Source: Jonesiaceae bacterium BS-20
Lineage (GTDB): Bacteria > Actinomycetota > Actinomycetes > Actinomycetales > Cellulomonadaceae
Direction of reading: 5' to 3'
Length of the DNA stretch: 64,000 nucleotides
Assembly (NCBI GenBank): GCA_039995105.1
Contig: CP146203.1
Location: forward strand, 1,550,001-1,614,000
Below are positions 1 to 64,000 of the stretch, in pieces. The number at the start of each line of letters is the position of its first letter. The stretch's first letter is position 1. The notes under the pieces are model-generated. The model did not search any database. It had not been told where the DNA came from and saw nothing but the letters and a program-made list of their open reading frames with translations. Position numbers and translations under genes: made by a program.

Positions 1-411
1 GCTTGACCTGTCAACATCTTCGGCAGGTATGCCCTCTAAAACGTAAGCATCGAGGGAAACTTCCAAACAGAGATCCTCAACCACCTCATCGTGTTCTAGA
101 TCCTGCTCGGCTAACTCCTTGGTCGTAAACGAACCAACAGCAAAGTCCCCGGCCTCTTGGCGCACGATGTGTACCCGGAACTGCTTCGACTCAACCGCAA
201 TGCACAACGTCTCCACCGCGCCAAGTGGTGCGGTCGCAACCTTCGTTGCCTCAAGACCCTAACGGCGAGTGAAATCAGCAGCCACGATGGCAAAGATCGC
301 ACGTGTGCCTTCGTCAGTCTTTGCTTGATCAGCCTTGCCTGCCAACATGTCTAGCAATTGCACTTCGGTCATACTGGCAGCTAGGTAGCGGATTTCTGCA
401 ACAGCGTTCAT
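1..411 (-). pseudogene. Unrecognised ORF broken by an in-frame TAG, runs off the left edge
   Basis: Reading leftwards from an ATG at 411, 50 codons (starting MNAVAEIRYLAASM) end at TAG (261-259). The same frame then stays open to base 1 (GLEATKVATAPLGAVETL and onward). The continuity suggests one gene with an amber mutation or a sequencing error. An independent second gene starting at the GTG about 11 codons after the stop is also possible. The residues are acidic and hydrophobic and I recognise no domain. No ribosome binding site stands out before the ATG. Confidence 0.4.
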
Positions 412-743
412 GATGGTCTGAAGAGTCCGAGGGTAGCCGGATGTGGTTTTTTCCAGTGCCAGTTTTGACGTTGATCAAACAGAACCGGTTGAAGGTGGCG
501 ATCTGCCAGTCGATCAGATTGTGTAGTTACTGACCGGCACCGATGAATTTGGGATCTTGACGCGGTGGCTGATTGCCTCACGGGCATTGGGTGGACCATA
601 ACCCGTGAGGCAAATGCCGGTGGCGGGAACGGGTAACGGTCCACGGACAGGACGAAAAAGTTGTCGCGGAAGCGGCACTAGCACCAGCACCAGCGGCTGA
701 ACCAACCGCGGTCTCCCCTGAACGCACGAGGGACGTTGCACCA
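412..743. other. Non-coding stretch between two gene fragments
   Basis: I see no convincing gene here. All frames are short or lack start signals. A frame open from just after a TGA near 605 leads into the ORF at 744 without a standard start, which suggests that this stretch contains the degraded front of that gene. Confidence 0.3.
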
Positions 744-1166
744 GTGGTTGGGGCCATTATTGGCCGGGACCAGGTTGACGCCCTGCCGGCGGAGTTTATC
801 GGCTTTGAAACACTGACTGGTGACATTGTGACCGTCACTGCCAGGCAAGCGTTCCCTGCCGCTGTTACGAAGGATATACAGGCACACGCTGCAGCAGCGT
901 TGCAGGACGTCACTGATGGGCAGTTAGCTTTCCTGGAGCTGCAGCGAATGGCCGTTGACGTGACAGGGCTGACCGGAAGGACTGTTACTTTTGTTGCTCA
1001 GGCGCCCGGCACGGGTGAACCTACGTGGTTTGTTGCGGCACCTCAAGAGACCGTGACTGTGGATCTTGTTCCGGGTCGTTCCAAGCAGGACGCTCTCGGT
1101 GAGCTGCACAAAACTATCGCATTCCAAGAAAACCCCGACGTTTTCGAGGTCATCACTATTTCTTGA
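744..1166 (+). pseudogene. Probable C-terminal gene fragment of unknown function
   Basis: A 140-codon frame can start at GTG 744, but no ribosome binding site precedes it. The same frame is open upstream to about 606 through Ala/Pro-rich codons (APAPAAEPTAV), so the true N-terminus seems to be missing. The product (VGAIIGRDQVDALPAEF... EVITIS) is acidic, has no membrane segment and matches no family I recognise. A short independent protein is also possible. Confidence 0.35.
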
Positions 1167-1511
1167 GCACCAGTAGAAATCCACCCTTGCTCGTCCGACA
1201 GTTGGTCGTCCATATGGCGATGGACCAAGTTCGTGCTAAACGGTTGTAATTTTCGAAAACTTCCTAAGCATATTTCAGTCTAACCGCGCAGTCGACTGCG
1301 CCCTTCCCTGAGCCGTGAAACCTGAAAATCTAGGCCCACATACCTGATGGCACGATATGGACTATATGTCGGTTTTGGCGATCAAGATCTGGCTTGACCG
1401 CATACTGAATCTTATATATCGTATCTACTGAAATCCTTGGACCCCAAAAAGCTGCTTTAGTATGGGTCCGGCGGAAGGTCATGGTTTGTGCAGCATACAA
1501 AGGAGAGTAAG
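1167..1511. other. AT-rich intergenic region upstream of the export operon
   Basis: No gene is seen. The region is more AT-rich than its surroundings and holds the predicted promoter at 1394-1422 and an untranslated leader of roughly 80 bases before the TTG start at 1512. Confidence 0.4.
1394..1422 (+). promoter_or_regulatory. Predicted housekeeping-type promoter of the 1512-6051 operon
   Basis: TTGACC (1394-1399) and TATCGT (1417-1422) are separated by 17 bases, the usual sigma-70/SigA layout. It is the best-placed promoter for the five-gene operon. It is unlike the CCGCACAT element of the backbone, which fits this segment being cargo. Confidence 0.45.
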
Positions 1512-1931
1512 TTGATTAGGCGAGTGTTAATTTCTGCATTTGTGGCCATTGCGGTTTTGCTGGGCGGTGGAACCGCAGCGCAAGCTGGCACGGGGAACTG
1601 CCTTCTGGGGTATTCGTGTTTGTGGGACCTGAGGAACTTTGATGGGGACGACTACGGAACTGCGCGAAGCAAGACTTCAGTAGCCTCTTGGCTACACAAG
1701 AAGGGAGAGTCAGCCGCTGCTAATGGGCAGGCATGCCGGGATACACGCTATTACGAAAATTGGTCGATCATTACAGGCAACCCTACAGGCAGTTATTTCA
1801 CTCTAAACAGTAAGACTAAGGTCGGTTCAAACTACCGTGACCCCAACCTGTCAAACGGGGCTGGGTTTGATGGTGTGGGAATTAACTGGGCGAACAGAGT
1901 CGGTGCAGTCAGCCACACCAGTTGTTACTGA
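1512..1931 (+). CDS. Secreted peptidase inhibitor I36-like small protein
   Basis: Start TTG 1512 is chosen because AAAGGAG lies just before it; an upstream GTG at 1488 has no such site. The product is 139 residues. It has a short basic N-terminus, a hydrophobic core (VLISAFVAIAVLLGGG) and a likely cleavage after AQA, so it should be exported. The mature part (GNCLLGYSCLWDLRNFDGDD) resembles the secreted actinobacterial I36 inhibitor family, with paired cysteines and aromatic/glycine turns. The stop overlaps the next start in TGATG, so the following lipoprotein is probably translationally coupled. It could be an inhibitor, a bacteriocin-like effector or a signal. The family match is by eye. 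Confidence 0.65.
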   Translation: MIRRVLISAFVAIAVLLGGGTAAQAGTGNCLLGYSCLWDLRNFDGDDYGTARSKTSVASWLHKKGESAAANGQACRDTRYYENWSIITGNPTGSYFTLNSKTKVGSNYRDPNLSNGAGFDGVGINWANRVGAVSHTSCY

Positions 1932-2887
1932 TGTCGAGAGAGTTCGGACCGGTCCTGTTCACCCTAGTAGGCACGTTATTGCTTGCTAGTGGATGCGGGG
2001 CAGTACCCGCCTCACCGGATTCGATGCCTACGCAGGTTGAGGGAATTTCGGTTCAAGCAGAGCTGAACTCTGCAACAGGCTCCGTTACGTTACCGTTAGA
2101 CAGGTTTGTGACTAGCCGTTCAGAAGCGGATTATTTGATGGTCGCAAACACGGTTGCCGCCTCTATCTGTGCCGCTGAGCAGGGACTTGAGTATCAGGTA
2201 TACCCAACTTTTCCGGATAGCGTACAAGCTATCTATGCCCAAGAGCACTACTTTGGCCCATGGACAGTTGAACAAGCGGAGCGATGGGGAGCGGTAGAAC
2301 CTGCTACACTGAACGACCTCATCGCCAATGGCATTCTAGTTACTGAGACCTCAGCGACGCGGCCTTTCTTACCTCCTGAAGCGGGCGAGAAGGCGATAGA
2401 TGATGTGACGGATGAGGAGTTCAAGATTGTTGAGGAGTGCTTTTCAACTTCAGATCAGCAGTTTAACCAAGCGATGATCCGCAATGGGGGCTGGAACTTG
2501 GAGTATGAGCCTTTGGAGTTTAACTATAAACGTAACAAGCAAGCAGTGGCACTAGTAGGCGAGCTGGGCCAGTGTTTTAGCGACAACGGTATGAGGGCTG
2601 AGACACGTGATGATGCGCCGTGGTACCCGCAAGGGACACGAGCTGATCGGATTGATGAAGAGCAGATCCTCTTAGCGCTCAAAGCGGTCGAATGCAAAGA
2701 CGCTATCAACTTCACCCAACGAATGGCAGACATTGAAGCTCAAGAGCAGGTTGCTGTCATAGAGAAGTACTCTGCGGAGATGGTCGCGAAGGAAAACCAG
2801 ATAGATGAGGCGGTTTCTGCGGCCAAGCAACTCATCACTGAGAATCCCAACAGACTGATGGAGCAGAACCCCGATCACAAACCCTAA
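1931..2887 (+). CDS. Lipoprotein coupled to the I36-like secreted protein
   Basis: ATG 1931 overlaps the previous stop. The 318-residue product has a lipoprotein signal ending in a lipobox (LLLASGC), so it should be anchored outside the membrane. The rest is acidic and helical, with several cysteines near CAAEQGLEYQV, VEECFSTS and GQCFSDNG, and a charged C-terminal helix. I recognise no domain. Its place between a secreted protein and an export system parallels the lipoproteins at 50-53 kb. An immunity, chaperone or sensor role is inference only. Confidence 0.6.
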   Translation: MSREFGPVLFTLVGTLLLASGCGAVPASPDSMPTQVEGISVQAELNSATGSVTLPLDRFVTSRSEADYLMVANTVAASICAAEQGLEYQVYPTFPDSVQAIYAQEHYFGPWTVEQAERWGAVEPATLNDLIANGILVTETSATRPFLPPEAGEKAIDDVTDEEFKIVEECFSTSDQQFNQAMIRNGGWNLEYEPLEFNYKRNKQAVALVGELGQCFSDNGMRAETRDDAPWYPQGTRADRIDEEQILLALKAVECKDAINFTQRMADIEAQEQVAVIEKYSAEMVAKENQIDEAVSAAKQLITENPNRLMEQNPDHKP

Positions 2888-2909
2888 TAGACGGCAGCGT
2901 AACCCGGTC

Positions 2910-4142
2910 ATGGAAGCAGTAAGCAAAAAACAAGAGCCTCGACGGTTCTATCGTTCTCGTTGGATCTTGATTTGGCTCCTTGTATGTGTCCTAGTTTTGG
3001 GGATGGTTTTCCTTTTGGGAACTCTGGTGCGGTCCCCCTGGGACAGTGCAGGAGAAAACGCGGAAGCGGTGCTGATTCCCACCGCAGTAGTCAGTGAACG
3101 AGATTTCTCAGCAAGCACGGACTTGGTGCGTGGCAGGGTAGAGTTGGGATCTGAGATCGTTGTGAACCCTACGGTTACCACCGAGGAACGTGCAGTTGTC
3201 ACGGCACTCTTGGCTGATACGGGTTCAACGGTGAGATCAGGCGATGCCTTGGCCAAGGTCTCTGGTCAGCCATTGTTGCTTCTGCACCTCGATTTTCCGC
3301 TCTACCGCACTGTCCACAGCGGTGATGAAGGCGACGATGTAGTTGCGGTGCAACAGGAGCTCAAGAGACTTGGACTCTACACCGGCCGGGTTGACGGCAA
3401 ATATGGGGCAGGAACGGCAGCAGCAGTAAAGAAACTCTACGAGGCTAACGGTCTATCTGCCCCCACTCCTGCTCCAGAAACGCCAGATTCACTCGAACGG
3501 GAGACAGAAGAGCTGAGTTCAGCGGGGCAGGAAAAGAAGGAGACCTCAGAGACCCGGCCAGCAGCTGTTACCCCGCTCAAAGCTGAGCATTTCTGGGCAC
3601 TGGCAGAGGAAGAAGCAAAACTTGTGGAACTTGCGCCCGTAGGAACCGAGTTAGGTTCGACCGATACACCACTGGCTCGCCTACAGGTGGGAGAAGCGCA
3701 GTTGACCGTTCGTGTTCCTACTGCAAGCAACGACGATTACACCATGGGGGCACAAGGCACCGCTTTCCGGACCACAGACGAGGGGCAAAGCTGGGCGGTC
3801 AAGATCTCGGCAGTGGGTGATTTCACCACTGAACCACATGAGTTTGCGAACCGCCCAGGCAGGGACGTCACCTTCGAGTTTGAGACCACCGATGGACTTG
3901 AAACGGGCGCGGAAATGTATGTTGAACTAGACAAGGTAAGCCAACCCATGAGAGGTCTGGCAGTTCCGCTGACTGGGTTACGTGAAGACAAAACGGGGCC
4001 GTACGTTGATGTCCTATCCCCGCCGCAACAGGCCGGTGACCGTAAGAGGGTGTCTGTTGTGATTCTAGGTACCGGTGATGGCTTTGCCCACGTTGAATCG
4101 ACAGAACTAGCGGTTGGCGACGTTGTTGTAGTTGGTAATTGA
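2910..4142 (+). CDS. Membrane-fusion adaptor with a peptidoglycan-binding domain
   Basis: 410 residues: a basic N-terminus, one membrane span (about residues 18-40), a beta-rich HlyD/MacA-like adaptor body and an inserted PG_binding_1-like segment near residues 135-175 (DDVVAVQQELKRLGLYTGRV, then GKYGAGTAAAVKKLYEANG). An acidic low-complexity linker follows. In Gram-positive bacteria such adaptors pair with MacB-type ABC exporters and may hold the pump at the cell wall. The next two genes supply the ATPase and permease. A second adaptor of the same type lies at 48842-49951. Confidence 0.75.
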   Translation: MEAVSKKQEPRRFYRSRWILIWLLVCVLVLGMVFLLGTLVRSPWDSAGENAEAVLIPTAVVSERDFSASTDLVRGRVELGSEIVVNPTVTTEERAVVTALLADTGSTVRSGDALAKVSGQPLLLLHLDFPLYRTVHSGDEGDDVVAVQQELKRLGLYTGRVDGKYGAGTAAAVKKLYEANGLSAPTPAPETPDSLERETEELSSAGQEKKETSETRPAAVTPLKAEHFWALAEEEAKLVELAPVGTELGSTDTPLARLQVGEAQLTVRVPTASNDDYTMGAQGTAFRTTDEGQSWAVKISAVGDFTTEPHEFANRPGRDVTFEFETTDGLETGAEMYVELDKVSQPMRGLAVPLTGLREDKTGPYVDVLSPPQQAGDRKRVSVVILGTGDGFAHVESTELAVGDVVVVGN

Positions 4143-4831
4143 TGAGACTGCTGGCGGTCCAAGACGTTTACAAGACTTACAATGTGGACCCACCTGTACG
4201 AGCGTTGAAGGGCATCAACTTTGAGCTACAGATGGGCGAGCGGGTTGTCGTTTTGGGGAAATCAGGGTCCGGAAAATCCACATTTTTGAACATCATTGGG
4301 CTTCTGGATCAAGCAACTACGGGCACGGTCGAGTTTCTAGGAAATGACACGGGGGCTTTATCTCGGAGGGAGCTGGATCAACTCCGCGCAGATTCTTTGG
4401 GTTTTGTGTTTCAAGAAAACCATGTCCTCGGGCACCGTACGGTCATAGAAAACCTCCACGTCAAGCTGGGTGTCTCGTCTGTGCCTACCGCTCAATGGCC
4501 TCATAGAATTGAGCAGGTTCTTGAACAGGTTGGTTTGGGGCACCGCAAGCATTCCCATGCCCGCTTGCTTTCCGGTGGAGAAAAGCAACGCCTTGCGGTT
4601 GCACGAGCCATCATCACGTCTCCCAAGGTCGTTTTAGCGGATGAACCCACGGGAAACCTTGATGATGAGAATGCGTCAAGAGTGCTTGACCTGTTTGATA
4701 CGCAGGCACAACTGGGCTCCGCGATTGTGATCATTACTCACGATCCTAGGATGGTTGCCCGGGTGGACAGGGCACTGAGGCTTGAGGACGGGCGCCTCGT
4801 TGATCTCGATAGTCAGGAGCCCCAAAGATGA
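4142..4831 (+). CDS. MacB/LolD-type ABC transporter ATPase
   Basis: 229 residues. ATG 4142 overlaps the adaptor stop (TGATG). Walker A is GKSGSGKST, the signature is LSGGEKQ, Walker B leads into ADEPTGNLD, and the switch histidine is in ITHDPR. All catalytic motifs are present. The ADEPTGNLD form and the size place it in the MacB/LolD/FtsE group, which drives mechanotransmission-type exporters. It overlaps the permease gene by 4 bases and should form a complex with it and the adaptor. Confidence 0.9.
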   Translation: MRLLAVQDVYKTYNVDPPVRALKGINFELQMGERVVVLGKSGSGKSTFLNIIGLLDQATTGTVEFLGNDTGALSRRELDQLRADSLGFVFQENHVLGHRTVIENLHVKLGVSSVPTAQWPHRIEQVLEQVGLGHRKHSHARLLSGGEKQRLAVARAIITSPKVVLADEPTGNLDDENASRVLDLFDTQAQLGSAIVIITHDPRMVARVDRALRLEDGRLVDLDSQEPQR

Positions 4832-6051
4832 CTGGGCGTGCTTGGCGGCAGTTCAAACACAGCTTCTCTGATGTGATTATTGAGATCCACACGCGCCGGT
4901 CAAGGGCGGTCATGCTTATGGCAGCAGTGGCATTAGCAACCGGTGCGTTGGTGGCTGCGCTAGGGATCTCTACGGTAGCGGCGCGTCAAGTGAGCGCAGA
5001 CATGGCAGCTTCAACGCTTAATACGGTGACAGTCATTCCCGCGACAACACTTGGAAATCAACAGAGCGACCCCGCTGATGAAGGCCTGAGTGAGACGGTT
5101 TTTCCTTCGGACACAGTGAAGCGTGTGGAGACGCTTGGCCTGGTAAAACATGTGGGTCTCTTCAATGACCTTTCGCTAGCAACGTCTCCAATCCTTACCC
5201 GTCCGCCACACTGGCTTGACAACGTGCCGGGAGCGACCGTCGCGGGAGCTACCTCCCAATACGTGGATGCGCTCGGTGACTACCTTTCACCAGAGGTAGC
5301 TTGGATGCTGGATTCTAATCTGAAGGTTGCCTTTGTTGGAGCTGACCTTGCCGCCAAGTTGGCCATTCCCCAAGGAACTGATCTCACAGGAATCAATGTC
5401 TACCTCGATAGTGTTCCGTATTCCGTAGTGGGGATAGTTAGTTCACCGAGTGAACGCTTGGGCTCGACCGTGCTCATTCCTTATTCGCTGGGCCTTGATC
5501 TTGCTGGGTCTGATGGGCAAAGCCACCTCAAGATCTTGACTGAACCGGGTGCTGGCAACCCGGTAGCACAGAGCGTCCGGCTTGCGCTCAAGCCGGAGGC
5601 ACCCGAGCAGCTAAACGTCTCGCAGGTCCACACCATTGAAAGTTTGCGTACTGGGGTGGCAACTCAGTTGGATAAGTTGGCAGGGTTTGTGGGTGGATTT
5701 TTGCTCATCCTGACTGTTTTGTTGATTGCGAACGCCATGACCGTGTCAGTCATGGCGCGTGCCGGCGAGATTGGGATTCGCGGAGCCCTGGGAGCCTCCA
5801 GATCATTCATTGCACGCCTCTTTCTATTTGAGGGACTCATAGTTGGAGTATGCGGTGGCGTTGCGGGTTCAGCCGTCGCTGCTATCGCCATCACCCTTGT
5901 TTCGTTGTTTAGTGGTTGGTCTATCACCTATCCGTTTTGGCTCCTGGTTCTTGGGCCGCTGGTAGGAATCATTGCCGGTTTGACCTCTTCGATCTATCCG
6001 GCTTACCGGGCCGCAAGTATCCAGCCAGCGCTTGCCGTGAGATCAGATTAG
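4828..6051 (+). CDS. FtsX/MacB-type ABC permease
   Basis: 407 residues with the typical layout: an N-terminal membrane span (about residues 28-50), a large extracellular domain, then three spans towards the C-terminus (around FVGGFLLILTVLLIANAMT, EGLIVGVCGGVAGSAVAAIA and WLLVLGPLVGIIAGLTSSI). The sequence GEIGIRGALGASRSFI is the FtsX coupling region. It ends with YPAYRAASIQPALAVRSD, the common MacB tail. With the two preceding genes it makes a complete tripartite exporter, probably for the secreted protein of this operon or for defence against one. Confidence 0.85.
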   Translation: MTGRAWRQFKHSFSDVIIEIHTRRSRAVMLMAAVALATGALVAALGISTVAARQVSADMAASTLNTVTVIPATTLGNQQSDPADEGLSETVFPSDTVKRVETLGLVKHVGLFNDLSLATSPILTRPPHWLDNVPGATVAGATSQYVDALGDYLSPEVAWMLDSNLKVAFVGADLAAKLAIPQGTDLTGINVYLDSVPYSVVGIVSSPSERLGSTVLIPYSLGLDLAGSDGQSHLKILTEPGAGNPVAQSVRLALKPEAPEQLNVSQVHTIESLRTGVATQLDKLAGFVGGFLLILTVLLIANAMTVSVMARAGEIGIRGALGASRSFIARLFLFEGLIVGVCGGVAGSAVAAIAITLVSLFSGWSITYPFWLLVLGPLVGIIAGLTSSIYPAYRAASIQPALAVRSD

Positions 6052-6255
6052 TTAACCTTTTTGGATCTGCACGGTGTTCCTAGTAGCCGCTCTCAACTCA
6101 CACCGCTGCTGCAGGTTCGAACCACCTGAATGAAAAGGTTGATTTCCTTTCAGTCAGGCGACTTGAAAGTGGGGCGCATTGCGGCATGAGACCTCACGGA
6201 ACGGGTAGGGTCTTGGGCAGAGACTTTTTACCCGTGAGCCAATCCCAAAGGAAAC

Positions 6256-6697
6256 ATGAACATGACGCAAAGCCCGCCCATTGAAAGCGTGGACCGGGCC
6301 GTGCGGGTGCTTCAAGCCCTTGCAGAGGCGGGGCCAAGCGGGATTTCCTTAGTCACTCTGGCACTAAAATTAGACCTCAATAAAGCGACCGTGCACCGCA
6401 TGCTTGCGGCGCTCAAGTTCCGAGATTTTGCTGCTCAAGACCTAGCTACCGGTCACTATGTCCTAGGTGGAGGGGCCGCGCAGTTGGGGGCTTCCTTCTA
6501 TGCCCGCGAGAACCTGGCCGCCATCCTGCACCCAGCTCTGTTGTCGCTATCCGCCCAGGTGTCAGAGCTGGTTCACCTGGGGACCAGTAACGGCACCAAC
6601 ATTGTTTACTTGGACAAGGTGGAGCCAGACCATGCTGTCCGAGTATTCTCTGCCATTGGTTCCTCCGTGCCCGTGATCAGCACAGCCATGGGCCAAG
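6256..6697 (+). pseudogene. IclR-family regulator, C-terminus lost at an IS110 junction
   Basis: ATG 6256 follows AAAGGAAAC. The winged-helix part (SVDRAVRVLQALAEAGPSGI, then KATVHRMLAALK) and the first half of the effector domain are intact. Homology stops after VISTAMGQ near 6697. The frame then runs in antisense IS110 sequence to 6786 (176 codons in total, against about 250 for the family). It may bind DNA but cannot fold a full ligand domain. The space before it (6052-6255) holds inverted repeats such as CAGGT/ACCTG at 6112-6127 and TGAAAAGG/CCTTTCA nearby, possible operator sites. Confidence 0.7.
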
Positions 6698-7249
6698 TCA
6701 CGAGGACTTGGAGTGTGGAGTCATGGTCCAATCGTGGGCCAAGTACTCGTTCTAAGGCCAGGTGGATCTGGGTAAATAACCCATGAATCCTGTTGGTGGT
6801 TTGCGTGATCTGGCGAACTAAATCAAGGTCGAACCCCTGCCAGCGTCCCCAACGTTGCCTCGTCATGTTCGCTGACCTCCAGTCCGCGCAGGGTGTGGGG
6901 CAAGGTTCGTGCCGCCTCGGCAATGATGAACGCGTCCTTCTCATCAGTCTTGGCATTACCCGGATACATAGAGGCGATCCGACGCATGGTTAGCCCAGGC
7001 AGATAAGAAACATGAATACCCCTATTATGGGCCACTGCGATGGCCAGTGCACCGATCGTAGCTGGCTGATCTACGATCACCAGCACGGTGCCATGGGACT
7101 GCAAGTCCCGATCAAGAGACAGGAGCTTACGCTTTCGTTGGGTAATGTAAACTCCACACTGGCTTCCCCTCACGGGTCAAAGCGTACGCCCAGTGATGGG
7201 TTTTGCCTACCTCGATTCCTAGGGCATTATCTACATCGTCGAGGATCAT
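6697..7249 (-). pseudogene. IS110-family transposase, N-terminal remnant with frameshifts
   Basis: The reading starts at ATG 7249 (ILDDVDNALGIEVGKTHHWA, typical of IS110). It breaks by frameshift near 7150, resumes as VIVDQPATIGALAIAVAHNR and AKTDEKDAFIIAEAART (the RuvC-like DEDD domain), shifts again near 6840, and continues as LVRQITQTTNRIHGLFTQIH. It ends at the junction with the IclR gene. The Tnp20 C-terminal domain is missing. A C-terminal IS110 piece that does not overlap it lies at 29655-29900. Confidence 0.75.
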
Positions 7250-7664
7250 GGCGGTCTTCCTCCAAGCTGGGCCATGGGGTTTCTGTGTTAACTAACCATC
7301 GTCAGCCAGTCTCACACCCACGTTATTACTGGCATCTACAATGGCACCAAGCCCCGAATCGGAAATCACCGGCTACCAGACCGGTTCTGGCGCCCCCGAT
7401 CATGAACTACAACAGTGGGAAGGACACCACGCCAACACCAGCTGGCCAAGAAACCTAATCTCCACCTAGAGAAAGAACCTGTCAATAAAGTAACAGGGCA
7501 AGCTCTAGCAGTTCTACCTCATGAAACTGCTCGTCGCTGTCGGCGCAGTCTGTATACCTAGCCCTCGTACCAGGGATGGAGCCGCCCTACTCCCAAATGA
7601 GCATCAAGTTTGATGAGCTTAGGTTGGGACACTGAGTGATCAGTTTGAATATCCTCCGATTTGA
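7250..7664. other. IS110 end and non-coding remnant
   Basis: Just upstream of the IS110 start codon this stretch should include the non-coding IS110 terminus. IS110 elements lack obvious terminal inverted repeats, so I cannot fix its edge. No convincing gene is seen up to the end of the defence gene at 7665. Confidence 0.3.
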
Positions 7665-9129
7665 TTACTCAGCATGCCTCTTCGGCAGGTCTGAGTGGTG
7701 ATTTCTTACCTTAGCAACGATTCTGCGCTTTCGAAGAGTGTTGAGCAGATCATCGTAGTGTGTTCTTCTAGATGCGTTACTTTCGTAACTAGTGGATTTT
7801 TGGATGAGATCAATACAGAGTTGGCTAAGTTCCTGCCACTCAGACTCTTCGAGAGTCTCAAGGTTTTCATCCTTAACTAGGATATTCAAGAAAAAATGCC
7901 TTACCACCCAGGAGTCACAGTGGTTGATCAGCAGTAAGCGAAGCTTTGAAACCCAATCAGCTGGGCGAATAGAATACGCGAAGAATGCTGCACCAATTGA
8001 AAAGTTTGTGTCACTGATGAGTACTTTATTTTGCAGTAACTCATCAAATGCTAAGGAAAGCTTGGCAGTAGATAACTCATGAGTAACACCAGATAAAGCG
8101 AAGGCGGCTGGGAAAACTTTGAGGAACATATCTACCACTTCTTCATGACGTTCTTGAGTCACTTTTTTATCTGATTCCGCAAGAAGTTGTCTAGTTAGAT
8201 ACGTAATAAAGTCACGAAAACTTGGATCAGCATGAACTGTTCCCGTCATTATTCCCCAGTGGGTAAGAACATTCTCAAATACTTCAGTTTTTAGTGATCT
8301 GTCTGTGATCTCATAGGAGTCCCTCAAAACATTAGATACGAGACTCATCAGCCTCATAAGGGTTATCCCACGGGGAACTGACTTTTCCTCCAAGATGGGA
8401 AACGGCTCATTTGAATCGTCCTCATCATTAGAAAGATCGAAAGACCTTGCTTGGAGTAGCTCCCTGTCCTTGGAATAGTGACGGTTTGACTTGGTAGGAG
8501 GTGAAATTAGCAGCGCTTCGGGGCTTTCCCCTTGTAGTTTTGGGAGTGCTTCAAAAATTGGATTGTTAAGCTCTTCCCAATCTGTTCTATCAAGGTGGCG
8601 ATTGATAGTTCTTAAAAGTTCAGCGTCGTACCGCTTTAAAGATGCATAGTCGGTGATAATAGATGAGAAATAAAGTGGCTTCTCCAGAAGATAGTCCAGA
8701 AGTTCCGTATCCTTCACTGCCCGTTTCGCGGCAAAGTAGTGAAGATAACTTGCCCTGGCGAACAGAACTTGACCATTGTTTTTCTTTAGCACTCGTCTTT
8801 GAGTCAAATTCTCAAGGATATTGGTGGGTGAGTCCGGCCAACCCATGCTCTTCAATGAAGAGTCGAGAATCGCGACACAGTCAGACTCGCTGACACTTCC
8901 AACATTTTCCACAACCATATGCATTGCGAGTAACTCAAGCAGGGCCTCGCGAGAGTCGTGGTCCTGACCTAACCTCACATCTTCGCTGGTATCTCCTCTT
9001 CCAAGGAGTAAAGCCAAGTACTCACCGAGAATTAGCGTCTGCGAACGATTGGAAGTCAGTCTTCCTTGCTTAAGGAGGACCATCAAGACAAGAAGAACTG
9101 TGTAGGGAGTTCTCGTGTTAGATAGGGCT
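7665..9129 (-). pseudogene. SIR2-STAND defence gene, C-terminal part beyond the IS21 insertion
   Basis: An open frame (from at least 9086; it can be read back to the IS edge) encodes over 470 helical residues (TLILGEYLALLLGRGD, SREALLELLAMHMV). This resembles the helical C-terminal part of STAND NTPases. It continues the SIR2-NTPase part at 11778-13026 on the other side of the IS. By my reading, removing the IS and one copy of the 6-base target repeat gives a one-base frame offset with a TAA, so the gene seems to have gained another lesion. This piece lacks its own start signals. Confidence 0.6.
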
Positions 9130-9312
9130 TGATGGTACTTCTGTTCTGGTTACTTGGTATTCCGGTTTCTGGGTAGTGGGTACGCTCGTTCTGGCTTGTT
9201 GGTACTGGCCTGGGTGTGATTTGAGTATTGGCCAAGACCCTATCAAGGGGACTTGGCCAATACTATTTAGTAGGGAGGCTCGGGATTTAACTGGTTAGGG
9301 TTGGACTGGAAT

Positions 9313-10083
9313 CTATTCCCAAAAGTCAGCTTGGTCTCGAGCCTTTTCGTGTTTAAGTTTGCGCATATCGGTGTCTCCGATATTTAAGACTCTGGCGTTG
9401 TTGGCCAGTCGGTTGACGATGGAGTCTGCTGCGACACGGTCGGGTAGGGCTTGGAGCCAGTATCCGGGTTCGGTCTGGCTGACGATGATGGTGGGTAGTT
9501 TGTGTTCTCGCCCGACCAAGATCGCAAACAGGTCACTGGCCACGTTTTGATCGACTCCCACCGTCAAGAAGTCGTCCAGGATCAAAATATCTGTTTCGTT
9601 GAGCCTTTCTAGCAGCGCGTCGTATTCCTTGTTGTTATCGCGGGCGGTCAGCAGTTTCCTTGCGAGCTCATCGAGTCGTGAGTAATACACGGAGTGTTCG
9701 GTGTGGCAGGCGGCGATCCCAATTGCGCAGGCGATGTAGGTTTTTCCGCCACCGCTTGGCGCGATGATCAACAGGTTTGTGGGGTCATCACGCCAGGGGT
9801 GGTTTGCGTACCGTTTCATCTGGGTTTCGTTGATTGCCCGCCCTGGCAGGTAGTGCAGCTCCGCAATCGAAGCGGTGGGTAATGGAAACCGGGCTTGTTT
9901 GATGAGCCGGTCGATCTTGTTGGACCGGCGAATATCTAAGGTGTGGTCTGCTGCTTTCATGAACACTTCTTCGGGCAGTAACTTCTCATTCGCTGGGTCA
10001 TTGACCAGCTCGAAGAATTTCTGTGCAAATACGGTCAACCGAAGAGACCTGATTTTTTGGTGATCCACGTCGTTGAGCATCAT
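9313..10083 (-). CDS. istB: IS21 helper ATPase IstB (copy A)
   Basis: 256 residues, a normal length for IstB. Walker A is SGGGKT in LLIIAPSGGGKTYIACAIG and Walker B is ILILDDF, followed by a DnaC/AAA+-like core. IstB assembles on target DNA and activates the IstA transposase. The gene overlaps the istA stop by 4 bases, the usual IS21 arrangement. It appears intact. Confidence 0.9.
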   Translation of the reverse strand: MMLNDVDHQKIRSLRLTVFAQKFFELVNDPANEKLLPEEVFMKAADHTLDIRRSNKIDRLIKQARFPLPTASIAELHYLPGRAINETQMKRYANHPWRDDPTNLLIIAPSGGGKTYIACAIGIAACHTEHSVYYSRLDELARKLLTARDNNKEYDALLERLNETDILILDDFLTVGVDQNVASDLFAILVGREHKLPTIIVSQTEPGYWLQALPDRVAADSIVNRLANNARVLNIGDTDMRKLKHEKARDQADFWE

Positions 10084-11657
10084 AGCCCCCGTACTTGGTA
10101 GTGGCTTGGATCGCGAACAAATGCCCCAGAGAGGTCTTGAATCTTGGTTAGGTCCTTGACGTTGTCAGCTGCCGCAACGGCTGGTCCAGCATGCTTCTTG
10201 GCCTCTACAATGGTGGCCATGACCCGTTTCAGGGACGTGTAGGTGGGGTGACCATTGATGCTGATCATTTCCTGGCATGTTTCTTCCAGCACCCCTTTCT
10301 TACGCCCCAGTTCTGTCAAAATGTTGCGGCACGCTAAGTACGCTTGGGCCTCAATCTTGGTGCGATCCAGAATCTGGGTGATGACCTCAACGGTGGCGGG
10401 ACCATAGTTCCTAGCCCTGTTCACAAACCATTCTCGTGACCACAATCCGTCGATCTGCTGGTGGTGTTTAGGGGCGTGTGCCAGCACCGTGGAATACTGC
10501 CCACGACGGCCTTCCACCCGCACGTGTTCGGCCACTTTGACTTGCCCATCAAAGATACTCACGGTCGTCGTGGTGACCCGCACAGACAAGATCTTGCCCG
10601 CGAGCTGGTAAGGCACCGAGTAATACTGGTACAGGCACGAAACATGATAATTACGGCCTACCTTCAGTTGTTTGTACTCCACGGACTCAAAAGGCTGATC
10701 AGGTAACGGTGCCAAGAATGCTACTTCCTCGGCGTCAAAGACCTCCTTGCGCGTGGTCTTATTGACCCTGCGCCGGTGCTCATTGATCTCGGTTAACCGC
10801 TCAGCGATCGCGTCGTTGAGTTCCTCAAAAGACGTCCACGTCAAAGAGTTTAAGTACCCAATAATTTGGGTCTCAACCGTGTGCACCATCCTTTCCACAT
10901 GGGCCTTGTCTCTCGGTTTCTTGTATCTAGTTGGAACGATCGCGGTGCCATAATGCTGTGCCAATTGACGGTACACCTTGGTCACTAGGACCTCTTTGTC
11001 GCCGCGGCCACGCTCATGGGTGGCGGTACGAGCATTGTCAGGCACAATGATCTGGGGAACCCCGCCTATGAAGTTCAGTGCGTTGACATGGGCCTGGTTC
11101 CACGCATGTTGCTTCATGTTACGAAAAGCTTGGCAGAATACAAGGCCAGAATACGGCAGCGAGGCAACAAACAAATACGCCTTGAAAACCTCACCACTGA
11201 CCGTGTCAACCACCGGCAACGTGGGCCCCACCCAGTCCACCAACAACGTTTTGCCCGGCTCATGAGTCAACGTCGCAACCACATCAACGGCCGCAGCATA
11301 CCGGTTGAATCGCTCACAATACTGCGAATAACTGTACTTCTTCTTGGTACTAGAACCACCCACATACTTGACCCAGCCCTGCTGCAAAGTGAAGAACCGA
11401 TTGTGCTTCATCTCTTCAACAACCTGAACAAAATGCGGATCCGCATAATCCTGAGAAACAGTCCGCCGCCCATCAGGAAACAGGTCCTCAATTTCCTGGC
11501 CAGTCATGGAAGCAAACCTGTCCACAGTAATACTGTCTGACCCAATCTTTTGCTTCACCGCCGCAACATCGCGCCGCGAACACCCCACCGACGCCGTAAT
11601 CTCATCATACGTACGGCCCTTAAGCACCAAAGACATGATGGCTTGATAATCCGCCAT
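10080..11657 (-). CDS. istA: IS21 transposase IstA (copy A)
   Basis: 525 residues. The N-terminal helix-turn-helix (YDEITASVGCSRRDVAAVK) is followed by the DDE integrase core: D in LLVDWVGPTLP, D in IIVPDNARTA and E in KAHVERMVHTVETQI. The C-terminal beta-barrel segment follows (YYSVPYQLAGKILSVRV). All three catalytic acids are present, so the element may be active. It is only distantly similar to the IstA of copy B. Confidence 0.9.
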   Translation of the reverse strand: MADYQAIMSLVLKGRTYDEITASVGCSRRDVAAVKQKIGSDSITVDRFASMTGQEIEDLFPDGRRTVSQDYADPHFVQVVEEMKHNRFFTLQQGWVKYVGGSSTKKKYSYSQYCERFNRYAAAVDVVATLTHEPGKTLLVDWVGPTLPVVDTVSGEVFKAYLFVASLPYSGLVFCQAFRNMKQHAWNQAHVNALNFIGGVPQIIVPDNARTATHERGRGDKEVLVTKVYRQLAQHYGTAIVPTRYKKPRDKAHVERMVHTVETQIIGYLNSLTWTSFEELNDAIAERLTEINEHRRRVNKTTRKEVFDAEEVAFLAPLPDQPFESVEYKQLKVGRNYHVSCLYQYYSVPYQLAGKILSVRVTTTTVSIFDGQVKVAEHVRVEGRRGQYSTVLAHAPKHHQQIDGLWSREWFVNRARNYGPATVEVITQILDRTKIEAQAYLACRNILTELGRKKGVLEETCQEMISINGHPTYTSLKRVMATIVEAKKHAGPAVAAADNVKDLTKIQDLSGAFVRDPSHYQVRGL

Positions 11658-11777
11658 TGGACATCCCCTTTTGATCTGAACGCCACACCCAATGTGCAGC
11701 GATCAAATCAGCCAACCATAGAAAGTACCCGGTAGCCGGAACAGGAGTACCACCTAGCCAGAATAGGAGTTCCAACA

Positions 11778-13026
11778 AGCGCTATTTAACATTCTCGGAA
11801 GGTTTTCAGTTTCTAGTGTTTCTCTAGCCAACTTACTAAGCGTACGATAGTTGCCGCGGTGAGCGAGTTTTGCGTATTGCTCTATATCTTCGGATGCCAG
11901 TTTGCCTAGATATACAGTTTCAGTAGTTTTGCCAGCGTCTCGAAAAAGCTGTGTAATCCGTTCTTCAGCCCTCGGGCGACAGCCGATCACAATGACAATG
12001 GCATCAGTCTCTGTTAAGAATTGACTATCGGAGTGAGCCCTATCAATGCTGAAGGGACTGAAATCATCCACAGCTAATACATGAGGGGGTAAGCTATCCA
12101 GCCTTCTCTCAATTAGGCCAGACTGTAGAGCGCTGGCACGGACTTGGGCTTGTAGGCCGCGACTTTGAGCAGACTTGTATGAAATGTAGAGCGGGAAAGT
12201 CTCATCCAAGTTTTCCGAGGCTCTCAACATGATCCACTTTACTGCTGTGGTTAGTCCTGCACTCTCGTCACCAACAACAACTAAAACTTCAGCTCCAGAA
12301 ACTAGCGCGGAGTGGTCAACCCGATTCACGCGGTCTTCATCTTTTCTTGACCGTTGAGCTCTTACGTACTCGTCGTGCGGTACAGGTAACAACACGGGTG
12401 GGCAAATTACGTCAGCGAAGGCCAGATTCTCATCTCTGTCGAGCCGGTCCATTAAAATGGAATCATTTATAAGTTCATGTTCAATGGAGTTGCGCACCGT
12501 CAGGTAACTCGGACTTATTCTCCGGGCGGTGATTTCTTGATGGTCTAGAAACTGAGTAGAAAGGAATTTAAGAAAGTTTGTGAGATCTGAATAGTTACTT
12601 CCATATGGATGGGCGATTAGGGTTGGTGTTTCTTGAGTTAGAGCTTCGACTTCTGAATCAAGGCAGAGACGAAAGCTCGGAAAGGCAGGGTTTGGAAAAT
12701 GTTCTGCGTACCAGCCAAGTAACTGCGAGAAATTTGGATCAGAAAGCCCTGCACCAAAACCTACAAAGACTAGGGACTTTTGAAATAAAAGCGCCTTTAA
12801 CAAGGTCTGAGAAGTCCCATTATCTAGCGTAGATTGGTAGTCCTTGTTGCTAAAGATGATGGAATTCGAATCCGTCCAAATGCCATGCAGATGTCCAACA
12901 TCCCCTCGAGGGCGGGTGAAAATCTGTTGGAATCTTTGTACCTCCTCGATGCCGACTGGAGAGCGAGTTCTGCTGGATACGAGTGTGTCATAGTTGGTCG
13001 TGAGAAGTGGTGCCGGTATTGCTAAG
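11778..13026 (-). pseudogene. SIR2-STAND anti-phage gene, N-terminal part, truncated at both ends
   Basis: The frame runs from the edge of IS copy B at 13026, upstream of any start codon, to IS copy A. It shows SIR2_2 motifs in order: LLTTNYDTLV, DVGHLHG, SIIFSNKDY and SLVFVGFGAGLSDPNF. A NTPase-like part follows with a P-loop-like GDESAGLTT, in which the usual Lys is Leu, and an acidic strand LAVDDFS. SIR2 domains fused to STAND NTPases are NAD-depleting abortive-infection proteins (Avs5-like). The start of the SIR2 domain was lost at IS copy B and the C-terminal part lies beyond IS copy A, so the gene is dead. Confidence 0.7.
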
Positions 13027-13157
13027 TGTCAAGGGCCATGGAGAACTGCCCACCAGCGGACAAGAGTTCTACCCGCTGGTGGCCAAGTAAAGTGCCCGGG
13101 TACGGCCATGAGATCTGCCCGGGATGGGTTTTGGTTGATGGCCGTGGGGTTGGGCGT

Positions 13158-13937
13158 TTACTTGAGTTGGGCTATTCCTTTTCCTTCCAGGGCTTGGGTG
13201 AATCGTACTGAGTCACCGCTGGTTTGGCATACGTGGGCGTGGTGTAGGAGTCGGTCCACGGTCGCGGTGGCTAGGGTTTTGGGCATGAGTTCGTCGAATC
13301 CGGCTGGGTGTAGGTTGGAGGATATTGCGATTGAGCGCTTCTCGTATGCTGCATCTACGACCCGGTAGAGGCCTTCGGCTGTGTCTTGTGCGACGGGTAA
13401 TAGTCCGATGTCATCGAGGATGATGAGGTCTGCTCGTAGGAGGCGTTCGATGGCTTTGGTGACGCTGTCATCGGTGCGGTGGGCTCGGATGAGTTGGCCT
13501 AGGTCTTCGAGCCGGAACCAGGCGACTTTTAGACCTTCTTCAACAGCTTGCTGTCCAAGGGCTTCGAGGAAGAAGCTCTTACCTGTCCCAGATGGTCCGC
13601 AGACCACGAGATTTTCGTGGCGGTGGATCCATTCCAAGGTGCGCAGCCCATTTTGGGTAGGTAGCGGGATTGAAGACAGTGCCGGATCCCAGGCCTCGAA
13701 GGTTTTACCGCTAGGAAACTTCGCTGCTTTGCGGCGGATGGCAAGCATGGAGGCTGCTCGACCTTTGATTTCTTCTGCGAACAAGGCTTTGATGACCTCG
13801 ACGGGTTCCCAGCGTTGTGCTTTGGCGGTAGCGATCAGGTCAGGGGCTAACTGGCGGGCATGGGGCATCTTCAGCGATCGCATCATTGCTTCTAGATCAC
13901 TGGGAAGTCCAGCAGCTGGGGTATTGAGTGGATTCAT
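13158..13937 (-). CDS. istB: IS21 helper ATPase IstB (copy B)
   Basis: 259 residues. Walker A is in LVVCGPSGTGKSFFLEALG, Walker B is LIILDDIGLLP, and the C-terminal DRLLHHAHV is typical of IstB. It starts within the end of istA (4-base overlap) after GAAAGGAG. It is intact and distinct from the copy A protein. Confidence 0.9.
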   Translation of the reverse strand: MNPLNTPAAGLPSDLEAMMRSLKMPHARQLAPDLIATAKAQRWEPVEVIKALFAEEIKGRAASMLAIRRKAAKFPSGKTFEAWDPALSSIPLPTQNGLRTLEWIHRHENLVVCGPSGTGKSFFLEALGQQAVEEGLKVAWFRLEDLGQLIRAHRTDDSVTKAIERLLRADLIILDDIGLLPVAQDTAEGLYRVVDAAYEKRSIAISSNLHPAGFDELMPKTLATATVDRLLHHAHVCQTSGDSVRFTQALEGKGIAQLK

Positions 13938-15457
13938 TGTTTCTCCTTTCCAACGGGGTATGTGCTGGTGATAGCAGCCCAGCTGCTGGTCCCTTGAGTT
14001 AAGGACACGTCCTCATTGGCACTGTGGGTAATCGGATTGGGTCTGGTGGAATACAAGATAGAGGCCAGATCATCATGCGCAAAACGCCCATGAACTGCTG
14101 CAGTGCCCAACGCGTGATCGACCGCATCGACACCCGCGATCTTTGATAGTGCAACAGCTTCTGCCATTTTCTGGGTAATGCGTTTGGTACCTACCGCACA
14201 TGCTTCACGCAACCACGTGCCCGCCCCTACACCTATGGCCAAGAACTCAAGCTCAGACGCGCTGCTTGGTCGTAGCGTGTAGTGCCCGGGAATTTTGTCG
14301 ACATGTTCAGGAAAATGATCATTATTGATCGCTGGACTACCTGGTGAAGTACTGTGGTGGCGGGCCACTTCCCTGACCCCGTCGGGGCCCAGATGCATGA
14401 TGATGACCTGTTCACTAGGGCCAGTGCCGTGCTGACGGACCAATACCTTTTGCCCAAGCAAGTACGATGGCACTGAATATTGGCCATGGTTAAACGTGAC
14501 CATAGGCGTATTAGCTGGCACGGCCCGGGGAACCCCAAACGACACCAAGTGCGGGTCGTCAGGGACCCGGTGTAGGCGTAACACTTCCTCGTTCAACATC
14601 GACGCTGGCAGACGTTTGGTCCCCCGGTGCTCACGGGTATTAACACGATCCATGAACGACGCACATGCAGCTTCGAGCTCTTCAAAGGAGTCATACTCTT
14701 CACGTAAGTTCGTTGATTTTGGTACGAGATCGGCCTTAGCCAGCTTGACGGAAGCTTCCACCCCACCCTTGGTTGCAGGATCTGCCGGCGCACACGTCAA
14801 CACGGTGACCCCGTAATATCGCGCAAAATCAACGGTCTGCAAGTTACGGACCGGAACTCCTGCAATATGAGAGACCGTCACCGTTTTCTCATTATCTGTC
14901 AATACATAAGTAGGGGCTCCACCTAGAATACGAAAGGAACGGTCCAGCGCCCCAAACACCGAAGGCGCTGTTTTGTCCCGCAGCGCGATCACGATCCGGA
15001 ACCGTGACCATGCCAACCAAGCCACGAACAAGACCGTTTTAACGCCATCAATGACAGGGCCATCACCAAAGTCGTACTGCAGCCAAAGCCCGGGCTCCGT
15101 GATCCACGGACGGTGTACCCGCGTGTGTCCAAACTGCCAAGCCAAACGCACCTGCTTCACCACACGCCGAGTCGTGCGCTCAGACCCCGTGTACCCTAAC
15201 CCAATCAGTTTGCCATGCACAACATCGCTGCGGATCGTCCCGCTGCTACTATCAATCCACCCCTCGATATGAGGCAAAAAATCATCCGTGATCTTTTCCC
15301 GAACCGCCAGCTGGGCAATAGGCCGACCGGCAGCCCGAGCCTCAACATGCTTAGCAACCGTGTGATGGGAACACCCCGCCAGTACGGCCGCACTCCGAAA
15401 CGACTGTGTCAGATCGTACGCTTCTAGAATTTCCATGATTTCTCCGTCAGACTTCAT
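13934..15457 (-). CDS. istA: IS21 transposase IstA (copy B)
   Basis: 507 residues: helix-turn-helix (SAAVLAGCSHHTVAKHVEAR) and a DDE core with D in LQYDFGDGPV, D in VLTDNEKTVT and E in KGGVEASVKLAKADLV, then the C-terminal barrel segment (SVPSYLLGQKVLVRQH). It is full length, so the element may be active. Confidence 0.9.
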   Translation of the reverse strand: MKSDGEIMEILEAYDLTQSFRSAAVLAGCSHHTVAKHVEARAAGRPIAQLAVREKITDDFLPHIEGWIDSSSGTIRSDVVHGKLIGLGYTGSERTTRRVVKQVRLAWQFGHTRVHRPWITEPGLWLQYDFGDGPVIDGVKTVLFVAWLAWSRFRIVIALRDKTAPSVFGALDRSFRILGGAPTYVLTDNEKTVTVSHIAGVPVRNLQTVDFARYYGVTVLTCAPADPATKGGVEASVKLAKADLVPKSTNLREEYDSFEELEAACASFMDRVNTREHRGTKRLPASMLNEEVLRLHRVPDDPHLVSFGVPRAVPANTPMVTFNHGQYSVPSYLLGQKVLVRQHGTGPSEQVIIMHLGPDGVREVARHHSTSPGSPAINNDHFPEHVDKIPGHYTLRPSSASELEFLAIGVGAGTWLREACAVGTKRITQKMAEAVALSKIAGVDAVDHALGTAAVHGRFAHDDLASILYSTRPNPITHSANEDVSLTQGTSSWAAITSTYPVGKEKQ

Positions 15458-15623
15458 ACAAGGCCTCTTCCTGAGTGGAACTGATGTGACTAGACATCAA
15501 CATCAAACCCCAGGAAGAGGCTCCCGCCGCTTAACCGCAACAGGTGTCAGTACAAAAATGGGCAGATCTCATGGCCACCTATGGGCAATTTACTTGGCCA
15601 TCAGCGGGCACTTTCCTGGCCAT

Positions 15624-15731
15624 CTATGGGCAGTTTTTCATGTCCGCTGACACGCTCTTGGCGCCAGTGGTGAACTGCCCACCAGCGGTTACGCCGGCGG
15701 CCACTCTGTTGGGGTTTGTGTTTACTGTCAT
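15624..15731 (-). pseudogene. N-terminal stub of an RVxAGV-tag protein, cut by IS21 copy B
   Basis: The frame begins at ATG 15731 with MTVNTNPNRVAAGVTAGGQF, the same N-terminal tag as three other proteins here. It enters the IS end after about 26 codons and stops at TAG (15626-15624). ATG lies exactly 9 bases after the promoter-like element. The rest of the gene is gone from this window. Confidence 0.8.
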
Positions 15732-15740
15732 GCCCAGTAA

Positions 15741-15749
15741 ATGTGCGGG
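15741..15749 (-). promoter_or_regulatory. CCGCACAT element (spacer 9 to ATG 15731)
   Basis: Reads CCCGCACAT on the minus strand. Exactly 9 bases separate it from the ATG of the truncated tag gene. The upstream gene's hairpin arm (15745-15756) overlaps it. Confidence 0.65.
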
Positions 15750-15800
15750 AGCGCAATGGGTAAAAGCTTCTCATGAGGCCATTGCATTTTGCGCTCCCGC
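15745..15800 (-). terminator. Hairpin after the 15806-16831 gene
   Basis: 12-base arms GCGGGAGCGCAA (15745-15756) and TTGCGCTCCCGC (15789-15800) just past the stop at 15806. There is no T-run. The distal arm contains the CCCGC of the next promoter-like element. Confidence 0.5.
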
Positions 15801-15805
15801 AGTGG

Positions 15806-16831
15806 TTAGAGCAGGCGAGTTACCTTCTCATTTTTGTAGTACGAAGGAATGATGCCGGCAGCGTTCTCCCACGAGTACCCCTGCGTCCGGTCCAGGTCCA
15901 CCCTGGTGTAACGGTCACGAGCTTCACTGGTGTGCGTTAACGTCCCAGTTAACTGGCCGCTGTGCCCGGACCCGTTCTCGCGGTCCATGAGGACAACGTG
16001 CGGGTTCGTGTAAACGGTCTCTCGGTTGTCAGGTAAGTAAATCTCGCCATCCAAGTCGTAAGGCGCGGCGTCAGTCAGGGGTGCATAGTCCAGCACTTCA
16101 AGGCGCATACCTTCATGCCAGTCATGTGGCCCGTTTTCGACAAGCTCCTGAATAGTCTCCCGGTTTGAGTCCAAGTTAGGGTCAATACCCAGGCGGGTAA
16201 GCTCTGCCGTCAGGTAGGTGACGCGGGCTTGTGTGGCTTCCTCGTTGTTTCCTGAGCGAGTGGCAGCAGGGGCGTTGGACATGTGCGGAATGACCGGGGC
16301 TACAAACAGTTGGTCCCCAGTATTTCTTGCCAAGTCAGCAAAGATGTCACTGTCGTCATGGTTTTCAGGAATTTCACGCAAGGTGTCTTGCGCGTCATCG
16401 TCCAGGTCATCTAGGTCAATGCCATGACTGCCCAGGTGGGTGCGCAAAAATTCCTGGTTACCATCCCATTGGGATTCATGGCCCCAGCTTTCAAACACGT
16501 TGTCTGAAGCTCCTTGGGCGTCACCTCTCATGATGGATGAGATTTGCTCATCGGTGAGTTTGTCATCGTGCCCAACATAAATTGCAGTGTGGTGCTCATC
16601 GTCGTACATGTCTTGAACCGCGGCGGTTAACGCTTCACGATTCTCTGGAGTGTCTTCAAAATCCGGGCTGTAGGTGAAGACGTCATCTACGGTTTCCTCC
16701 ACCTGGCTCTTGGGCTCTGTCGCGCTTGGGGTCAAGGAAACCTGCGGTTCCATGCGTGTGCCAGTGGTGAACTGTCCGCCGCTCGTTACACCTGCAGCTA
16801 CCCGGTTTGGGTTATACGTTTGTGTGGTCAT
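15806..16831 (-). CDS. RVxAGV-tagged backbone protein, 341 residues
   Basis: Start ATG 16831 sits 9 bases after the CCGCACAT element. The N-terminus reads TYNPNRVAAGVTSGGQFTTG, then MEPQVSL. The remainder is soluble, acidic and Asp/Glu/His-rich (DDEHHTAIYVGHDDKLTDEQ, DDLDDDAQDTL). It ends in GIIPSYYKNEKVTRLL. I recognise no catalytic motif. The shared N-terminal tag, followed by unrelated bodies in four proteins, suggests a targeting or processing signal. The acidity would also suit a DNA-mimic type anti-restriction protein, but that is a guess. Confidence 0.6.
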   Translation of the reverse strand: MTTQTYNPNRVAAGVTSGGQFTTGTRMEPQVSLTPSATEPKSQVEETVDDVFTYSPDFEDTPENREALTAAVQDMYDDEHHTAIYVGHDDKLTDEQISSIMRGDAQGASDNVFESWGHESQWDGNQEFLRTHLGSHGIDLDDLDDDAQDTLREIPENHDDSDIFADLARNTGDQLFVAPVIPHMSNAPAATRSGNNEEATQARVTYLTAELTRLGIDPNLDSNRETIQELVENGPHDWHEGMRLEVLDYAPLTDAAPYDLDGEIYLPDNRETVYTNPHVVLMDRENGSGHSGQLTGTLTHTSEARDRYTRVDLDRTQGYSWENAAGIIPSYYKNEKVTRLL

Positions 16832-16840
16832 ATCTAGTGA

Positions 16841-16849
16841 ATGTGCGGG
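16841..16849 (-). promoter_or_regulatory. CCGCACAT element (spacer 9 to ATG 16831)
   Basis: CCCGCACAT on the minus strand, 9 bases before the start of the 341-residue tag protein. It lies only a few bases past the stop of the upstream gene (16854). Confidence 0.65.
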
Positions 16850-16853
16850 GCTG

Positions 16854-17402
16854 TCAGGCGCTTAACGCCTCGGGGCGACGCCGGGCCGGGTAGTAATGCA
16901 CACTGCGGATGGGCCGTTCTGTACCGCAGTAGTCGCACGTAATAACGTCTCGCAATTTGCCACTCTGATCGGTTACCAGGTCATACCCAGTTTCCTTACC
17001 GCATTCCGTGCACGGTGTTCCAGGTGATTGCTGTTGCGCGGTGCGCCCCACGGTCCGGTTGTGCATGCGAGCTATGCGTTCGTAGTCCTCTTCAACCCAG
17101 CGGTCCACAGCGTCTACAGTGCGAAATTGGATGCGCCCTAAACGTGGTCGCACCAACAGTTTGCCTGTTGGTTCATGAGCGGGAAGGTACCCACCTTCGG
17201 GTTGCTCAACGGCCACAATATCGCGTGGCTGCGCGTACTGTTCCGGCAGTCCGTTGATGTACCGGCGCCGGCGCTTGGCGCGCAAGGCTGCCTCACGCAC
17301 GTCAGCAACAAGGCTGATGTCTGGCTCGGTCAATGTGGTGGTCGAAAACTGTCCACCTGCAGTAACACCAGCGGGTACGCGATCCTGAGTCAACGTGTTC
17401 AT
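16854..17402 (-). CDS. RVxAGV-tagged protein with a C-terminal zinc ribbon
   Basis: The start is ATG 17402 (9 bases after the element), giving 182 residues. The N-terminus is MNTLTQDRVPAGVTAGGQFS, then LTEPDISL. A basic middle follows (REAALRAKRRRRYINGL). Near the C-terminus two CxxC pairs (CTECGKETGY and CDYCGTERPI) should bind one zinc. The fold suggests nucleic-acid or protein binding. Function is unknown. Confidence 0.6.
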   Translation of the reverse strand: MNTLTQDRVPAGVTAGGQFSTTTLTEPDISLVADVREAALRAKRRRRYINGLPEQYAQPRDIVAVEQPEGGYLPAHEPTGKLLVRPRLGRIQFRTVDAVDRWVEEDYERIARMHNRTVGRTAQQQSPGTPCTECGKETGYDLVTDQSGKLRDVITCDYCGTERPIRSVHYYPARRRPEALSA

Positions 17403-17411
17403 ACCTAATGT

Positions 17412-17420
17412 ATGTGCGGC
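17412..17420 (-). promoter_or_regulatory. CCGCACAT element (spacer 9 to ATG 17402)
   Basis: GCCGCACAT on the minus strand, followed by ACATTAGGT-ATG. No Shine-Dalgarno is possible if transcription starts at the ATG. Confidence 0.65.
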
Positions 17421-17483
17421 GTTCCATCTCCTGCGCATGTTGACGAGTAAGAACAGCCACTATAAACCTCAGGAGTCATGAGC

Positions 17484-18455
17484 ATGCCGCATAGCCGTAA
17501 GGCGTTCCTTACCGAACCAGGGCAGCAACTGCTGTCGTTTGCCGGACCTAACGATGTGATCGAACTACTTGATGAGCGCCCGGTTGCTTGGGCTCACTTG
17601 ACAGGCCTTGATGAGAAGCAGGTCATGACGAACCCGCTCTTGACTATCCCGTTGCCTCTGTACGTATCGCACCGTAATCCGTACGACCCTGCTGTGGCGA
17701 CGGACCCGCGAGTGTACTTCCCGGATGTAAAACCTGAGGCATTATGGCACCCACTGTTCTGGTTGCCATCGCGTCTGGCTGACATTCGGTCGGTTAACGT
17801 TACTTCCCCAAATGATGATGAGTGGGCTTGCAGGGTGGCCATCCAAATGGTTGCCACCGGCATGTACGACCCCACCTCAGGTACCTGGTACGACGTGCTT
17901 GCTGCCTACGGTCTTGATGTCAACGACCCGGCGGATTTGGCCCGCATTACTGCTTGGCAGCGCGGTGGAGCTGACCCCATCCTCGACACCATTGATCTGG
18001 ATGACGAGTTCCGCCCTGAAGGTACTGACGTACCGTTGAACTGGGATCAGGAACTGCTCGTTGAAGCGGCCTACAACGCCCACGTTGCGGATTTCACCTC
18101 TGGGTTGGCTCGCCCTGCAATGTGGGGTCGTTTCGCTCGAGATCTGTACACGGATTACAACCCATTTCGTGAACCGAACATTGGCGTGGACGATGAAACC
18201 CTTGCCGAGTATGTGGGGGCTCTCATCCAGGTGGGGCTCCGGTCTGTCGCTGAGGCGCGCCACCCTGGTGATGGTGCCCCTCGTATAACGGAATGGGCGA
18301 TGGCTGATGTTTCCCTGACCCCGGGGATGAGCGCTGAAGAAATTCAAGCTGGGCCGCTTGCAATGGCTTGCGACCTCCTACACTCCACTGCTCTTCAGTA
18401 TGAGCAGGCAATGAACGCTGGCCGAGATTTTGTGGAGCTGCTCGAGGAAATGTAG
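17484..18455 (+). CDS. Backbone protein of unknown function, 323 residues
   Basis: ATG 17484 is preferred over ATG 17478 because it lies 8 bases after CAGGAG. It is one of the few plus-strand genes of the backbone. The product is soluble and acidic, with many Trp and Pro (HPLFWLPSRLADIRSVNV, LARPAMWGRFARDLYTDYNP). I see no known catalytic motif. Its leader CTCCTGCGCATGTTGAC is shared with the leader before the small membrane protein gene at 63 kb. A bidirectional terminator follows. Confidence 0.6.
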   Translation: MPHSRKAFLTEPGQQLLSFAGPNDVIELLDERPVAWAHLTGLDEKQVMTNPLLTIPLPLYVSHRNPYDPAVATDPRVYFPDVKPEALWHPLFWLPSRLADIRSVNVTSPNDDEWACRVAIQMVATGMYDPTSGTWYDVLAAYGLDVNDPADLARITAWQRGGADPILDTIDLDDEFRPEGTDVPLNWDQELLVEAAYNAHVADFTSGLARPAMWGRFARDLYTDYNPFREPNIGVDDETLAEYVGALIQVGLRSVAEARHPGDGAPRITEWAMADVSLTPGMSAEEIQAGPLAMACDLLHSTALQYEQAMNAGRDFVELLEEM

Positions 18456-18472
18456 TTCACACAGCACATGAT

Positions 18473-18506
18473 AAAGCCCCACCAGGAACGGTCCTCGTGG
18501 GGCTTT
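18473..18506. terminator. Bidirectional terminator between convergent genes
   Basis: AAAGCCCCAC (18473-18482) pairs with GTGGGGCTTT (18497-18506). It has A/T-rich flanks on both sides and serves the plus-strand gene ending at 18455 and the minus-strand gene ending at 18532. Confidence 0.85.
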
Positions 18507-18531
18507 GTCATGTACTGCCTGGGGCGTTGTG

Positions 18532-19905
18532 TCACGCAGCGACGAGTTGCAACTGCTTCTCTAGATCAGCGATGGCGTCGGGCCTGAAGCCTGACCATGC
18601 CATTTCCAGCCCTGTCGCTTCATCTTGGGCGATGACAACTGGTGCGGACTGGAACCCTCGCTCCTGCACCATTGCCATGGCCTTATCATCCTTGGTGATG
18701 TCTACGACGTTGTATTCCATGCCTTTCGCATCCATCGCTCGGTAGGTTGCGTCGCACTGGACGCAAGGGGTCTTGGAGTAGACGGTAATAACGTTTGCAG
18801 ACATGGGCTGTTCCTTTGTGTGGCGGTGATTAACTGTTCGCTCTGGCGAGCTCGTATTTGGTAAATGTGCGGGGGATTTCATCGTGGGGTAATTGTCTTC
18901 AATTGCATTGGCAAGGTCGTGTAGGTTTTCCTGCACAACACTTTCCAACCGTTTGAAGTTTTCTGCTCCACTGATGCCCGCCTCATCATTTCGACGTTGC
19001 ATGACCGCGAGCCGGTCCGCTGTGTCATTCATGACGTCCCCGGAATGCCCTTTGACCCATTCGAATCGAACTTCCGGCCGGTCCCCCATGTACATCAAGG
19101 ACCGTTGTAAGGATCGGCCCGCACGGGTGGGAGCTGCAATGTGCCCCTGCACAGCTTCTTGTGCCAGGCGGATTGCGTACTGTGAATCAGACCTGACAAT
19201 GAGGGTGCACTGGGCTCCGCGGTGGGCTTTTACTGCCGCCAAAATTGCAACCAGCTCAGCGTCACCGATGTCCATGCCTTCCACCATTCCGGTGAAGAAT
19301 GCCCCATCGTGACGCACCCACGCGAACCCGGCATGCTTGCGCCCGTTACGTTGGGAAGCGTCGGTGGCAACCAGGATTGGCTGCGGTACGCCTGTGACCG
19401 CTACTTGCCCAGCGTGAATGTACTTTTGGCACTGGTATTCGGTGAGTTTGGTTGCCACTAGCCCATTGCCTTCAATCGAAATGACATCAGAAGCTGGAGC
19501 TATCGAGAAGAGCGCGTTATGTCGCACGAGTTCCCGCATGGCCATTCGCAGTATGGGGCTCACAATCGCCAGGTTCACCATGAGGTCAACCTCGGTGGAG
19601 AATCTCTGGCGGATGCTGTCGTCAATGATGTCTAGGACCGGTCTTGCTGCGAGTTCAAACACGTTGACGTCTGGGCTGTGGTGTTCAACCTTGGTGACGT
19701 CCAGGTCGCCGGTCAAAATCATATGGGCGCCATCTCGGCACGTTACGGCACAAGTCCATGCAACGTATCGGGTTGCAACGTGGCGCATTACTAGGGTTGC
19801 CTGAAGCGGTTCAAGAACCTGCACTGCACGAGTTGGAGGGCTTGTTTTGCCCATGAGGGAGCTGAGGTGAGAAGGTTTCACCGCCCTGGTTGCTGTAAGA
19901 GTCAT
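18532..19905 (-). CDS. RNase HI domain protein fused in frame to NrdH glutaredoxin
   Basis: One open frame of 457 codons. Residues 1-150 are unassigned. Residues about 158-290 are RNase HI with the catalytic acids in VATDAS, GDAELVAIL, VRSDSQYA and DTADRLA. Residues about 368-457 are a full NrdH redoxin (CVQC motif, TKDDKAMAMVQERGF, WSGFRPD), the electron donor of class Ib ribonucleotide reductase. The joint (SPAHLPNTSSPERTVNHRH) is what an intergenic region would encode: it contains a promoter-like element and AAAGGAACAGCCC before the NrdH ATG at 18804. Free NrdH (18532-18804) and a fusion could both be made. ATG 19905 is 9 bases after the element. Confidence 0.75.
   Translation of the reverse strand: MTLTATRAVKPSHLSSLMGKTSPPTRAVQVLEPLQATLVMRHVATRYVAWTCAVTCRDGAHMILTGDLDVTKVEHHSPDVNVFELAARPVLDIIDDSIRQRFSTEVDLMVNLAIVSPILRMAMRELVRHNALFSIAPASDVISIEGNGLVATKLTEYQCQKYIHAGQVAVTGVPQPILVATDASQRNGRKHAGFAWVRHDGAFFTGMVEGMDIGDAELVAILAAVKAHRGAQCTLIVRSDSQYAIRLAQEAVQGHIAAPTRAGRSLQRSLMYMGDRPEVRFEWVKGHSGDVMNDTADRLAVMQRRNDEAGISGAENFKRLESVVQENLHDLANAIEDNYPTMKSPAHLPNTSSPERTVNHRHTKEQPMSANVITVYSKTPCVQCDATYRAMDAKGMEYNVVDITKDDKAMAMVQERGFQSAPVVIAQDEATGLEMAWSGFRPDAIADLEKQLQLVAA
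18865..18873 (-). promoter_or_regulatory. CCGCACAT element inside the RNase HI-NrdH frame
   Basis: CCCGCACAT lies in the coding frame upstream of the NrdH ATG (18804). The predicted start of transcription, 10 bases on at 18855, is an A. The leader then carries AAAGGA before the ATG. This suggests separate nrdH expression. Confidence 0.55.
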
Positions 19906-19914
19906 ATCGTCCCT

Positions 19915-19923
19915 ATGTGCGGC
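19915..19923 (-). promoter_or_regulatory. CCGCACAT element (spacer 9 to ATG 19905)
   Basis: GCCGCACAT, then AGGGACGAT, then ATG of the RNase HI-NrdH gene. Confidence 0.65.
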
Positions 19924-20058
19924 ACTGCGGCCTCCCGGACAGTAAGGCTCTTTCTGGGCAGTGAGGTGCCTTACGATTGGGCCCAGCTACGGCAACACCC
20001 GCCCCTTGGCCCTTTAGCAGGCAAGAAGCGGGTGCTGTTAAGCGTTGTGGTGTAACTG

Positions 20059-20661
20059 TTAACCGAACGTTGCTCGATCAATGCGTCGCGCTTGTTCCAG
20101 CGACTCACGAATATCGGACATTGCTGTATGCGCGGACACCTTCTCGTACGCGGTTACCGGCACCCGACGCTTCACGAACAAGTCGATGCTGGTCATGTCA
20201 TACATGCGGTAGTGCAGATGGCCAGCAACTTTGGGGAGGAACATTTCTGCAAAGTTTAGGTCGAGGCGCACGGAGTTCCCGGCGAGGCGGGCGGTGCGGG
20301 CGGTGGGAACCAGGCTGGTGATGTATGCGTGCAGCGCGGTGTCTACCTGGTCGACTGGTGTGGACCTTGTAGGGTCAGCGGACTTGTCCCAAAGTCCTGA
20401 GGTTTGGTGCATGTTCTGAACGTAGGGGTCGGCCATGGTGCGTGCTACTTGTAGGCGAAGGGCCGGCCAGTGCACGGCAGCTTCGAACCCGGTTTCATCA
20501 AGTAGGTTGTATTCCAGGTCGGTGACAAGGGCCGCAACTTCCAGTAGAAGTGTGCCGTCATGGGCGACTAGGCCAGTGGTTTCAACATCCATCCAGACGA
20601 GGAAGTCCACGTCTATGTCGTTGTGAAAGTAGTTCGGGTTCTGGCGTAATGCAGTGCCCAT
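20059..20661 (-). CDS. orn: Oligoribonuclease (DEDDh exonuclease)
   Basis: 200 residues. Exo I is in VWMDVETTGL, the middle motif in ARLAGNSVRLDLNF, and the C-terminal HTAMSDIRES supplies the DEDDh His and Asp. The YRMYDMTSIDLF strand is typical of Orn. The enzyme degrades 2-5 nucleotide RNAs to mononucleotides in the cytoplasm. ATG 20661 follows AAGGAG. It lies downstream of a structured-RNA region and the element at 21028, so it may share that transcript. It fits the nucleotide-recycling set of this backbone. Confidence 0.85.
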   Translation of the reverse strand: MGTALRQNPNYFHNDIDVDFLVWMDVETTGLVAHDGTLLLEVAALVTDLEYNLLDETGFEAAVHWPALRLQVARTMADPYVQNMHQTSGLWDKSADPTRSTPVDQVDTALHAYITSLVPTARTARLAGNSVRLDLNFAEMFLPKVAGHLHYRMYDMTSIDLFVKRRVPVTAYEKVSAHTAMSDIRESLEQARRIDRATFG

Positions 20662-20698
20662 CGGGACTCCTTGAGGTACGGGTTAAGAAGGTTTTACA

Positions 20699-20735
20699 CC
20701 CCACTGCAGGGAAGGCGCCTTCTCTTGCAGTGGGG
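20699..20735 (-). other. Strong hairpin before the oligoribonuclease gene
   Basis: Arms CCCCACTGCA and TGCAGTGGGG enclose the palindrome GAAGGCGCCTTC. There is no T-run. It is a processing or attenuation structure, or a weak terminator for the RNA genes upstream. Confidence 0.5.
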
Positions 20736-20743
20736 TGTGCTGG

Positions 20744-20815
20744 TTAACGTCCAGCGAAGCTTTTGTTATCGTCCTTCGCCTTGAACGGCTCCCGGCATTT
20801 GGGAGCTGTCGTTAA
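20744..20815 (-). ncRNA. tRNA-sized three-way-junction RNA candidate ending in CCA
   Basis: 72 bases on the minus strand. The ends TTAACG and CGTTAA pair, and CCA follows directly (20743-20741). Inside are a hairpin GCTCCC-AAATGCC-GGGAGC with a 7-base loop and a second hairpin GCGAAG...CTTCGC. This resembles a tRNA outline but lacks the TTCGA T-loop. It could be a degenerate tRNA, a tRNA mimic or chance. The call rests on pairing seen by eye. Confidence 0.35.
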
Positions 20816-20914
20816 TTGCCACTTTCACGACCTGTTCGTCTGTCAACGGGCAAACGTAGCATCGTGTTGGTAGGTGTAACTTCCCGGTTCAGCATTGGGA
20901 AGTTGTGACCGTCG

Positions 20915-20967
20915 TACCCTGCCAAGGATTCGAACCTTGTGTGGCCCCCAAAGTTGGGCGGCAGGGC
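20915..20967 (-). ncRNA. 53-base mini tRNA-like element
   Basis: The minus strand reads a 7-base acceptor strand GCCCTGC, one short hairpin region, then a perfect T-arm CAAGG-TTCGAAT-CCTTG, then the matching acceptor strand GCAGGGT and A. Only 21 bases lie between acceptor and T-arm, too few for D and anticodon arms. It may be a deleted tRNA or a tRNA-like RNA. No CCA is encoded. The element at 21028 lies upstream. A hairpin AACTTCCC/GGGAAGTT (20878-20904) follows. Confidence 0.45.
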
Positions 20968-21027
20968 TATTGCTCTTTCATGACGATGAGTGGTGGTAGT
21001 TAGGCGTGGGCGCCTGGCAATATGCTT

Positions 21028-21036
21028 ATGTGCGGC
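21028..21036 (-). promoter_or_regulatory. CCGCACAT element upstream of the structured-RNA region
   Basis: GCCGCACAT. The predicted start 10 bases on (21018) is a G and no coding start lies nearby, so it probably drives the RNA region and orn. Near-perfect inverted arms GCGTGGGCGCC (21004-21014) and GGCACCCACGC (21034-21044) flank it. Confidence 0.55.
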
Positions 21037-21078
21037 ACCCACGCGTTCAGTATCGTTTATCAGCAATCGTGGTGGGGG

Positions 21079-21273
21079 TTACACAAGGGCAGGGTCCCCT
21101 TCAAGGGATTCTTGCACGGCCTGGACCTTCATTGCTGGGGCGTCGAGCAGGTCCTTGCGAGTTGGTCCGTCAAGGCCTCCTGCCTCTTTGCGTCTGCGTT
21201 CGTTGAGGCGGGCACGGTTTTCCTGGGTGCGACGTTCAACGTTGCGTGCGTGCAGGTTGTTTCTGATCTTCAT
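21079..21273 (-). CDS. Small basic protein of unknown function, 64 residues
   Basis: ATG 21273 follows TTAGGAGCAGCAA, a good ribosome binding site. The product is highly charged (RNVERRTQENRARLNERRRK) and helical, with a Gly/Asp turn and an acidic end. It could be a nucleic-acid-binding or structural small protein. The promoter-like element lies about 60 bases upstream, so this gene has a conventional leader. Confidence 0.6.
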   Translation of the reverse strand: MKIRNNLHARNVERRTQENRARLNERRRKEAGGLDGPTRKDLLDAPAMKVQAVQESLEGDPALV

Positions 21274-21332
21274 TTGCTGCTCCTAACTAACGGTGTGAGG
21301 GTGCATGGGTGTGGCTTGGCCACACTTGCTTC

Positions 21333-21341
21333 ATGTGCGGC
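21333..21341 (-). promoter_or_regulatory. CCGCACAT element (long leader to ATG 21273)
   Basis: GCCGCACAT. The predicted start base 21323 is a G. The leader contains a GTGTGGC/GCCACAC hairpin before the ribosome binding site. Confidence 0.55.
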
Positions 21342-21355
21342 AAATCCCGGGAGGC

Positions 21356-22246
21356 CTAGAGCTCTTTGAGTGCACCAGCGTGGCGGTCGTACTCGCTAAT
21401 GGTGTGTTTTACGCGTTCACTGAGTTCTGCCATGGTGACTTCCTGACCGTTTCGATCTGCCATGACTGCCATAGCTGCATGCTGCACCTCAGTGTCACGG
21501 GCGGTCCCCTTTTGGTCGTAGCGTGTTCCTACCTTGGTGACCTGCTCCGTGGCCCGGTCGTATGTGATTGACCAGTACCCGTCTGCTTCGTCCCACTCTT
21601 CCTCGGTTAACACACTGTCAAGCTCGTCGGTGCGCAGTTCAATCTCAACGACTTGGCCGTTGTCAGTCAGGGAAGCCCAGCCATGCTCATCAACGTGGCA
21701 CAGGTTCTGTCCAATGATGACTTCAGCGAACCCGCCACGAGCATGCCGTGAAAGCATGAAGGCAGCGTTGTTTAACCCTTCCTTGGCATGGCCGGCGTGC
21801 TCCCATTTGTGGGAGATTACAGCCTCTTCAGGATGGTGACACGCAGCGGTGTAAGCATCTTCGTGCTGGCGGATAGTGACGGCTAGGGATTCGCTTACCT
21901 GGACGGTGGCTGCCGCTTTCACTGGACCTGGCCAGGCGTTGTGGCCGCCGCGGTCGCTGTTTAGCGTGATTGGAGCAGCCACCCACTGCTGGCGTAGGGC
22001 AAGCGCCAAGGCAATGTCCGGGGTGGTTGCCGGGTCTCGAGGGTGAGCACTCCCTTTGAAGCTGATGTCTTCATTGTTGAAGTTGAATGAGTCCCACTGC
22101 GGGGTGGGGTTCGCAATGTACCCGTCGTACTCTGCTGTGACGCGTGGCTGGTCAAGGGTGACTGCCGCTTCGCCCCTGTGGGAAGTTGCAAACTGGCCAC
22201 CGGAAGTTACCCCCGCGGGCACGCGCATGATCTGTCGTAATGTCAT
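21356..22246 (-). CDS. RVxAGV-tagged backbone protein, 296 residues
   Basis: Start ATG 22246 is 9 bases after the element; the longer frame to 22303 would read through the element itself. The N-terminus is MTLRQIMRVPAGVTSGGQFA, then HRGEAAVTL. The body has a His-containing middle (AYTAACHHPEEAVISHKWEH) and a beta-rich part (VDEHGWASLTDNGQVVEIEL), ending in a helix (ELSERVKHTISEYDRHAG). No known family is recognised. It shares only the tag with the other three proteins. Confidence 0.6.
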   Translation of the reverse strand: MTLRQIMRVPAGVTSGGQFATSHRGEAAVTLDQPRVTAEYDGYIANPTPQWDSFNFNNEDISFKGSAHPRDPATTPDIALALALRQQWVAAPITLNSDRGGHNAWPGPVKAAATVQVSESLAVTIRQHEDAYTAACHHPEEAVISHKWEHAGHAKEGLNNAAFMLSRHARGGFAEVIIGQNLCHVDEHGWASLTDNGQVVEIELRTDELDSVLTEEEWDEADGYWSITYDRATEQVTKVGTRYDQKGTARDTEVQHAAMAVMADRNGQEVTMAELSERVKHTISEYDRHAGALKEL

Positions 22247-22255
22247 GCTCAGTAC

Positions 22256-22264
22256 ATGTGCGGG
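22256..22264 (-). promoter_or_regulatory. CCGCACAT element (spacer 9 to ATG 22246)
   Basis: CCCGCACAT, then GTACTGAGC, then ATG. Confidence 0.65.
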
Positions 22265-22301
22265 CTCAGCTTTGGCGGGCGCTTCACCCTTGGGCGGGCA
22301 C

Positions 22302-22350
22302 AAAAAAGTTGGCTAATCCTGGCTCAGCGAACTGAAGCAGGATTAGCCAA
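22302..22350 (-). terminator. Rho-independent terminator of the nrdF operon
   Basis: 12-base arms TTGGCTAATCCT (22309-22320) and AGGATTAGCCAA (22339-22350), followed in the direction of transcription by six T. It lies 65 bases past the nrdF stop. Confidence 0.9.
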
Positions 22351-22414
22351 CCAGGTTGACCAAGAGTCAATTAGAACTGTGGACCGACCAAGGGCATTGG
22401 CAGTTCACAGTTGT

Positions 22415-23395
<981 letters not shown>

Positions 23396-23408
23396 TCAGT
23401 CATTCGTA

Positions 23409-23915
23409 TTATCTGGCTGCTGAGCAGCCAAGGTTGATCGTGGCAGTGTTATCCACGTACGTGCCTTGCAAGGAACTTGCACGCAGTATTTGGGCGTTCT
23501 TGGCCCCGTAGGCCACAAGGACTGATGGGGCACCTGCATTCGCGTGGCCTACAGTGCCGTCAGCTCGGTGGAACCTCAGCCGACCGTGCAGGAACAGCAT
23601 GGCGTCAGCTTTGCCCCATACTTGGTCAACAAAGCCAGCTGTTTCGGTGCGCGCAAAAATCAGGGCGATACCGTCGCCATGGGCAGCGAGTTTCTCCAGC
23701 CAGGACCATGTCTCTCGCCCGTACGGTGGGTTTAACCAGACACGTCCTTGCCATGGAGCAGCGAGGCCATCTTCGGGCAAGATGATGGACTTTCGGGCAG
23801 TCGGCCACCCCGGGGCCCCGCACGGGTCCAGGTCGAATGGCCCTAGTGGCTCAAGGATGTGCGGTGGGGTCAGCCACGTTGTGGTCATGGCCGCTGGACT
23901 GTGGTGCGTTCCCAT
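23409..23915 (-). CDS. Phage-type DNA N6-adenine methyltransferase (Dam family)
   Basis: 168 residues from ATG 23915, 15 bases after the upstream stop; ATG 23888 is an alternative. TTWLTPPHILEPLGPFDLDP and CGAPGWPTA are the typical opening of PF05869 proteins. VWLNPPYGRE is the NPPY catalytic motif and IALIFARTETAGF follows. It should methylate adenine using SAM, for host-restriction avoidance or replication control. No partner nuclease is adjacent, so it looks like an orphan methylase. Confidence 0.85.
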   Translation of the reverse strand: MGTHHSPAAMTTTWLTPPHILEPLGPFDLDPCGAPGWPTARKSIILPEDGLAAPWQGRVWLNPPYGRETWSWLEKLAAHGDGIALIFARTETAGFVDQVWGKADAMLFLHGRLRFHRADGTVGHANAGAPSVLVAYGAKNAQILRASSLQGTYVDNTATINLGCSAAR

Positions 23916-23929
23916 TCCAGTCTTGGCTT

Positions 23930-24409
23930 TCACTTGCTCTCCGAAGGTGTGTCGAGCTGAGAGGCTTGATCGTCTAGTCGTGCAATTCTTCGCAGGTGTA
24001 CTAGGGTCCCCCCTAGCCGTGCGAATGAAAACAGCGCCCATAAGCCCGCGCACGCAACAATGAAGAATGTCACGGACGGTTTACTGAGCAAGTTTCCTTT
24101 GGTCAGTTCGAAAGCAGTTGCTCCGATGAGGGTCACACCTAGGGTCAGCCAAATACTGTGTTCTACGTGCTTGCCACGAAGCTGTTTCAGAGCTGTCGCC
24201 CTTGGCCCAGTCATGGTCTTCCATAGGGCGTCCGTGAAAATGACCAACAGGAAACCTACCAAGATAATGAGCCCTCCCATCTGGGTCGGCATGGTGACCT
24301 CGTCAACTTCGAAGCGCCGGTTTGGTGCGGTTACCACATTTGCGATGAGCGCAGCGGCGGCAAGGTCCGTCCACAGTTTCTCGCGCCAGAATTTGAGTAT
24401 TGCTTTCAT
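23930..24409 (-). CDS. Small membrane protein, 159 residues
   Basis: ATG 24409 lies 10 bases after the promoter-like element, with AGGGGGAGGC between, so it has both a start-proximal element and a Shine-Dalgarno. About four hydrophobic segments (LAAAALIANVV, MGGLIILVGFLLVIFTDALW, SIWLTLGVTLIGATAFEL, VTFFIVACAGLWALFSFA) are followed by a charged tail. Function is unknown. It sits between nrdE and the methylase and may be first in the methylase-nrdF transcript. Confidence 0.6.
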   Translation of the reverse strand: MKAILKFWREKLWTDLAAAALIANVVTAPNRRFEVDEVTMPTQMGGLIILVGFLLVIFTDALWKTMTGPRATALKQLRGKHVEHSIWLTLGVTLIGATAFELTKGNLLSKPSVTFFIVACAGLWALFSFARLGGTLVHLRRIARLDDQASQLDTPSESK

Positions 24410-24419
24410 GCCTCCCCCT

Positions 24420-24428
24420 ATGTGCGGC
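24420..24428 (-). promoter_or_regulatory. CCGCACAT element (spacer 10 to ATG 24409)
   Basis: GCCGCACAT. This is the one close case with a spacer of 10 rather than 9. Confidence 0.6.
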
Positions 24429-24445
24429 AGTTTGAGGACAAGCAA

Positions 24446-24476
24446 ATCGCCCCGTCACGTTACGTGACGGGGCGAT
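24446..24476. terminator. Terminator hairpin after nrdE
   Basis: 15-base perfect arms ATCGCCCCGTCACGT and ACGTGACGGGGCGAT around one base, 15 bases past the nrdE stop. Confidence 0.8.
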
Positions 24477-24490
24477 AAGTTCAACGCTGG

Positions 24491-25522
24491 TTACAGCATG
24501 CAGGAGACGCATTCATCTACGTCTGTGCCTTCCAACGCTAGTTGGCGAATGCGTGCGTAATAGATTGTCTTGATGCCTTTACCGAACGCATAAATTTGCG
24601 CCCGGTTCAGGTCCCGGGTTGTGGCCGTGTCCTTGAAGAACAAGGTGAGTGACAGGCCTTGATCAACGTGCTCGGTTGCTGCCGCATACACGTCGATGAT
24701 TGCTTCAGCACCAATTTCGTACGCGTCGGTAGCGTACTGAAGGTTCTCGTTCGTCATGTGCGGCACTGGGTAGTACACGCGCCCTAGCTTGCCTTCCTTG
24801 CGGATTTCGATCTTGGAAGCGATTGGGTGAATTGATGACGTGGAGTTGTTGATGTAGGAGATAGATCCTGTTGGTGGGACTGCTTGCAGGTAGGCGTTGA
24901 ATAGCCCGAACGTTTGAACTTTCCCTGCCAGTTCTGCCCATTGAGTTTGCGTGGGGACTTGCACACCCGCTTTGTTGAATAGGGCTTGAGCCTGAGCGGT
25001 CTTGGGCGCGAATGACTGGTGCTTGTACTTGTCAAAGTAGGTGCCGTCCGCGTAGGTGGACTTCTCGAACCCTTCGAACGTCTCTCCCAGTTCAAACGCC
25101 AAGGTCATTGATGCTTTGATTGCGTGGAACGCGACGGTTGAGAAGTAGGCGGATACAAAATCCACTGCTTCTGGGGAGTTGTAGTGCACCCCTTCGCGGA
25201 TGAAGTACCCGTGCAAGTTCATTTGGCCAAGGCCGATGGCGTGTAGCTTGTCGTTGCCTTCGCGAATGGACGGCACCGCGTCAATGCTCGTTTGACGGGA
25301 TACCTGGGTCAGCGCCCGGATAGCGGTTTCAACGGTGCTCCCAAACTTGTCCCCTGCGTCCATTGACAAGGCAATGTTCATTGAACCAAGGTTGCATGAA
25401 ATGTCATGGCCGATGGTGTCATAGGACAGGTCTGCGTTGTACGTTGACGGTGAGTTCACCTGCAAGATTTCACTACACAAGTTGGACATGTTGATCCGAC
25501 CAGCAATAGTAACCGCGTCCAC
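24491..25522 (-). pseudogene. nrdE: Class Ib ribonucleotide reductase alpha subunit, C-terminal half only
   Basis: 343 codons match the C-terminal half of NrdE (about 700 residues in full): [47 protein letters not shown], and the final redox tail CVSCML. Upstream the frame meets a stop (TTCTAACGG) and all similarity ends at about 25525, where the Mau-like cassette begins. The N-terminal half is not in this window. The host chromosome may supply NrdE, or the missing half lies elsewhere after rearrangement. As read, the gene cannot make an active subunit. Confidence 0.85.
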
Positions 25523-25611
25523 AAGCCGTTAGAAGAGAGCTCTATGAACTATCGTCAGACAAACTAAAGACCACAGGATCGCTAAGTTACAAGATTTAGG
25601 ACGCTCCGCAT

Positions 25612-26166
25612 TCATGAACTATTGCAGTCTTGAAACTTGATGGGAATATCTACCGTATATCGCTGCCCAGAGGAGGGAAGAATTTCGATAGTGACACATT
25701 GAGCTTCCGTAACGTGGACAAGACTAGGGTACGTGTCTTCCGATGGACAATCTGGGAGATTTACTTCCGTAGTCAACCTGGAGTCAAGTTCCTTAAGACC
25801 TCCCCAATCGTTGGCCGTTGTAATGATTAGCCTCGCAGAATCAGGCGAAAGAATCCGAACCGTACCGCCCACATTTGGTGCAACCGAGATTGGCGCTTTG
25901 ATTTGAGTCGATTGCGTACCATCAGGATCTTCTGTCCAGGAGTCGCCACGGCTAGGGATTCCTTGATCCCAGCCGATGCTCCAGATTGGGTGCTCCGCTC
26001 TGGAATTTTCTGCATTGTTGGAGGGACCAAAGCCACTACCACACTCGATCTGAGCCTGAGTGGCCGTACTACTCGTTGCTCCCTGTGCACATGACGTCAG
26101 CATGGCCCCAACTGTTAGAACTACCGCGAGCAATCTGCATTGAGCATCGAGAGGCGGGGAGGTCAT
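25612..26166 (-). CDS. Lipoprotein of the Mau-like cassette
   Basis: 184 residues. The signal peptide has the lipobox AMLTSC, with Cys at about residue 26, followed by a Thr/Ser-rich linker and a beta-rich domain (RVRILSP-like strands, EAQCVTIEILPSSGQRYTVD) with a few Cys. I recognise no family. It is the last gene of the cassette and its ATG overlaps the stop of the preceding membrane protein (4 bases), so they are co-expressed. Confidence 0.6.
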   Translation of the reverse strand: MTSPPLDAQCRLLAVVLTVGAMLTSCAQGATSSTATQAQIECGSGFGPSNNAENSRAEHPIWSIGWDQGIPSRGDSWTEDPDGTQSTQIKAPISVAPNVGGTVRILSPDSARLIITTANDWGGLKELDSRLTTEVNLPDCPSEDTYPSLVHVTEAQCVTIEILPSSGQRYTVDIPIKFQDCNSS

Positions 26167-26921
26167 AGGTGGACAATCAGGCTGATCGACGCCGCCAATA
26201 CTGCAGCGCCTTCAAGGACTCCGAGGTACTTGACTTTCAGCTGGACCCAGTCTGCAGTGCGGGAGACATGTGCCCCGCTTTGTGAGTCTCGACGGGCTAT
26301 TACCCATGTAGTGGTGAGACGTCCAATTCCAAACCACACAAAAATTGCACTCGCGGTGGCTAGACTCGCCGAGGAGCTGTACAAAAGAAGACCAATGAAC
26401 ACAGGCGAAGCCATAGTGGTTAGAAAACCTAGTCCAATACAAAACCCGAAAACAAACATGTATTGAACTGATCCCCATGATTCCCAATGACGACGGACTT
26501 TCCACCCCCACGGCGCAAGTGTATTGGGTCTCAACACTCGAAGTGCACCGAAAAGCAGTAGTGAGCCCGCCACAATAGTGAGGGGTAACGATACAATTCT
26601 CCCAATACTCCAGATGAGGGTGGCAGTTGTAAGTGCTCCGAGAAGGATGCCTGCTGTATGCGCTGCCAGAGTTGGGGCATCCGCTGATGTAGTTCCCGAA
26701 CAGCGCATGGCAGCATTCCATCCACAATCAGTGCGGATTCCCTGAATTCCGATCAGGAGCGCAGTGAGCATCAAAAGTGCGGAAGCAACGAAATTTCTCG
26801 TCTCAGACAGTGCCATTACGCTTACTGCGATTCCAAGCCCGAGGCTCAGGATGGCTAAGAGCGTTGAGACAGAAGTGATTTGTCGTGAGCGTACGCCCAC
26901 ATGACTTGCCATTGTAGACAT
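26163..26921 (-). CDS. Polytopic membrane protein, possibly MauF/CcdA-like
   Basis: 252 residues from ATG 26921, 5 bases after AGGAG; ATG 26924 is too close. About seven membrane spans. The fifth, FGFCIGLGFLTTMASPVF, resembles the Pro-containing segment of CcdA/DsbD-type electron carriers. TDCGWNAAMRCSG holds two Cys in a loop. With MauD- and MauE-like partners, a role in moving reducing or oxidising equivalents across the membrane is plausible. Similarity is weak and other transporters are possible. Confidence 0.45.
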   Translation of the reverse strand: MSTMASHVGVRSRQITSVSTLLAILSLGLGIAVSVMALSETRNFVASALLMLTALLIGIQGIRTDCGWNAAMRCSGTTSADAPTLAAHTAGILLGALTTATLIWSIGRIVSLPLTIVAGSLLLFGALRVLRPNTLAPWGWKVRRHWESWGSVQYMFVFGFCIGLGFLTTMASPVFIGLLLYSSSASLATASAIFVWFGIGRLTTTWVIARRDSQSGAHVSRTADWVQLKVKYLGVLEGAAVLAASISLIVHL

Positions 26922-26940
26922 CATTTCTCCTTAGATTTCA

Positions 26941-27297
26941 CTAGCCGTAGCAAATACATTGAATCGTTCCTGAACTACCCCCGTACCAACTGCACGTGCA
27001 ATCGCAGCACTTCTTACCATTGGACATCCAACAGTAGTTACCCGCTGAGTTGCAGCCGAGATTGAGTTTTGAGCAGCCATAGTTGGGCCCAGTTACAGTG
27101 TTGCAGTTTGATGCCTTACAAAAGAGCGCACTTGTGTTGCGACAGTTCGGAAGGCCGAAACATGGGAAACTGGCAGCCGATGCCGGCCCCGTTCCGACGC
27201 TAACACCGGCGACAACACCGAAGACACCAGCGAGGAGTCCTCCAAGCACTGTGCGTCGATTAATTTCCCGGGTAGTTTTCATCAAATCTCTACTCAT
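26941..27297 (-). CDS. Tat-exported, cysteine-rich small protein (MauA-like candidate)
   Basis: 118 residues. A twin-arginine signal (REINRRTVLGGLLAGVFGV) ends in ASA. The mature part of about 75 residues has 13 cysteines (FPCFGLPNC, FCKASNC, KKCCDCTC and others) and Trp in YCWMSNG and CSWYGG. High Cys content with Tat export and MauD/MauE neighbours recalls the methylamine dehydrogenase light chain, which has six disulfides and a Trp-derived cofactor. It is shorter than MauA and has no MauB partner, so it may be a different disulfide-rich product such as a bacteriocin. ATG overlaps the previous stop. Confidence 0.6.
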   Translation of the reverse strand: MSRDLMKTTREINRRTVLGGLLAGVFGVVAGVSVGTGPASAASFPCFGLPNCRNTSALFCKASNCNTVTGPNYGCSKLNLGCNSAGNYCWMSNGKKCCDCTCSWYGGSSGTIQCICYG

Positions 27298-27875
27298 GGG
27301 TGCTCATGCCCTCCCTGTTTACTTGCTAGTGCTTCAGTATTTGCATGCGCGATTTCACTTTGGATCCACCCAACTCCCTCTGCTCCGTTGATTATGGATT
27401 TCGCATGAACGGTGCCATCTTTGCTCACGATTACAGCAAACGGTGTGCCATTAACTTCATACTTATTTGCATACCTGGCACGATGGTCGTACACGACCGA
27501 GACGTTGGCAGGAAGTCCCGCCGCCCACGCGTCAACATCTTGTTGCCTTCCTGTGCAGAACGCAACTATGTAGTCATTGGTAGACCAAGCCAACTGTGCC
27601 AGTTCTCTGCGTACTTCGGCACACAATGTGCACATGGTATCTGTGAAGATGATTGCCATTGCACTACCAATTGGGACTATTACTTCTTGACCGTGCATGT
27701 CAACGTCCGAGGTCACAAGTAAATGGCTGCCTAACTCTGGCCCTTGAGTCTCGCGGCCCTGTGGACTATTGATATATAGTTGCCCGAAGTGCCGGTAGAG
27801 TGCGAGGACGGCGAGTGCCAAAAATAGCAGCAGCAGCCAAACGACAATGTTACTTACTAGGAGTGCTGTGTTCAT
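27294..27875 (-). CDS. MauD/TlpA-like membrane-anchored thioredoxin
   Basis: 193 residues: an N-terminal membrane anchor (IVVWLLLLFLALAVLALY), then a thioredoxin fold facing outside with the redox pair CTLC in FTDTMCTLCAEV and the cis-proline loop in NGTPFAVIV. Family members guide disulfide formation or isomerisation in exported Cys-rich partners. It lies directly before the Cys-rich Tat gene with an ATGA overlap, so that protein is the likely client. Confidence 0.7.
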   Translation of the reverse strand: MNTALLVSNIVVWLLLLFLALAVLALYRHFGQLYINSPQGRETQGPELGSHLLVTSDVDMHGQEVIVPIGSAMAIIFTDTMCTLCAEVRRELAQLAWSTNDYIVAFCTGRQQDVDAWAAGLPANVSVVYDHRARYANKYEVNGTPFAVIVSKDGTVHAKSIINGAEGVGWIQSEIAHANTEALASKQGGHEHP

Positions 27876-28449
27876 GATCCGTCCTTGAATCCAATTTAGT
27901 GTCCCGATACTGTTCTCTCACGCCTTGCTCCCATCGTTCATAGTGAAGCCATTCATTAAAAACGTTGATAGACACTAGAAGAGTGAGTGCAACCAAAGCG
28001 CCTACCGTGATATCCGCAGTCAGTCTGGTCCCAGAAGCTGGGGCTGAGGGCTGACCGGCGTTTACCATTACAATTACGGCTAAGAAAGCAACGACGCCTG
28101 CTCGTGCCATCCCCATCCGTTGATCCAAGCGGGTATCAATCTTGCCGAAGCAACGACATGTTCCCAGGCCGCGCGCGGCACCAATGATCTGTGCGATTAG
28201 GAAAATGGACGAAAGTGCTAGAAAGGCGGTGGCCGAGCTTAGAATGAGCCACTCTTTTTGCAGGATGACGCCGAGAGCCAAAGCTAGCGCAACCACGGCT
28301 TCCACAATGATCACAGCCCATACGTGGAATGAGTTGATCTCTTTGCTGGTGAGACCACGCAGATAGGCCACAAAGTCGGGCCTCGACTTAGCTTTACCAA
28401 TTGCTGCACTAAGAAGTAGCATTGCTCCCGCGGAGGCCGCTATCACCAT
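27850..28449 (-). CDS. MauE/DoxX-like membrane protein
   Basis: 199 residues with four or five membrane spans, an opening FRKxRDF-like segment (GKAKSRPDFVAYLRGL) and the diagnostic CRCFG motif. MauE proteins are thought to work with MauD in disulfide handling of the Cys-rich light chain. The gene overlaps the MauD-like gene by 26 bases and starts one base after the stop of the 147-residue protein gene. Confidence 0.75.
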   Translation of the reverse strand: MVIAASAGAMLLLSAAIGKAKSRPDFVAYLRGLTSKEINSFHVWAVIIVEAVVALALALGVILQKEWLILSSATAFLALSSIFLIAQIIGAARGLGTCRCFGKIDTRLDQRMGMARAGVVAFLAVIVMVNAGQPSAPASGTRLTADITVGALVALTLLVSINVFNEWLHYERWEQGVREQYRDTKLDSRTDHEHSTPSK

Positions 28450-28450
28450 G

Positions 28451-28894
28451 TCAGACCTCCATTAGCTTGAGCTCAGCCCTACCAATGAAAAGCAGCGCTT
28501 CGAGGTCAAGTAGGAGCGGGTTGGCTCGAATTCCCAAGACACCATTTGCAACGGTTACTTTGACGGTATGGCGATAGTTAGAAGTCCAGTGAACTGGGCC
28601 AACAACTGTATCCAACTGCATATCACCTGGTCCAGCGGCCCACTCGCCATCGAAATACTCAACCCCTTCTTCAACCACCAGTGGTTCACGACCTTCAGTT
28701 CCGGTTAGTTGCCATACAGGATCATCGCTCCAACACACCGTCAATATGTGGCTATGCGAGAACTCACCACGTATATAGCGGTGGGCTAGTTGTCGATCAC
28801 TCAGACCGAACTCGCCAGCGTCCCTGCCGCGCGCTTCGCCGAAAAACCTGAAACCGGACGGAAGGGAAGATTTGTCTAATTGAATAATAGTCAT
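28451..28894 (-). CDS. First protein of the Mau-like cassette, unknown function
   Basis: 147 residues, soluble and beta-rich, without a signal peptide (RFFGEARGRDAGEFGLSDRQ, VVGPVHWTSNYRHTVKVTV). ATG 28894 follows GTGGAGTACAC. I recognise no family. As first gene of the cassette it may be a cytoplasmic maturation or regulatory partner of the Cys-rich protein. Confidence 0.5.
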   Translation of the reverse strand: MTIIQLDKSSLPSGFRFFGEARGRDAGEFGLSDRQLAHRYIRGEFSHSHILTVCWSDDPVWQLTGTEGREPLVVEEGVEYFDGEWAAGPGDMQLDTVVGPVHWTSNYRHTVKVTVANGVLGIRANPLLLDLEALLFIGRAELKLMEV

Positions 28895-29654
28895 GTGTAC
28901 TCCACGCTTCTTTGCGAGTTTTTACGGTAAACAATAACTTATTAGCAGGATAGCAGAGGGCAACAAAAATAGCGGGAGTGTGGCCCATCTCACACCCGTG
29001 GCGTGTGCGAGATGGGCCACACGGGCTTTAAGCGCGGTGAAAGTGCTCGACTGTTTGTTGTTGGCGGTGCCGCCATGGCGCCTGCGCACGACGACTCAAA
29101 GCGGATATGTAACGTTTACGCGCTCTTCCAACCAATGCAAGACGTCCGCAAGATAGCGAAGAGATTGGGCGAAGAACACGATCTTGAATCGGGCTGTTTC
29201 AACGATGCAGCCAAAGGAATCTTGCCCAACAATGACCTTGTGCCAATCATCATGTTTCATACAGCGAACCTGCTCATTGAGTAGCCATCAGTAACCCGCA
29301 TGCTCACCATGATTTTGCGCGCAGCGAGAGATGAACGCGATCTGGAAGACGCAGCACCTCTGTCCGGTTCAGCTGAGTGACAAACCGCTGACCAGCGTAT
29401 GGAGCTTCTACCACGGAAGTGTCCAGCAGCCTTGTCTCTGTGGTGTATCAATGTTCTTGGACAGCCTCTCTATGGAAGAGGTTGAAGAGCTTGGCAGCAG
29501 GATTAAAGATGCGGTTTAGTCCGTAGTTCAAAGCAGAAGCAGTGCAGCCTGTGATAATGGGTGATCGGATAATCACAGAAATCACCGGGGATCATTGGGG
29601 GAACTGGGCGTCCCAATTATTCATCTATAGATATCGAGCAGCGAATCACCGCAA
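28895..29654. other. Cassette promoter region and gene debris
   Basis: The first ~80 bases are AT-rich and probably hold the cassette promoter. A 45-base hairpin follows (28978-29022). Beyond it are short frames on the plus strand (for example near 29064-29284 and 29331-29519) with weak starts and no recognisable domain. I treat them as debris from the junction between cassette and backbone. Confidence 0.3.
28978..29022. terminator. Strong inverted repeat at the head of the Mau-like cassette
   Basis: 14-base perfect arms GTGTGGCCCATCTC and GAGATGGGCCACAC. It could insulate the cassette from outside transcription. No T-run is seen. Confidence 0.5.
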
Positions 29655-29900
29655 TTGTTAGCTGTTGAGTGTGCAGTAGATCTTGCGTGCGAGGTAGCCC
29701 TTGATGATCCGGCGGATCTCCTTCACCGTGAGCCCCTCGGCCTTTCGTTTTCCGACGTATGCCTTGGTTTCGGGGTCGTGAGCCATTCGTCTAAGTGCGA
29801 CCATATGAAGGGCCTCGTTCAGGGTTCGGTCACTGCCTCGGTTAAGCCGGTAACACACTGTGGTAGCGGAAGACGCGGGGAAGAGGCTGACTCCTGCGAG
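29655..29900 (-). pseudogene. IS110-family transposase, C-terminal remnant
   Basis: The frame AALAGVSLFPASSATTVCYR, LNRGSDRTLNEALHMVALRR, MAHDPETKAYVGKRKAEG is the Transposase_20 C-terminal region of IS110 proteins. The N-terminal catalytic domain is absent. It does not overlap the N-terminal remnant at 6.7-7.25 kb, so the two may be halves of one element parted by rearrangement. It marks the right edge of the cassette. Confidence 0.75.
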
Positions 29901-29986
29901 GGCTGCGAAGGCTGCTTAAACGCGCACCCGTCGGCGGTGAGACGAGATCAGGTCATGGCGTGCAGGTGCGGGCCATGGCGCGTCTG

Positions 29987-30301
29987 CTATTGGGGGACCG
30001 TCTCTCCGTGGCTTCTCGCCAGGGTGGTCAGTGCGTCACAGGCCACTGCGATTATTGGGTCCCCGTCAGGTTGCGGGTCACCTTCTTGTGGCTTGCCCCA
30101 GCTGGTAACGAGGTTCTGCATGATTCGGGCTAGTAGGTGCTGGCCCGTTTCTGCAGTGAAGGGTGCTCCGAGCGCCGTTCCAAGGGCTTGCAGCACAGGC
30201 GTGGGGCTGAGGTCGTACCGTTCCGGTTTGGTTCCCTTTTGACCTCCTGTTGATGAGGTTTGGCGAACTTCACCGGTGGGTGCCAGTGCGGTAATGGTCA
30301 T
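29987..30301 (-). CDS. Small protein with a DUF5664-like N-terminal motif
   Basis: 104 residues. The segment VRQTSSTGGQKGTKPERYDL resembles the start of the DUF5664 dATP/dGTP diphosphohydrolase-like domain found in actinophages, but the protein is shorter and the catalytic part is not evident. ATG 30301 follows GGAGGGTAC. If related, it would trim deoxynucleotide pools, in keeping with its neighbours. A structural or regulatory role is also possible. Confidence 0.5.
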   Translation of the reverse strand: MTITALAPTGEVRQTSSTGGQKGTKPERYDLSPTPVLQALGTALGAPFTAETGQHLLARIMQNLVTSWGKPQEGDPQPDGDPIIAVACDALTTLARSHGETVPQ

Positions 30302-30359
30302 GTACCCTCCATGGGTTGGTGAGAGGCACCTTCAGGTTTGGGTGCTGTCTCATTGCCCT

Positions 30360-30368
30360 ATGTGCGGC
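30360..30368 (-). promoter_or_regulatory. CCGCACAT element (leader of 49 bases to ATG 30301)
   Basis: GCCGCACAT. The predicted start base 30350 is an A. A good ribosome binding site precedes the ATG. Confidence 0.55.
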
Positions 30369-30384
30369 AGTGCATCTCATGGAG

Positions 30385-30642
30385 CTAGGTCCATTGGACT
30401 CGCAGGTCACGGTCCCAGGGCTCTTTGGTTATGAGGTAGTCCAAGCCAATGGCTGGGTGTGGGCCAGCAAGCGAGTTGTATTTGTGTTGACCGGATAGCA
30501 GGTAAAGTTTGCCGCCGATGTCAACAAGGGTCCAAAGAAACGTTGATTTCATGTCCACGTCTGAGGTCTTAATGGTGCGCTCAGGGTTTGGCGGTACGAC
30601 AGTGAAGTGTTGTTCAAACTCAGCCTTGGTCATGATTTTCAT
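30385..30642 (-). CDS. Backbone protein of unknown function, 85 residues
   Basis: ATG 30642 lies 9 bases after the element. The product (MTKAEFEQHFTVVPPNPERT, STFLWTLVDIGGKLYLLSGQ) looks like a compact mixed alpha/beta domain. No family is recognised. Confidence 0.55.
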   Translation of the reverse strand: MKIMTKAEFEQHFTVVPPNPERTIKTSDVDMKSTFLWTLVDIGGKLYLLSGQHKYNSLAGPHPAIGLDYLITKEPWDRDLRVQWT

Positions 30643-30651
30643 GACTCTTCT

Positions 30652-30660
30652 ATGTGCGGC
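30652..30660 (-). promoter_or_regulatory. CCGCACAT element (spacer 9 to ATG 30642)
   Basis: GCCGCACAT, then AGAAGAGTC, then ATG. Confidence 0.65.
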
Positions 30661-30664
30661 ACTG

Positions 30665-31171
30665 TCAGCTCGGTACGTTGACCGCTGTCTCGACTGCAGC
30701 CCGGTACGCTTCGATTGCTTCTAGGTATACCGGGGATATGCACTCCACGCGGGTCGTTCCTTGGTGTTTGGCGACGTGCGCTGGGGTGCTCGGGGCAAGG
30801 AACCCGTCACTTGTAACTAGGTGCAGGTCCCAGTTGTCCAGTGGCGGTGTTAGGTCTAGTGCACCGCCAGCAGGGCCGGCTGGGTACCATGACGCGACGG
30901 TATTGTGGACCGCTACGATTTGGTTGGCTATGTCGTGGTTGAAAGTGCGAGCTACTTCGCCGCCGGTTTCCCCGTCCCACGCAAGGATGGTGGTTGCACC
31001 GTTTTGGCCTAGCACTGCCGCCCATTTTTCAGAATGCGCATGCCATTCAATGGGGTGACTTTCCGTGGGTTCGAACCATTTATGGTTTGAGCTGCTGGAT
31101 GGGGCGGCTTTGCGAAATGCGGTCATGAGCGTGCGAAGCCAGGACGGCTTGGAGCGAGTGTCTTGAGTCAT
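30665..31171 (-). CDS. Backbone protein of unknown function, 168 residues
   Basis: The start is ATG 31171, 9 bases after the element; an upstream in-frame ATG would read through the element. The product is soluble with many Trp and His (HKWFEPTESHPIEWHAHSEK, TTILAWDGETGGEVARTF). No recognised domain. Confidence 0.55.
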   Translation of the reverse strand: MTQDTRSKPSWLRTLMTAFRKAAPSSSSNHKWFEPTESHPIEWHAHSEKWAAVLGQNGATTILAWDGETGGEVARTFNHDIANQIVAVHNTVASWYPAGPAGGALDLTPPLDNWDLHLVTSDGFLAPSTPAHVAKHQGTTRVECISPVYLEAIEAYRAAVETAVNVPS

Positions 31172-31180
31172 ACTGACGGT

Positions 31181-31189
31181 ATGTGCGGC
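31181..31189 (-). promoter_or_regulatory. CCGCACAT element (spacer 9 to ATG 31171)
   Basis: GCCGCACAT, then ACCGTCAGT, then ATG. Confidence 0.65.
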
Positions 31190-31413
31190 ATAGCCCAAGC
31201 TGTGCAAATAGGCTGCATTTTGGAGCACTTCACGTATAGCTGCTGCTGATGGGATCTAATCCTGCGTTAGCTCTGAAATAATGAGCCGTCAGAACACGCG
31301 GGCCCAGGGTCCCATTTCTTTTGCCTGCTGGCATTCTTCGTTAGAATGTAGGTTCGCGCACGCAAGAGGCTGCCCCTCCCCCCGGCTGGGTGTCAGCCTT
31401 TTGTCGTTCTACT

Positions 31414-31971
31414 TCAAGCCCGACGCTTACTGTGAATGAACTGCCACGCTTGACCGATTTCGAAGTCCGAAAGCCCCCAATGTATCGGCGGGGTGATGTA
31501 CCTGGCGGCAAGTTTTGGTGTGGATGGCCTGGCAACCCGGTGAGTGCGTAGCGCTTTCCTGTGGCGCCTAACGACCGACTGGTAGTCCTCTAGCAGCAAG
31601 ACTTTGCTCCACGACCCGGTCTCGAGAAGTGCCAGCATTGACGCTGATTTGTCGTGAGTGAGCTGAACTGGCAAGTACGGGATCGCGGGTAGCTCTCCAC
31701 CTGAATCGCTTGGGAAATCCTCAGTGAAACTATCCCAGCTCGTCAGCCAGTACAGGTCGACAAGCGGATGTGCGGCTAACGCGTTAACAAACTTGATGAC
31801 TTCCTTACGGATGTGGACGGTAAAGCCCATGGACCGAAACTCCACCCACTCATGGTCAGGGTTGGCGATTGGCAACTCCCACAGCCGGTGCAGCCCATCA
31901 ACGGCGACGGGACTGACGACCCAGTCAAAGTCCAAGAGGACGAGGGTTCTTTGGCTCGGTTCTGCATCCAT
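31414..31971 (-). CDS. HAD-like phosphatase domain protein
   Basis: 185 residues. The first HAD motif is modified: VLLDFDWVVSP keeps the DxD pair of DxDGV-type enzymes. YWLTSW gives the Thr/Ser motif, and VLLLEDYQ could supply the last acid. It resembles small actinobacterial and phage HAD proteins of nucleic-acid end repair or nucleotide dephosphorylation. ATG 31971 follows CTCAAGG. No CCGCACAT element precedes it; it is divergent from umuD. Confidence 0.6.
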   Translation of the reverse strand: MDAEPSQRTLVLLDFDWVVSPVAVDGLHRLWELPIANPDHEWVEFRSMGFTVHIRKEVIKFVNALAAHPLVDLYWLTSWDSFTEDFPSDSGGELPAIPYLPVQLTHDKSASMLALLETGSWSKVLLLEDYQSVVRRHRKALRTHRVARPSTPKLAARYITPPIHWGLSDFEIGQAWQFIHSKRRA

Positions 31972-32124
31972 GCCTTGAGACTAACTGCCACCGCGCCTGT
32001 TTGTGCACATTGCCGCGCTGCACGGTTCCGGCGGATGCGCTGTTGATCAGGCTGTAGTGTGCCGGCATGATTATTGTCATCGTGTGTATATAACTTTTTG
32101 GTTTAGATAGCCTCAACAACAGAC

Positions 32125-32145
32125 TAAGATCGAACACATGTGCGA
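32125..32145 (+). promoter_or_regulatory. SOS box and -10 element overlapping the umuD start
   Basis: TCGAACACATGTGCGA (32130-32145) is a near-perfect dyad resembling Gram-positive/actinobacterial LexA boxes (CGAAC...GTTCG). TAAGAT (32125-32130) is placed so that transcription would begin at or next to the ATG at 32138. LexA bound here would cover both the start point and the start codon. Confidence 0.6.
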
Positions 32146-32563
32146 TTATGTGTATGATTTACGTCCAGCTGCAACACTGACCAAAGTCGTCGGCACCCCC
32201 ATTGCCCTAGAGGCCGTTCCCGCCGGCTTCCCATCACCCGCACAAGACTATTTCTCCGGCGACATCGACCTCAATGAACATCTCATCAAAGATCGCGCCG
32301 CAACCTTCATCGTGCGCATAGCAGGAGACTCCATGCTCGGCGCCGGCATCTCCAATGGCGATGAACTCATCGTAGACCGCAGCCTCACCCCGCGGAACAG
32401 AAGCATTGTCATAGCGGTAGTCGAAGGTGAGATGACCGTAAAACGGCTCATCACCACACCTCAAGGCCCAGAACTGCATCCCGAAAATCCGGCATACCCA
32501 ATACTCAAACCAGCAGAGCTGGAAGTGTGGGGCGTCGTAACAACCTGCCTCCACCACCTGTGA
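32138..32563 (+). CDS. umuD: UmuD-like LexA-family peptidase
   Basis: 141 residues: a short N-terminal arm, an Ala-Gly self-cleavage site in [12 protein letters not shown], the catalytic Ser in [10 protein letters not shown] and Lys in GEMTVKRL. UmuD is cleaved on RecA filaments and joins UmuC as DNA polymerase V. The gene overlaps umuC by 4 bases. The start codon lies within an SOS box and no Shine-Dalgarno fits, so it is probably leaderless. Confidence 0.85.
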
Positions 32564-33834
32564 CCACACACGTACAGAGGATCGCGCTCGTCGATGTCGA
32601 TTCCGCCTACGCAGCATTTGAACGCGTCTTTCACCCACACTTAAATGGTGTGCCCATCGTGGTTCTTTCAAATAACGATGGCTGTGTAATCGCTCTAAGC
32701 CGTGAAGCCAAAACACTAGGCATCAAAATGGGTGACCCCTACTTCAAGATTCGGCCATTCCTCGAGAAGCACGGGATCGTTACCAGGTCCTCCAATTACG
32801 AGCTCTACGGGTCCCTTTCCGACCGAGTTATGCAAATCCTCAGCAAATACTCGTCCAAACTCGACGTGTACAGCATTGACGAGGCTTTCCTGCACCTCAA
32901 AGGAACACCCGAAGAAATACTCGCAACAGCCCGAGCTGCACGCCACAAAATTCTCCACGACCTAGGGGTGCCTGTTTCCATTGGAATAGCCACTACACGC
33001 ACACTTGCCAAGATCGCCACCCGCGGAGCTAAAACCAGTCCGGGCCTTGCAGGTGTCGGATCGCTAGACTCCTACACAGCGGCGCAGACTGACCAGATCC
33101 TAGCCAGCGTACCCGTTGGTGACATCTGGGGCGTTGGCAGTAAAACTGAACGAAAACTGACCGGCCTAGGTATTCACACCGCTCAGGACCTTCGCGTTAG
33201 CGACCCAGCTCAAATGCGGCGTCGGTTCAACATCAACATGATGAGAACTGTGTTAGAACTTCAAGGCACCGCATGCATAGAAGTCGGAGACAGGGACGCA
33301 GTGCGAGTTGGCCAGGTCATGTTTTCGCGCTCATTTTCAACCCCCATCACCAACGAAGCCCAGTTACACCAGGTACTGAGTATCTACGCGCAAAAGGTCA
33401 CCCAGCGGCTACGCGCTCAAGGCCTCACCACGGCCGCTGTCTGGGCCTTCACCTCAACCGCTTACCACCGGGACCCCGTTTATTATCACAGTGGATCCAT
33501 GAACATACCCACAACAGCAGACCCTATCGCCGTGTACAGGGCAGCCAGGACCATCCTTGACGGCAAGCTCATCGAAGGCGAACGGTACGTCCGGGCAGGA
33601 ATCGCGCTCATGGACCTCGCCCCAACCGGGTCCCATCAGGTGCTCGAAATATTCCAGGACGGCCCAGGCGCCCAGCTGGGTGCATTAGCAGACAGCGTGA
33701 ATCAAAAGGTGGGCGCAGACCTGCTCGGTCTGGGTTTAGCCGGCCTGAAAACCCCACCCGACTGGAATATGCGCAGAGGCCAACTATCCAACCGGGGCAC
33801 CACCCACTGGCACGAACTTACGGTTGTGCGTTAG
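32560..33834 (+). CDS. umuC: Y-family DNA polymerase V catalytic subunit
   Basis: 424 residues from GTG 32560, which overlaps the umuD stop; the frame is open upstream but inside umuD. Palm and fingers motifs are [34 protein letters not shown] and YSIDEAFL (catalytic acids), then the helix-hairpin-helix [15 protein letters not shown] and the little-finger domain. It performs translesion synthesis after SOS induction. It ends in a 17-base overlap with the convergent 881-codon gene. Confidence 0.9.
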
Positions 33835-36463
33835 CCGCGCCCTCAACTGTCACGTTTAGTAACAGTTCCAGCTGTGCCGCCGTCAGTTTCCTTTCCAGGT
33901 CATCAAACGTCAGGCCCGGAACAGCCAGCAGGTCACCCACGGTCAAGCCGGTTACGTCCGCCCCACTTTCCAGCATGATGATAAGAGCATTCTTCAATGG
34001 GGCGCACTCGTCCCAGCGCGGGTGCAGTTCGACCGGCCTAAACGACTTGGAATGATCAGCCCAAAGGGTTTCTTCCGCGTAGTCCTCCAGGAACCGCGCC
34101 CTCACGACATCGCGTTGCGCGGCAACCCACGCCTGACTTACTCGAGCAATGATCGCGTTCACCTCTTCGCCTAGGCTCTTACACTTCGCCTTCCAGTCCC
34201 GATGCTCCTGCTGACGAACATCGAACGCTTGAAGAACCGATGGCGGCGGAGTCCACACCAACAGCCCACCATTTGGCCCATAATCTCTATCACTTTCTCG
34301 CCGGTCCGCGTGTAGTTGCGCGACGCCTTCCTTGTCTCGCTCCCACCGCACGCTTACGAAGCTCTGCCCAGTTCCTGGGTCCGGGACTGACAACAATCCC
34401 TCTGTCGCTTCAAAGGGAACCTGATCCCATAGCCTGACGGTAAACCTATGGGAAGAATCATGTGCCCAAAAATCCTCGGTGTACCGAACATCCATCACCG
34501 CGGCCTGGTGACTATAGTCCGCCACCAGGTCGGACGCGAGCCTGTCGATTTCATGGTCAGTAAGCACACCGTGATGTGTTTGCGTACGTGGCCAGGTCAG
34601 CCACTGTGCGGACTCATGCACCGGTAGCCATTTTGACACCACGTGTGCCACTGGAAGCCACCACTGCACGGTGTCCTTCACCTTGCCGGTCTTGGTGTAC
34701 TGCGTGCGCGTTGTGTACACACCAGCTAAAGAATTGTGCGTGTACTTTCGCTCCTGTGCTTCTAGGACCATGAACGTTCCGTCAGTTTTCCGGGCAATCA
34801 GTAGCGCGTCACGATGATCGGCCCGAATCTGTGCGAGTACTTGCTGGTCCGCGTCCTGTAAGGCAAGGATACGGGCCGCGAAGCTCAGAATTGCCCGTGC
34901 AGCTTTGACTTCACTGGGGCCATCCCCCACCAGGGCACGGTGATGCTTGTTGCCAATTTTCCACCAGGTCACCAGTGTGTCTATCAGTTCACGCCCGTGC
35001 GGTACATCAAGCTGAGAGGCAAGGTATGCACGGAATGGCTCTTCGGTTTCAGCCTCAGCTTTCTTCACAGCTATTGCGGTACGCAATGCGGGAACCATCG
35101 ACTCATAGTGCTCACGGTTTGCCCGAGACGTGAGGTAGTACTCCATGTCTTCAACCGTTGCGTAGTCCAAGGGGATTACAAACTCGTCTGTACCTTCCAG
35201 CACACAAGACGCACGAGTTTTGGGGGCACGATAGCTGAATGTTGCGTGATCCCAAATATCCTTGCTGGTGTTCTCATACAGGAACACGAACTGTCCCCAC
35301 TGGTCTACCCGTGCAATCGTATGGATTGCGTTATTTTGTGGGTAACTCGCTCGCTCAGGGTGCAGTCGCGCATGGGTACCGAACCTGCCATCTCGTGCGT
35401 CATTGAAGGCGCTAGAGTGCGTGGACACAATGACCCGGGTGCCCACATCAAGGTGTGTCATCAGCTGCCGGTGCCACTGCCGGTACGGCTGGCGTCCGTC
35501 GGTCAGAATGTTCTCGTCATCAGCAATCAGACGTATAAGCCCGTCATCGTACGCCTGCGGGCTTAAAAGGTTCACTCCACCCGCAGGTAACGGGTGGAAC
35601 ACCGCGGTGCGGTCCAGTAAGCCTTGCAGTACGAGGGCGATACGCATGTAATGCCGTTCCTGCGCGCCGGCCGCTTCCTCTGCCCGCAACCAAGCTGGGG
35701 TGCCTGGGACCAGGCGCTCACCTGTGCGATGGTCCACGAACATTGCGGTGAACTCATCTCGCGCAGGAACAAGCCGTTTGCCGACCTTGAGGTCAGTCAA
35801 CATGCGGTACACGTTGGCGCCATTGCGGATGAGCCACCAAGTTTGTGTGTTTGCTTCAGCCAAGCTCGCACTGAGCCACGGGTCGCCATAGTCGCGCTGG
35901 CTCCTGCGAGCCATGATAGCCACAACGCCGCGCTGCTCAGGAATTAACTGGTTCAGGTTCGCGGGGCCCGAAACGACCCAAGCGTCAAACGCGTCAATAT
36001 CGCGGACATCCATGCCACCATCTTCAACGCGCAGGAGGGACTCTTCATCCATCGCTAAGACTTGCTGGCGTACACATATTGGTTCGGCAGCCTCAGCGGG
36101 GGCGCCTTCGGCTAGCTGGACAATGGTTTCATCGCGACCTAGGTACAGGTTCACTGTCCAGATACCTTCTTGAAGGATCTTGATCTGCGCTTCAACGGGG
36201 GCCAGGTCCTGGGTCAGCTGGGCTAAAGTGGCGTCCAGCTCCCGCTTCTTTGCTTGAACAGCCTCTACCGCCCGAGCATGTTGCTCCAGGGCTTGCTGAC
36301 GGGCTGTTGCAAGGGTGGATAGTCCCGTCGCCAGCGCGGTCTTTACTTGGTCAGCTTCTGCTGCACCGGCCAGTTGAAACTGCGTGTGCTGCTGGGTGGC
36401 CTGGGCAGCTACCACAGTCGCTGCATGCGCTTGTTCCAGGGTGCGTTCTAGGTCTGTGCTCAT
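33818..36463 (-). CDS. Large orphan backbone protein, 881 residues
   Basis: ATG 36463 lies 9 bases after the element. Residues 1-100 are Ala/Gln/Glu-rich and predicted coiled coil ([20 protein letters not shown]). The large middle is alpha/beta with many Trp and His ([46 protein letters not shown]). The C-terminus is again helical ([16 protein letters not shown]). No signal peptide, membrane segment or known motif is recognised. Its size and conserved promoter suggest a core replicon function. Its first 14 codons recur as a fragment at 39.7 kb. Confidence 0.6.
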
Positions 36464-36472
36464 AAGACACTT

Positions 36473-36481
36473 ATGTGCGGC
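36473..36481 (-). promoter_or_regulatory. CCGCACAT element (spacer 9 to ATG 36463)
   Basis: GCCGCACAT, then AAGTGTCTT, then ATG. Sequence similarity with the copy at 39741 extends through this element. Confidence 0.65.
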
Positions 36482-36880
36482 AGCAAGGAGGTACTGACCT
36501 TTGTCAGAGTCTTACATACGCTAGCACTCTGTCGGATGATAAAGCAGAGTAGTACAACGCTTAAGTACATTTTGAACACCTGCAGCACCGGACAAGCCGA
36601 GGGGACGGTCCTGTAAGAATGTATCAGTGTAGCCGGACCAGATCTGCCGCTAGGATCGCATTTGAACCTTCAAGGGCTACTGGTCTCCGTCTCGTGACAG
36701 CTCTACTCAAGCACGGTTTGAACCGCGCTTCCTATTGTGAACTTCTAAGACAAACAGCAAGGACGGCACGTAGGACCACTGTGGTCCTACGTGCCGTCCT
36801 TGGCCTGAAGCTACCTAAGACGTGTCATAGATGGATCTAGATAGAGAACCCGGTTGTGAAATCAACCGAAGTAAGTTTTC
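36482..36880. other. Junction between backbone and the C39 cassette
   Basis: No gene. Similarity to the 39.7 kb copy ends just past the element (near 36485). The rest is AT-richer cargo sequence containing the long palindrome at 36759-36801. Confidence 0.4.
36759..36801. terminator. 21-base perfect inverted repeat, probable terminator of the C39-lipoprotein operon
   Basis: Arms AAGGACGGCACGTAGGACCAC and its exact complement flank a single T. The end CCTT after the stem and its place 80 bases past the lipoprotein stop suit termination. The unusual length could also mark a protein-binding dyad. Confidence 0.6.
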
Positions 36881-38257
36881 TTAATATTTCCATTCCACTT
36901 TCCGATAGTCAGCATGACCTCCGGTCCAATACGTCAGCCCCGTGCCATTGTCTAGTAGCTCAGTTGATGAACTCACCTGAATGCTCTTTGTATCGCTTCC
37001 CGAGAGGTTGGAAGTATAGATCGTCTGCTTCGTTTGATCCTGATCGTTGTAATACACAATCCATGAGATCCGCGAGTCAGTTAAGACTATTTCCGGAATT
37101 AATACGGAAGCGTCATCGCCGAGTAAGTGGTCACCTGCGAACTGCACTACCTGATGAGTATTACGGTCTACCAGGTAGATATCTGATGCACTGCTAAAAG
37201 CAATTTTGGAACCGGATACTTGGAGATTGGTAATTCCTTGATCCAAGAAATAATCACCGTTGGCATCAGGATTTAATTGAACCAACCGTTCCACACCCGA
37301 GACAGTCCTAGAGTCTATAGCCTTCGAAAAATGTCTTTCGATCGATTGATTATCAGAGCCGAGGGTCCTGTCAGTTACGTCTAGAACAGCCGTAGCTATG
37401 TATGTCAGTCCCTCACCCAGTACGCTGAAATCTTGCGCGCCGATCACTTCACTTTGCAGATCTCCCCCAAGTTGCCCTACAGAATAGACTGTAGGAACGA
37501 AATCAAGCATGGTCAGTGACTCGGGGTCAACTGATTTGTCTTCAATACTCTGCTGCAATGCAGGCGAGGGTGAATACGAGTTCCAGTAAGTACGATCCCC
37601 AGCACTAGTAAGCCCAAGCCTAGCAGGGGCAGGCATGAACAGCCCGGGGATCACGTCCTCTGATCGGGCAAGCAGCCTAGATTCCCGATCACTAAGATCT
37701 GCAGCAAACACCCTCCAGTTGTCAAAGCTCAGCGCAGTGCTGTCAGTTTCGATCCAAAAAGCTGTGTTTTCGTTCTGAGCCATATCAGTCGTTTGCCGTG
37801 GAGCATCCTCTGGGACAAAATCCTCTGTGCTTGAAAAAGGTTGGAAAGACCCGTTCTCTACAACCCCTGCGCTATATGGAGCGGGTAACGTCTCCCCTCC
37901 CTCGTATTCACAAAGTTCGGCTGGCAGCCTCACGGCAAGTGCATGGGACCCACCGGGGTGATCAAATGGGAGCACCGTTGATTCGCAGTTATCTATGGCT
38001 TCTTGCGTTCCAAAGACCCCTGTCTCTTGAATCGTTGTCTCTGCAGTAACATCAGAAAACTCAGCCATCGCAATGATGGTTATGACTTCGTTCACCTCTG
38101 CTTCCTCAAAAAACTGGAGATGAGACGTTCCCCCCTGAGTAGGGCTAGCCCCACCCTGCTCCACGGTCTCTTGAGGCTCCGGCACTTCATTGAACGCGCA
38201 TCCAGAGACTAAGAGACTTGTGAGCAGGACGGGGGCTAGCAGTTGGCGTATTTTCAC
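36881..38257 (-). CDS. Lipoprotein with beta-propeller-like repeats, paired with a C39-like peptidase
   Basis: 458 residues. Signal with lipobox LLVSGC, then Gln/Gly/Ser-rich linker. The body has repeated beta-strand units such as NLQVSGSKIAFSSASDIYLV, TEIVLTDSRISWIVYYND-type and TIYTSNLSGSDTKSIQVSSS, suggestive of a propeller. It would sit on the outer face of the membrane. ATG overlaps the peptidase stop by 4 bases, so dosage is coupled. It could be an inhibitor or immunity protein for the peptidase, or its docking partner; neither is shown. Confidence 0.6.
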   Translation of the reverse strand: MKIRQLLAPVLLTSLLVSGCAFNEVPEPQETVEQGGASPTQGGTSHLQFFEEAEVNEVITIIAMAEFSDVTAETTIQETGVFGTQEAIDNCESTVLPFDHPGGSHALAVRLPAELCEYEGGETLPAPYSAGVVENGSFQPFSSTEDFVPEDAPRQTTDMAQNENTAFWIETDSTALSFDNWRVFAADLSDRESRLLARSEDVIPGLFMPAPARLGLTSAGDRTYWNSYSPSPALQQSIEDKSVDPESLTMLDFVPTVYSVGQLGGDLQSEVIGAQDFSVLGEGLTYIATAVLDVTDRTLGSDNQSIERHFSKAIDSRTVSGVERLVQLNPDANGDYFLDQGITNLQVSGSKIAFSSASDIYLVDRNTHQVVQFAGDHLLGDDASVLIPEIVLTDSRISWIVYYNDQDQTKQTIYTSNLSGSDTKSIQVSSSTELLDNGTGLTYWTGGHADYRKVEWKY

Positions 38258-39129
38258 GCAACAATACCGTTTCTAACAAAAGGTGCCCATGATGGGCCTG
38301 TCATGAAAAACTTCTGGGCTGAGTTGGTGTAGTTGGTAATGCCTGCAGCTGGGTCAGCCATACGGAAGCCCGTAGGGGTGTAGCCGTACCCAACGAGCCA
38401 GTGGCCAATCGTTTTAGCTTTGGGGTGATTATTGTAGTGAGCTTGTCCACCCATCTCTACTGTTCCCATAAGCATGGCCCGGTTCTTCTGCCCAATATTG
38501 CGTACGAATGCACCCGCGGTGGCTACGAGTTTCTGCCCATCAGTTGACGGTGCGTTTGTCGCAGCCCAATCGGTAGTTCCGGTCCATTTGTTAAGTGTGG
38601 CGTGCATTTTCTTCGAAGCCCAGGGTGTCCCAGCGTTTGAAGTCGTACCAAGGTAGTTTGATCCTGCGAGATTCGCTTGGGTTAGTGTCGTGTTCTTTCC
38701 GTCTTTGCTCTTCTTAACGCCTAGGTGGTTAAGCACCATATAGGCGCTGGCTGGCCCGCAATAATATCCGTTTATTTGCTTTGCCCAAGTGAGAGACAGT
38801 GACTTTCCAACAGGGGGAAGCCCAAAGACAGCAGGCGCAACTTGTGGTTGACCGGTTAGGCCTCCTGGGTACGTTTGCAGATCAATTGCTTCGCTGACTC
38901 CAAGGAGGTTGCTACGACTCCCGATTTCTAGCAACTCTGCCAAGAGCGCGTCACCACTGTCATCATTTTCCACTGAAGGCCCGGCATTTGGGATGCTGGG
39001 CAGATCTAGCGACGCGGGGTTCAATACTTCCGCAGGCACCTCTATAGAGCTTGCCATTGCTGCGCTTAGCTGAAGGGTCAAGACTGACGTTAAAGCTACA
39101 CCTAAGAGGACTGACATTTTCCGCTTCAT
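38254..39129 (-). CDS. Secreted C39-like cysteine peptidase
   Basis: 291 residues from ATG 39129, 6 bases after GGAG; a TTG 12 bases upstream is less likely. A signal peptide (VLLGVALTSVLTLQLSAAMA) precedes a linker. The peptidase core has Cys in KQINGYYCGPASAYMVL, His in IGHWLVGYGY and Asp in FRMADPAAG, the C39_2 triad. No ABC transporter domain is attached, so it acts outside the cell, on peptides or peptidoglycan cross-links. The next gene is an overlapping lipoprotein gene. Confidence 0.75.
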   Translation of the reverse strand: MKRKMSVLLGVALTSVLTLQLSAAMASSIEVPAEVLNPASLDLPSIPNAGPSVENDDSGDALLAELLEIGSRSNLLGVSEAIDLQTYPGGLTGQPQVAPAVFGLPPVGKSLSLTWAKQINGYYCGPASAYMVLNHLGVKKSKDGKNTTLTQANLAGSNYLGTTSNAGTPWASKKMHATLNKWTGTTDWAATNAPSTDGQKLVATAGAFVRNIGQKNRAMLMGTVEMGGQAHYNNHPKAKTIGHWLVGYGYTPTGFRMADPAAGITNYTNSAQKFFMTGPSWAPFVRNGIVA

Positions 39130-39674
39130 GAGAATCTCCAAATCTAAGGCACATCAACTTTGATGTGATCGAGTGTTTCTAGGAAGATCGTGAATGCAAT
39201 TACTTGAAAACTCAGGACTTTCTCTTGGGCCGACGGGTAACGTCGTAAGCTCCCTAAGAACAGAGTAAGTTCCATAACCTTGCAGGTGGAAGGGTTAACC
39301 TCCTGCAATATAGGATTTGTGTATCCGTGCCACATATAATGTAACTCGCACCCGGGACCCGCACAAGGGTCATAACGGAAATTCTTCCACTATTTACCAA
39401 CTATCGTTCATTGTTACGTAACAAAAGTTGCGCCCACAGAATTTGAGGCTCAAAAAGCACGACAGATTCAGCCGGCGGCACGCGTTGGATTGCTTCTTTT
39501 CCACATGGGTGAACACCAAGGTCATTTCAACTTAATTGACGATAGGGAAAGAACGATCGCCTAGAAAAACTCCAAAAGGCGTCGATCCATAAACCTGACT
39601 AGTCACCAGCAATACTCTGGCTTAGCAACGTAATATTCAACAAATCCCAGAACTATAGGGCGTCAAACTTTTTG
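39130..39674. other. Promoter and non-coding region of the C39 cassette
   Basis: About 545 bases without a convincing gene, AT-richer than the backbone. It should hold the promoter for the peptidase-lipoprotein operon. I cannot single out one site with confidence. The tail up to 39674 shows no similarity to the backbone. Confidence 0.35.
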
Positions 39675-39731
39675 CTACAGACCGAAGCCAGCATGCGCTT
39701 GTTCTAGGGTGCGTTCTAGGTCTGTGCTCAT
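39675..39731 (-). pseudogene. Duplicated first 14 codons of the 881-residue gene
   Basis: ATG 39731 opens [14 protein letters not shown], identical to the start of the 33818-36463 protein, then diverges (GFGL) to a TAG at 39677-39675. The upstream element and flanks are also duplicated. It marks the other end of the C39 cassette insertion. Confidence 0.8.
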
Positions 39732-39740
39732 AAGGCACTT

Positions 39741-39749
39741 ATGTGCGGC
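39741..39749 (-). promoter_or_regulatory. CCGCACAT element of the duplicated fragment (spacer 9 to ATG 39731)
   Basis: GCCGCACAT, now in front of an 18-codon remnant and facing the C39 cassette, so it may send transcripts into the cassette's upstream region. Confidence 0.6.
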
Positions 39750-39780
39750 AGCAAAGTGAGTAACGCCTTGCTGCCGCACT
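39743..39780 (-). terminator. Hairpin after the 39784-40755 gene
   Basis: Arms GTGCGGCAGCAA (39743-39754) and TTGCTGCCGCAC (39769-39780). It lies directly past the stop; the distal arm is formed by the promoter-like element itself. Confidence 0.55.
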
Positions 39781-39783
39781 AGG

Positions 39784-40755
39784 TCAAACGTTCAGTGGCT
39801 TAGTTCGAGCGCGGTCCCACACTGTTGAGGTTGCTGCGGCGATCGCTGCCATATCTTCGGAACTGACAATGCGTGCCAGATCGCCAACGCAGCGGTTCAA
39901 GAGGGTATCCCACTTCGGCAGCGCATGAACGAGTGCTTGCTCTAACGGCTGGCGTTCACCGATCAACCCCCAGCCGGTCAGGCCCTCAGGCCGTTCACGC
40001 TCCGGGACTGATCGCAGGTAAGCCGCGCGCCTGCGGTCAAGCAGTAGGTACGCAAGGCGGTGAGCCCGCTCTTCATTTGTAGGCAGTGCAGCTCGGGTTA
40101 AAGAGCCTGGTGCGATGGTTGCTGTTTCGTAGGCTGGCGCTGGGCTCATGCGTAATGCGAACGTGAGCGTAGCGTCTCCCAGTGATCCACTGCCCCACAC
40201 GCGCATCCAGGCCTTTTTTCTTTGCGCCCATTCTTCATCGGTCACGGTCTCGAGCGGGTCCGTGTTATCCCAGTACCCATACTCGCTGACCTGAGGGTGG
40301 TCTCGGAATGCTTGCATGAGTTCAGGTGTTTCCGTATAAACCATCATGAGGTAGCGGCCAGTGGCGTCATCGCGGCCGATAGAGAGTTCAAAACGTGCCG
40401 GGTCATATCCTGCATGCCCGGTGCGACCAGTGTGCTCGTACTCCCGCTGCTCATCTAGCATGCGAGACCAAGTAACCTGCATGAGCGCGTCAATCGCCAA
40501 CGTCCGTTGATGTACTAGGGTGCCGGCGCTCAGGGGTTTCGGTAAAGAGACGGATCCATCTGCAGTTGCCCGTTCAGTTTCAGGGTTTGGAATGCCAAGA
40601 ATCCTGCAATCCACATCAAGTGCGAACTTTCTGGCAATGCGTTGAGCGTCCTTCTGGTCACGGATGGGGTTCAATAGTTCGCGCAGTTCCTGAATGAACG
40701 AAAACGGGTCCGCTCCTTCAGCTAGACGGTAGCCTTCATAAATTTTTATGCTCAT
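39784..40755 (-). CDS. Backbone protein of unknown function, 323 residues
   Basis: Start ATG 40755 (MSIKIYEGYRLAEGADPF), 9 bases after the element; a longer frame reads through it. Soluble, with helical N-terminal and C-terminal parts and a central beta region (ARFELSIGRDDATGRYLMMV). ERAHRLAYLLLDRRRAAYLR is a basic helix. No recognised family. It is transcribed divergently from the ATP-grasp gene through a shared 50-base palindrome. Confidence 0.55.
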   Translation of the reverse strand: MSIKIYEGYRLAEGADPFSFIQELRELLNPIRDQKDAQRIARKFALDVDCRILGIPNPETERATADGSVSLPKPLSAGTLVHQRTLAIDALMQVTWSRMLDEQREYEHTGRTGHAGYDPARFELSIGRDDATGRYLMMVYTETPELMQAFRDHPQVSEYGYWDNTDPLETVTDEEWAQRKKAWMRVWGSGSLGDATLTFALRMSPAPAYETATIAPGSLTRAALPTNEERAHRLAYLLLDRRRAAYLRSVPERERPEGLTGWGLIGERQPLEQALVHALPKWDTLLNRCVGDLARIVSSEDMAAIAAATSTVWDRARTKPLNV

Positions 40756-40802
40756 GTTCCCCTTATGTGCGGCAGTTTCGTGCCGCACATAAGGGGAACA
40801 TG
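40753..40802. promoter_or_regulatory. 50-base palindrome holding two opposed CCGCACAT elements
   Basis: 22-base perfect arms (40753-40774 and 40781-40802) flank GTTTCG. Each arm contains GCCGCACAT, a 9-base spacer (AAGGGGAAC) and ATG, so both divergent genes start inside the palindrome. Minus-strand element 40765-40773 serves ATG 40755; plus-strand element 40782-40790 serves ATG 40800. Confidence 0.75.
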
Positions 40803-41888
40803 ATGACTTACTCCCCTCAGGCCCATGACGTGCTGTACGTTGGCGGGCTGCGGTATCCGCCAGCAGATTTCGAAGCCCCTCAGTACGCCAGTATTCTGCA
40901 AGCTTTTCAAACCGTCGGGTGGACGCAACCTACCCATAACCCTGACAACAAGGTTGGCGACCGTGAAGACTGGGTGGAAGATGGCGCCCGAATACTGGGG
41001 GGCCTTGCTGCCTACGATCACGAACGTTTATGGGTGGCCCTCGGGCCCACCAAGGCGCGGCACATTGCCACTGGCACTGTCATGGACGTTAGAGACGTAG
41101 ACAAAGTAACCGCAAACATTGGTGTCGTCCATGGTGTACACCGGCCGTTCGCAGATGAACCGGACATGCAAGCGGACCGCTACTATCGCACGCAGACCTT
41201 TAAGAACCATGCGGGTCGGAAAATTGAACTTGGGCACCTCAATGGAGCCGGCGGCCGAGACATTCGAACGATTGCAGCTGACTTCTTCAACGCAGGTCAC
41301 TCGTCTGTGTTCTTGAAGATGACCGAAGCAAAGATGGGCCTTGCAAAATGGGAACGTGGCCAGGACGTGTGGGAGCTGATGGGTGACTCATGGGTGCTCA
41401 TTCACCAAGAGGGGAAGCCTGACGCATTCTTGATCCAAGAGTTTGTTGCTCTTACCTTTGAGTACCGATTCTTCGTGGTTGACCACATGCTCGTCTCCGG
41501 TGCTGGTCGGGTTATTGAGCACACCCCTTTGGATAATCAAGGCACCCGGTTCTGCACCGGGGTGCGTGAGCTTGCCTCTGACGTTTGGGATAGTGTTCCC
41601 GGCCCAGTGGAGTTTCGACTTGATCTTGTTGACCAGTACGTTGCGCTTGCGACCAAGGTTGTCGCTGACTTCCAGGTTGAATGCCCTAGCATGCTGGAGT
41701 ACACCCTTGATGTTGCAATGAGCCCATCCGGTCCCGTCATTGTGGAGCTCAATGGGATTCGAAACTCAGGGCTGTTCGCTAATAATGCAGTTACTATTGC
41801 TGCCGCCCGGGCCAAGGTGCGGGCTGCGCAAGCCCACGTCTTTCGACCGGTCGAGCTGCCTCACGGGCTGTCAGCGGTTAAGGTGTGA
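40800..41888 (+). CDS. R2K-type ATP-grasp ligase-like protein
   Basis: 362 residues from ATG 40800, 9 bases after the element. The C-terminal half has ATP-grasp features: a strand with Lys and Glu (SSVFLKMTEAKMGL), LIQEFVALTFEYRFFVVDHM, and the metal site near SGPVIVELNGIRNSGLFANN. Such single-domain proteins occur in phages and plasmids and are thought to ligate amino acids or peptides to an acceptor; the substrate here is unknown. Strong terminator follows. Confidence 0.7.
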   Translation: MMTYSPQAHDVLYVGGLRYPPADFEAPQYASILQAFQTVGWTQPTHNPDNKVGDREDWVEDGARILGGLAAYDHERLWVALGPTKARHIATGTVMDVRDVDKVTANIGVVHGVHRPFADEPDMQADRYYRTQTFKNHAGRKIELGHLNGAGGRDIRTIAADFFNAGHSSVFLKMTEAKMGLAKWERGQDVWELMGDSWVLIHQEGKPDAFLIQEFVALTFEYRFFVVDHMLVSGAGRVIEHTPLDNQGTRFCTGVRELASDVWDSVPGPVEFRLDLVDQYVALATKVVADFQVECPSMLEYTLDVAMSPSGPVIVELNGIRNSGLFANNAVTIAAARAKVRAAQAHVFRPVELPHGLSAVKV

Positions 41889-41972
41889 CGCTGTAGCGCT
41901 GTCCCCAAGGGGCGGTGCAGCCCGGCAGTTACAGACGCTGTCTGTGGCTCGAGCGGGTTCGCTAAAAACTTG

Positions 41973-42010
41973 AAGGCCGCCCATCCCCTTGCTGGGAGTG
42001 GGCGGCCTTT
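41973..42010. terminator. Bidirectional terminator between convergent genes
   Basis: AAGGCCGCCCATCCCC pairs with GGGAGTGGGCGGCCTT around a short loop, followed by T. It serves genes ending at 41888 (plus) and 42035 (minus). Confidence 0.85.
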
Positions 42011-42034
42011 GGCGACAGCGCCTATGAGAAGTCC

Positions 42035-42466
42035 CTAGAGATTGTCGCGTTGTTCTTGCAGTGCTGCAATCTGTGCGTCTAGTTCCTTGCGGCGGCGTTC
42101 AGCGCTCATGACTGCTGGACGTGCTTCGTCATGCGCGGCCATGAACTGGGTAAATGCAGGATTGTTCGATGGGATTCGGACTGCCAAGTTGATAACAAAA
42201 CCAGTACCTTCACCGTTGGTCGCACCGTACGGACCGCATGGCTGATCCAGTTCGTGCGGTTCTGCCCAACCCTTACGGTTCACTTCATGGCGTACAGACA
42301 TGTGCACTATGGAGGTGCTCAATAACTCTGCCAGTTCCTCTGCCTCGTCTGTATTGAACGGGCTGCCAAACCCATCGAAGTTGTCGAGGTCGTACGCAGA
42401 ATCGAAGCCAATGCCCATGTCGGCGAAGTTGTTGGTACGGTGCAATTTTTCGATAAGCGAGTTCAT
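42035..42466 (-). CDS. Backbone protein of unknown function, 143 residues
   Basis: ATG 42466 follows TGGAGCAGTA. Acidic N-terminal half (DSAYDLDNFDGFGSPFNTDE), beta-rich middle (GTGFVINLAVRIPSNN), and a C-terminal coiled-coil-like helix (RRRKELDAQIAALQEQRD). No family is recognised. Its leader carries a stable hairpin. Confidence 0.55.
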   Translation of the reverse strand: MNSLIEKLHRTNNFADMGIGFDSAYDLDNFDGFGSPFNTDEAEELAELLSTSIVHMSVRHEVNRKGWAEPHELDQPCGPYGATNGEGTGFVINLAVRIPSNNPAFTQFMAAHDEARPAVMSAERRRKELDAQIAALQEQRDNL

Positions 42467-42489
42467 TACTGCTCCACTAAGGCTAGAAG

Positions 42490-42514
42490 GGAGCCAGCAT
42501 GGCGCTGGCTCCCT
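42490..42514 (-). other. Leader hairpin before the 143-residue gene
   Basis: GGGAGCCAGC and GCTGGCTCCC arms with a small loop lie at the very 5' end of the predicted transcript (start 42509). It may protect the mRNA or act as attenuator. Confidence 0.45.
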
Positions 42515-42518
42515 TCCT

Positions 42519-42527
42519 ATGTGCGGC
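42519..42527 (-). promoter_or_regulatory. CCGCACAT element (leader of 43 bases to ATG 42466)
   Basis: GCCGCACAT. The predicted start base 42509 is a G. Confidence 0.55.
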
Positions 42528-42552
42528 AGAAGCCGCTTGGTCCTTGGTGTGA

Positions 42553-43053
42553 CTAGTTTGCTCCGGCGAGCAGTGCGGCCGCGGCTGACTGATCTGAGAC
42601 GGTAGGGTCACTCACATCCGACGAACCGAAGCCGCGCTGGCCGCGGACCGTGTCGTCTAGGGTGTCAACTGGGTTGAACTGCACGCGCACGTACGGAGTC
42701 ACTACGAGCTGTGCAATTTTGTCCCCTGTGTTGACTGTGAATGTGGTGTCAGACTGGTTATGCAAAATGACACCAACTTCTCCGCGGTATCCTGCGTCCA
42801 CAATGCCAGGTGCGTTAGCAACCACCACTTGTGATTTCAAGGCGAGCCCTGATCGTGAGCAAACCATGGCCACATACCCATCCGGCAGTGCAATGGAAAC
42901 ACCTGTTGGGACAAGTACGGTCCTACCAGCCGGTATCGTAACTGGGCTGGCTGCAAAGAGGTCATGGCCGGCATCACCGGGGTGGGCAGCAAATGGCAGT
43001 CGTGCTTCCTGGGCAGTGACGGTGTCCACGTTAATGAGGTGCGGTGTGGTCAA
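42553..43053 (-). CDS. dut: dUTP diphosphatase, trimeric type
   Basis: 166 residues from TTG 43053, after AAAGGAAACACCCC. All five motifs are visible: HPGDAGHDLFAA (I), CSRSGLALK (II), VDAGYRGEVGV (III), GDKIAQLVV (IV) and QRGFGSSDVSDP (V, slightly modified). It hydrolyses dUTP to dUMP, limiting uracil in DNA and feeding dTMP synthesis. It belongs with the RNR, dNMP kinase and RNase genes of this backbone. Confidence 0.9.
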   Translation of the reverse strand: MTTPHLINVDTVTAQEARLPFAAHPGDAGHDLFAASPVTIPAGRTVLVPTGVSIALPDGYVAMVCSRSGLALKSQVVVANAPGIVDAGYRGEVGVILHNQSDTTFTVNTGDKIAQLVVTPYVRVQFNPVDTLDDTVRGQRGFGSSDVSDPTVSDQSAAAALLAGAN

Positions 43054-43189
43054 GGGGTGTTTCCTTTACTAGGTTGGTTTGAGTCTTCGCGAATAATAAT
43101 GGGTCGTTAGTGTCCCACTATTTCTCGCCACCTGTCGGCCGCTGCTTGCGGTTCCAGTCGATGGTGGTGAATCGCTTCTAGAAGCTTGA

Positions 43190-43426
43190 TCAGCGCGTCA
43201 CACAATCTCGTTGGCGCAGTGCAGCCCGTTCGTGGGAAGGGTTTCCTGGCAGCCAAGTGTTGATCGCCTGCAAGTGTTTCCTACGGTCGTGTGCCTTAGC
43301 CAAGCTGTTGACGACTGCGATGTACAGTTCGCGCCGAGTCATTTCAACTGGGCCAAACAAGGAGCGCTTCACCACTTGAATGAGCGCCGAACACTTCTTT
43401 TGCATGCGGAGGGCAGTTGATTTCAT
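43190..43426 (-). CDS. Small basic protein, 78 residues, coupled to the gene before it
   Basis: ATG 43426 overlaps the stop of the 40-codon ORF (ATGA). The product is basic and helical with a few Cys (RMQKKCSALIQVVKRSLFGP, LAKAHDRRKHLQAINTWLPG). It could bind nucleic acid. No family is recognised. Confidence 0.5.
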   Translation of the reverse strand: MKSTALRMQKKCSALIQVVKRSLFGPVEMTRRELYIAVVNSLAKAHDRRKHLQAINTWLPGNPSHERAALRQRDCVTR

Positions 43427-43545
43427 ACGGCGGCCTGGCCAGGCACTCGACTTGAGTCACAACGGTTCGTCTCAGCGACAGACCGTGCATTACCGGTTCT
43501 GGTTGTGGCTTGGGCCGTGTTAACCGGCGTGGCAAGTACAAGCAT
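43423..43545 (-). CDS. 40-codon leader ORF with a strong ribosome binding site
   Basis: ATG 43545 follows AAAAGGAGGCACTGC, one of the best Shine-Dalgarno sites in the window. The product (MLVLATPVNTAQATTRTGNA...) is not recognised. Its stop overlaps the start of the 78-residue gene, so it may be a small protein or a translational leader. Confidence 0.5.
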   Translation of the reverse strand: MLVLATPVNTAQATTRTGNARSVAETNRCDSSRVPGQAAV

Positions 43546-43568
43546 GCAGTGCCTCCTTTTCGTGCGCA

Positions 43569-43608
43569 GCTCAGTGCCGCTCTTACTACCTATGTGCGGC
43601 ACTGAGCT
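43569..43608 (-). promoter_or_regulatory. CCGCACAT element inside an inverted repeat
   Basis: The element GCCGCACAT (43592-43600) sits between perfect 12-base arms GCTCAGTGCCGC (43569-43580) and GCGGCACTGAGC (43597-43608). The predicted start 43582 is a G. The repeat lies 50 bases past the stop of the upstream gene, so it may end that transcript and start the next. Confidence 0.6.
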
Positions 43609-43660
43609 AACGACACGAAGTCAGGAGTGCTGGGCGCCACCTGCTGTTAAGCAGTCGTGC

Positions 43661-44791
43661 TCAGAGCTTTGGTTCAAGGCCCCAGTCACGAACTCCCCTG
43701 TTGTACACGAGTTGCCACAGGTCGCTGCATACCGGGCATAGGATCCGCACGTCATTTTCTCTAAAGCCAGGGATGTTGTCGTGTTCCTCGAGGATGACCC
43801 CATCACCGCAAGGGCATAGGTACTCATACCGTTCCACAGTCCCAGCGCCCGCGCCCCACCCTCGATGGTCTCCATGGTCCCTGTTGACGAGTTCGGTGCG
43901 GATGCGTGGCGCACTTGGGTTAATGCGCATCCATTCTCCAATAGCGCCTACTACAGCTATGTAGGCTTCAGGTGCATGAGGCACGCCTTGAAGGACTGTC
44001 AGCATCTGGTCCGGGGTGCGCGCGATGTCATGGTCGCTGGAATGTACGCCTTCATCGTAGTCTCGAGCTAAATCACCGACAGGGTCATGCCGGCCCGTTT
44101 GAAGGCTGAGCCAGTCGTGGAAAGGTGCTGGTTCAACCGCAATTGCGGGTGGAGTAAACCGGCTTGAGAGGATTTCGCCTGCTGCTGCTCGTGGCAGTGC
44201 CGACTTGAGGAACTCGTAGCCTGCTGGCTGAAAATGATTGGCCACCGGCCTGCGCCTTCCAGGGCTTGCCATCCGGTTCACGTAGTCGTGCTCTCGCTCT
44301 GAAACCCCAACCATGAGGTTAGTGTCACTTGTACCCTCGGCCGAAAGAGGCAACCCAAGCGCTGCAGCGGCCCAAATAAGTTGGCCGTTGGAAACGTAAC
44401 CTAAATGGGGCTCGAGGAACCGTTCGGCCGTGTGCTTGAGGGCATAACTACTAACCCCTTGGTTTGCATCATCTGAAACTGGGGTGAACATGCGCAGCAC
44501 TTCGATGATGAGTGCAAGCTGAATGTAGTCACTTGTGCCATTGAAACTCCACGGCAAAGTTGAACCGTAACCGTTATCGCCCAGTCGTTGTTCACCACCA
44601 TTTGCGCCAATGAGCGGGTGGTCTTGCAGGGTTCGTATGAGTTTTCTAGCACTGATTCTCGGTCCAAGGATTCCTTGGGCCAAAGGTGAACTAACCTGGC
44701 GCTGTGCGGCAAGGTAATGGGAATCCGTAAATGTCAGCCATGCGCGAGCGTCCTGCTGCATGCCGCGGTTCGGGGTCGTCTTTGAAGTCAT
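43661..44791 (-). CDS. Backbone protein with a C-terminal zinc ribbon, 376 residues
   Basis: ATG 44791. The long N-terminal part is soluble and helical, with Arg/Asp-rich segments (GDLARDYDEGVHSSDHDIAR). Near the end two cysteine pairs, CPCGDGV and CPVCSDL, should bind zinc. No enzyme motif is recognised. No CCGCACAT element precedes it: the adjacent upstream sequence is cargo, so the native promoter may have been lost at the junction. Confidence 0.55.
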   Translation of the reverse strand: MTSKTTPNRGMQQDARAWLTFTDSHYLAAQRQVSSPLAQGILGPRISARKLIRTLQDHPLIGANGGEQRLGDNGYGSTLPWSFNGTSDYIQLALIIEVLRMFTPVSDDANQGVSSYALKHTAERFLEPHLGYVSNGQLIWAAAALGLPLSAEGTSDTNLMVGVSEREHDYVNRMASPGRRRPVANHFQPAGYEFLKSALPRAAAGEILSSRFTPPAIAVEPAPFHDWLSLQTGRHDPVGDLARDYDEGVHSSDHDIARTPDQMLTVLQGVPHAPEAYIAVVGAIGEWMRINPSAPRIRTELVNRDHGDHRGWGAGAGTVERYEYLCPCGDGVILEEHDNIPGFRENDVRILCPVCSDLWQLVYNRGVRDWGLEPKL

Positions 44792-45464
44792 CTCAATCTC
44801 GTATTCCGGGCATTACATCTCACGCCTGTTAGCCCTCTGAAAGGAGATTTCGAATAACAGGTACAGATCCCTTAGATTCCGCCTGAGCAGTTGTCCTCGA
44901 CGTCCAGCTGCGTGAGAGCTCAGACTCGGAGACAGGCGGTCTAGGCCGCCTAGTTACAGAGTAACTGAGTTGACCTGCAACGTCCATAGCCTGTTTGCTA
45001 AGTGGTGCTCCTGAGGCGGTGTCACTGCGTTAGTTGTCAAGCTGCTTGCGGCACCGATTGATCAGGGTCTTTGACACCAATGACCATCATGAACAGGTCG
45101 CTAATACATCGGAAGGTGAACACGATAAATGCTAGGCTGTTCCGACTTTCCTTGTTCTCTCCACCTTGGCCAAATTGAGCTCTGAAACCTCTGAGCCCCA
45201 ATGTTTGCAGGCTCAAATAGAAAGATCAGCCAAGGAACAAGACCTGGATTCCGATGAACAAGATCTTAGACCTGAACTACTAGGCCGGAGGTTACATTAT
45301 ATTTACTATCCGGGAAACACCCGATTCAGCTACAGGTTATTAGCGTTAGTATTCATGACCATCCGGCGCCCACTTAGGCACACTCAGAGTGGTATCTCAA
45401 ATACCTATTCCTATAGTTGCCTTCAAACTAGATAATCTGTAACTAAAAGCTGAAGCGAGTTAGC
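44792..45464. other. Backbone-cargo junction without a gene
   Basis: About 670 bases with only short, poorly supported frames. It contains small palindromes such as GGCGGTCTAGGCCGCC near 44936 and a degenerate repeat of ACAAGA(C/T)CT near 45238-45275. It separates the zinc-ribbon gene from the decayed end of the secreted-protein array. Confidence 0.35.
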
Positions 45465-46160
45465 CTCTCAATGAGTTGCGGTACCCATAGTTCTGCAACA
45501 AGGTCTCGCGATCCGAAATACATGGCTGGTAAGAGAGCAGGGATTGCCGATGCCCCAATCGAACGCACCAGCCCCGCAACAGCAAATGGGGCCGTTGGCA
45601 ACGTGCACCTTCGACCTTGGTAGCTACAAAGCTACGAGCCAGGTTCGGGTTGCACCCAAGGACCGGCGCCTGCCAAATTCTCTGCGCCGTAGCAGCACCA
45701 CACCAAGGGCTATCGCCCCTATGGTTGCTCCAGTTCGCGGGCAAGCATTATCACCGTAGCCGCAGGCTGACTTGCTAACGCCGTGCTGGGAATTGGTTGG
45801 AAAATAGCCCTTCCCAGATTTTTCACGTGATAGGGCAGATACAGTTGTTCCGAGGCTCTAGAGATGGAGTCACCCACAGCAACCAGCATACCAATCCCCG
45901 GTGACACACCAAGGAGCTCCATTACCTGCCCGGTGGCCGACTAGCCAGACAAGATCTCATCGGCTTTTACGCACGTGATGTTTTCAGAGCTGAGCTCAGC
46001 GGGATCATTTCTCGCAGTAACCGCCATGGAGATCGAACCGCGCCCATGGTTACGAGCGTCCCCGGCAGGGCCAAAATCTCATGACCGTCTCAAGTTCCCG
46101 GGTCCGTCGCAAAGGCCGCGATATGTCCATGGTGAGCACTGAGTCCGGTTCGCTCTTCGA
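45465..46160 (-). pseudogene. Decayed duplicate of the FtsX-type permease
   Basis: Long stretches match the permease gene at 47025-48131 on the same strand (compare GTTCTGCAACAAGGTCTCGC near 45490 with GTTCTGCAACAGGGTCCCGC near 47040; and the ACGCACGTGATGTTTTCAG stretch in both). Deletions and stops break every frame. It is a degenerated tandem copy. Confidence 0.75.
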
Positions 46161-46229
46161 TACACACGGAGAACAGCTGCGCTTCTTCATCAGGGATGCC
46201 CTGGTTCAACTGCTTACTTACTGAAGTGA

Positions 46230-46312
46230 TGGTCAGCTGCGCTTCAGTAGTGCAACCACATATCACCATATCGGCCAGGCTACCTAAAAGAATAGGAGAA
46301 ACTCTTGAGTAG
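46230..46312 (-). pseudogene. Remnant of a lipoprotein gene start
   Basis: Matches the beginning of the lipoprotein gene at 52650-52734, including the shared GGCCAGGCTACCTAAAAGAA stretch, directly downstream of the small secreted protein gene, then merges into the permease pseudogene. Only the signal-peptide region survives, so this small protein has lost its lipoprotein partner. Confidence 0.7.
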
Positions 46313-46314
46313 AC

Positions 46315-46638
46315 TCAGGCACAATAGGTAACCGGGGATCCGAGCATGGCGTCATTGTTATCGAAAACGGTCCAAATATCATTATTCCATGAGGCTGAGG
46401 TCACGAATACTCCCTTGCCAAACTTTGCCGTCCTCTCAGTAGTATTGTTGAAATTTTTGTGGGTGTGTTGCACCAATGCTGAGGAGTTTGTTTGCAGTGT
46501 CGGCCGCCCAGGGGAACTGCAATACCTAGTTCCATTGGCATGGGCGGAGGCTGACGACACCGCACTAAAGACAAGGGCGAAACCCAACACCCCAATTGAG
46601 AGTGTTGCTAAAGAACGCTTTTTGATGCCCGAAAACAT
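46315..46638 (-). CDS. Small secreted two-cysteine protein, paralog 4
   Basis: 107 residues: signal peptide (LATLSIGVLGFALVFSAVSS, cleavage near ASA), then a mature domain with the family pattern RYCSSPGRPTLQTNS, H-H spacing (VQHTHKNFNN), a TSASW motif and a final YC. The two Cys at either end probably form a disulfide. The gene and leader are nearly identical to 52718-53041. No known family; it distantly recalls lactococcin 972-like bacteriocins by size, H-rich turn and ABC neighbours. Its lipoprotein partner is a pseudogene. Confidence 0.65.
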   Translation of the reverse strand: MFSGIKKRSLATLSIGVLGFALVFSAVSSASAHANGTRYCSSPGRPTLQTNSSALVQHTHKNFNNTTERTAKFGKGVFVTSASWNNDIWTVFDNNDAMLGSPVTYCA

Positions 46639-47024
46639 GAATTCTCCTTTGAATTTCGTGCACGCACTTCGACATTATTGATAGTATCTGGCTGGTTTGC
46701 TTATGGCAATGGAGAAGTTCGGGCCTTAAGCCAGTTATGCCTACATGAACGATTGCAGGTTGAAAGCACACATCTTTGTGCCTCACGATCTTCGATACCT
46801 CACTTCAAGCGTCTGAGCCACTTTCGGCAAGAATCAGCTGCCTCTCAATCGTTCGTCCCGATGGCCAAGACTCGCAGTGCATTGTAGGAATCGAACTTAT
46901 GGCGACACTGGGCACCATCGATCAAACACGGTACTCGTTACCGTGTTTGAGTCCCGGCCCGCCCATTCCAAGGTAACGGATGCAGTCAAAGAACGCCGGC
47001 ACGGCATGGGACCCTGTTACAGAG
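46639..47024. other. Intergenic region with a perfect hairpin
   Basis: It holds the leader of paralog 4, similar to the leader at 53042-53110, and a 12-base perfect hairpin TCAAACACGGTA-CTCGT-TACCGTGTTTGA (46922-46950) about 75 bases past the permease stop, a likely terminator without T-run. No gene is seen. Confidence 0.5.
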
Positions 47025-48131
47025 TCACGGTACCCGTAGTTCTGCAACAGGGTCCCGCGATGCTGCGTACGTGGCTGGTACGAGGGCAAAGATTGCCGAT
47101 GCCCCGATCGAGAGCACTAGCACTGCAACTACAAACGACGGTGTTGGTAAAGGTGCACCTTCGACTTTGAGAATGGTCAGCCCAGTGGCGGTCCCTATGA
47201 GCGCACCTGCTCCGACCAGCACCAAGACCTGTGTGGTTACAAAGGTAACAAGCCAGGTTCGGGTTGCACCTAGGGACCTGCGCCTGCCAAATTCTCTGCG
47301 GCGTAGAAGCACTACACCAAGGGCTATCGCACCAATGGTTGCTCCGGTTCCCAGCAGTAACGCTACGAGTAGTCCGTGCCCGTAGGAGGAGACTTGGCTA
47401 CTGATGCTGGCGCGTAGCTCGGCCTGGCTCTTACCGGTTTCGAGGCCAATCTTGGATTTATCCGGCACGTCAATAAGCTCTATGAGGTGGGCGCTCAATG
47501 CGCTTAGTTGCTCCGGTTCACGGGCAAGCAAGAACACCGTGGTCACAGGTTGGGTTGCTAACGCCGTGCTGGGAATCGGCTGCAAAATAGCCGGTTCCAG
47601 TATTTTTAGGTGCTCGGGTAGATACAGCTGCTCCGAGACTCCGTAGATATTGCCATCCACAGCAGCTAGGTTACCGATTCCCGGTGACACACCAAGGAGT
47701 TCCATAGCCTGACCGGTGGCCAACAAGCCAGACGAGATCTGATCGGCTCTTACGCACGTGATGTTTTCAGGACAGAGCTCAGCGGGAAAGTTTCTCACGG
47801 CAACCGCCATGGAACTTGGACCGAGCGCATGGTTACGTGCGTCCCAGGCAGGGCCAAAAATCATGACTGATTCAAGTTCCTGGATCTGTTGCAAAGGCTG
47901 CAATATGTCCATGGTGAGCCCCGAGTCCGGTTCCGCCCGTACTACGATCATGCGACTCGATGCCTCATCAAACGAGCGCAGCAAACTCACTTCAACCCCC
48001 GCCGTGCGCCCGGTGGTGAGCTGAATCAGGGCACAAGAGATGATCGCAATCAATACCAGTAAGGCAGAAGTCACCGGTTGCGAGCGGGCTCCAGCAAGGG
48101 ATTCCTTCCCCATAACCTTCAACTTGTTCAT
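47025..48131 (-). CDS. FtsX/MacB-type permease of the secreted-protein array
   Basis: 368 residues from ATG 48131; the frame is open for 14 more codons. Four membrane spans in the FtsX order: one near the N-terminus (LLVLIAIISCALIQL), a large outer domain, then three (GLLVALLLGTGATIGAIALG, FVTTQVLVLVGAGALIGTAT, FVVAVLVLSIGASAIFALVP). REFGRRRSLGATR is the coupling region. Together with the ATPase and adaptor upstream it forms an exporter related in plan to the 2.9-6.0 kb system. A decayed duplicate lies at 45.5-46.2 kb. Confidence 0.8.
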   Translation of the reverse strand: MNKLKVMGKESLAGARSQPVTSALLVLIAIISCALIQLTTGRTAGVEVSLLRSFDEASSRMIVVRAEPDSGLTMDILQPLQQIQELESVMIFGPAWDARNHALGPSSMAVAVRNFPAELCPENITCVRADQISSGLLATGQAMELLGVSPGIGNLAAVDGNIYGVSEQLYLPEHLKILEPAILQPIPSTALATQPVTTVFLLAREPEQLSALSAHLIELIDVPDKSKIGLETGKSQAELRASISSQVSSYGHGLLVALLLGTGATIGAIALGVVLLRRREFGRRRSLGATRTWLVTFVTTQVLVLVGAGALIGTATGLTILKVEGAPLPTPSFVVAVLVLSIGASAIFALVPATYAASRDPVAELRVP

Positions 48132-48204
48132 GAGACCACCGCGCAGTGCCACGCTGTTAACCTCAAGTGCCAAACTATCCAGCTCAAGTGCCGCGTTGCC
48201 CTAC

Positions 48205-48837
48205 TCATAGGTGAACCTGACGGTCACATTGGGCAACGACCTCGGCAGAGTGAGTCGAGATAATGACAACCCGACCTTTCGCAGCGTGGGCTTTGAGCCC
48301 AGCAATCACTGCCTGGGCAGATTCGGCATCGAGGTTGCCGGTAGGTTCATCGGCTAACACCACGAGAGGATCTCCAACCAGCGCCCGGCACAGTGCAATG
48401 CGCTGCGCCTGGCCACCAGAGATCTGACCGGGACGGCGGTTGGCCGGTAGGTCTACCCCAAACTGTTCCATGAGGGTTTGAGCCTCCTGGCGACGTGATG
48501 CGGGGTCTTCGCCGCGGTAGTGGCAGGATTCCAAGATATTGCTGGCTAGGGTCCTACTTTGGTCTAGTTCAGCATTTTGAAACACAAACCCAAACCGATG
48601 AGCTCGTAACCACGATCGGGTGCGATCGTTATGCCCGGATAACTCTTGACCATCGAGGAGGACTGCTCCGGAGGTTGGGGTCAACAACAAACCCAGCAGA
48701 TACAGTGCAGTGGATTTCCCCTTACCGCTTGGACCGGTCAAGGCCGTCGTAGTACCCGGCAGAAATTCCTGAGTCCATTGCGTTAGGACCGGCTGCCCAC
48801 CGGGGTATTGGAACGAAATATCATGCGCCGCGAGCAT
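48205..48837 (-). CDS. ABC transporter ATPase of the secreted-protein array
   Basis: 210 residues from ATG 48837, 4 bases after the adaptor stop. Walker A is GPSGKGKST, the signature is ISGGQAQR, Walker B leads to LADEPTGNLD and the switch is ISTHSAEV. Complete MacB/LolD-type ATPase that should power the following permease. Confidence 0.9.
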   Translation of the reverse strand: MLAAHDISFQYPGGQPVLTQWTQEFLPGTTTALTGPSGKGKSTALYLLGLLLTPTSGAVLLDGQELSGHNDRTRSWLRAHRFGFVFQNAELDQSRTLASNILESCHYRGEDPASRRQEAQTLMEQFGVDLPANRRPGQISGGQAQRIALCRALVGDPLVVLADEPTGNLDAESAQAVIAGLKAHAAKGRVVIISTHSAEVVAQCDRQVHL

Positions 48838-48841
48838 GAGA

Positions 48842-49951
48842 TTACTTCTCTTGACTAGCTGCTGGAACCAAGACCTTAGCGTTGGATTCAAGTCCCTCAA
48901 CCACTGCCTCACCACCAACCGCTATCAACATGGTCACGGCCTTCACCTCACCGGATTCCAAGGTGACCGTCAGGGTGTCGTTCGCAGCAGAGGACAGCGC
49001 CGCTAGAGGAATAATCGTGCCAGAAACCGGGGCAGTCAACACAATGCTTGACCGCAGATAACTCTCTTGCGTAATTGGCACCTGCCCGCAGTCAGCCCCG
49101 CAAATTGAATCCCCACTCTTGGCCACTAACTGAGCAGTAAGGCCCTGCTGCTCATTGGGCTCGAATTCGGATAATACGGCTGGCCAGCTGCCACCCTCTG
49201 GCGTTCCAATGCCAACTTCTTGACCGGGCTGGATCCGAGATGCCTGTGAATTTGTCAGGTCCATGGAGAAGTTCGGTTCGCTAGAAAGCGTTGCAACTAA
49301 TGCTTCTTCACCATGAACTACGTGGCCCACTCGTACCAGTTCGCCGTCCAGCGTCACCCTTGTTGGCAGCGCGGGTACAAACATGATTTGAGCAAGGTCC
49401 ACCGCCCCGGTTTGGGCCAACCCAAGTGACTTTTGCCAACCCTTAACCGCCTTTTCAACATCGGCGTTGAACGTCTTTGTCTTAGAATCCGGTAAAAAAC
49501 CGCGCGCGTGTAGCATGGCGACTAATTGTTCAACATCCTTACCGCTAGCACCTTCTTCGAGGTCGCGGTAGGAGGGCATACTCCCCTGAGCAATGATCAC
49601 CGGCTTGTTATTCACCGTGTATAGCGCAGTCCCCTGCGTTACCTCTTGCCCCGGCTCTACCTCGATCGAGGTAATGGTGCCACTGGCACGGTTAAGTCCA
49701 GCACTGACCGTCTGCCACTTCGCCGTTGCGTTCACAGAAATCTGATCGCTGAGTTCCCCGGTACGGGCAGCCACGGTGACGTGGGTGGCCTCATCAGGTG
49801 CCTCTTGCTGCGTTGGGAAGGCATTTGCTACCGCCCACCCAATAAGCCCACCGATCAGGAGGATACCGATACCCCATCGCAAGATCGACCAAGACAAGGG
49901 TGACCGTGCACCTGCATGAACATGCATTTGATTGCGCAAGTTGTTAACCAA
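48842..49951 (-). CDS. Adaptor with peptidoglycan-binding domain (array exporter)
   Basis: 369 residues if TTG 49951 is used; an ATG 24 bases later is an alternative. One N-terminal membrane span (GIGILLIGGLIGWAVANAF), HlyD-like beta regions (ASGTITSIEVEPGQEVTQGT) and a PG_binding_1-like segment (GKDVEQLVAMLHARGFLPDS, ADVEKAVKGWQKSLGL). Same architecture as the 2910-4142 adaptor. It follows the last lipoprotein gene of the array and precedes the ATPase. Confidence 0.75.
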   Translation of the reverse strand: MVNNLRNQMHVHAGARSPLSWSILRWGIGILLIGGLIGWAVANAFPTQQEAPDEATHVTVAARTGELSDQISVNATAKWQTVSAGLNRASGTITSIEVEPGQEVTQGTALYTVNNKPVIIAQGSMPSYRDLEEGASGKDVEQLVAMLHARGFLPDSKTKTFNADVEKAVKGWQKSLGLAQTGAVDLAQIMFVPALPTRVTLDGELVRVGHVVHGEEALVATLSSEPNFSMDLTNSQASRIQPGQEVGIGTPEGGSWPAVLSEFEPNEQQGLTAQLVAKSGDSICGADCGQVPITQESYLRSSIVLTAPVSGTIIPLAALSSAANDTLTVTLESGEVKAVTMLIAVGGEAVVEGLESNAKVLVPAASQEK

Positions 49952-50113
49952 GATTTTTCGATTCCCTTAGACCTAGTGCAACTTCAGCCTGCCAAACTCA
50001 ATAAACACAAACAGCGTTCCACTTTATCCACCGATTCAAGACTTACGCCGCTAAAACTAGTTCTTTCTCTACATCATCCGTAATTGGCCCACAGGCCCCG
50101 GAGTCAGGGAGTG

Positions 50114-50680
50114 CTACCGCCAGAAAAAGTCAAACGGGTCCGGACACTCCTGAAAAATCTCAATCTGCTTACTCTCAGAAAGTCGGTGTCCTACTACGAG
50201 ATCTTGAATCACGTTCCAAAACATTCCACCGGACTGAAATTCATCTATGAAGGTCTCCTTGGAAGTCGGTTCAGGGAGGTCAAAGCCTAAATCGACATAG
50301 CAATTTCTTGCATCGACCTGCAAACCATACAGGCGCTCAAGTAACTCAACCGAAAACGTCTCGGGGGACTGCGGAATCAGTTCAGCGGTGCAATTATCAA
50401 TCTCATCGCTTACCGCTTCCGATTGAGCCTTAGGAACCGTATCGGATCCGTATCCCACACCCCCGTTTTCGAAAACATCTAAAACGAAGCCGGTTCTATC
50501 CTCTACGCAGTCCGCAACAATCTGAGCTTCTTGTTCCAAAATCGCAAAATCAAAATCTTGGTACAGTGGCCCTGAATGCGCTTCAGGGCCACTGGAGCAG
50601 CCGCCTACAGTCAAGACAAAGAACAGGAAAGTTATTAGTCTTGCTTTGCTGCCATTTTTCTTCAAAATACGGTCCCTCAA
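50114..50680 (-). CDS. Array lipoprotein 3, partner of small protein 3
   Basis: 188 residues. Lipobox TVGGC (Cys near residue 28). The mature domain shares a pattern with the lipoproteins at 51.3 and 52.2 kb: YQDFDFAILEQEAQIVADCV, then TGFVLDV, VPKAQ, LYGLQVDARNC and a final ECPDP. Four conserved Cys suggest two disulfides. The start is immediately after the stop of small protein 3. It is a candidate immunity or docking lipoprotein. Confidence 0.6.
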   Translation of the reverse strand: MRDRILKKNGSKARLITFLFFVLTVGGCSSGPEAHSGPLYQDFDFAILEQEAQIVADCVEDRTGFVLDVFENGGVGYGSDTVPKAQSEAVSDEIDNCTAELIPQSPETFSVELLERLYGLQVDARNCYVDLGFDLPEPTSKETFIDEFQSGGMFWNVIQDLVVGHRLSESKQIEIFQECPDPFDFFWR

Positions 50681-50998
50681 TTAATTGCAATAGGTTTGAG
50701 GGGTGCCTTGAGACGCCGTCCCATAAACTTTCCACAAATCACTACTCCATGATGCTGAGGTCGTGTAGTTACCCTTTTTCGTCGCTTTTACCTTGTAATT
50801 CTCAGAAGGTTTGTTGCTGTTTGTGTGCTGATGTTCAACGATCATGGTGGAGTAGGTAAACAAAAATGGTCGTCCTGGGGAACTGCAGTAGCGTGAGCCG
50901 CTAGAGTCTGCGGAAGCAGGGGCAGCCCCTAGGGTCACTGCGCCGACCGCTACCATCACGAGCACTCCGGCCGATGAAAGCCATTTACGAATTGTCAT
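50681..50998 (-). CDS. Small secreted two-cysteine protein, paralog 3
   Basis: 105 residues from ATG 50998, after AAGGAGGAAATCGCA; the longer frame to 51058 lacks such a site. Signal peptide (VLVMVAVGAVTLGAAPASA) then SGSRYCSSPGRPFLFTYS, VEHQHTNSN, TTSASWSSDLWKVYG and TYCN. It has the same plan as the other three paralogs. The mature part is basic. Confidence 0.65.
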   Translation of the reverse strand: MTIRKWLSSAGVLVMVAVGAVTLGAAPASADSSGSRYCSSPGRPFLFTYSTMIVEHQHTNSNKPSENYKVKATKKGNYTTSASWSSDLWKVYGTASQGTPQTYCN

Positions 50999-51258
50999 TG
51001 CGATTTCCTCCTTGAAATCAGTCATTGCCATGTCAGAGAAATCTAACACGAAACTCATTAACTATCAGTGAACTAAGACGAGGGTTTTCTACGAAACCAC
51101 TAATTCCGTGAATAGTTCGTCAACCAAATGAAATAGCCTCACTTTCTCCTGCTTATTACTGCTCATGGGAGCAGGACCCATGCCGTACCTACTGCTTGAA
51201 TATACGAACGTGATCTTTGATTTTCATGAGCGTCCGGACCTCTGCCACATTGCTGTAG

Positions 51259-51801
51259 TTATTGGACTAATGACACTGGATCAGGACATTGTTCAAATAT
51301 TTCAAGCGATTTTTCATGGCTCATTTGATAATTACCCATATACCTCCACGGCGCCCAGTGGTCAGGACCTCCATAATCCTCAATGTAAGTTGATAGGGAG
51401 GGCGGCTCAGGTATCTCGAAGCCAAGGCCCTGGAGGCATTTTCTAGCTTCCAATTGCAGTCCCAGCAATCTCTCTTTTTGTGTTTCTGAAGGTTCTTCGG
51501 AGTCAGAGAATCCCAAGTCTTCAAAGCACTCTGGGATCGCTTCATCAACTAGAGCATGTTGAGACTCTGGAACGTCTCTCGAGAGATACCCAACACTGCC
51601 GTCCTTGTCAGCAGTGACCAAAAACCCAGTTCTCAGCTCAACGCAAGTAACAACTTGTTCCGCATTGGTTTCCAAAATAGAAAAATCCAATGAAGCATAC
51701 TCTTGTTCTATCTTTTCTACGTTTACTTCGCTACTACAAGCTGCAGTTAAAATACACATTGCAACTACAAGAGTATGTTTGGCGCTCACCCTCAAGAACA
51801 T
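51259..51801 (-). CDS. Array lipoprotein 2, partner of small protein 2
   Basis: 180 residues. Lipobox LTAAC. Conserved pattern YASLDFSILETNAEQVVTCV, RTGFLVTA, VPESQ, LGLQLEARKCLQGLGFEIPE and EQCPDP. Its start overlaps the end of small protein 2 by 10 bases, so the pair is translationally coupled. Confidence 0.6.
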   Translation of the reverse strand: MFLRVSAKHTLVVAMCILTAACSSEVNVEKIEQEYASLDFSILETNAEQVVTCVELRTGFLVTADKDGSVGYLSRDVPESQHALVDEAIPECFEDLGFSDSEEPSETQKERLLGLQLEARKCLQGLGFEIPEPPSLSTYIEDYGGPDHWAPWRYMGNYQMSHEKSLEIFEQCPDPVSLVQ

Positions 51802-52115
51802 GAGGTTTGCGGTGTCCCACCACTGGCAGTGCCACTCACATACCAGGCATCACTATTCCAAGAGACTGAAGTTTTGAAACCGGTAGGACCTGCCGGGGAG
51901 AACCTCGAACTGCGATCATTAGAATTGTTCCGGTTCACGTGAATGTGCTGAACCTGTTTGACCGAGTACGTATACAAAGTAGGCCGTTGTGATCCACTAC
52001 AATAGCGGGTGCCAGAGTGGTCCGCTAATGCGGGCAACGACGCACTAAGTATCATCCCCCCTGAAAGCACAAGTACCGAAAACCCTGCAAACACCTTGTT
52101 TCGTGCCAAAGTCAT
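51792..52115 (-). CDS. Small secreted two-cysteine protein, paralog 2
   Basis: 107 residues. Signal peptide (FAGFSVLVLSGGMILSASLP, cleavage near ALA). Mature part HSGTRYCSGSQRPTLYTYSV, QHIHVNRNN, TSVSWNSDAWYVSG and TSCS. It keeps the two terminal Cys and the SW motif but is the most divergent of the four. GAGAGGATG lies before the ATG. Confidence 0.65.
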   Translation of the reverse strand: MTLARNKVFAGFSVLVLSGGMILSASLPALADHSGTRYCSGSQRPTLYTYSVKQVQHIHVNRNNSNDRSSRFSPAGPTGFKTSVSWNSDAWYVSGTASGGTPQTSCS

Positions 52116-52170
52116 GATTCATCCTCTCTGCAAAGCAGTTCAAGCCTTGCAATTTAGGCGACAAAGATTA

Positions 52171-52734
52171 CTAGCGCCAATAGTAGTTGGTTGGGTCTGG
52201 ACATTTTTCTAGCAGGTCAAGAAATTCTTCTTCACCGATGGGGGGTTCAGTCATGGCTTCGAACAATGGAGACCAAATTGGTCCTGCCGAACGAACACTT
52301 TCGATGAAAGTCGCTTCCGACACCGGTGCTGATACTGAGTACCCTTCGTTCGTTAAGCACCTATATGCGTCGACCTCGAGGCTATAGAGTGTTTTTAACG
52401 ATTCTTCACTTGGATTCTTTGGTGCCTGTGGCACCAGTTCCCGATCGCATTCGAAAGCCGCCTCTCCAACGATGTCCCATTGAGCATCTGGGACTTCTTT
52501 CGAGGTGTACTCGATGTAACCTCCGCGAGTCACTCTGACAGTAAAACCGGTCTGCTCTTCAACACACTCGGCGACTAGGTGCGCTTCGTCTTCAAGGATA
52601 TTCCAGTTCAACTGTTTATATTCTTCACTGATGGGTGGCTGCGATTCAGTGCCGCAACCACCCATCACCATGATGGCCAGGCTACCTAAAAGAATAGGAG
52701 AAACTCTTGAGTAGATTTTAGGTGCAATAGACAA
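52171..52734 (-). CDS. Array lipoprotein 1, partner of small protein 1
   Basis: 187 residues. Lipobox MVMGGC. YKQLNWNILEDEAHLVAECV, QTGFTVRV, VPDAQ, LYSLEVDAYRCLTNEGYSVS and EKCPDP follow the family pattern. Start overlaps the end of small protein 1 by 17 bases. The remnant at 46.23-46.31 kb is closest to this gene. Confidence 0.6.
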   Translation of the reverse strand: MSIAPKIYSRVSPILLGSLAIMVMGGCGTESQPPISEEYKQLNWNILEDEAHLVAECVEEQTGFTVRVTRGGYIEYTSKEVPDAQWDIVGEAAFECDRELVPQAPKNPSEESLKTLYSLEVDAYRCLTNEGYSVSAPVSEATFIESVRSAGPIWSPLFEAMTEPPIGEEEFLDLLEKCPDPTNYYWR

Positions 52735-53041
52735 CCGGGGATCCGATCATTGCATGATTGCCATCGAATACGTACCACTGATCATGGCTCCACGATGCTG
52801 AGGTCGTGAAGTATCCTTTGCCCTGTTTGGAAGTCCTCTCAGAAGTGTTGTTGACATTTGTGTGGTTGTGTTGCAACAAACCTGAGGAGTTTGTTTGCAG
52901 TGTCGGCCGCCCGGGGGAACTGCAATACCTAGTTCCATTGGCATGGGCGGAGGCTGACGACACCGCACTAAAGACAAGAGCGAAACCCATCACACCAATT
53001 GAGAGTGTTGCTAAAGAACGCTTTTTGATGCCCGAAAACAT
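52718..53041 (-). CDS. Small secreted two-cysteine protein, paralog 1
   Basis: 107 residues, almost identical to paralog 4 in signal peptide and first half (ANGTRYCSSPGRPTLQTNSS), with changes in the second half (LLQHNHTNVNN, FTTSASWSHDQWYVF, VVYCT). This first gene of the array has the leader GAAATTC-like AT-rich region and AAGGAGAATTC before ATG. Confidence 0.65.
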   Translation of the reverse strand: MFSGIKKRSLATLSIGVMGFALVFSAVSSASAHANGTRYCSSPGRPTLQTNSSGLLQHNHTNVNNTSERTSKQGKGYFTTSASWSHDQWYVFDGNHAMIGSPVVYCT

Positions 53042-53502
53042 GAATTCTCCTTTGAATATCGTGCACGTGCTTTGACAACATTGATGCTATCTGGCCGGTT
53101 TCCTTTTAGCAATGGATGAGTACGGGTAAAGAGTCCGTTTTCCCGCCTAACCTTGTGATGACAGTGTTCGCGCCCCATTGTGAGCCTTGGTCTTGCAACC
53201 CTTTGTCTACGGGCCAGAGAGTTAATGGTATTGACTTCAACTCCTACCAAATACTCAATTGGCTTTCACCGTGGGGCGGTCATTGTGGAACGATCTGACC
53301 TGACTCTGTAGTGCGCCGGTTTCGCTGAGCCATCAGCTGTAGAATTCTGCCTCCTTGTTACTCTTAAAATATGCGGCGCCTGTTCATTCTGTGTCACACA
53401 TAAAGTGATCCATATTGAAGCACCCGGGAAAAGGTTTCCCTTAACGGCATCAGGTCCTCACGAACAGCCACGGAATTTTATCGCATCCTCCGAAGAGTAC
53501 TT
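53042..53502. other. Upstream region of the secreted-protein array
   Basis: No gene over about 460 bases. The first ~70 bases match the leader of paralog 4 and probably contain the array promoter. The backbone resumes at the end of the dNMP kinase gene. Confidence 0.4.
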
Positions 53503-54174
53503 CTACGGCATGTAAACTGCAGCACGGGCAAGGTGACTTCGACGTCGGCGGGACCGCGTGTCAACTGCCCCGGGAGTGTTGAGGACAATGAAGGCTCTGT
53601 CGATGGCCGCAATGACCTCTTCCTTGAACGTCGCGTCAAATGGGTTGGTTACATACCCGTTGACAAGCTCTGCAGGTAAACCTTGATTGGAGCTATGTTC
53701 GTCCGCGGTTGGGGTGTCCCTGCCTTGGATTTGGATAATGACTCCACCGCGGGCCCGTATAGCCTCAGCTTCATTAGCGAACCGGACGTCAGTTAAGACA
53801 ACATTTGCTGTACTGTCCGTCTCAAGTAGCAGGTCAAGGTCACGCATGACTGCGTCTGCCCACAGTCCGTCGCCAAGCACATCGCGCACCCCTTCGGTGG
53901 CGAGGCGCTCAAGGAGGCGGCGAACGTCAGGGATTTGGGACTTTGCGTCGTCCCACCCCACCTTGGCCAGGACGTCTGTCAAACGGGCGTAAGGGCGCAG
54001 TAACCCGGTCCGGGCGTTACGCATGGTCCATGGCACCTTGATGTACGGGTTCGTTGCTTCACACACGTCGCGGAGCTTGTCTGCAAAGGCCATTCGCGTG
54101 AACCCCACGTCTGTGAGGTAACTTCCGGCCGTGTCTTTCCCGGACCGTTTCAATCCGCTGAAACCTACAATCAC
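53503..54174 (-). CDS. Deoxynucleoside monophosphate kinase
   Basis: 223 residues. P-loop GLKRSGKDTAGSYL, then FADKLRDVCEATNPYI, VLTDVRFANEAEAIRARGG and the lid region. The arrangement matches phage T4 gene 1-type dNMP kinases and their cellular relatives. It phosphorylates dNMPs for DNA synthesis. ATG overlaps the upstream stop by 4 bases. It belongs to the nucleotide set; its 3' end abuts cargo, and the odd basic tail (RSRRRRSHLARAAVYMP) may come from the junction. Confidence 0.8.
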   Translation of the reverse strand: MIVGFSGLKRSGKDTAGSYLTDVGFTRMAFADKLRDVCEATNPYIKVPWTMRNARTGLLRPYARLTDVLAKVGWDDAKSQIPDVRRLLERLATEGVRDVLGDGLWADAVMRDLDLLLETDSTANVVLTDVRFANEAEAIRARGGVIIQIQGRDTPTADEHSSNQGLPAELVNGYVTNPFDATFKEEVIAAIDRAFIVLNTPGAVDTRSRRRRSHLARAAVYMP

Positions 54175-55736
54175 CGGTGATCCTCCTTTGATGTTGTGTT
54201 GACAGCGGTCTCGAATCGTCGAGCGACCTCTTCGTTTACATGTCGTTGCAGTTCAATTAACTCTTCGCTGGTCAGGCCGTCCAGTTCAGTACTTTGAGGG
54301 ACTTGCACCTGCGGTTCATCGTCCATTGCTGGTGGCGGGTCAAGCTCGTGGTTGTCGTTGTTATCATCGTTGTCCGTATTCGTGGGTGTATCGCAAGTGC
54401 TGTTGCCACCACCGATGTCTGTGAGGCAAACAGTTCCATCAAGGTCAACATTGACTTGGCGCATGGGAGTGGTCCGGTTGGCAACCGTTGCCGACCATTG
54501 ACCCTGCGAAAGTGGCAGCACCTCAACCACACCAAGTCCGTTCGCCCGCCAGTTCAACTGTGGAAACTGAGACTCAATTTCTAGTGTCAAAGCTTGGTTA
54601 CCAAGCCGTGGGGATTCCAACGTTCGAATCTCAAGGTCATTAAACTGGCCCGAAGTAACTTGATCAGCAGCAACCGAGCTGACCGCAACAATGGACGATG
54701 AGGCCCCGCGCGGCACCAGCGGTGTCACGTAATCCCAGCCCTGATTATTTTCAAGAGCTAGAAGGATCTCTGACGGGTTGGCAATATCTGGTTGGTCCGT
54801 TGCTTCATCTGACCCGCTGCTACTAGATGGGGTGCTGGTGCCCCCACTTGTTGTTTCGTACCCAGCGCGCTTGAGACGCATGTCCCACCAGCCGGTGGCA
54901 GTGACAGTTGATGCTCGTTGCATTGCCGCAATTGAAGCTGGATAGACCGGCCCTGGATATTCGCCAGGTTCAACATTGGCAATGTGCGTGACCGTCACGC
55001 CATCGAGCACAACAATGCCTGCAGGTACTTGATGCCCTTCCGGGAAACCCTTGTACTTCGTCACTGGGACAACGAGCTCTGCGTACCCGTCCTTGTGGCA
55101 GTACGCCCAGGTATCACGGTCTTCGAACTTGAGCATGGGGCTCACACGTGCCACTGCACGGCTGAGGGACTGGTGGAAGGGGCCGCCTGGGCGGGGTGTT
55201 TGCTCCTTGAACTTGCAGACAGTGGCCACGGATTTACCGTGCTCCTGGACTACAAGTTCGGAGTACCCGGAGAAGATCCCTCGAGCAACGACAGGTGTGG
55301 AATACGCGTCCACCCCTGGGAGGTACTTCGTGTGCTCTGTGATGAAGTCACCGGTGATAGCGCCAGCTTTTGATGGCGCGACCGCGGCCGCTGTCACCCA
55401 GGGTTGCCGCCATCGATACGTGTCTTGGGTACCTTGAACATGGTCAACGCTGGTGTAAGGCTGAGAGGCCCGGTGGTAGTGGGACCCAACGCCAGTTCCT
55501 ACAGCAACAAGTCCCGTAAGGATGAGTCCTACGATAAATGGCCCCTCGCCCCGTACTAGGAGTGCCAGCGAAATAATGAAACCAATGACAATGACTTTGA
55601 GGGGCACCGAATACCAAAAGGCCCGGCCTAGCCCGCCAATCTGTGCTGGGAAGAGCCAGTACAAAGCGCCAAGGAGTGCTATGACCCCAATGAAAATGAG
55701 GCCATTTGCGACCCCTGTTGAGCGTGAAGAGTTCAT
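54171..55736 (-). CDS. Membrane-anchored conjugation-associated protein, 521 residues
   Basis: ATG 55736 lies 9 bases after the element. Three N-terminal spans (LIFIGVIALLGALYWLF, VIVIGFIISLALLV, FIVGLILTGLVAVGTGVG), then a large outer beta-rich domain with Cys pairs, a Ser/Gly/Thr linker, and an acidic Asn/Asp stretch (TNTDNDDNNDNHELDPPP). It could be a structural or coupling part of the mating apparatus or an exposed receptor. No recognised family. Confidence 0.5.
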   Translation of the reverse strand: MNSSRSTGVANGLIFIGVIALLGALYWLFPAQIGGLGRAFWYSVPLKVIVIGFIISLALLVRGEGPFIVGLILTGLVAVGTGVGSHYHRASQPYTSVDHVQGTQDTYRWRQPWVTAAAVAPSKAGAITGDFITEHTKYLPGVDAYSTPVVARGIFSGYSELVVQEHGKSVATVCKFKEQTPRPGGPFHQSLSRAVARVSPMLKFEDRDTWAYCHKDGYAELVVPVTKYKGFPEGHQVPAGIVVLDGVTVTHIANVEPGEYPGPVYPASIAAMQRASTVTATGWWDMRLKRAGYETTSGGTSTPSSSSGSDEATDQPDIANPSEILLALENNQGWDYVTPLVPRGASSSIVAVSSVAADQVTSGQFNDLEIRTLESPRLGNQALTLEIESQFPQLNWRANGLGVVEVLPLSQGQWSATVANRTTPMRQVNVDLDGTVCLTDIGGGNSTCDTPTNTDNDDNNDNHELDPPPAMDDEPQVQVPQSTELDGLTSEELIELQRHVNEEVARRFETAVNTTSKEDHR

Positions 55737-55745
55737 ACCAAATGT

Positions 55746-55754
55746 ATGTGCGGC
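55746..55754 (-). promoter_or_regulatory. CCGCACAT element (spacer 9 to ATG 55736)
   Basis: GCCGCACAT, then ACATTTGGT, then ATG. Confidence 0.65.
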
Positions 55755-55775
55755 ATACGTGGTGCGGAAACAATA

Positions 55776-55810
55776 AAGGCCGGACCACTCTAGGGGAATG
55801 GTCCGGCCTT
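55776..55810 (-). terminator. Terminator of the tRNA transcript
   Basis: 12-base arms AAGGCCGGACCA and TGGTCCGGCCTT. It lies about 110 bases past tRNA-Thr and before the next promoter-like element; a short T-rich stretch follows (TTTATTG). Confidence 0.8.
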
Positions 55811-55920
55811 GCGGCAAGTTATGGCACTTGCACCCTGTATGCATATGCGGATCACATGCAAAGCCCCAGCACTCCATAACATTTCCAGGGTTCTCCCGGT
55901 GCTGGCCGTAAGCTTCCCTG

Positions 55921-55992
55921 AGCCTTCTATCGGATTCGAACCGATGGCCACCCGTTTACAAGACGGGTGCTCTACCACTGAGCTAAGAAGGC
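55921..55992 (-). tRNA. tRNA-Thr, anticodon TGT
   Basis: 72 bases. Acceptor GCCTTCT/AGAAGGC, D-arm AGCTCAGTGGTAGAGC, anticodon arm CCCGT-CTTGTAA-ACGGG with TGT, T-arm ATCGG-TTCGAAT-CCGAT. All consensus positions are present. CCA is not encoded. It lies on the transcript from the element at 56335. Confidence 0.9.
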
Positions 55993-55997
55993 TTGCT

Positions 55998-56029
55998 CCC
56001 TGGTTCAACAAGGGGGTATTGAACCAGGG
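55998..56029 (-). other. Hairpin between the tRNA genes
   Basis: 11-base arms CCCTGGTTCAA and TTGAACCAGGG with a 10-base loop, just before tRNA-Thr. It may guide processing of the precursor. Confidence 0.5.
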
Positions 56030-56037
56030 TGCTTGTT

Positions 56038-56111
56038 AATGCAGGTGACAGTTTTGAGCGCCAGTTCCTAAACCTAGGGGGTGTTTAAGACGTGGCAGTG
56101 TCACTTGCATT
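56038..56111 (-). ncRNA. 74-base rod-like structured RNA candidate
   Basis: Outer arms AATGCAGGTGACA and TGTCACTTGCATT pair over 13 positions with one mismatch. GCCA/TGGC and TAAAC/GTTTA pair inside. It is tRNA-sized but has no T-loop. It could be a small RNA, a spacer structure or a degenerate tRNA. Confidence 0.3.
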
Positions 56112-56113
56112 AG

Positions 56114-56182
56114 TCGAAATGGCAGGATTCGAACCTGCTGACCTCAACTGGTGAGGTGGCGTTTCCACTTACGCCCATTTCG
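56114..56182 (-). tRNA. Atypical tRNA-like gene, apparent anticodon CAG
   Basis: 69 bases with a full cloverleaf: acceptor CGAAATG/CATTTCG, D-arm GCGT-AAGTGGAA-ACGC, anticodon arm ACCTC-ACCAGTT-GAGGT, T-arm GCAGG-TTCGAAT-CCTGC. Odd features: C instead of T before the anticodon, G at position 8, and a 2-base variable loop. CAG would be Leu, but Leu tRNAs have a long variable arm. It may be a decayed or unusual tRNA. Confidence 0.55.
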
Positions 56183-56334
56183 TTTGGCGGCAGGTACCAC
56201 TCGAAGGCGAGATGGATCCTTCATGTCATGGTGGCCCTTCGTTTCATCTTCCCTGAAAGACAGTCTGAAAAAAGGAAGATGAGCGACGTTCACCGCCCCG
56301 CTAAAACTGTTGTGCCTTAGCGTCTGGTGTTCAT

Positions 56335-56343
56335 ATGTGCGGC
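56335..56343 (-). promoter_or_regulatory. CCGCACAT element of the tRNA cluster
   Basis: GCCGCACAT with predicted start base A at 56325 and only RNA genes downstream. Its presence before tRNAs shows the element acts on transcription, not translation. Confidence 0.6.
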
Positions 56344-56390
56344 ATTTCTAGTTCCAGCGCATTTTCATGCAACGAGTTTTCCCGAACTGG

Positions 56391-57086
56391 TTAATCAAGC
56401 TGCGTGAACTTGGAAACCTCCCACGATTTGGCGTCATCTGCGAGCATGAGCGTGATTTCTAGGTCATTCTCATACCCTCCAAATCTGACCCATGCCACGT
56501 GTGCTGTGGGCCCTGACGCCACGATCTGTCCCTTGGGTTCCCCAAAGTCAGCTTTGATCATTGCTGATTCAAAGTTAATCAGCGCGAACAGGTCCGCGGC
56601 CATCAGTGGCTCTATTGCCTTGGCCCACTGGTCAAACGGGCGCTCCGTATTGGACCACTCCTGAGCGAACTGCACCGCCGTGTTAAGTGCAGCTTCTCCA
56701 GCTGCAGCTTCTGCGGCATCGCTATCGGGATGTGCGTGGTTGTCCTGGGAGTCCGACCCCTCGGCGTACTGCCAGACAGATTCCCGGTTCTCCGGTCCGC
56801 CAGGTCCAAGTTCATAGTGGTCCAGAGCCGGGTCCTGATATGTGGGATCGTCCTCAGGTGCCTCAGTGTCTGGGGTGGCTCCTGGTTCCAGACCGTCGCT
56901 GCCGGCAGCGTCCGTGTCGGTGGATGGATCCGCGGCGTCAGGTGATACCAGTTCGTCCATTTCAACTTCTGCGCCTGGTCCGGTGACAGAAGACTGCTCA
57001 GGGGAACACCCTGCACTCAAGACAAGCAGGCCAGCTATGACAGGTGCCACGTACCGCCAAGACTGGCGGCGTTTCCGCTCGATCAT
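56391..57086 (-). CDS. Conjugation-region lipoprotein, 231 residues
   Basis: Basic N-terminus, hydrophobic core and lipobox VLSAGC. A long acidic Asp/Pro/Glu-rich linker leads to a C-terminal domain of about 110 residues (ALNTAVQFAQEWSNTERPFD, HVAWVRFGGYENDLEITLML) that resembles the NTF2-like periplasmic domain of VirB8/TcpC-type proteins. ATG overlaps the stop of the transglycosylase-M23 gene, so it is part of the same operon and probably the mating channel. Confidence 0.55.
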   Translation of the reverse strand: MIERKRRQSWRYVAPVIAGLLVLSAGCSPEQSSVTGPGAEVEMDELVSPDAADPSTDTDAAGSDGLEPGATPDTEAPEDDPTYQDPALDHYELGPGGPENRESVWQYAEGSDSQDNHAHPDSDAAEAAAGEAALNTAVQFAQEWSNTERPFDQWAKAIEPLMAADLFALINFESAMIKADFGEPKGQIVASGPTAHVAWVRFGGYENDLEITLMLADDAKSWEVSKFTQLD

Positions 57087-58900
57087 AAGACTCCCCGTGC
57101 TCGTAGAAATGGTGCTGGGTCAATGTATTGACCGTTGACTTTCATCTCAAAGTGCAGGTGCGGTCCAGTGACCCCACCTGTTGCCCCTGCTAGCCCGATC
57201 TGCTGGCCGGCAACCACCTTATCGCCTACTGCCACATTGAATTTAGACAAGTGAAAGTAGTGAGTAATCACACCGCCAGGGTGCTCAATCATGACCGCGT
57301 TACCAGCGCTACCCCAATAGCTTGCGCGGGTGACGGTGCCTCCTGTGGCGGCATATAGCGGGGTGCCAGTGCCTACACCAAAGTCTGTCCCTAGGTGCAT
57401 TTTCTGGTAACCCAAAATGGGGTGGCGCCGCATACCGTATGGCGAGGTGATGCGTGCCCCTGGTTTCGTGGGGAATGCCCATTCACCTGTCACAGCCCCG
57501 GATGATTCGTCTAGACCCGTCCCGGCGTTCCCAAACACTGAAACGTGCACGTGGTCAAGGTGCATGCTGGTGGCGTCGGTAGCTCCAGATGGGTGGCTGT
57601 ATGGTTTCCACTGATCTTTGGGCTGGGATGGGTACCAGTATTTTGCGTCCCAGATAATGTAGTTCACACCGAAGGCTGCTGCGTTGTCTTGAATCCACGA
57701 CGCCCATGCATCGCCCGTTTTGCTGGTGGTCCGCCAGTTAGGGACCATGAGGTCAACAGCGCGCCCTGCGGGATGGTCACTCTTTGAGTTGGTGGGGCGG
57801 TCCCCCACCCCGCCGATGTTGCCCGCGCTAATGGAATACTGTGCTGCCACGCAGCGCGCCAAGTTCAAGGCGTCGGGGGTGAGCCCCTTCTCTGGACTTG
57901 CAGGGACCAGTGCAGGGCAGTTCATAGGCGCTCCACCGGTGCCGCACCCATCAAGTGCGCTGGAACCGGTCACGTGTGCGTACACTGCCCGAGCGGTGGG
58001 TTCATGTTTCGCGTATGCGTCTGGGTGCCCGGAACGCTGAACGGTTTGGGCCGCAACGGTCACGGCCATGTCCTGCCACCCTGTTACTTTGAGCAGACCT
58101 TCGTAGAACTTTGTGGACGCATACGTTGGGTCGGTGATTTCATCGATGTCTCCCCATCCTTGGGATGGTCGCTGTTGAAACAGTCCGGCGCTGTCCCGGT
58201 CACCACCATCTAAGTTCACCAAGGTGGATTCCTGCATGGCCGTGGCTAAGGCAATGATGATGCCGTACGTCGGTACGTCAAGGTCCTTGCCTACGGTGAT
58301 GATTGTGCGCGCGTTACCGATATGTTCTTCGGTGAGCTTGCCACCTGAATGCCACGTTGGCCCGTCACCTTCAACTGTTGAGGGTGCAGCCGTGTCGGCA
58401 ACGCATTCGCCGCCTACTTCCTTTTGGCCCAGTACTTCCTCTTCGCTGACTATGGCTGCCACTGCCATGTTCACTGCATTGAGTGCGGCAAAGGCTGCAA
58501 GCATTCCACCAACAAGCAGGACCACAAGGTTGATGGTGATTACCTTGCGGGTGAAACCAACGACCTTTTGACCTGTCTCAGATTTTGCGACCTTGTCTGT
58601 GACCGCTGCAGCGGCTTTACCCACTGCCACGTTGCCACCGGTTGCTGCGGCTGCCAGGCCGCCTACTGCGGTGCTTGCACCAGCAGTTAGTGCAGCGTCA
58701 GCTTTCTCCCCAGCTGTAGTGGAACTATCCATGAGGGTCGCCGCGGTGGTTGCTGCTGAAGATAACTTGCTCTGCCCAGCTGCGCCTGCAACGGCCCCAA
58801 CTGCTTTGGCTGCCCCGGCACCTTTCGCCTGGGCAGATGAGCGATCAGGCGCCGGTGGTGCACCACTGGGATCAGGTGTAGGTAAATCGTCACTGGTCAT
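57083..58900 (-). CDS. Cell-wall hydrolase with transglycosylase-like and M23 domains
   Basis: 605 residues from ATG 58900 (9 bases after the element). An Ala-rich N-terminus and a membrane span (VITINLVVLLVGGMLAAFAA) precede a lytic-transglycosylase-like segment (GIIIALATAMQESTLVNLDG, SAGLFQQRPSQGWGD). A spacer and a C-terminal M23 peptidase follow, with MHLGTDFG and HLHFEM as zinc ligands. Such enzymes open peptidoglycan for type IV secretion in Gram-positive conjugation. It sits between the TrbL-like and lipoprotein genes. Confidence 0.85.
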   Translation of the reverse strand: MTSDDLPTPDPSGAPPAPDRSSAQAKGAGAAKAVGAVAGAAGQSKLSSAATTAATLMDSSTTAGEKADAALTAGASTAVGGLAAAATGGNVAVGKAAAAVTDKVAKSETGQKVVGFTRKVITINLVVLLVGGMLAAFAALNAVNMAVAAIVSEEEVLGQKEVGGECVADTAAPSTVEGDGPTWHSGGKLTEEHIGNARTIITVGKDLDVPTYGIIIALATAMQESTLVNLDGGDRDSAGLFQQRPSQGWGDIDEITDPTYASTKFYEGLLKVTGWQDMAVTVAAQTVQRSGHPDAYAKHEPTARAVYAHVTGSSALDGCGTGGAPMNCPALVPASPEKGLTPDALNLARCVAAQYSISAGNIGGVGDRPTNSKSDHPAGRAVDLMVPNWRTTSKTGDAWASWIQDNAAAFGVNYIIWDAKYWYPSQPKDQWKPYSHPSGATDATSMHLDHVHVSVFGNAGTGLDESSGAVTGEWAFPTKPGARITSPYGMRRHPILGYQKMHLGTDFGVGTGTPLYAATGGTVTRASYWGSAGNAVMIEHPGGVITHYFHLSKFNVAVGDKVVAGQQIGLAGATGGVTGPHLHFEMKVNGQYIDPAPFLRARGVL

Positions 58901-58909
58901 ACCCCATAT

Positions 58910-58918
58910 ATGTGCGGG
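58910..58918 (-). promoter_or_regulatory. CCGCACAT element (spacer 9 to ATG 58900)
   Basis: CCCGCACAT, then ATATGGGGT, then ATG, directly after the terminator of the upstream gene. Confidence 0.65.
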
Positions 58919-58946
58919 GACCACCCGGGTCAAGGTCCGGTGGCAC

Positions 58947-58987
58947 AGAAATGCCCTGCCAGTTATTTCCAGTGGCAGGGCATTTCT
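58947..58987 (-). terminator. Terminator after the TrbL-like gene
   Basis: 14-base arms AGAAATGCCCTGCC and GGCAGGGCATTTCT, starting 13 bases past the stop at 59000. Confidence 0.85.
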
Positions 58988-58999
58988 ATGAGGTGTTAC

Positions 59000-61900
59000 T
59001 TACCAGTCGACTTTCTTTGGCTCCTTTACGGGCGCGGTGGGCTTACCCACATCCCCTTGCTTGTCCGCTGGCTGAGAGTCAGACTTCCCGGGGCCGGCCA
59101 CGGGTGCAGTGCCCTTCTTACCAGCAGGTTGTGGTGCAGGTTTTGCAGGGCTAGTCCCAGTGGTGGTTCCCTTCTTGCCGCCTCGTTGAGGGGCAGGCTT
59201 GGTAGGACCAGTACCGGTGGAAGCTGGCTTCTTACCTGCAGGTTGAGGCGCTGGCTTAGCAGGACCTGCCTGGTTCGTTGACCCAGTTCGCTTCGACGGT
59301 TCACCAACTGGTTTGGTTGGCTTTGCATCTGTCGGGCGGCCCGGCGTGCCCAACGGATTGCCTTCTGGTTTTGCTACTGGGCTATCTGGCGCGGCCGTGG
59401 GCTTTGCGTCCGGCTTCGCCTCACCTGCAGTCTTCTGCACACTTTCAGCCTGAGCCTTACGCAGTCGGTGATGCACTACTGCCCCCTGGCGTGCTTGACG
59501 AGCGCGGCCGATTTCCTTTGCGCCTATCACTGCACCAATTACTGGGGCGGCGAGCCCACCTGTAGCTACTGTGAGCAGACCAAGACCAACTGCCTTCTTT
59601 GCTGCCTTTGCAGGCTTGGCCTTGAAGTTCTCCTTGATCTGGTGCATACGTTCCGACAGTGCTTCACGTGCGTCGCCTGCCAGTCCTCCACCGTAGCCGC
59701 GACGGTCAACTGCCTCTTCACGCTTGGCCTTTGCATTTGCTCGGACTTTGGCTTCAAGTACGGCGGCCGCGCCAATTACTTCACCGACGCGAGCTTCACC
59801 GGTGCTGACTCCCGCGTCTTCAGCCGTTTGCTTGCGCTTCTCACGAGCCTCAGCACGTTCCTTCTTTGCTGCAGCCTGTTCAGCGGCCTTTGCTTCCCGT
59901 CGCTCGCGAGGGGTGGTCGTCGTTTCACCTGCTGATGTTGTGTCCGCTGCCGTCTGTACAGGCTCGGTAGCGTCTGTTGCACCCTGTGTTACCTCAGGGG
60001 TGTCAACCGCAGGCGATTCACCCTCAGGAGTGCCAACGGAACGACCCTCATCGTCACGAGCTGGCTTGTCAGCAGTAGGACCTGCCCCAGTGGACGCTGG
60101 ACCAACAGTACCCTGGCGGGCGGCCGCTGCAGTCGTACCTGCCGCTGCACCAATACCAGCGCTTACTAGTGCCGTAGCTGCAGTTGACGGTCCAACCGTT
60201 GCCCCGGCGCGCGCAGCTGTCCTACCGGCGCTTCCACGCGCGGCACCACGCACGGCGCGGTGAGTGGCCGCAGTAGCAGCAAAACTTGCTTGACGTCCAA
60301 TTCTGCTGCCCAGTCCGCTGCCGCTCACGGCGTTACCAACGTTGCCGCTTCCAATGGCTTGGCCCCAGGCTTTCGCGCCACCCAGTGACAATGGCGAAGG
60401 TACCTTAAGGACCTTCTTGAAAATCCAGTGCAAAGCGTACACGGATAGCAGCGGCGAAATGCCCGTGCCGAGCATGGCTGTGATCGTGCCGGCGCCAAAG
60501 CTGAACACGAATGCTTGCTGCATGATGCCAGAGAACAGGGCAATGATGGAGAAGACCAGCACCATCCCAAAGACACCAAACGCAGTACCAATGTAGATCT
60601 TTGCGGCTTTACCCAATGCTGATGAGTCGCCTGTGCCGGGCAAGAGGTCTTTCAGGGCCACGAACATGAAAGAGAACGTCAGGACACCAAGTAGGAGTTT
60701 TCCTAAGAAAATTGCCAGACCAAGCAGCCCAAACACCAGCAGCACCATCACCGAAGAGAACAGGTATGCACCCATCATGATGATTGCTCCGCCAGCATCC
60801 GAACCGCCACCGTGTAGTGACAGCAAGAAGTCCCGTGCTTCAGGAGCGTTCAAGGTGTCACTGACGGTGTCGCTAGCTTTGCCAGAGAAATCAATATTGG
60901 ATTTACTGCTGGTGGCAATGCCTTTCAGGCCGTCCTTGGTGTAATAACTGTCGTTCCACCACGATGCGCAGTCATCCGGTGTAATAGGTCCGCGACCGGT
61001 CCCAAAAATGCCGGCCCGGTCAACCTTCAACCAGTCCCCAGCAACAGTCCAGTTCCCCTTAGCGTCCACCCGGCAAGCAGCCCAGGCAACCTGTGAACGG
61101 TCGCGCGGCTCCATCTCGTCACCGGTCCCCCAGGCTGCTGACTGCAGGTTTGGTTCCGGCAGTTTCCCACCCACATGCCTAGCAGCTGCAGCCGCTGTAC
61201 CGGACTGAACTGCAGGGGAAATACCCGCACGCTCTTCCAACAGACGGCAGTACATGTAGTCGCCGTACGGGTTATTGGTGCCGTATTGGGCGTCAATCCA
61301 GGCTCGCAGTCCAGTTTGCTCCCACATCGACGACAAGATCAATGGGACAGAAGATTCCAACGAACGAGCCATAGCAGTGTGGCCGCCTGCAGAGTCCACG
61401 TACCGTTGCGAAAGGATTTTCGTGTACGCGTCGCAGCTCAACGCCTGACTGTCCTGCTTGGTCCCATCGTTCGTGAAGGACTTGGTGTCAATGGTCAACG
61501 CTACGGCTGGTGCAGAAGCCAGTGCACTGACCGTGGTATTTACAGTTTGTGCAAGCCAGCCAGGTGACATCAGCCCTGGCTCGTACGTTCCAGCTGTGGT
61601 GCCAGTGGACTTGCCTGCACCGACCATCATGGCCGCAACAAGCCCGGCGGTTACAACCATGCGGGTGATGTATTTCCAGTCCATCCCGCGTCCGCGGATT
61701 GCTCGAAACAGCAGGGCAAGTACACCGGCCACTGCCAAGATGGAGACGATCCCTGATTTGAAGATTGCCCCGCTGACCTTCGCAACGGCTTTATCAATCG
61801 TGACGCCGAAGTACTTCGTGAGGTCAAACTGAATGGCCGCTTCGGTAATGGAAGTTGCCACTGAAAATGCGAGGTTACCAAGACCCAAGTACATGGGGGT

Positions 61901-62221
61901 GGTCATGTCCCGTTGAATGCGAGTGGCAAGGTCCGAGATGATCCCGTCACCTGTGCGGAAGTGCAACTTGTCAGTACCTGACCTCCAGCGCTGAGCAGGA
62001 AGCAAGTTCTTCTCACCAACGGGAGGCTTTGCCCCCTTGCAGCCCAAGTAGTAGCGGTCAATGTCTGACAGTTCGCCGAGCGAGCACCTTAACGGCTCCA
62101 TGGCCAAGAGTGTTACTGGCTGGGCCATCACCACCTGTGCCGGGGCGGCACTGGCAGGCGCGATGACAACAAGGGGTGCAAAAATTGCTAGCAGCAGTCC
62201 AAGCAGGATGCGACGGGTCAC
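59000..62221 (-). CDS. TrbL/VirB6-like channel protein with a long disordered tail
   Basis: 1073 residues. Signal peptide (LLGLLLAIFAPLVVIAPASA), outer segment, then several spans (ILAVAGVLALLFRAI, SSVMVLLVFGLLGLAIFLGK, FGVFGMVLVFSIIALFSGI, FVFSFGAGTITAMLGTGI). Residues after about 640 are Ala/Lys/Glu/Pro-rich with coiled-coil-like stretches and repeats of PAPQPAGKK type, ending near KKVDW. The plan matches actinobacterial SCO6881/TrbL-type proteins that form the inner-membrane channel. Stop and start overlaps link it to the PrgI-like gene. Confidence 0.7.
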   Translation of the reverse strand: MTRRILLGLLLAIFAPLVVIAPASAAPAQVVMAQPVTLLAMEPLRCSLGELSDIDRYYLGCKGAKPPVGEKNLLPAQRWRSGTDKLHFRTGDGIISDLATRIQRDMTTPMYLGLGNLAFSVATSITEAAIQFDLTKYFGVTIDKAVAKVSGAIFKSGIVSILAVAGVLALLFRAIRGRGMDWKYITRMVVTAGLVAAMMVGAGKSTGTTAGTYEPGLMSPGWLAQTVNTTVSALASAPAVALTIDTKSFTNDGTKQDSQALSCDAYTKILSQRYVDSAGGHTAMARSLESSVPLILSSMWEQTGLRAWIDAQYGTNNPYGDYMYCRLLEERAGISPAVQSGTAAAAARHVGGKLPEPNLQSAAWGTGDEMEPRDRSQVAWAACRVDAKGNWTVAGDWLKVDRAGIFGTGRGPITPDDCASWWNDSYYTKDGLKGIATSSKSNIDFSGKASDTVSDTLNAPEARDFLLSLHGGGSDAGGAIIMMGAYLFSSVMVLLVFGLLGLAIFLGKLLLGVLTFSFMFVALKDLLPGTGDSSALGKAAKIYIGTAFGVFGMVLVFSIIALFSGIMQQAFVFSFGAGTITAMLGTGISPLLSVYALHWIFKKVLKVPSPLSLGGAKAWGQAIGSGNVGNAVSGSGLGSRIGRQASFAATAATHRAVRGAARGSAGRTAARAGATVGPSTAATALVSAGIGAAAGTTAAAARQGTVGPASTGAGPTADKPARDDEGRSVGTPEGESPAVDTPEVTQGATDATEPVQTAADTTSAGETTTTPRERREAKAAEQAAAKKERAEAREKRKQTAEDAGVSTGEARVGEVIGAAAVLEAKVRANAKAKREEAVDRRGYGGGLAGDAREALSERMHQIKENFKAKPAKAAKKAVGLGLLTVATGGLAAPVIGAVIGAKEIGRARQARQGAVVHHRLRKAQAESVQKTAGEAKPDAKPTAAPDSPVAKPEGNPLGTPGRPTDAKPTKPVGEPSKRTGSTNQAGPAKPAPQPAGKKPASTGTGPTKPAPQRGGKKGTTTGTSPAKPAPQPAGKKGTAPVAGPGKSDSQPADKQGDVGKPTAPVKEPKKVDW

Positions 62222-62613
62222 TTTGAATTAACATCCTTTGGAACGGGAACGGTGTTGATAGCTAAAATGTGGACCCCAATATTCAACGGGTCGACACGGC
62301 GCCCACCGATGAAAAACTGACCGCTTTCGCTGCGCCACTTGTCGCGCTGCGTAAACACCCACAAGCGACCGCCGCTGCCCTTGCTGGTATAGGTAATAAG
62401 TGCGAGGAAGCCCGCAGATAGGGCCAGAGAGACCAAGATGCCTGGCAGGCCGATCAGTGAAATTACTACAGCTGTTGAGATGGCAAAGAAGACAATAGTG
62501 ATCACGAAGTTTCGAATCTGCTTCTTTGTGCCTTCAAAAATACCCACCGGCAAAATGCGCTGAGCATCCGCTTTCTTACCGGTGAGGTTGGTCAGCATGT
62601 ACATATTCCACAT
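62218..62613 (-). CDS. PrgI/TcpE-like small membrane protein
   Basis: 131 residues with two adjacent spans (FVITIVFFAISTAVVISLIG and GILVSLALSAGFLALITY) and a C-terminal cytoplasmic part. The small two-span layout directly before a TrbL-like gene matches PrgI/TcpE family mating-pair components. ATG 62613 follows AAAGGCCCC. Family assignment rests mainly on size and context. Confidence 0.55.
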   Translation of the reverse strand: MWNMYMLTNLTGKKADAQRILPVGIFEGTKKQIRNFVITIVFFAISTAVVISLIGLPGILVSLALSAGFLALITYTSKGSGGRLWVFTQRDKWRSESGQFFIGGRRVDPLNIGVHILAINTVPVPKDVNSK

Positions 62614-62645
62614 GGTGCAAGGGGCCTTTCAATAGTGGCTAGTGA

Positions 62646-62683
62646 CTAGTGCGCCCCTCCTTACACAGGTCAGGGCGCACTAG
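62646..62683 (-). terminator. Hairpin between two conjugation genes
   Basis: 11-base arms CTAGTGCGCCC and GGGCGCACTAG, 20 bases past the stop at 62702. There is no T-run. It may set the ratio of the pilin-like to channel transcripts. Confidence 0.55.
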
Positions 62684-62701
62684 GAAATGTTCGCAATGGC
62701 G

Positions 62702-63031
62702 TCAACTCAAGAGAGCGACAACCGTATTGACGACAAGGGAAAATAGCGTCAGCATTACGGGCACAAGAACGTTGGGGGCAGCCAACAGTGCGCCAAGCCC
62801 TCCGGTCCAGCCAATTGCTGCCGCGTTGGCGTTACCCCGCTTCTTCTGCCAGAAGTAGGTGACGATCGCTCCAAAGAACAGGGCCACACCAACCCACGTG
62901 GCATACATCATCAAGGTCTTGAAGTCGCCGGTGTTGATCTTGGTCCAAAAACTCGTCCATCCAGCAGTGAGGTTAATCTTCTCCGCTGCCAGAATGACAC
63001 CATCAGTCATTGGGTCAAACTGCTTTAACAT
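62702..63031 (-). CDS. Small membrane protein of the conjugation operon
   Basis: 109 residues, ATG 63031 after CACGAGGAGAACTC. Two hydrophobic segments (MMYATWVGVALFFGAIVTYF and LLAAPNVLVPVMLTLFSLVV) separated by a short basic loop. Size and position suggest a TcpD- or VirB2/TrbC-like component. No sequence-specific motif confirms this. Confidence 0.5.
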   Translation of the reverse strand: MLKQFDPMTDGVILAAEKINLTAGWTSFWTKINTGDFKTLMMYATWVGVALFFGAIVTYFWQKKRGNANAAAIGWTGGLGALLAAPNVLVPVMLTLFSLVVNTVVALLS

Positions 63032-63064
63032 GAGTTCTCCTCGTGTTCCGTTAATTGCTGTCTC

Positions 63065-63118
63065 TACTGGTCAACATGCGCAGGAGCCCCTAGGCACGTT
63101 GACCAGTAGATGTGCGGG
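63065..63118 (-). promoter_or_regulatory. CCGCACAT element with adjoining inverted repeat
   Basis: CCCGCACAT at 63110-63118, predicted start base A at 63100. 12-base arms CTACTGGTCAAC (63065-63076) and GTTGACCAGTAG (63098-63109) lie directly downstream of the element. They may end the upstream transcript or serve as operator. The ATG (63031) has its own ribosome binding site. Confidence 0.55.
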
Positions 63119-63121
63119 TTG

Positions 63122-64000
63122 TCAGGCTGTGCGTAGCTTCTGGGCCTGAGTAGGCACCATGGCCTTCTTCACGACGATGTCGTACAGCTGATCTGCGTAC
63201 GATTCGTTCCTTGTAAACAGTGCCGCGACTTCATCCTTCTCGTCAGGGCCAATGTCACCGAACGGTGCAAACAAAGCCACGGCCGCAGCGCTGTCATCGT
63301 TACCGGTATTCCAGTCATTGACTGCAGCACGCACGCCCACTTCCTTCATTGCACGCTGGTGCACAAGTCCTTCACGTCGTGCCATGGTGCCCACCAGCGG
63401 CTCCGGCAGCTCCGGGCTACCTTCACGCATGGCCTCCCAAAGTTGGTCCTTGGCTTCAGCCTTTTGACGGTCACCAGCAAGGGCAATTGCCTTAGCGGTA
63501 ATGGAGTCCGGCTCAACCGCCAGCGCGTCCTCGTCCTTGTAGACGTATCCCTGCGTCGCGTAGTCAAGCAGGCTTGGTGCGGACTCATCCGTACCCACTG
63601 GGGCGTCAAGGGAAAGGGTGCGGCCACGAGCGGCACGGGCTACAAAGTCCAGCGACGGTTTGCGACGCTGGTCATGCCAGCCCGCACGAATGTCCGCGGC
63701 AACAAGGTCACGTTCCTTACTAGTCATTGGACGGTCCATCGTCAGCTCTTGAGCATCAATGCGGCTTTGGTAAATACCAATGGCCTTGCGGTCTGCCGCT
63801 GACAGGTTGCCACGGGTGCGGTGAGCAACAAACCCGTACGCAATCTGGTGCACGTACGCGGTGGTAATCACCCGGGTGGGATCCTTACGGCGTGCTTCCA
63901 GCACCTGGGCAATCGTGTCCTGGGCAATATCTTCAGGAGGCGTGAACCGCAAACCCTTTACACGCGAGTGATAGTTTGCTGAGTTCAAAGCCGCTGCCAT
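63122..64000 (-). CDS. Sigma-factor-like protein, probably partial at the window edge
   Basis: 292 codons to the last base, where an ATG happens to fall; the gene may extend further. The segment PPEDIAQDTIAQVLEARRKD, then VITTAYVHQIAYGFVAHRTR resembles sigma-70 region 2 (DAEDIVQDTF and the following helix). A later helical part (ELPEPLVGTMARREGLVHQR) could correspond to region 4 but is weak. The middle is acidic and spacer-like. As first gene of the conjugation block it could direct transcription from the CCGCACAT elements; this is a hypothesis. Another DNA-binding protein is possible. Confidence 0.4.
   Translation of the reverse strand: MAAALNSANYHSRVKGLRFTPPEDIAQDTIAQVLEARRKDPTRVITTAYVHQIAYGFVAHRTRGNLSAADRKAIGIYQSRIDAQELTMDRPMTSKERDLVAADIRAGWHDQRRKPSLDFVARAARGRTLSLDAPVGTDESAPSLLDYATQGYVYKDEDALAVEPDSITAKAIALAGDRQKAEAKDQLWEAMREGSPELPEPLVGTMARREGLVHQRAMKEVGVRAAVNDWNTGNDDSAAAVALFAPFGDIGPDEKDEVAALFTRNESYADQLYDIVVKKAMVPTQAQKLRTA

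Follow-up and report, generated by a model that had tools for sequence, protein, structure and literature searches.

Sigma factors encoded by phages and plasmids that recognize single-element promoters are known, e.g., at the gp55-dependent late promoters of T4. In actinobacteria, leaderless TANNNT promoters have a -10-like element some 10 bp upstream of the start codon, a purine at the transcription start site (TSS) and no Shine–Dalgarno (SD) sequence; C is the commonest base at -1, and no -35 motif was detected in M. tuberculosis (PMC3898074, PMC3160421). Short words in front of start codons are also present in cluster K mycobacteriophages, where the scan sequence of the start-associated sequences (SAS), GGGATAGGAGCCC, contains AGGAG (PMC3203893).

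The window analyzed here is a 64-kb stretch of the chromosome of Jonesiaceae bacterium BS-20 (contig CP146203.1, positions 1,550,001–1,614,000). It contains numerous copies of the 9-mer SCCGCACAT at a constant distance from ATG codons. Judging from the sequence, a divergent sigma factor encoded by an integrated element probably controls a regulon that spans the replicon and consists mostly of leaderless transcripts.

Motif Copies in the Window

The 9-mer occurs 24 times in the window, compared with 1.39 expected from shuffling (the highest value among 100 shuffles was 6), and 23 of the copies are on the minus strand. An ATG begins exactly 9 nt past the motif at 13 of the 24 sites (12 on the minus strand, 1 on the plus strand), while about 0.4 would be expected by chance given the ATG frequency in the element of 0.0151 per position. 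The preliminary description was right about the fixed spacing and about the single site with 10 nt (GCCGCACAT, 24420..24428, minus strand), but it counted 14 sites at 9 nt. This total is one too high because the divergent mates 40765 and 40782 were already on its list.

Several of the in-register genes on the minus strand encode proteins with an N-terminal GGQF tag. These are the genes behind CCCGCACAT at 15741..15749 (ATG 15731, only 35 codons), 16841..16849 (ATG 16831, 341 aa) and 22256..22264 (ATG 22246, 296 aa), and behind GCCGCACAT at 17412..17420 (ATG 17402, 182 aa). Another GCCGCACAT copy on this strand, 19915..19923, precedes a gene for a 457 aa protein (ATG 19905) with PHROG matches to RNase H and a thioredoxin domain. 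The minus-strand sites 30652..30660 (ATG 30642, 85 aa) and 31181..31189 (ATG 31171, 168 aa) each have an identical 21-base counterpart in the contig, at 2,115,613 and 2,116,142, respectively. The 881 aa product of the gene behind 36473..36481 (minus, ATG 36463) has no Pfam match at E 0.001; its first 14 codons are repeated in an 18-codon relic with its own motif copy (39741..39749, minus, ATG 39731). The other minus-strand sites are 55746..55754 (ATG 55736, 521 aa) and 58910..58918 (ATG 58900, 605 aa); the latter gene is overlapped by a 616 aa ORF with PHROG matches to peptidase/endolysin and tape-measure proteins.

The divergent pair consists of 40765..40773 on the minus strand (ATG 40755, 323 aa) and 40782..40790 on the plus strand (ATG 40800, 362 aa, ATP-grasp R2K_3 match). 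The identical 21-base arms of this inverted pair (40753–40773 and 40782–40802), together with the high copy number, are what one would expect of operators that overlap promoters by chance and are bound by a repressor or nucleoid protein acting across the element. We regard such operators as very improbable, since no other -10-like word is conserved at the motif sites and the register to the predicted +1 is mostly exact to a single base.

At seven sites, all on the minus strand, the motif is followed by no ATG at 9 nt. Using the gene calls of our own script, leaders of about 50, 49, 43, and 69 nt separate the predicted +1 from a called gene at 21333..21341 (predicted +1 at 21323, gene 21079–21273), 30360..30368 (gene 29987–30301), 42519..42527 (gene 42035–42466), and 63110..63118 (gene 62702–63031), respectively. 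For 21028..21036 (predicted +1 at 21018), the next called gene is 357 nt off, and for 43592..43600 the next called gene on the same strand is 529 nt off. Transcription had also been argued from the use of the motif before tRNAs. This argument is weak: the window does contain one tRNA, tRNA-Thr (55920–55992, minus strand), but the closest upstream site, 56335..56343, would place the TSS about 330 nt before it. Three further minus-strand copies within called genes (18865..18873, 24756..24764 and 31768..31776) are probably due to chance.

The Integrated Element

The motif belongs to a plasmid-like element of about 148 kb integrated in the 3.53-Mb chromosome. The element contains 58 copies of SCCGCACAT, 34 of which have an ATG at 9 nt (next-best distance: 5). 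Chromosome-wide, the motif with an N9 ATG is found at 37 sites, 34 in the element and 3 elsewhere; the backwards control gave 0. When 300 permuted words were examined, the peak at any one ATG distance was 4, versus 34 for CCGCACAT. Eight control stretches of the same chromosome (L021–L028, 160 kb in total) contain one SCCGCACAT, with no ATG at 9 nt, and 5 of the 58 element sites are deep inside called genes. By these counts, the refuting outcome named in the preliminary description, a motif as frequent inside genes and at arbitrary distances, was not seen. Of the 24 element sites without an N9 ATG, 14 lie 29–96 nt upstream of a called gene.

These data refine two statements of the preliminary description. 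The motif was said to set the start codons of the backbone genes, which holds for the in-register genes but not for all, as many element genes have no in-register motif. It was also called replicon-wide; this is correct if the replicon is taken to be the mobile element and a plasmid family, rather than the host chromosome.

Features of the Proposed Promoter

The 9-mer can be read as the extended -10 region (positions -18 to -9, approximately) of a promoter that serves the whole of this megaplasmid-type element. The TSS would be a purine, the tenth base past the last T of the motif. At 34 of the 58 element sites, the predicted +1 coincides with the first base of the ATG, which would give a leaderless mRNA translated from its very 5' end; at most of the remaining sites, the predicted +1 would open a short leader ahead of a gene. 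A purine is indeed found at the predicted +1 in 22 of the 24 element sites without ATG, as had been proposed earlier, and a pyrimidine is found at -1 in all 32 distinct ATG sites of the element. The claim that most starts lack a Shine–Dalgarno sequence also agrees with the data: counted over the entire element, AGGA, GGAG, and GAGG are absent from positions -20 to -4 in 31 of the 33 distinct ATG sites. Among annotated starts, these SD-like 4-mers occur in 0 of 10 in-register starts versus 31 of 65 starts with no motif within 150 nt (Fisher p = 0.004). No conserved -35 box was found at the sites of the element. Taken together, the fixed register, the +1 purine, the -1 pyrimidine, and the near absence of SD sequences are best fitted by the originally suggested -10-like element that would give leaderless mRNA.

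The 5' ends appear to be weakly structured, with a mean MFE of -1.67 for +1 to +30 versus -5.62 for +41 to +70; weak structure around start codons is common among bacteria. An excess of 5' structure at leadered starts was significant only in the plasmid of A. caoxuetaonis (p = 1e-4), with p values of 0.08 for the element, 0.26 for the Curtobacterium plasmid, and 0.89 for pACHL01.

The fixed distance to the ATG would also be expected if the motif acted in the mRNA as a translation-start signal, comparable to the SAS of cluster K mycobacteriophages. This is extremely improbable, given that 24 of the 58 element sites have no in-register ATG and yet keep the +1 purine, that SD-like words are nearly absent, and that two related plasmids keep a -35 box at sites without a start codon.

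Related Megaplasmids

The element is a relative of Arthrobacter and Curtobacterium megaplasmids. Core genes of the pACHL01-type megaplasmids, those of the AAA_10 ATPase and of the sigma factor candidate described below, are present in it, and the AAA_10 ATPase is 43–48% identical to that of these megaplasmids (8 records). In our analysis this ATPase was labelled VirB4-like. Three relatives were examined at the DNA level: pACHL01, the A. caoxuetaonis plasmid, and Curtobacterium pS16. Their words have diverged (e.g., CCGCACACATAGG and CCGCGCATAGG), with the register being kept: CCG is located at -17 from the start codon. An in-register ATG follows 77 of 157 word occurrences in pACHL01, 67 of 178 in the A. 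caoxuetaonis plasmid, and 25 of 88 in pS16, compared with at most 4 at any one distance for 300 permuted words. The motif search over the replicon and its relatives, proposed earlier as a check, found the same register in the element and in all three relatives. In the A. caoxuetaonis plasmid, the ATG is one base closer at 20 of the 178 sites.

A -35 box, GGNGAG with at most one mismatch, is found in the A. caoxuetaonis plasmid at 55 of 68 sites without a start and at 52 of 65 start sites. It is equally common with and without a start codon in two of the three relatives, which argues for promoter architecture and not for a translation signal; in the Curtobacterium plasmid, GGNGAG was found at 0 of 75 sites. 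Among no-start sites, the +1 purine is present at 65 of 68 in the A. caoxuetaonis plasmid; pACHL01 has it at only 51 of 64. A promoter of a phage-type single-subunit RNA polymerase, to which the contiguous conserved block upstream of +1 and the lack of a -35 box in the element might point, is hardly credible in view of the -35 box in two relatives. A search for PF00940 gave no match in the host genome or in three plasmids, and none in the control genomes either, so that it is not decisive.

The Candidate Sigma Factor

The putative reader of the promoter is the host RNA polymerase with a strongly diverged factor of the sigma-70 family. Its candidate gene encodes 340 aa on the minus strand (63122..64144; contig 1,613,122–1,614,144); the window holds 63122..64000, and the 5' end is located just beyond it, as is the motif carried by the gene's own ATG. 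Lying behind the motif, the gene would regulate itself. By tblastn, the candidate turned up in 8 of 21 plasmid records, precisely those 8 whose AAA_10 ATPase is of the closest form, and it is present in all five family genomes having that ATPase. In the seven annotated plasmid records it is called a hypothetical protein. CCGC is located at -17 from the start codon in 13 of the 19 orthologs examined, the other six being YP2, G042, G252, G366, G429, and G346.

The protein common to the eight close plasmid relatives displays a weak but consistent similarity to sigma-70 region 2. In PDB profile searches, sigma factors made up 17 of 20 matches with seven orthologs (best E 0.0013) and 18 of 18 with 13 orthologs (best E 0.0043). 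Pfam searches of 13 orthologs at E up to 1 detected Sigma70_r2 in six (best 0.0024) and Sigma70_r3 in three; the unrelated rubber elongation factor family matched two of the 13 with a best E of 0.0027, on par with Sigma70_r2, and the element's own copy had no Pfam match at this threshold. A weak collinear second match to SigH may correspond to region 4, the helix-turn-helix for the -35 box. The first 12 Foldseek matches of the window model (pLDDT 58.5) are all sigma factors or RNAP–sigma entries, with a best E of 0.041; neither of the two low-confidence models (mean pLDDT 58.5 and 50.5) gave a match below 0.001. VIA-align matched 58 residues of region 2 to BldN with a Z of 5.6 and an rmsd of 2.4, which is middling on the scale of this tool; two of the 50 rows in its table are non-sigma proteins, with Z of 5.6 and 5.4 versus the best value of 6.2.

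The evidence for a promoter stands without this assignment, and the reader that gives leaderless mRNA might instead be a sigma factor of the host or a different protein of the element (an activator or, for two of the plasmids, an annotated sigma-70). An ordinary sigma-70 gene is annotated on pACHL01 and on the A. caoxuetaonis plasmid. Region-2 matches in the host genome number 10, including the weak one in the element. We consider such a reader unlikely, while granting it a real chance. No Sigma70_r4 match at E up to 1 was obtained for the element, whose sole region-2 match is this weak, cryptic one, so the annotated plasmid sigma factors would not be a shared reader. A host factor is argued against by the variation of the word between replicons and by the near absence of the N9-ATG form elsewhere in the host chromosome. 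The pairing of the divergent candidate with the promoter appears to be the better explanation.

The candidate also bears the N-terminal GGQF tag, as do tens of further proteins of the element, which have a promoter subtype of their own. Possibly, though this is a long shot, the element family has a transcription code of its own, in which a divergent sigma factor and its matching promoter sites (as many as about 180 in one replicon, roughly 70 being leaderless) co-diverge between lineages at a fixed register, and the GGQF tag labels proteins that enter the recipient together with the DNA, so that transcription and translation of the incoming plasmid DNA could start immediately, with no need for host sigma factors or SD recognition. 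PLSDB speaks against the transfer part of this reading, as it types all 21 matching plasmid records as non-mobilizable.

If the proposed regulon is real, little-studied actinobacterial megaplasmids would gain a defined regulon, a named candidate regulator and better start codons. They would also offer a compact, naturally varied system for studying sigma–promoter co-divergence, and leaderless translation driven by one dedicated factor.

Comparison with Known Systems

Like the leaderless TANNNT promoters (PMC3898074, PMC3160421), the element has a -10-like block near the start, a purine at the predicted +1, C as the commonest base at -1, and almost no SD sequences. Unlike them, its block is CCGCACAT(A), with no fixed TANNNT, and is nearly confined to a mobile element; the words diverge between related replicons in one register, and two relatives have a -35 box. 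A sigma-A-type TANNNT hexamer, which would lie some 12 to 7 nt ahead of the start codon, does not describe the element's ATG sites: T occupies -10 in all 32, as the motif itself dictates, and A occupies -9 in 24, while T at -5 is found in only 11.

The SAS are likewise short asymmetric words in a lineage of mobile elements, placed ahead of many starts and for the most part in the same orientation (PMC3203893). The motif was not assigned to the SAS: it has no AGGAG-like core, SD-like 4-mers are present at 2 of 33 sites, and the sites without ATG keep the +1 features.

With the pACHL01-type megaplasmids of Arthrobacter, Pseudarthrobacter, Paenarthrobacter, and Curtobacterium, the element has in common the AAA_10 ATPase, the sigma candidate, and the promoter register; it differs in its location within a chromosome, its word CCGCACATA, and the lack of a conserved -35 box. 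The resemblance to the T4 gp55 type lies in an element-encoded specificity factor, here a candidate, and a short motif throughout the element. In contrast to that type, many starts here are predicted to be leaderless, the element is of the megaplasmid kind, and the candidate is a divergent protein of 340 aa with a GGQF tag.

Distribution of the motif in the contig

The window contains 24 copies of the 9-mer SCCGCACAT, compared with 1.39 expected by shuffling; three of the 24 lie deep within genes, as called with our own codon-usage script. The preliminary description listed 14 ATG codons in register, that is, exactly 9 nt after the 9-mer, and one at 10 nt. The latter was found again, but the former number was one too many, and 13 in-register starts were counted. 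Two of these open short ORFs of 18 codons (39731) and 35 codons (15731). The promoter and first 14 codons at 36473 are repeated at 39741, where an 18-codon relic of the start of the 36463 gene is left.

In the whole contig (3,529,542 bases), of which the window covers 1,550,001–1,614,000, SCCGCACAT-N9-ATG occurs at 37 sites, 34 of which are located within 1,504,351–1,649,586, and a backwards control of the same pattern gave none. The three sites outside are at 1,403,779 and, as a pair, at 2,115–2,116 kb. Eight control stretches taken elsewhere in the chromosome (160 kb) contained one SCCGCACAT. Any SCCGCACAT-N9-ATG site was found in 25 of the 99 genomes searched (BS-20 itself, G000, counted), mostly as one site per genome. 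Since the sites are concentrated in one region and scarce elsewhere, the motif belongs to a single element, the extent of which was taken as 1,503,500–1,652,000 (148.5 kb). Several repeats of motif sites can be noted. One pair recurs within the element (1,523,575–1,524,310 and 1,634,875–1,635,609), and the pair about 0.5 Mb off (2,115,613–2,116,162) is identical over the matched 21 bases to window sites 30652 and 31181. Window positions 40753–40802 contain a divergent pair of motif copies whose two arms are the same 21 bases, from GCCGCACAT through ATG.

Nature of the element

A Pfam scan of the element proteins revealed type II/IV secretion ATPases (T2SSE), a T2SSF protein, an AAA_10 ATPase (labelled "VirB4-like" in this analysis), a 1582-aa methylase/helicase, an NAD-dependent ligase and a PD-(D/E)XK nuclease; the window also holds nrdE and nrdF matches. 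Eight megaplasmids of Arthrobacter, Pseudarthrobacter, Paenarthrobacter and Curtobacterium encode proteins with 43–48% identity to the AAA_10 ATPase, compared with less than 28% in 13 other plasmid records. According to the annotation, the nuclease and a DNA helicase recur near the ATPase gene in the relatives, joined by a DNA methyltransferase in pACHL01. On the basis of this identity and the recurring neighbours, we regard the element as related to those megaplasmids and integrated into the chromosome. Tape-measure and endolysin PHROG matches raised the possibility of a phage origin. It was dropped because no phage DNA match to window 44000–64000 was found, and because the T2SSE/T2SSF and AAA_10 ATPase genes, which have relatives in megaplasmids, indicate an element of plasmid type. 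Two transposase genes (PHROG 1157; 10080–11657 and 13934–15457), each followed by another ORF, adjoin the motif-rich region. Rfam at the gathering threshold detected tRNA only.

Promoter features and predicted leaderless starts

The motif is very probably a promoter with leaderless starts. Among the 58 motif sites of the element, ATG stands at distance 9 in 34, while the next commonest distance accounts for five. After removal of the duplicate copies 1634875 and 1635589, which leaves 32 distinct ATG sites, position −1 is C or T in 32/32, position −9 is A in 24/32 and position −7 is A or G in 29/32. Sites without ATG have A at −9 in 18/24, A or G at −7 in 22/24 and a purine at +1, the predicted transcription start base, in 22/24. 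Five of these 24 are deep in genes and 19 are outside gene interiors, and 14 of the 19 stand 29–96 nt before a called gene. At least 60 codons are opened by 29 of the 34 motif ATGs, compared with 27% of all ATGs.

Repeated sequences were collapsed for the Shine–Dalgarno (SD), −35/+1 and 5′-structure counts. SD-like words precede 2 of the 33 distinct ATG sites of the element. In two stretches of 50 kb each, which contain 84 annotated starts when CDSs truncated at their ends are excluded, such words were found at 0/10 starts with the motif in register, 5/9 with the motif elsewhere within 150 nt and 31/65 with no motif within 150 nt (first versus last group, Fisher p = 0.004).

The +1 base at sites without a start codon is also a purine in the relatives: in 65/68 cases in the Arthrobacter caoxuetaonis plasmid, 41/45 in Curtobacterium pS16 and, more weakly, 51/64 in pACHL01. 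A −35 box GGNGAG was sought at −37 to −32 with one mismatch allowed. It was found in A. caoxuetaonis at 52/65 start-codon sites and 55/68 sites without a start codon, and in pACHL01 at 57/85 and 44/64, respectively; the counts were 0/75 in Curtobacterium and 1/60 in the element, and no conserved −35 of any kind was found at the motif sites of the latter. These features fit a signal acting in transcription better than one acting in translation.

Predicted leaderless 5′ ends have less structure than positions +41 to +70 in each of the four replicons (p = 3.6e-5 to 2.1e-11). This is consistent with leaderless mRNA, though not specific to it; low structure near bacterial start codons is common. 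Predicted leadered 5′ ends show more structure, with a significant difference in A. caoxuetaonis alone (p = 9.8e-5; p = 0.08 in the element, 0.26 in Curtobacterium and 0.89 in pACHL01). The predicted leadered transcripts from A. caoxuetaonis sites without a start codon would begin with a structured 5′ end (mean MFE −6.9 versus −4.0 downstream). A T7-like RNA polymerase was sought with no match, and control genomes gave none either.

Conserved register in related replicons

Word-spacing counts revealed other words in the relatives. The A. caoxuetaonis plasmid has CCGCACACAT(AGG), pACHL01 (from Pseudarthrobacter chlorophenolicus A6) has CCG(C/T)ACACA and Curtobacterium pS16 has CCGCGCATAGG; in all three, the word begins with a C at position −17 relative to the start codon. 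ATG is in register at 67/178, 77/157 (counted with CCGCACACA) and 25/88 sites, respectively; a permuted-word control (n = 300) gave at most four at any one distance to ATG. Twenty further A. caoxuetaonis sites have ATG one base closer. Related words in the same register also occur in stretches of Arthrobacter terrae and of genomes G136 and G209, the latter belonging to the family of BS-20, and in G042 CGCATA lies at −15, closer to the start by one base. No register signal stood out in the stretches examined of ISL-65 (12.7 kb), YP2 (21 kb), Nocardioides (20 kb), G252 (14 kb) and Bifidobacterium pMP7017 (47.7 kb).

Three candidate words were rejected. CCGCACAT of pMP7017 is a CRISPR by appearance, since 12 of its 19 listed sites are copies of a single spaced repeat next to genes annotated as type I-E cas. 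The top spaced word of Pseudactinotalea, GAACAT, looks like repeated coding sequence rather than a promoter, and this genome was therefore left out of the motif count, though its sigma gene carries the motif. A second A. caoxuetaonis word, CGCATAGA with upstream GTCAG, at first suggested a further class, but it fits at 6–7 nt in only 9/50 sites, and several sites seem unrelated.

GGQF-tagged proteins

An N-terminal RVPxGVxxGGQFA-like tag is common to many proteins of these elements that otherwise differ, and it is also found in pACHL01 and other relatives. Tagged starts in the window are at 15731, 16831, 17402 and 22246, all on the minus strand. Sigma-profile matches were mostly to the tag only (57 in G209, 47 in G259, 34 in G260, 32 in G136 and seven in G000). 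When a −35 GCGGNGAG was scored with a tolerance of two mismatches and a shift of one base, it was absent from 22/23 tagged starts at the pACHL01 CCG(C/T)ACACA sites and present at 57/82 untagged ones; in A. caoxuetaonis, 5/6 tagged starts lack it and 54/70 untagged starts have it. In the element, five tagged starts have the motif, and four of these have the sequence CCGCACATnnAC. The usual absence of the common −35 from tagged genes of the two plasmids, together with a −10 subtype, suggests two regulons.

A candidate sigma factor

A Sigma70_r2 scan gave a weak match to one hypothetical protein (E = 0.33 in the element, 0.001 in both pACHL01 and the A. caoxuetaonis plasmid), encoded in the element at 63122–64144 on the minus strand; its start, 64144, itself bears the GGQF tag. 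By tblastn, this sigma candidate was found in the same eight plasmids as the close AAA_10 ATPase and not in the other 13, as well as in 5/5 family genomes having the close ATPase, the match in G252 being weak (6e-17). In pACHL01 the candidate is WP_012623387. pMP7017 gave no match, and its 47.7 kb examined are also without a register signal. No relatives were confirmed in viral contigs among the 170 stretches with a pattern match.

Profiles of 3, 7 and 13 orthologs matched sigma factors in the PDB in 2/2, 17/20 and 18/18 cases (best E 0.5, 0.0013 and 0.0043); the three remaining matches of the 7-ortholog profile were BIRC6. With Pfam at E up to 1, Sigma70_r2 was detected in 6/13 orthologs, Sigma70_r3 in 3/13 and the unrelated family REF, with a best E similar to that of Sigma70_r2, in 2/13; the element's own protein gave no match. 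AlphaFold models were poor (mean pLDDT 58.5 and, for the A. terrae ortholog, 50.5). In Foldseek searches, the first 12 matches of the first model were sigma or RNAP–sigma entries, none below E 0.001, and the first nine of the A. terrae model were RNAP–sigma entries at E 0.89 or worse. VIA-align Z values were middling (best 6.2; BldN region 2 Z 5.6, rmsd 2.4 over 58 residues), and 2/50 rows were unrelated proteins at similar Z.

In 13 of the 19 orthologs examined, 11 of them with CCGCAC, the candidate gene carries CCGC at −17 relative to its start codon; YP2, G042, G252, G366, G429 and G346 lack it. This count covers three of the eight plasmid records, and the 19 are not independent: two are in G209, G084 and G510 are of one genus, and pACHL01, A. 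terrae and ISL-65 are close. Of the six found in a later search and not used to form the idea, three carry CCGC, two of these from one genus. In cases with several possible in-frame starts, the annotated or tag-bearing one was taken, and L097 was used only as far as its frame break (1454–2215). Annotated sigma-70 genes with strong region 2 and 4 matches are located in NC_011879 (pACHL01; 377249–380221; annotated plasmid sigma WP_081434859) and NZ_CP099467 (A. caoxuetaonis; 336182–337294), and none of this type was found in the element. That the motif is a promoter with leaderless starts, read by the element's own divergent sigma factor, is, as a whole, likely but unproven.

Comparison with known systems

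No description of the motif or of the GGQF tag was found in our searches of open-licence PMC papers; literal motif strings had no match, and "TGGQF" had only an unrelated one. Nor did these searches reveal an element-wide leaderless code with a candidate sigma factor, in which the word drifts and the register stays fixed across a plasmid family. Its parts are of kinds already known, namely leaderless mRNA in actinobacteria and element-encoded sigma factors.
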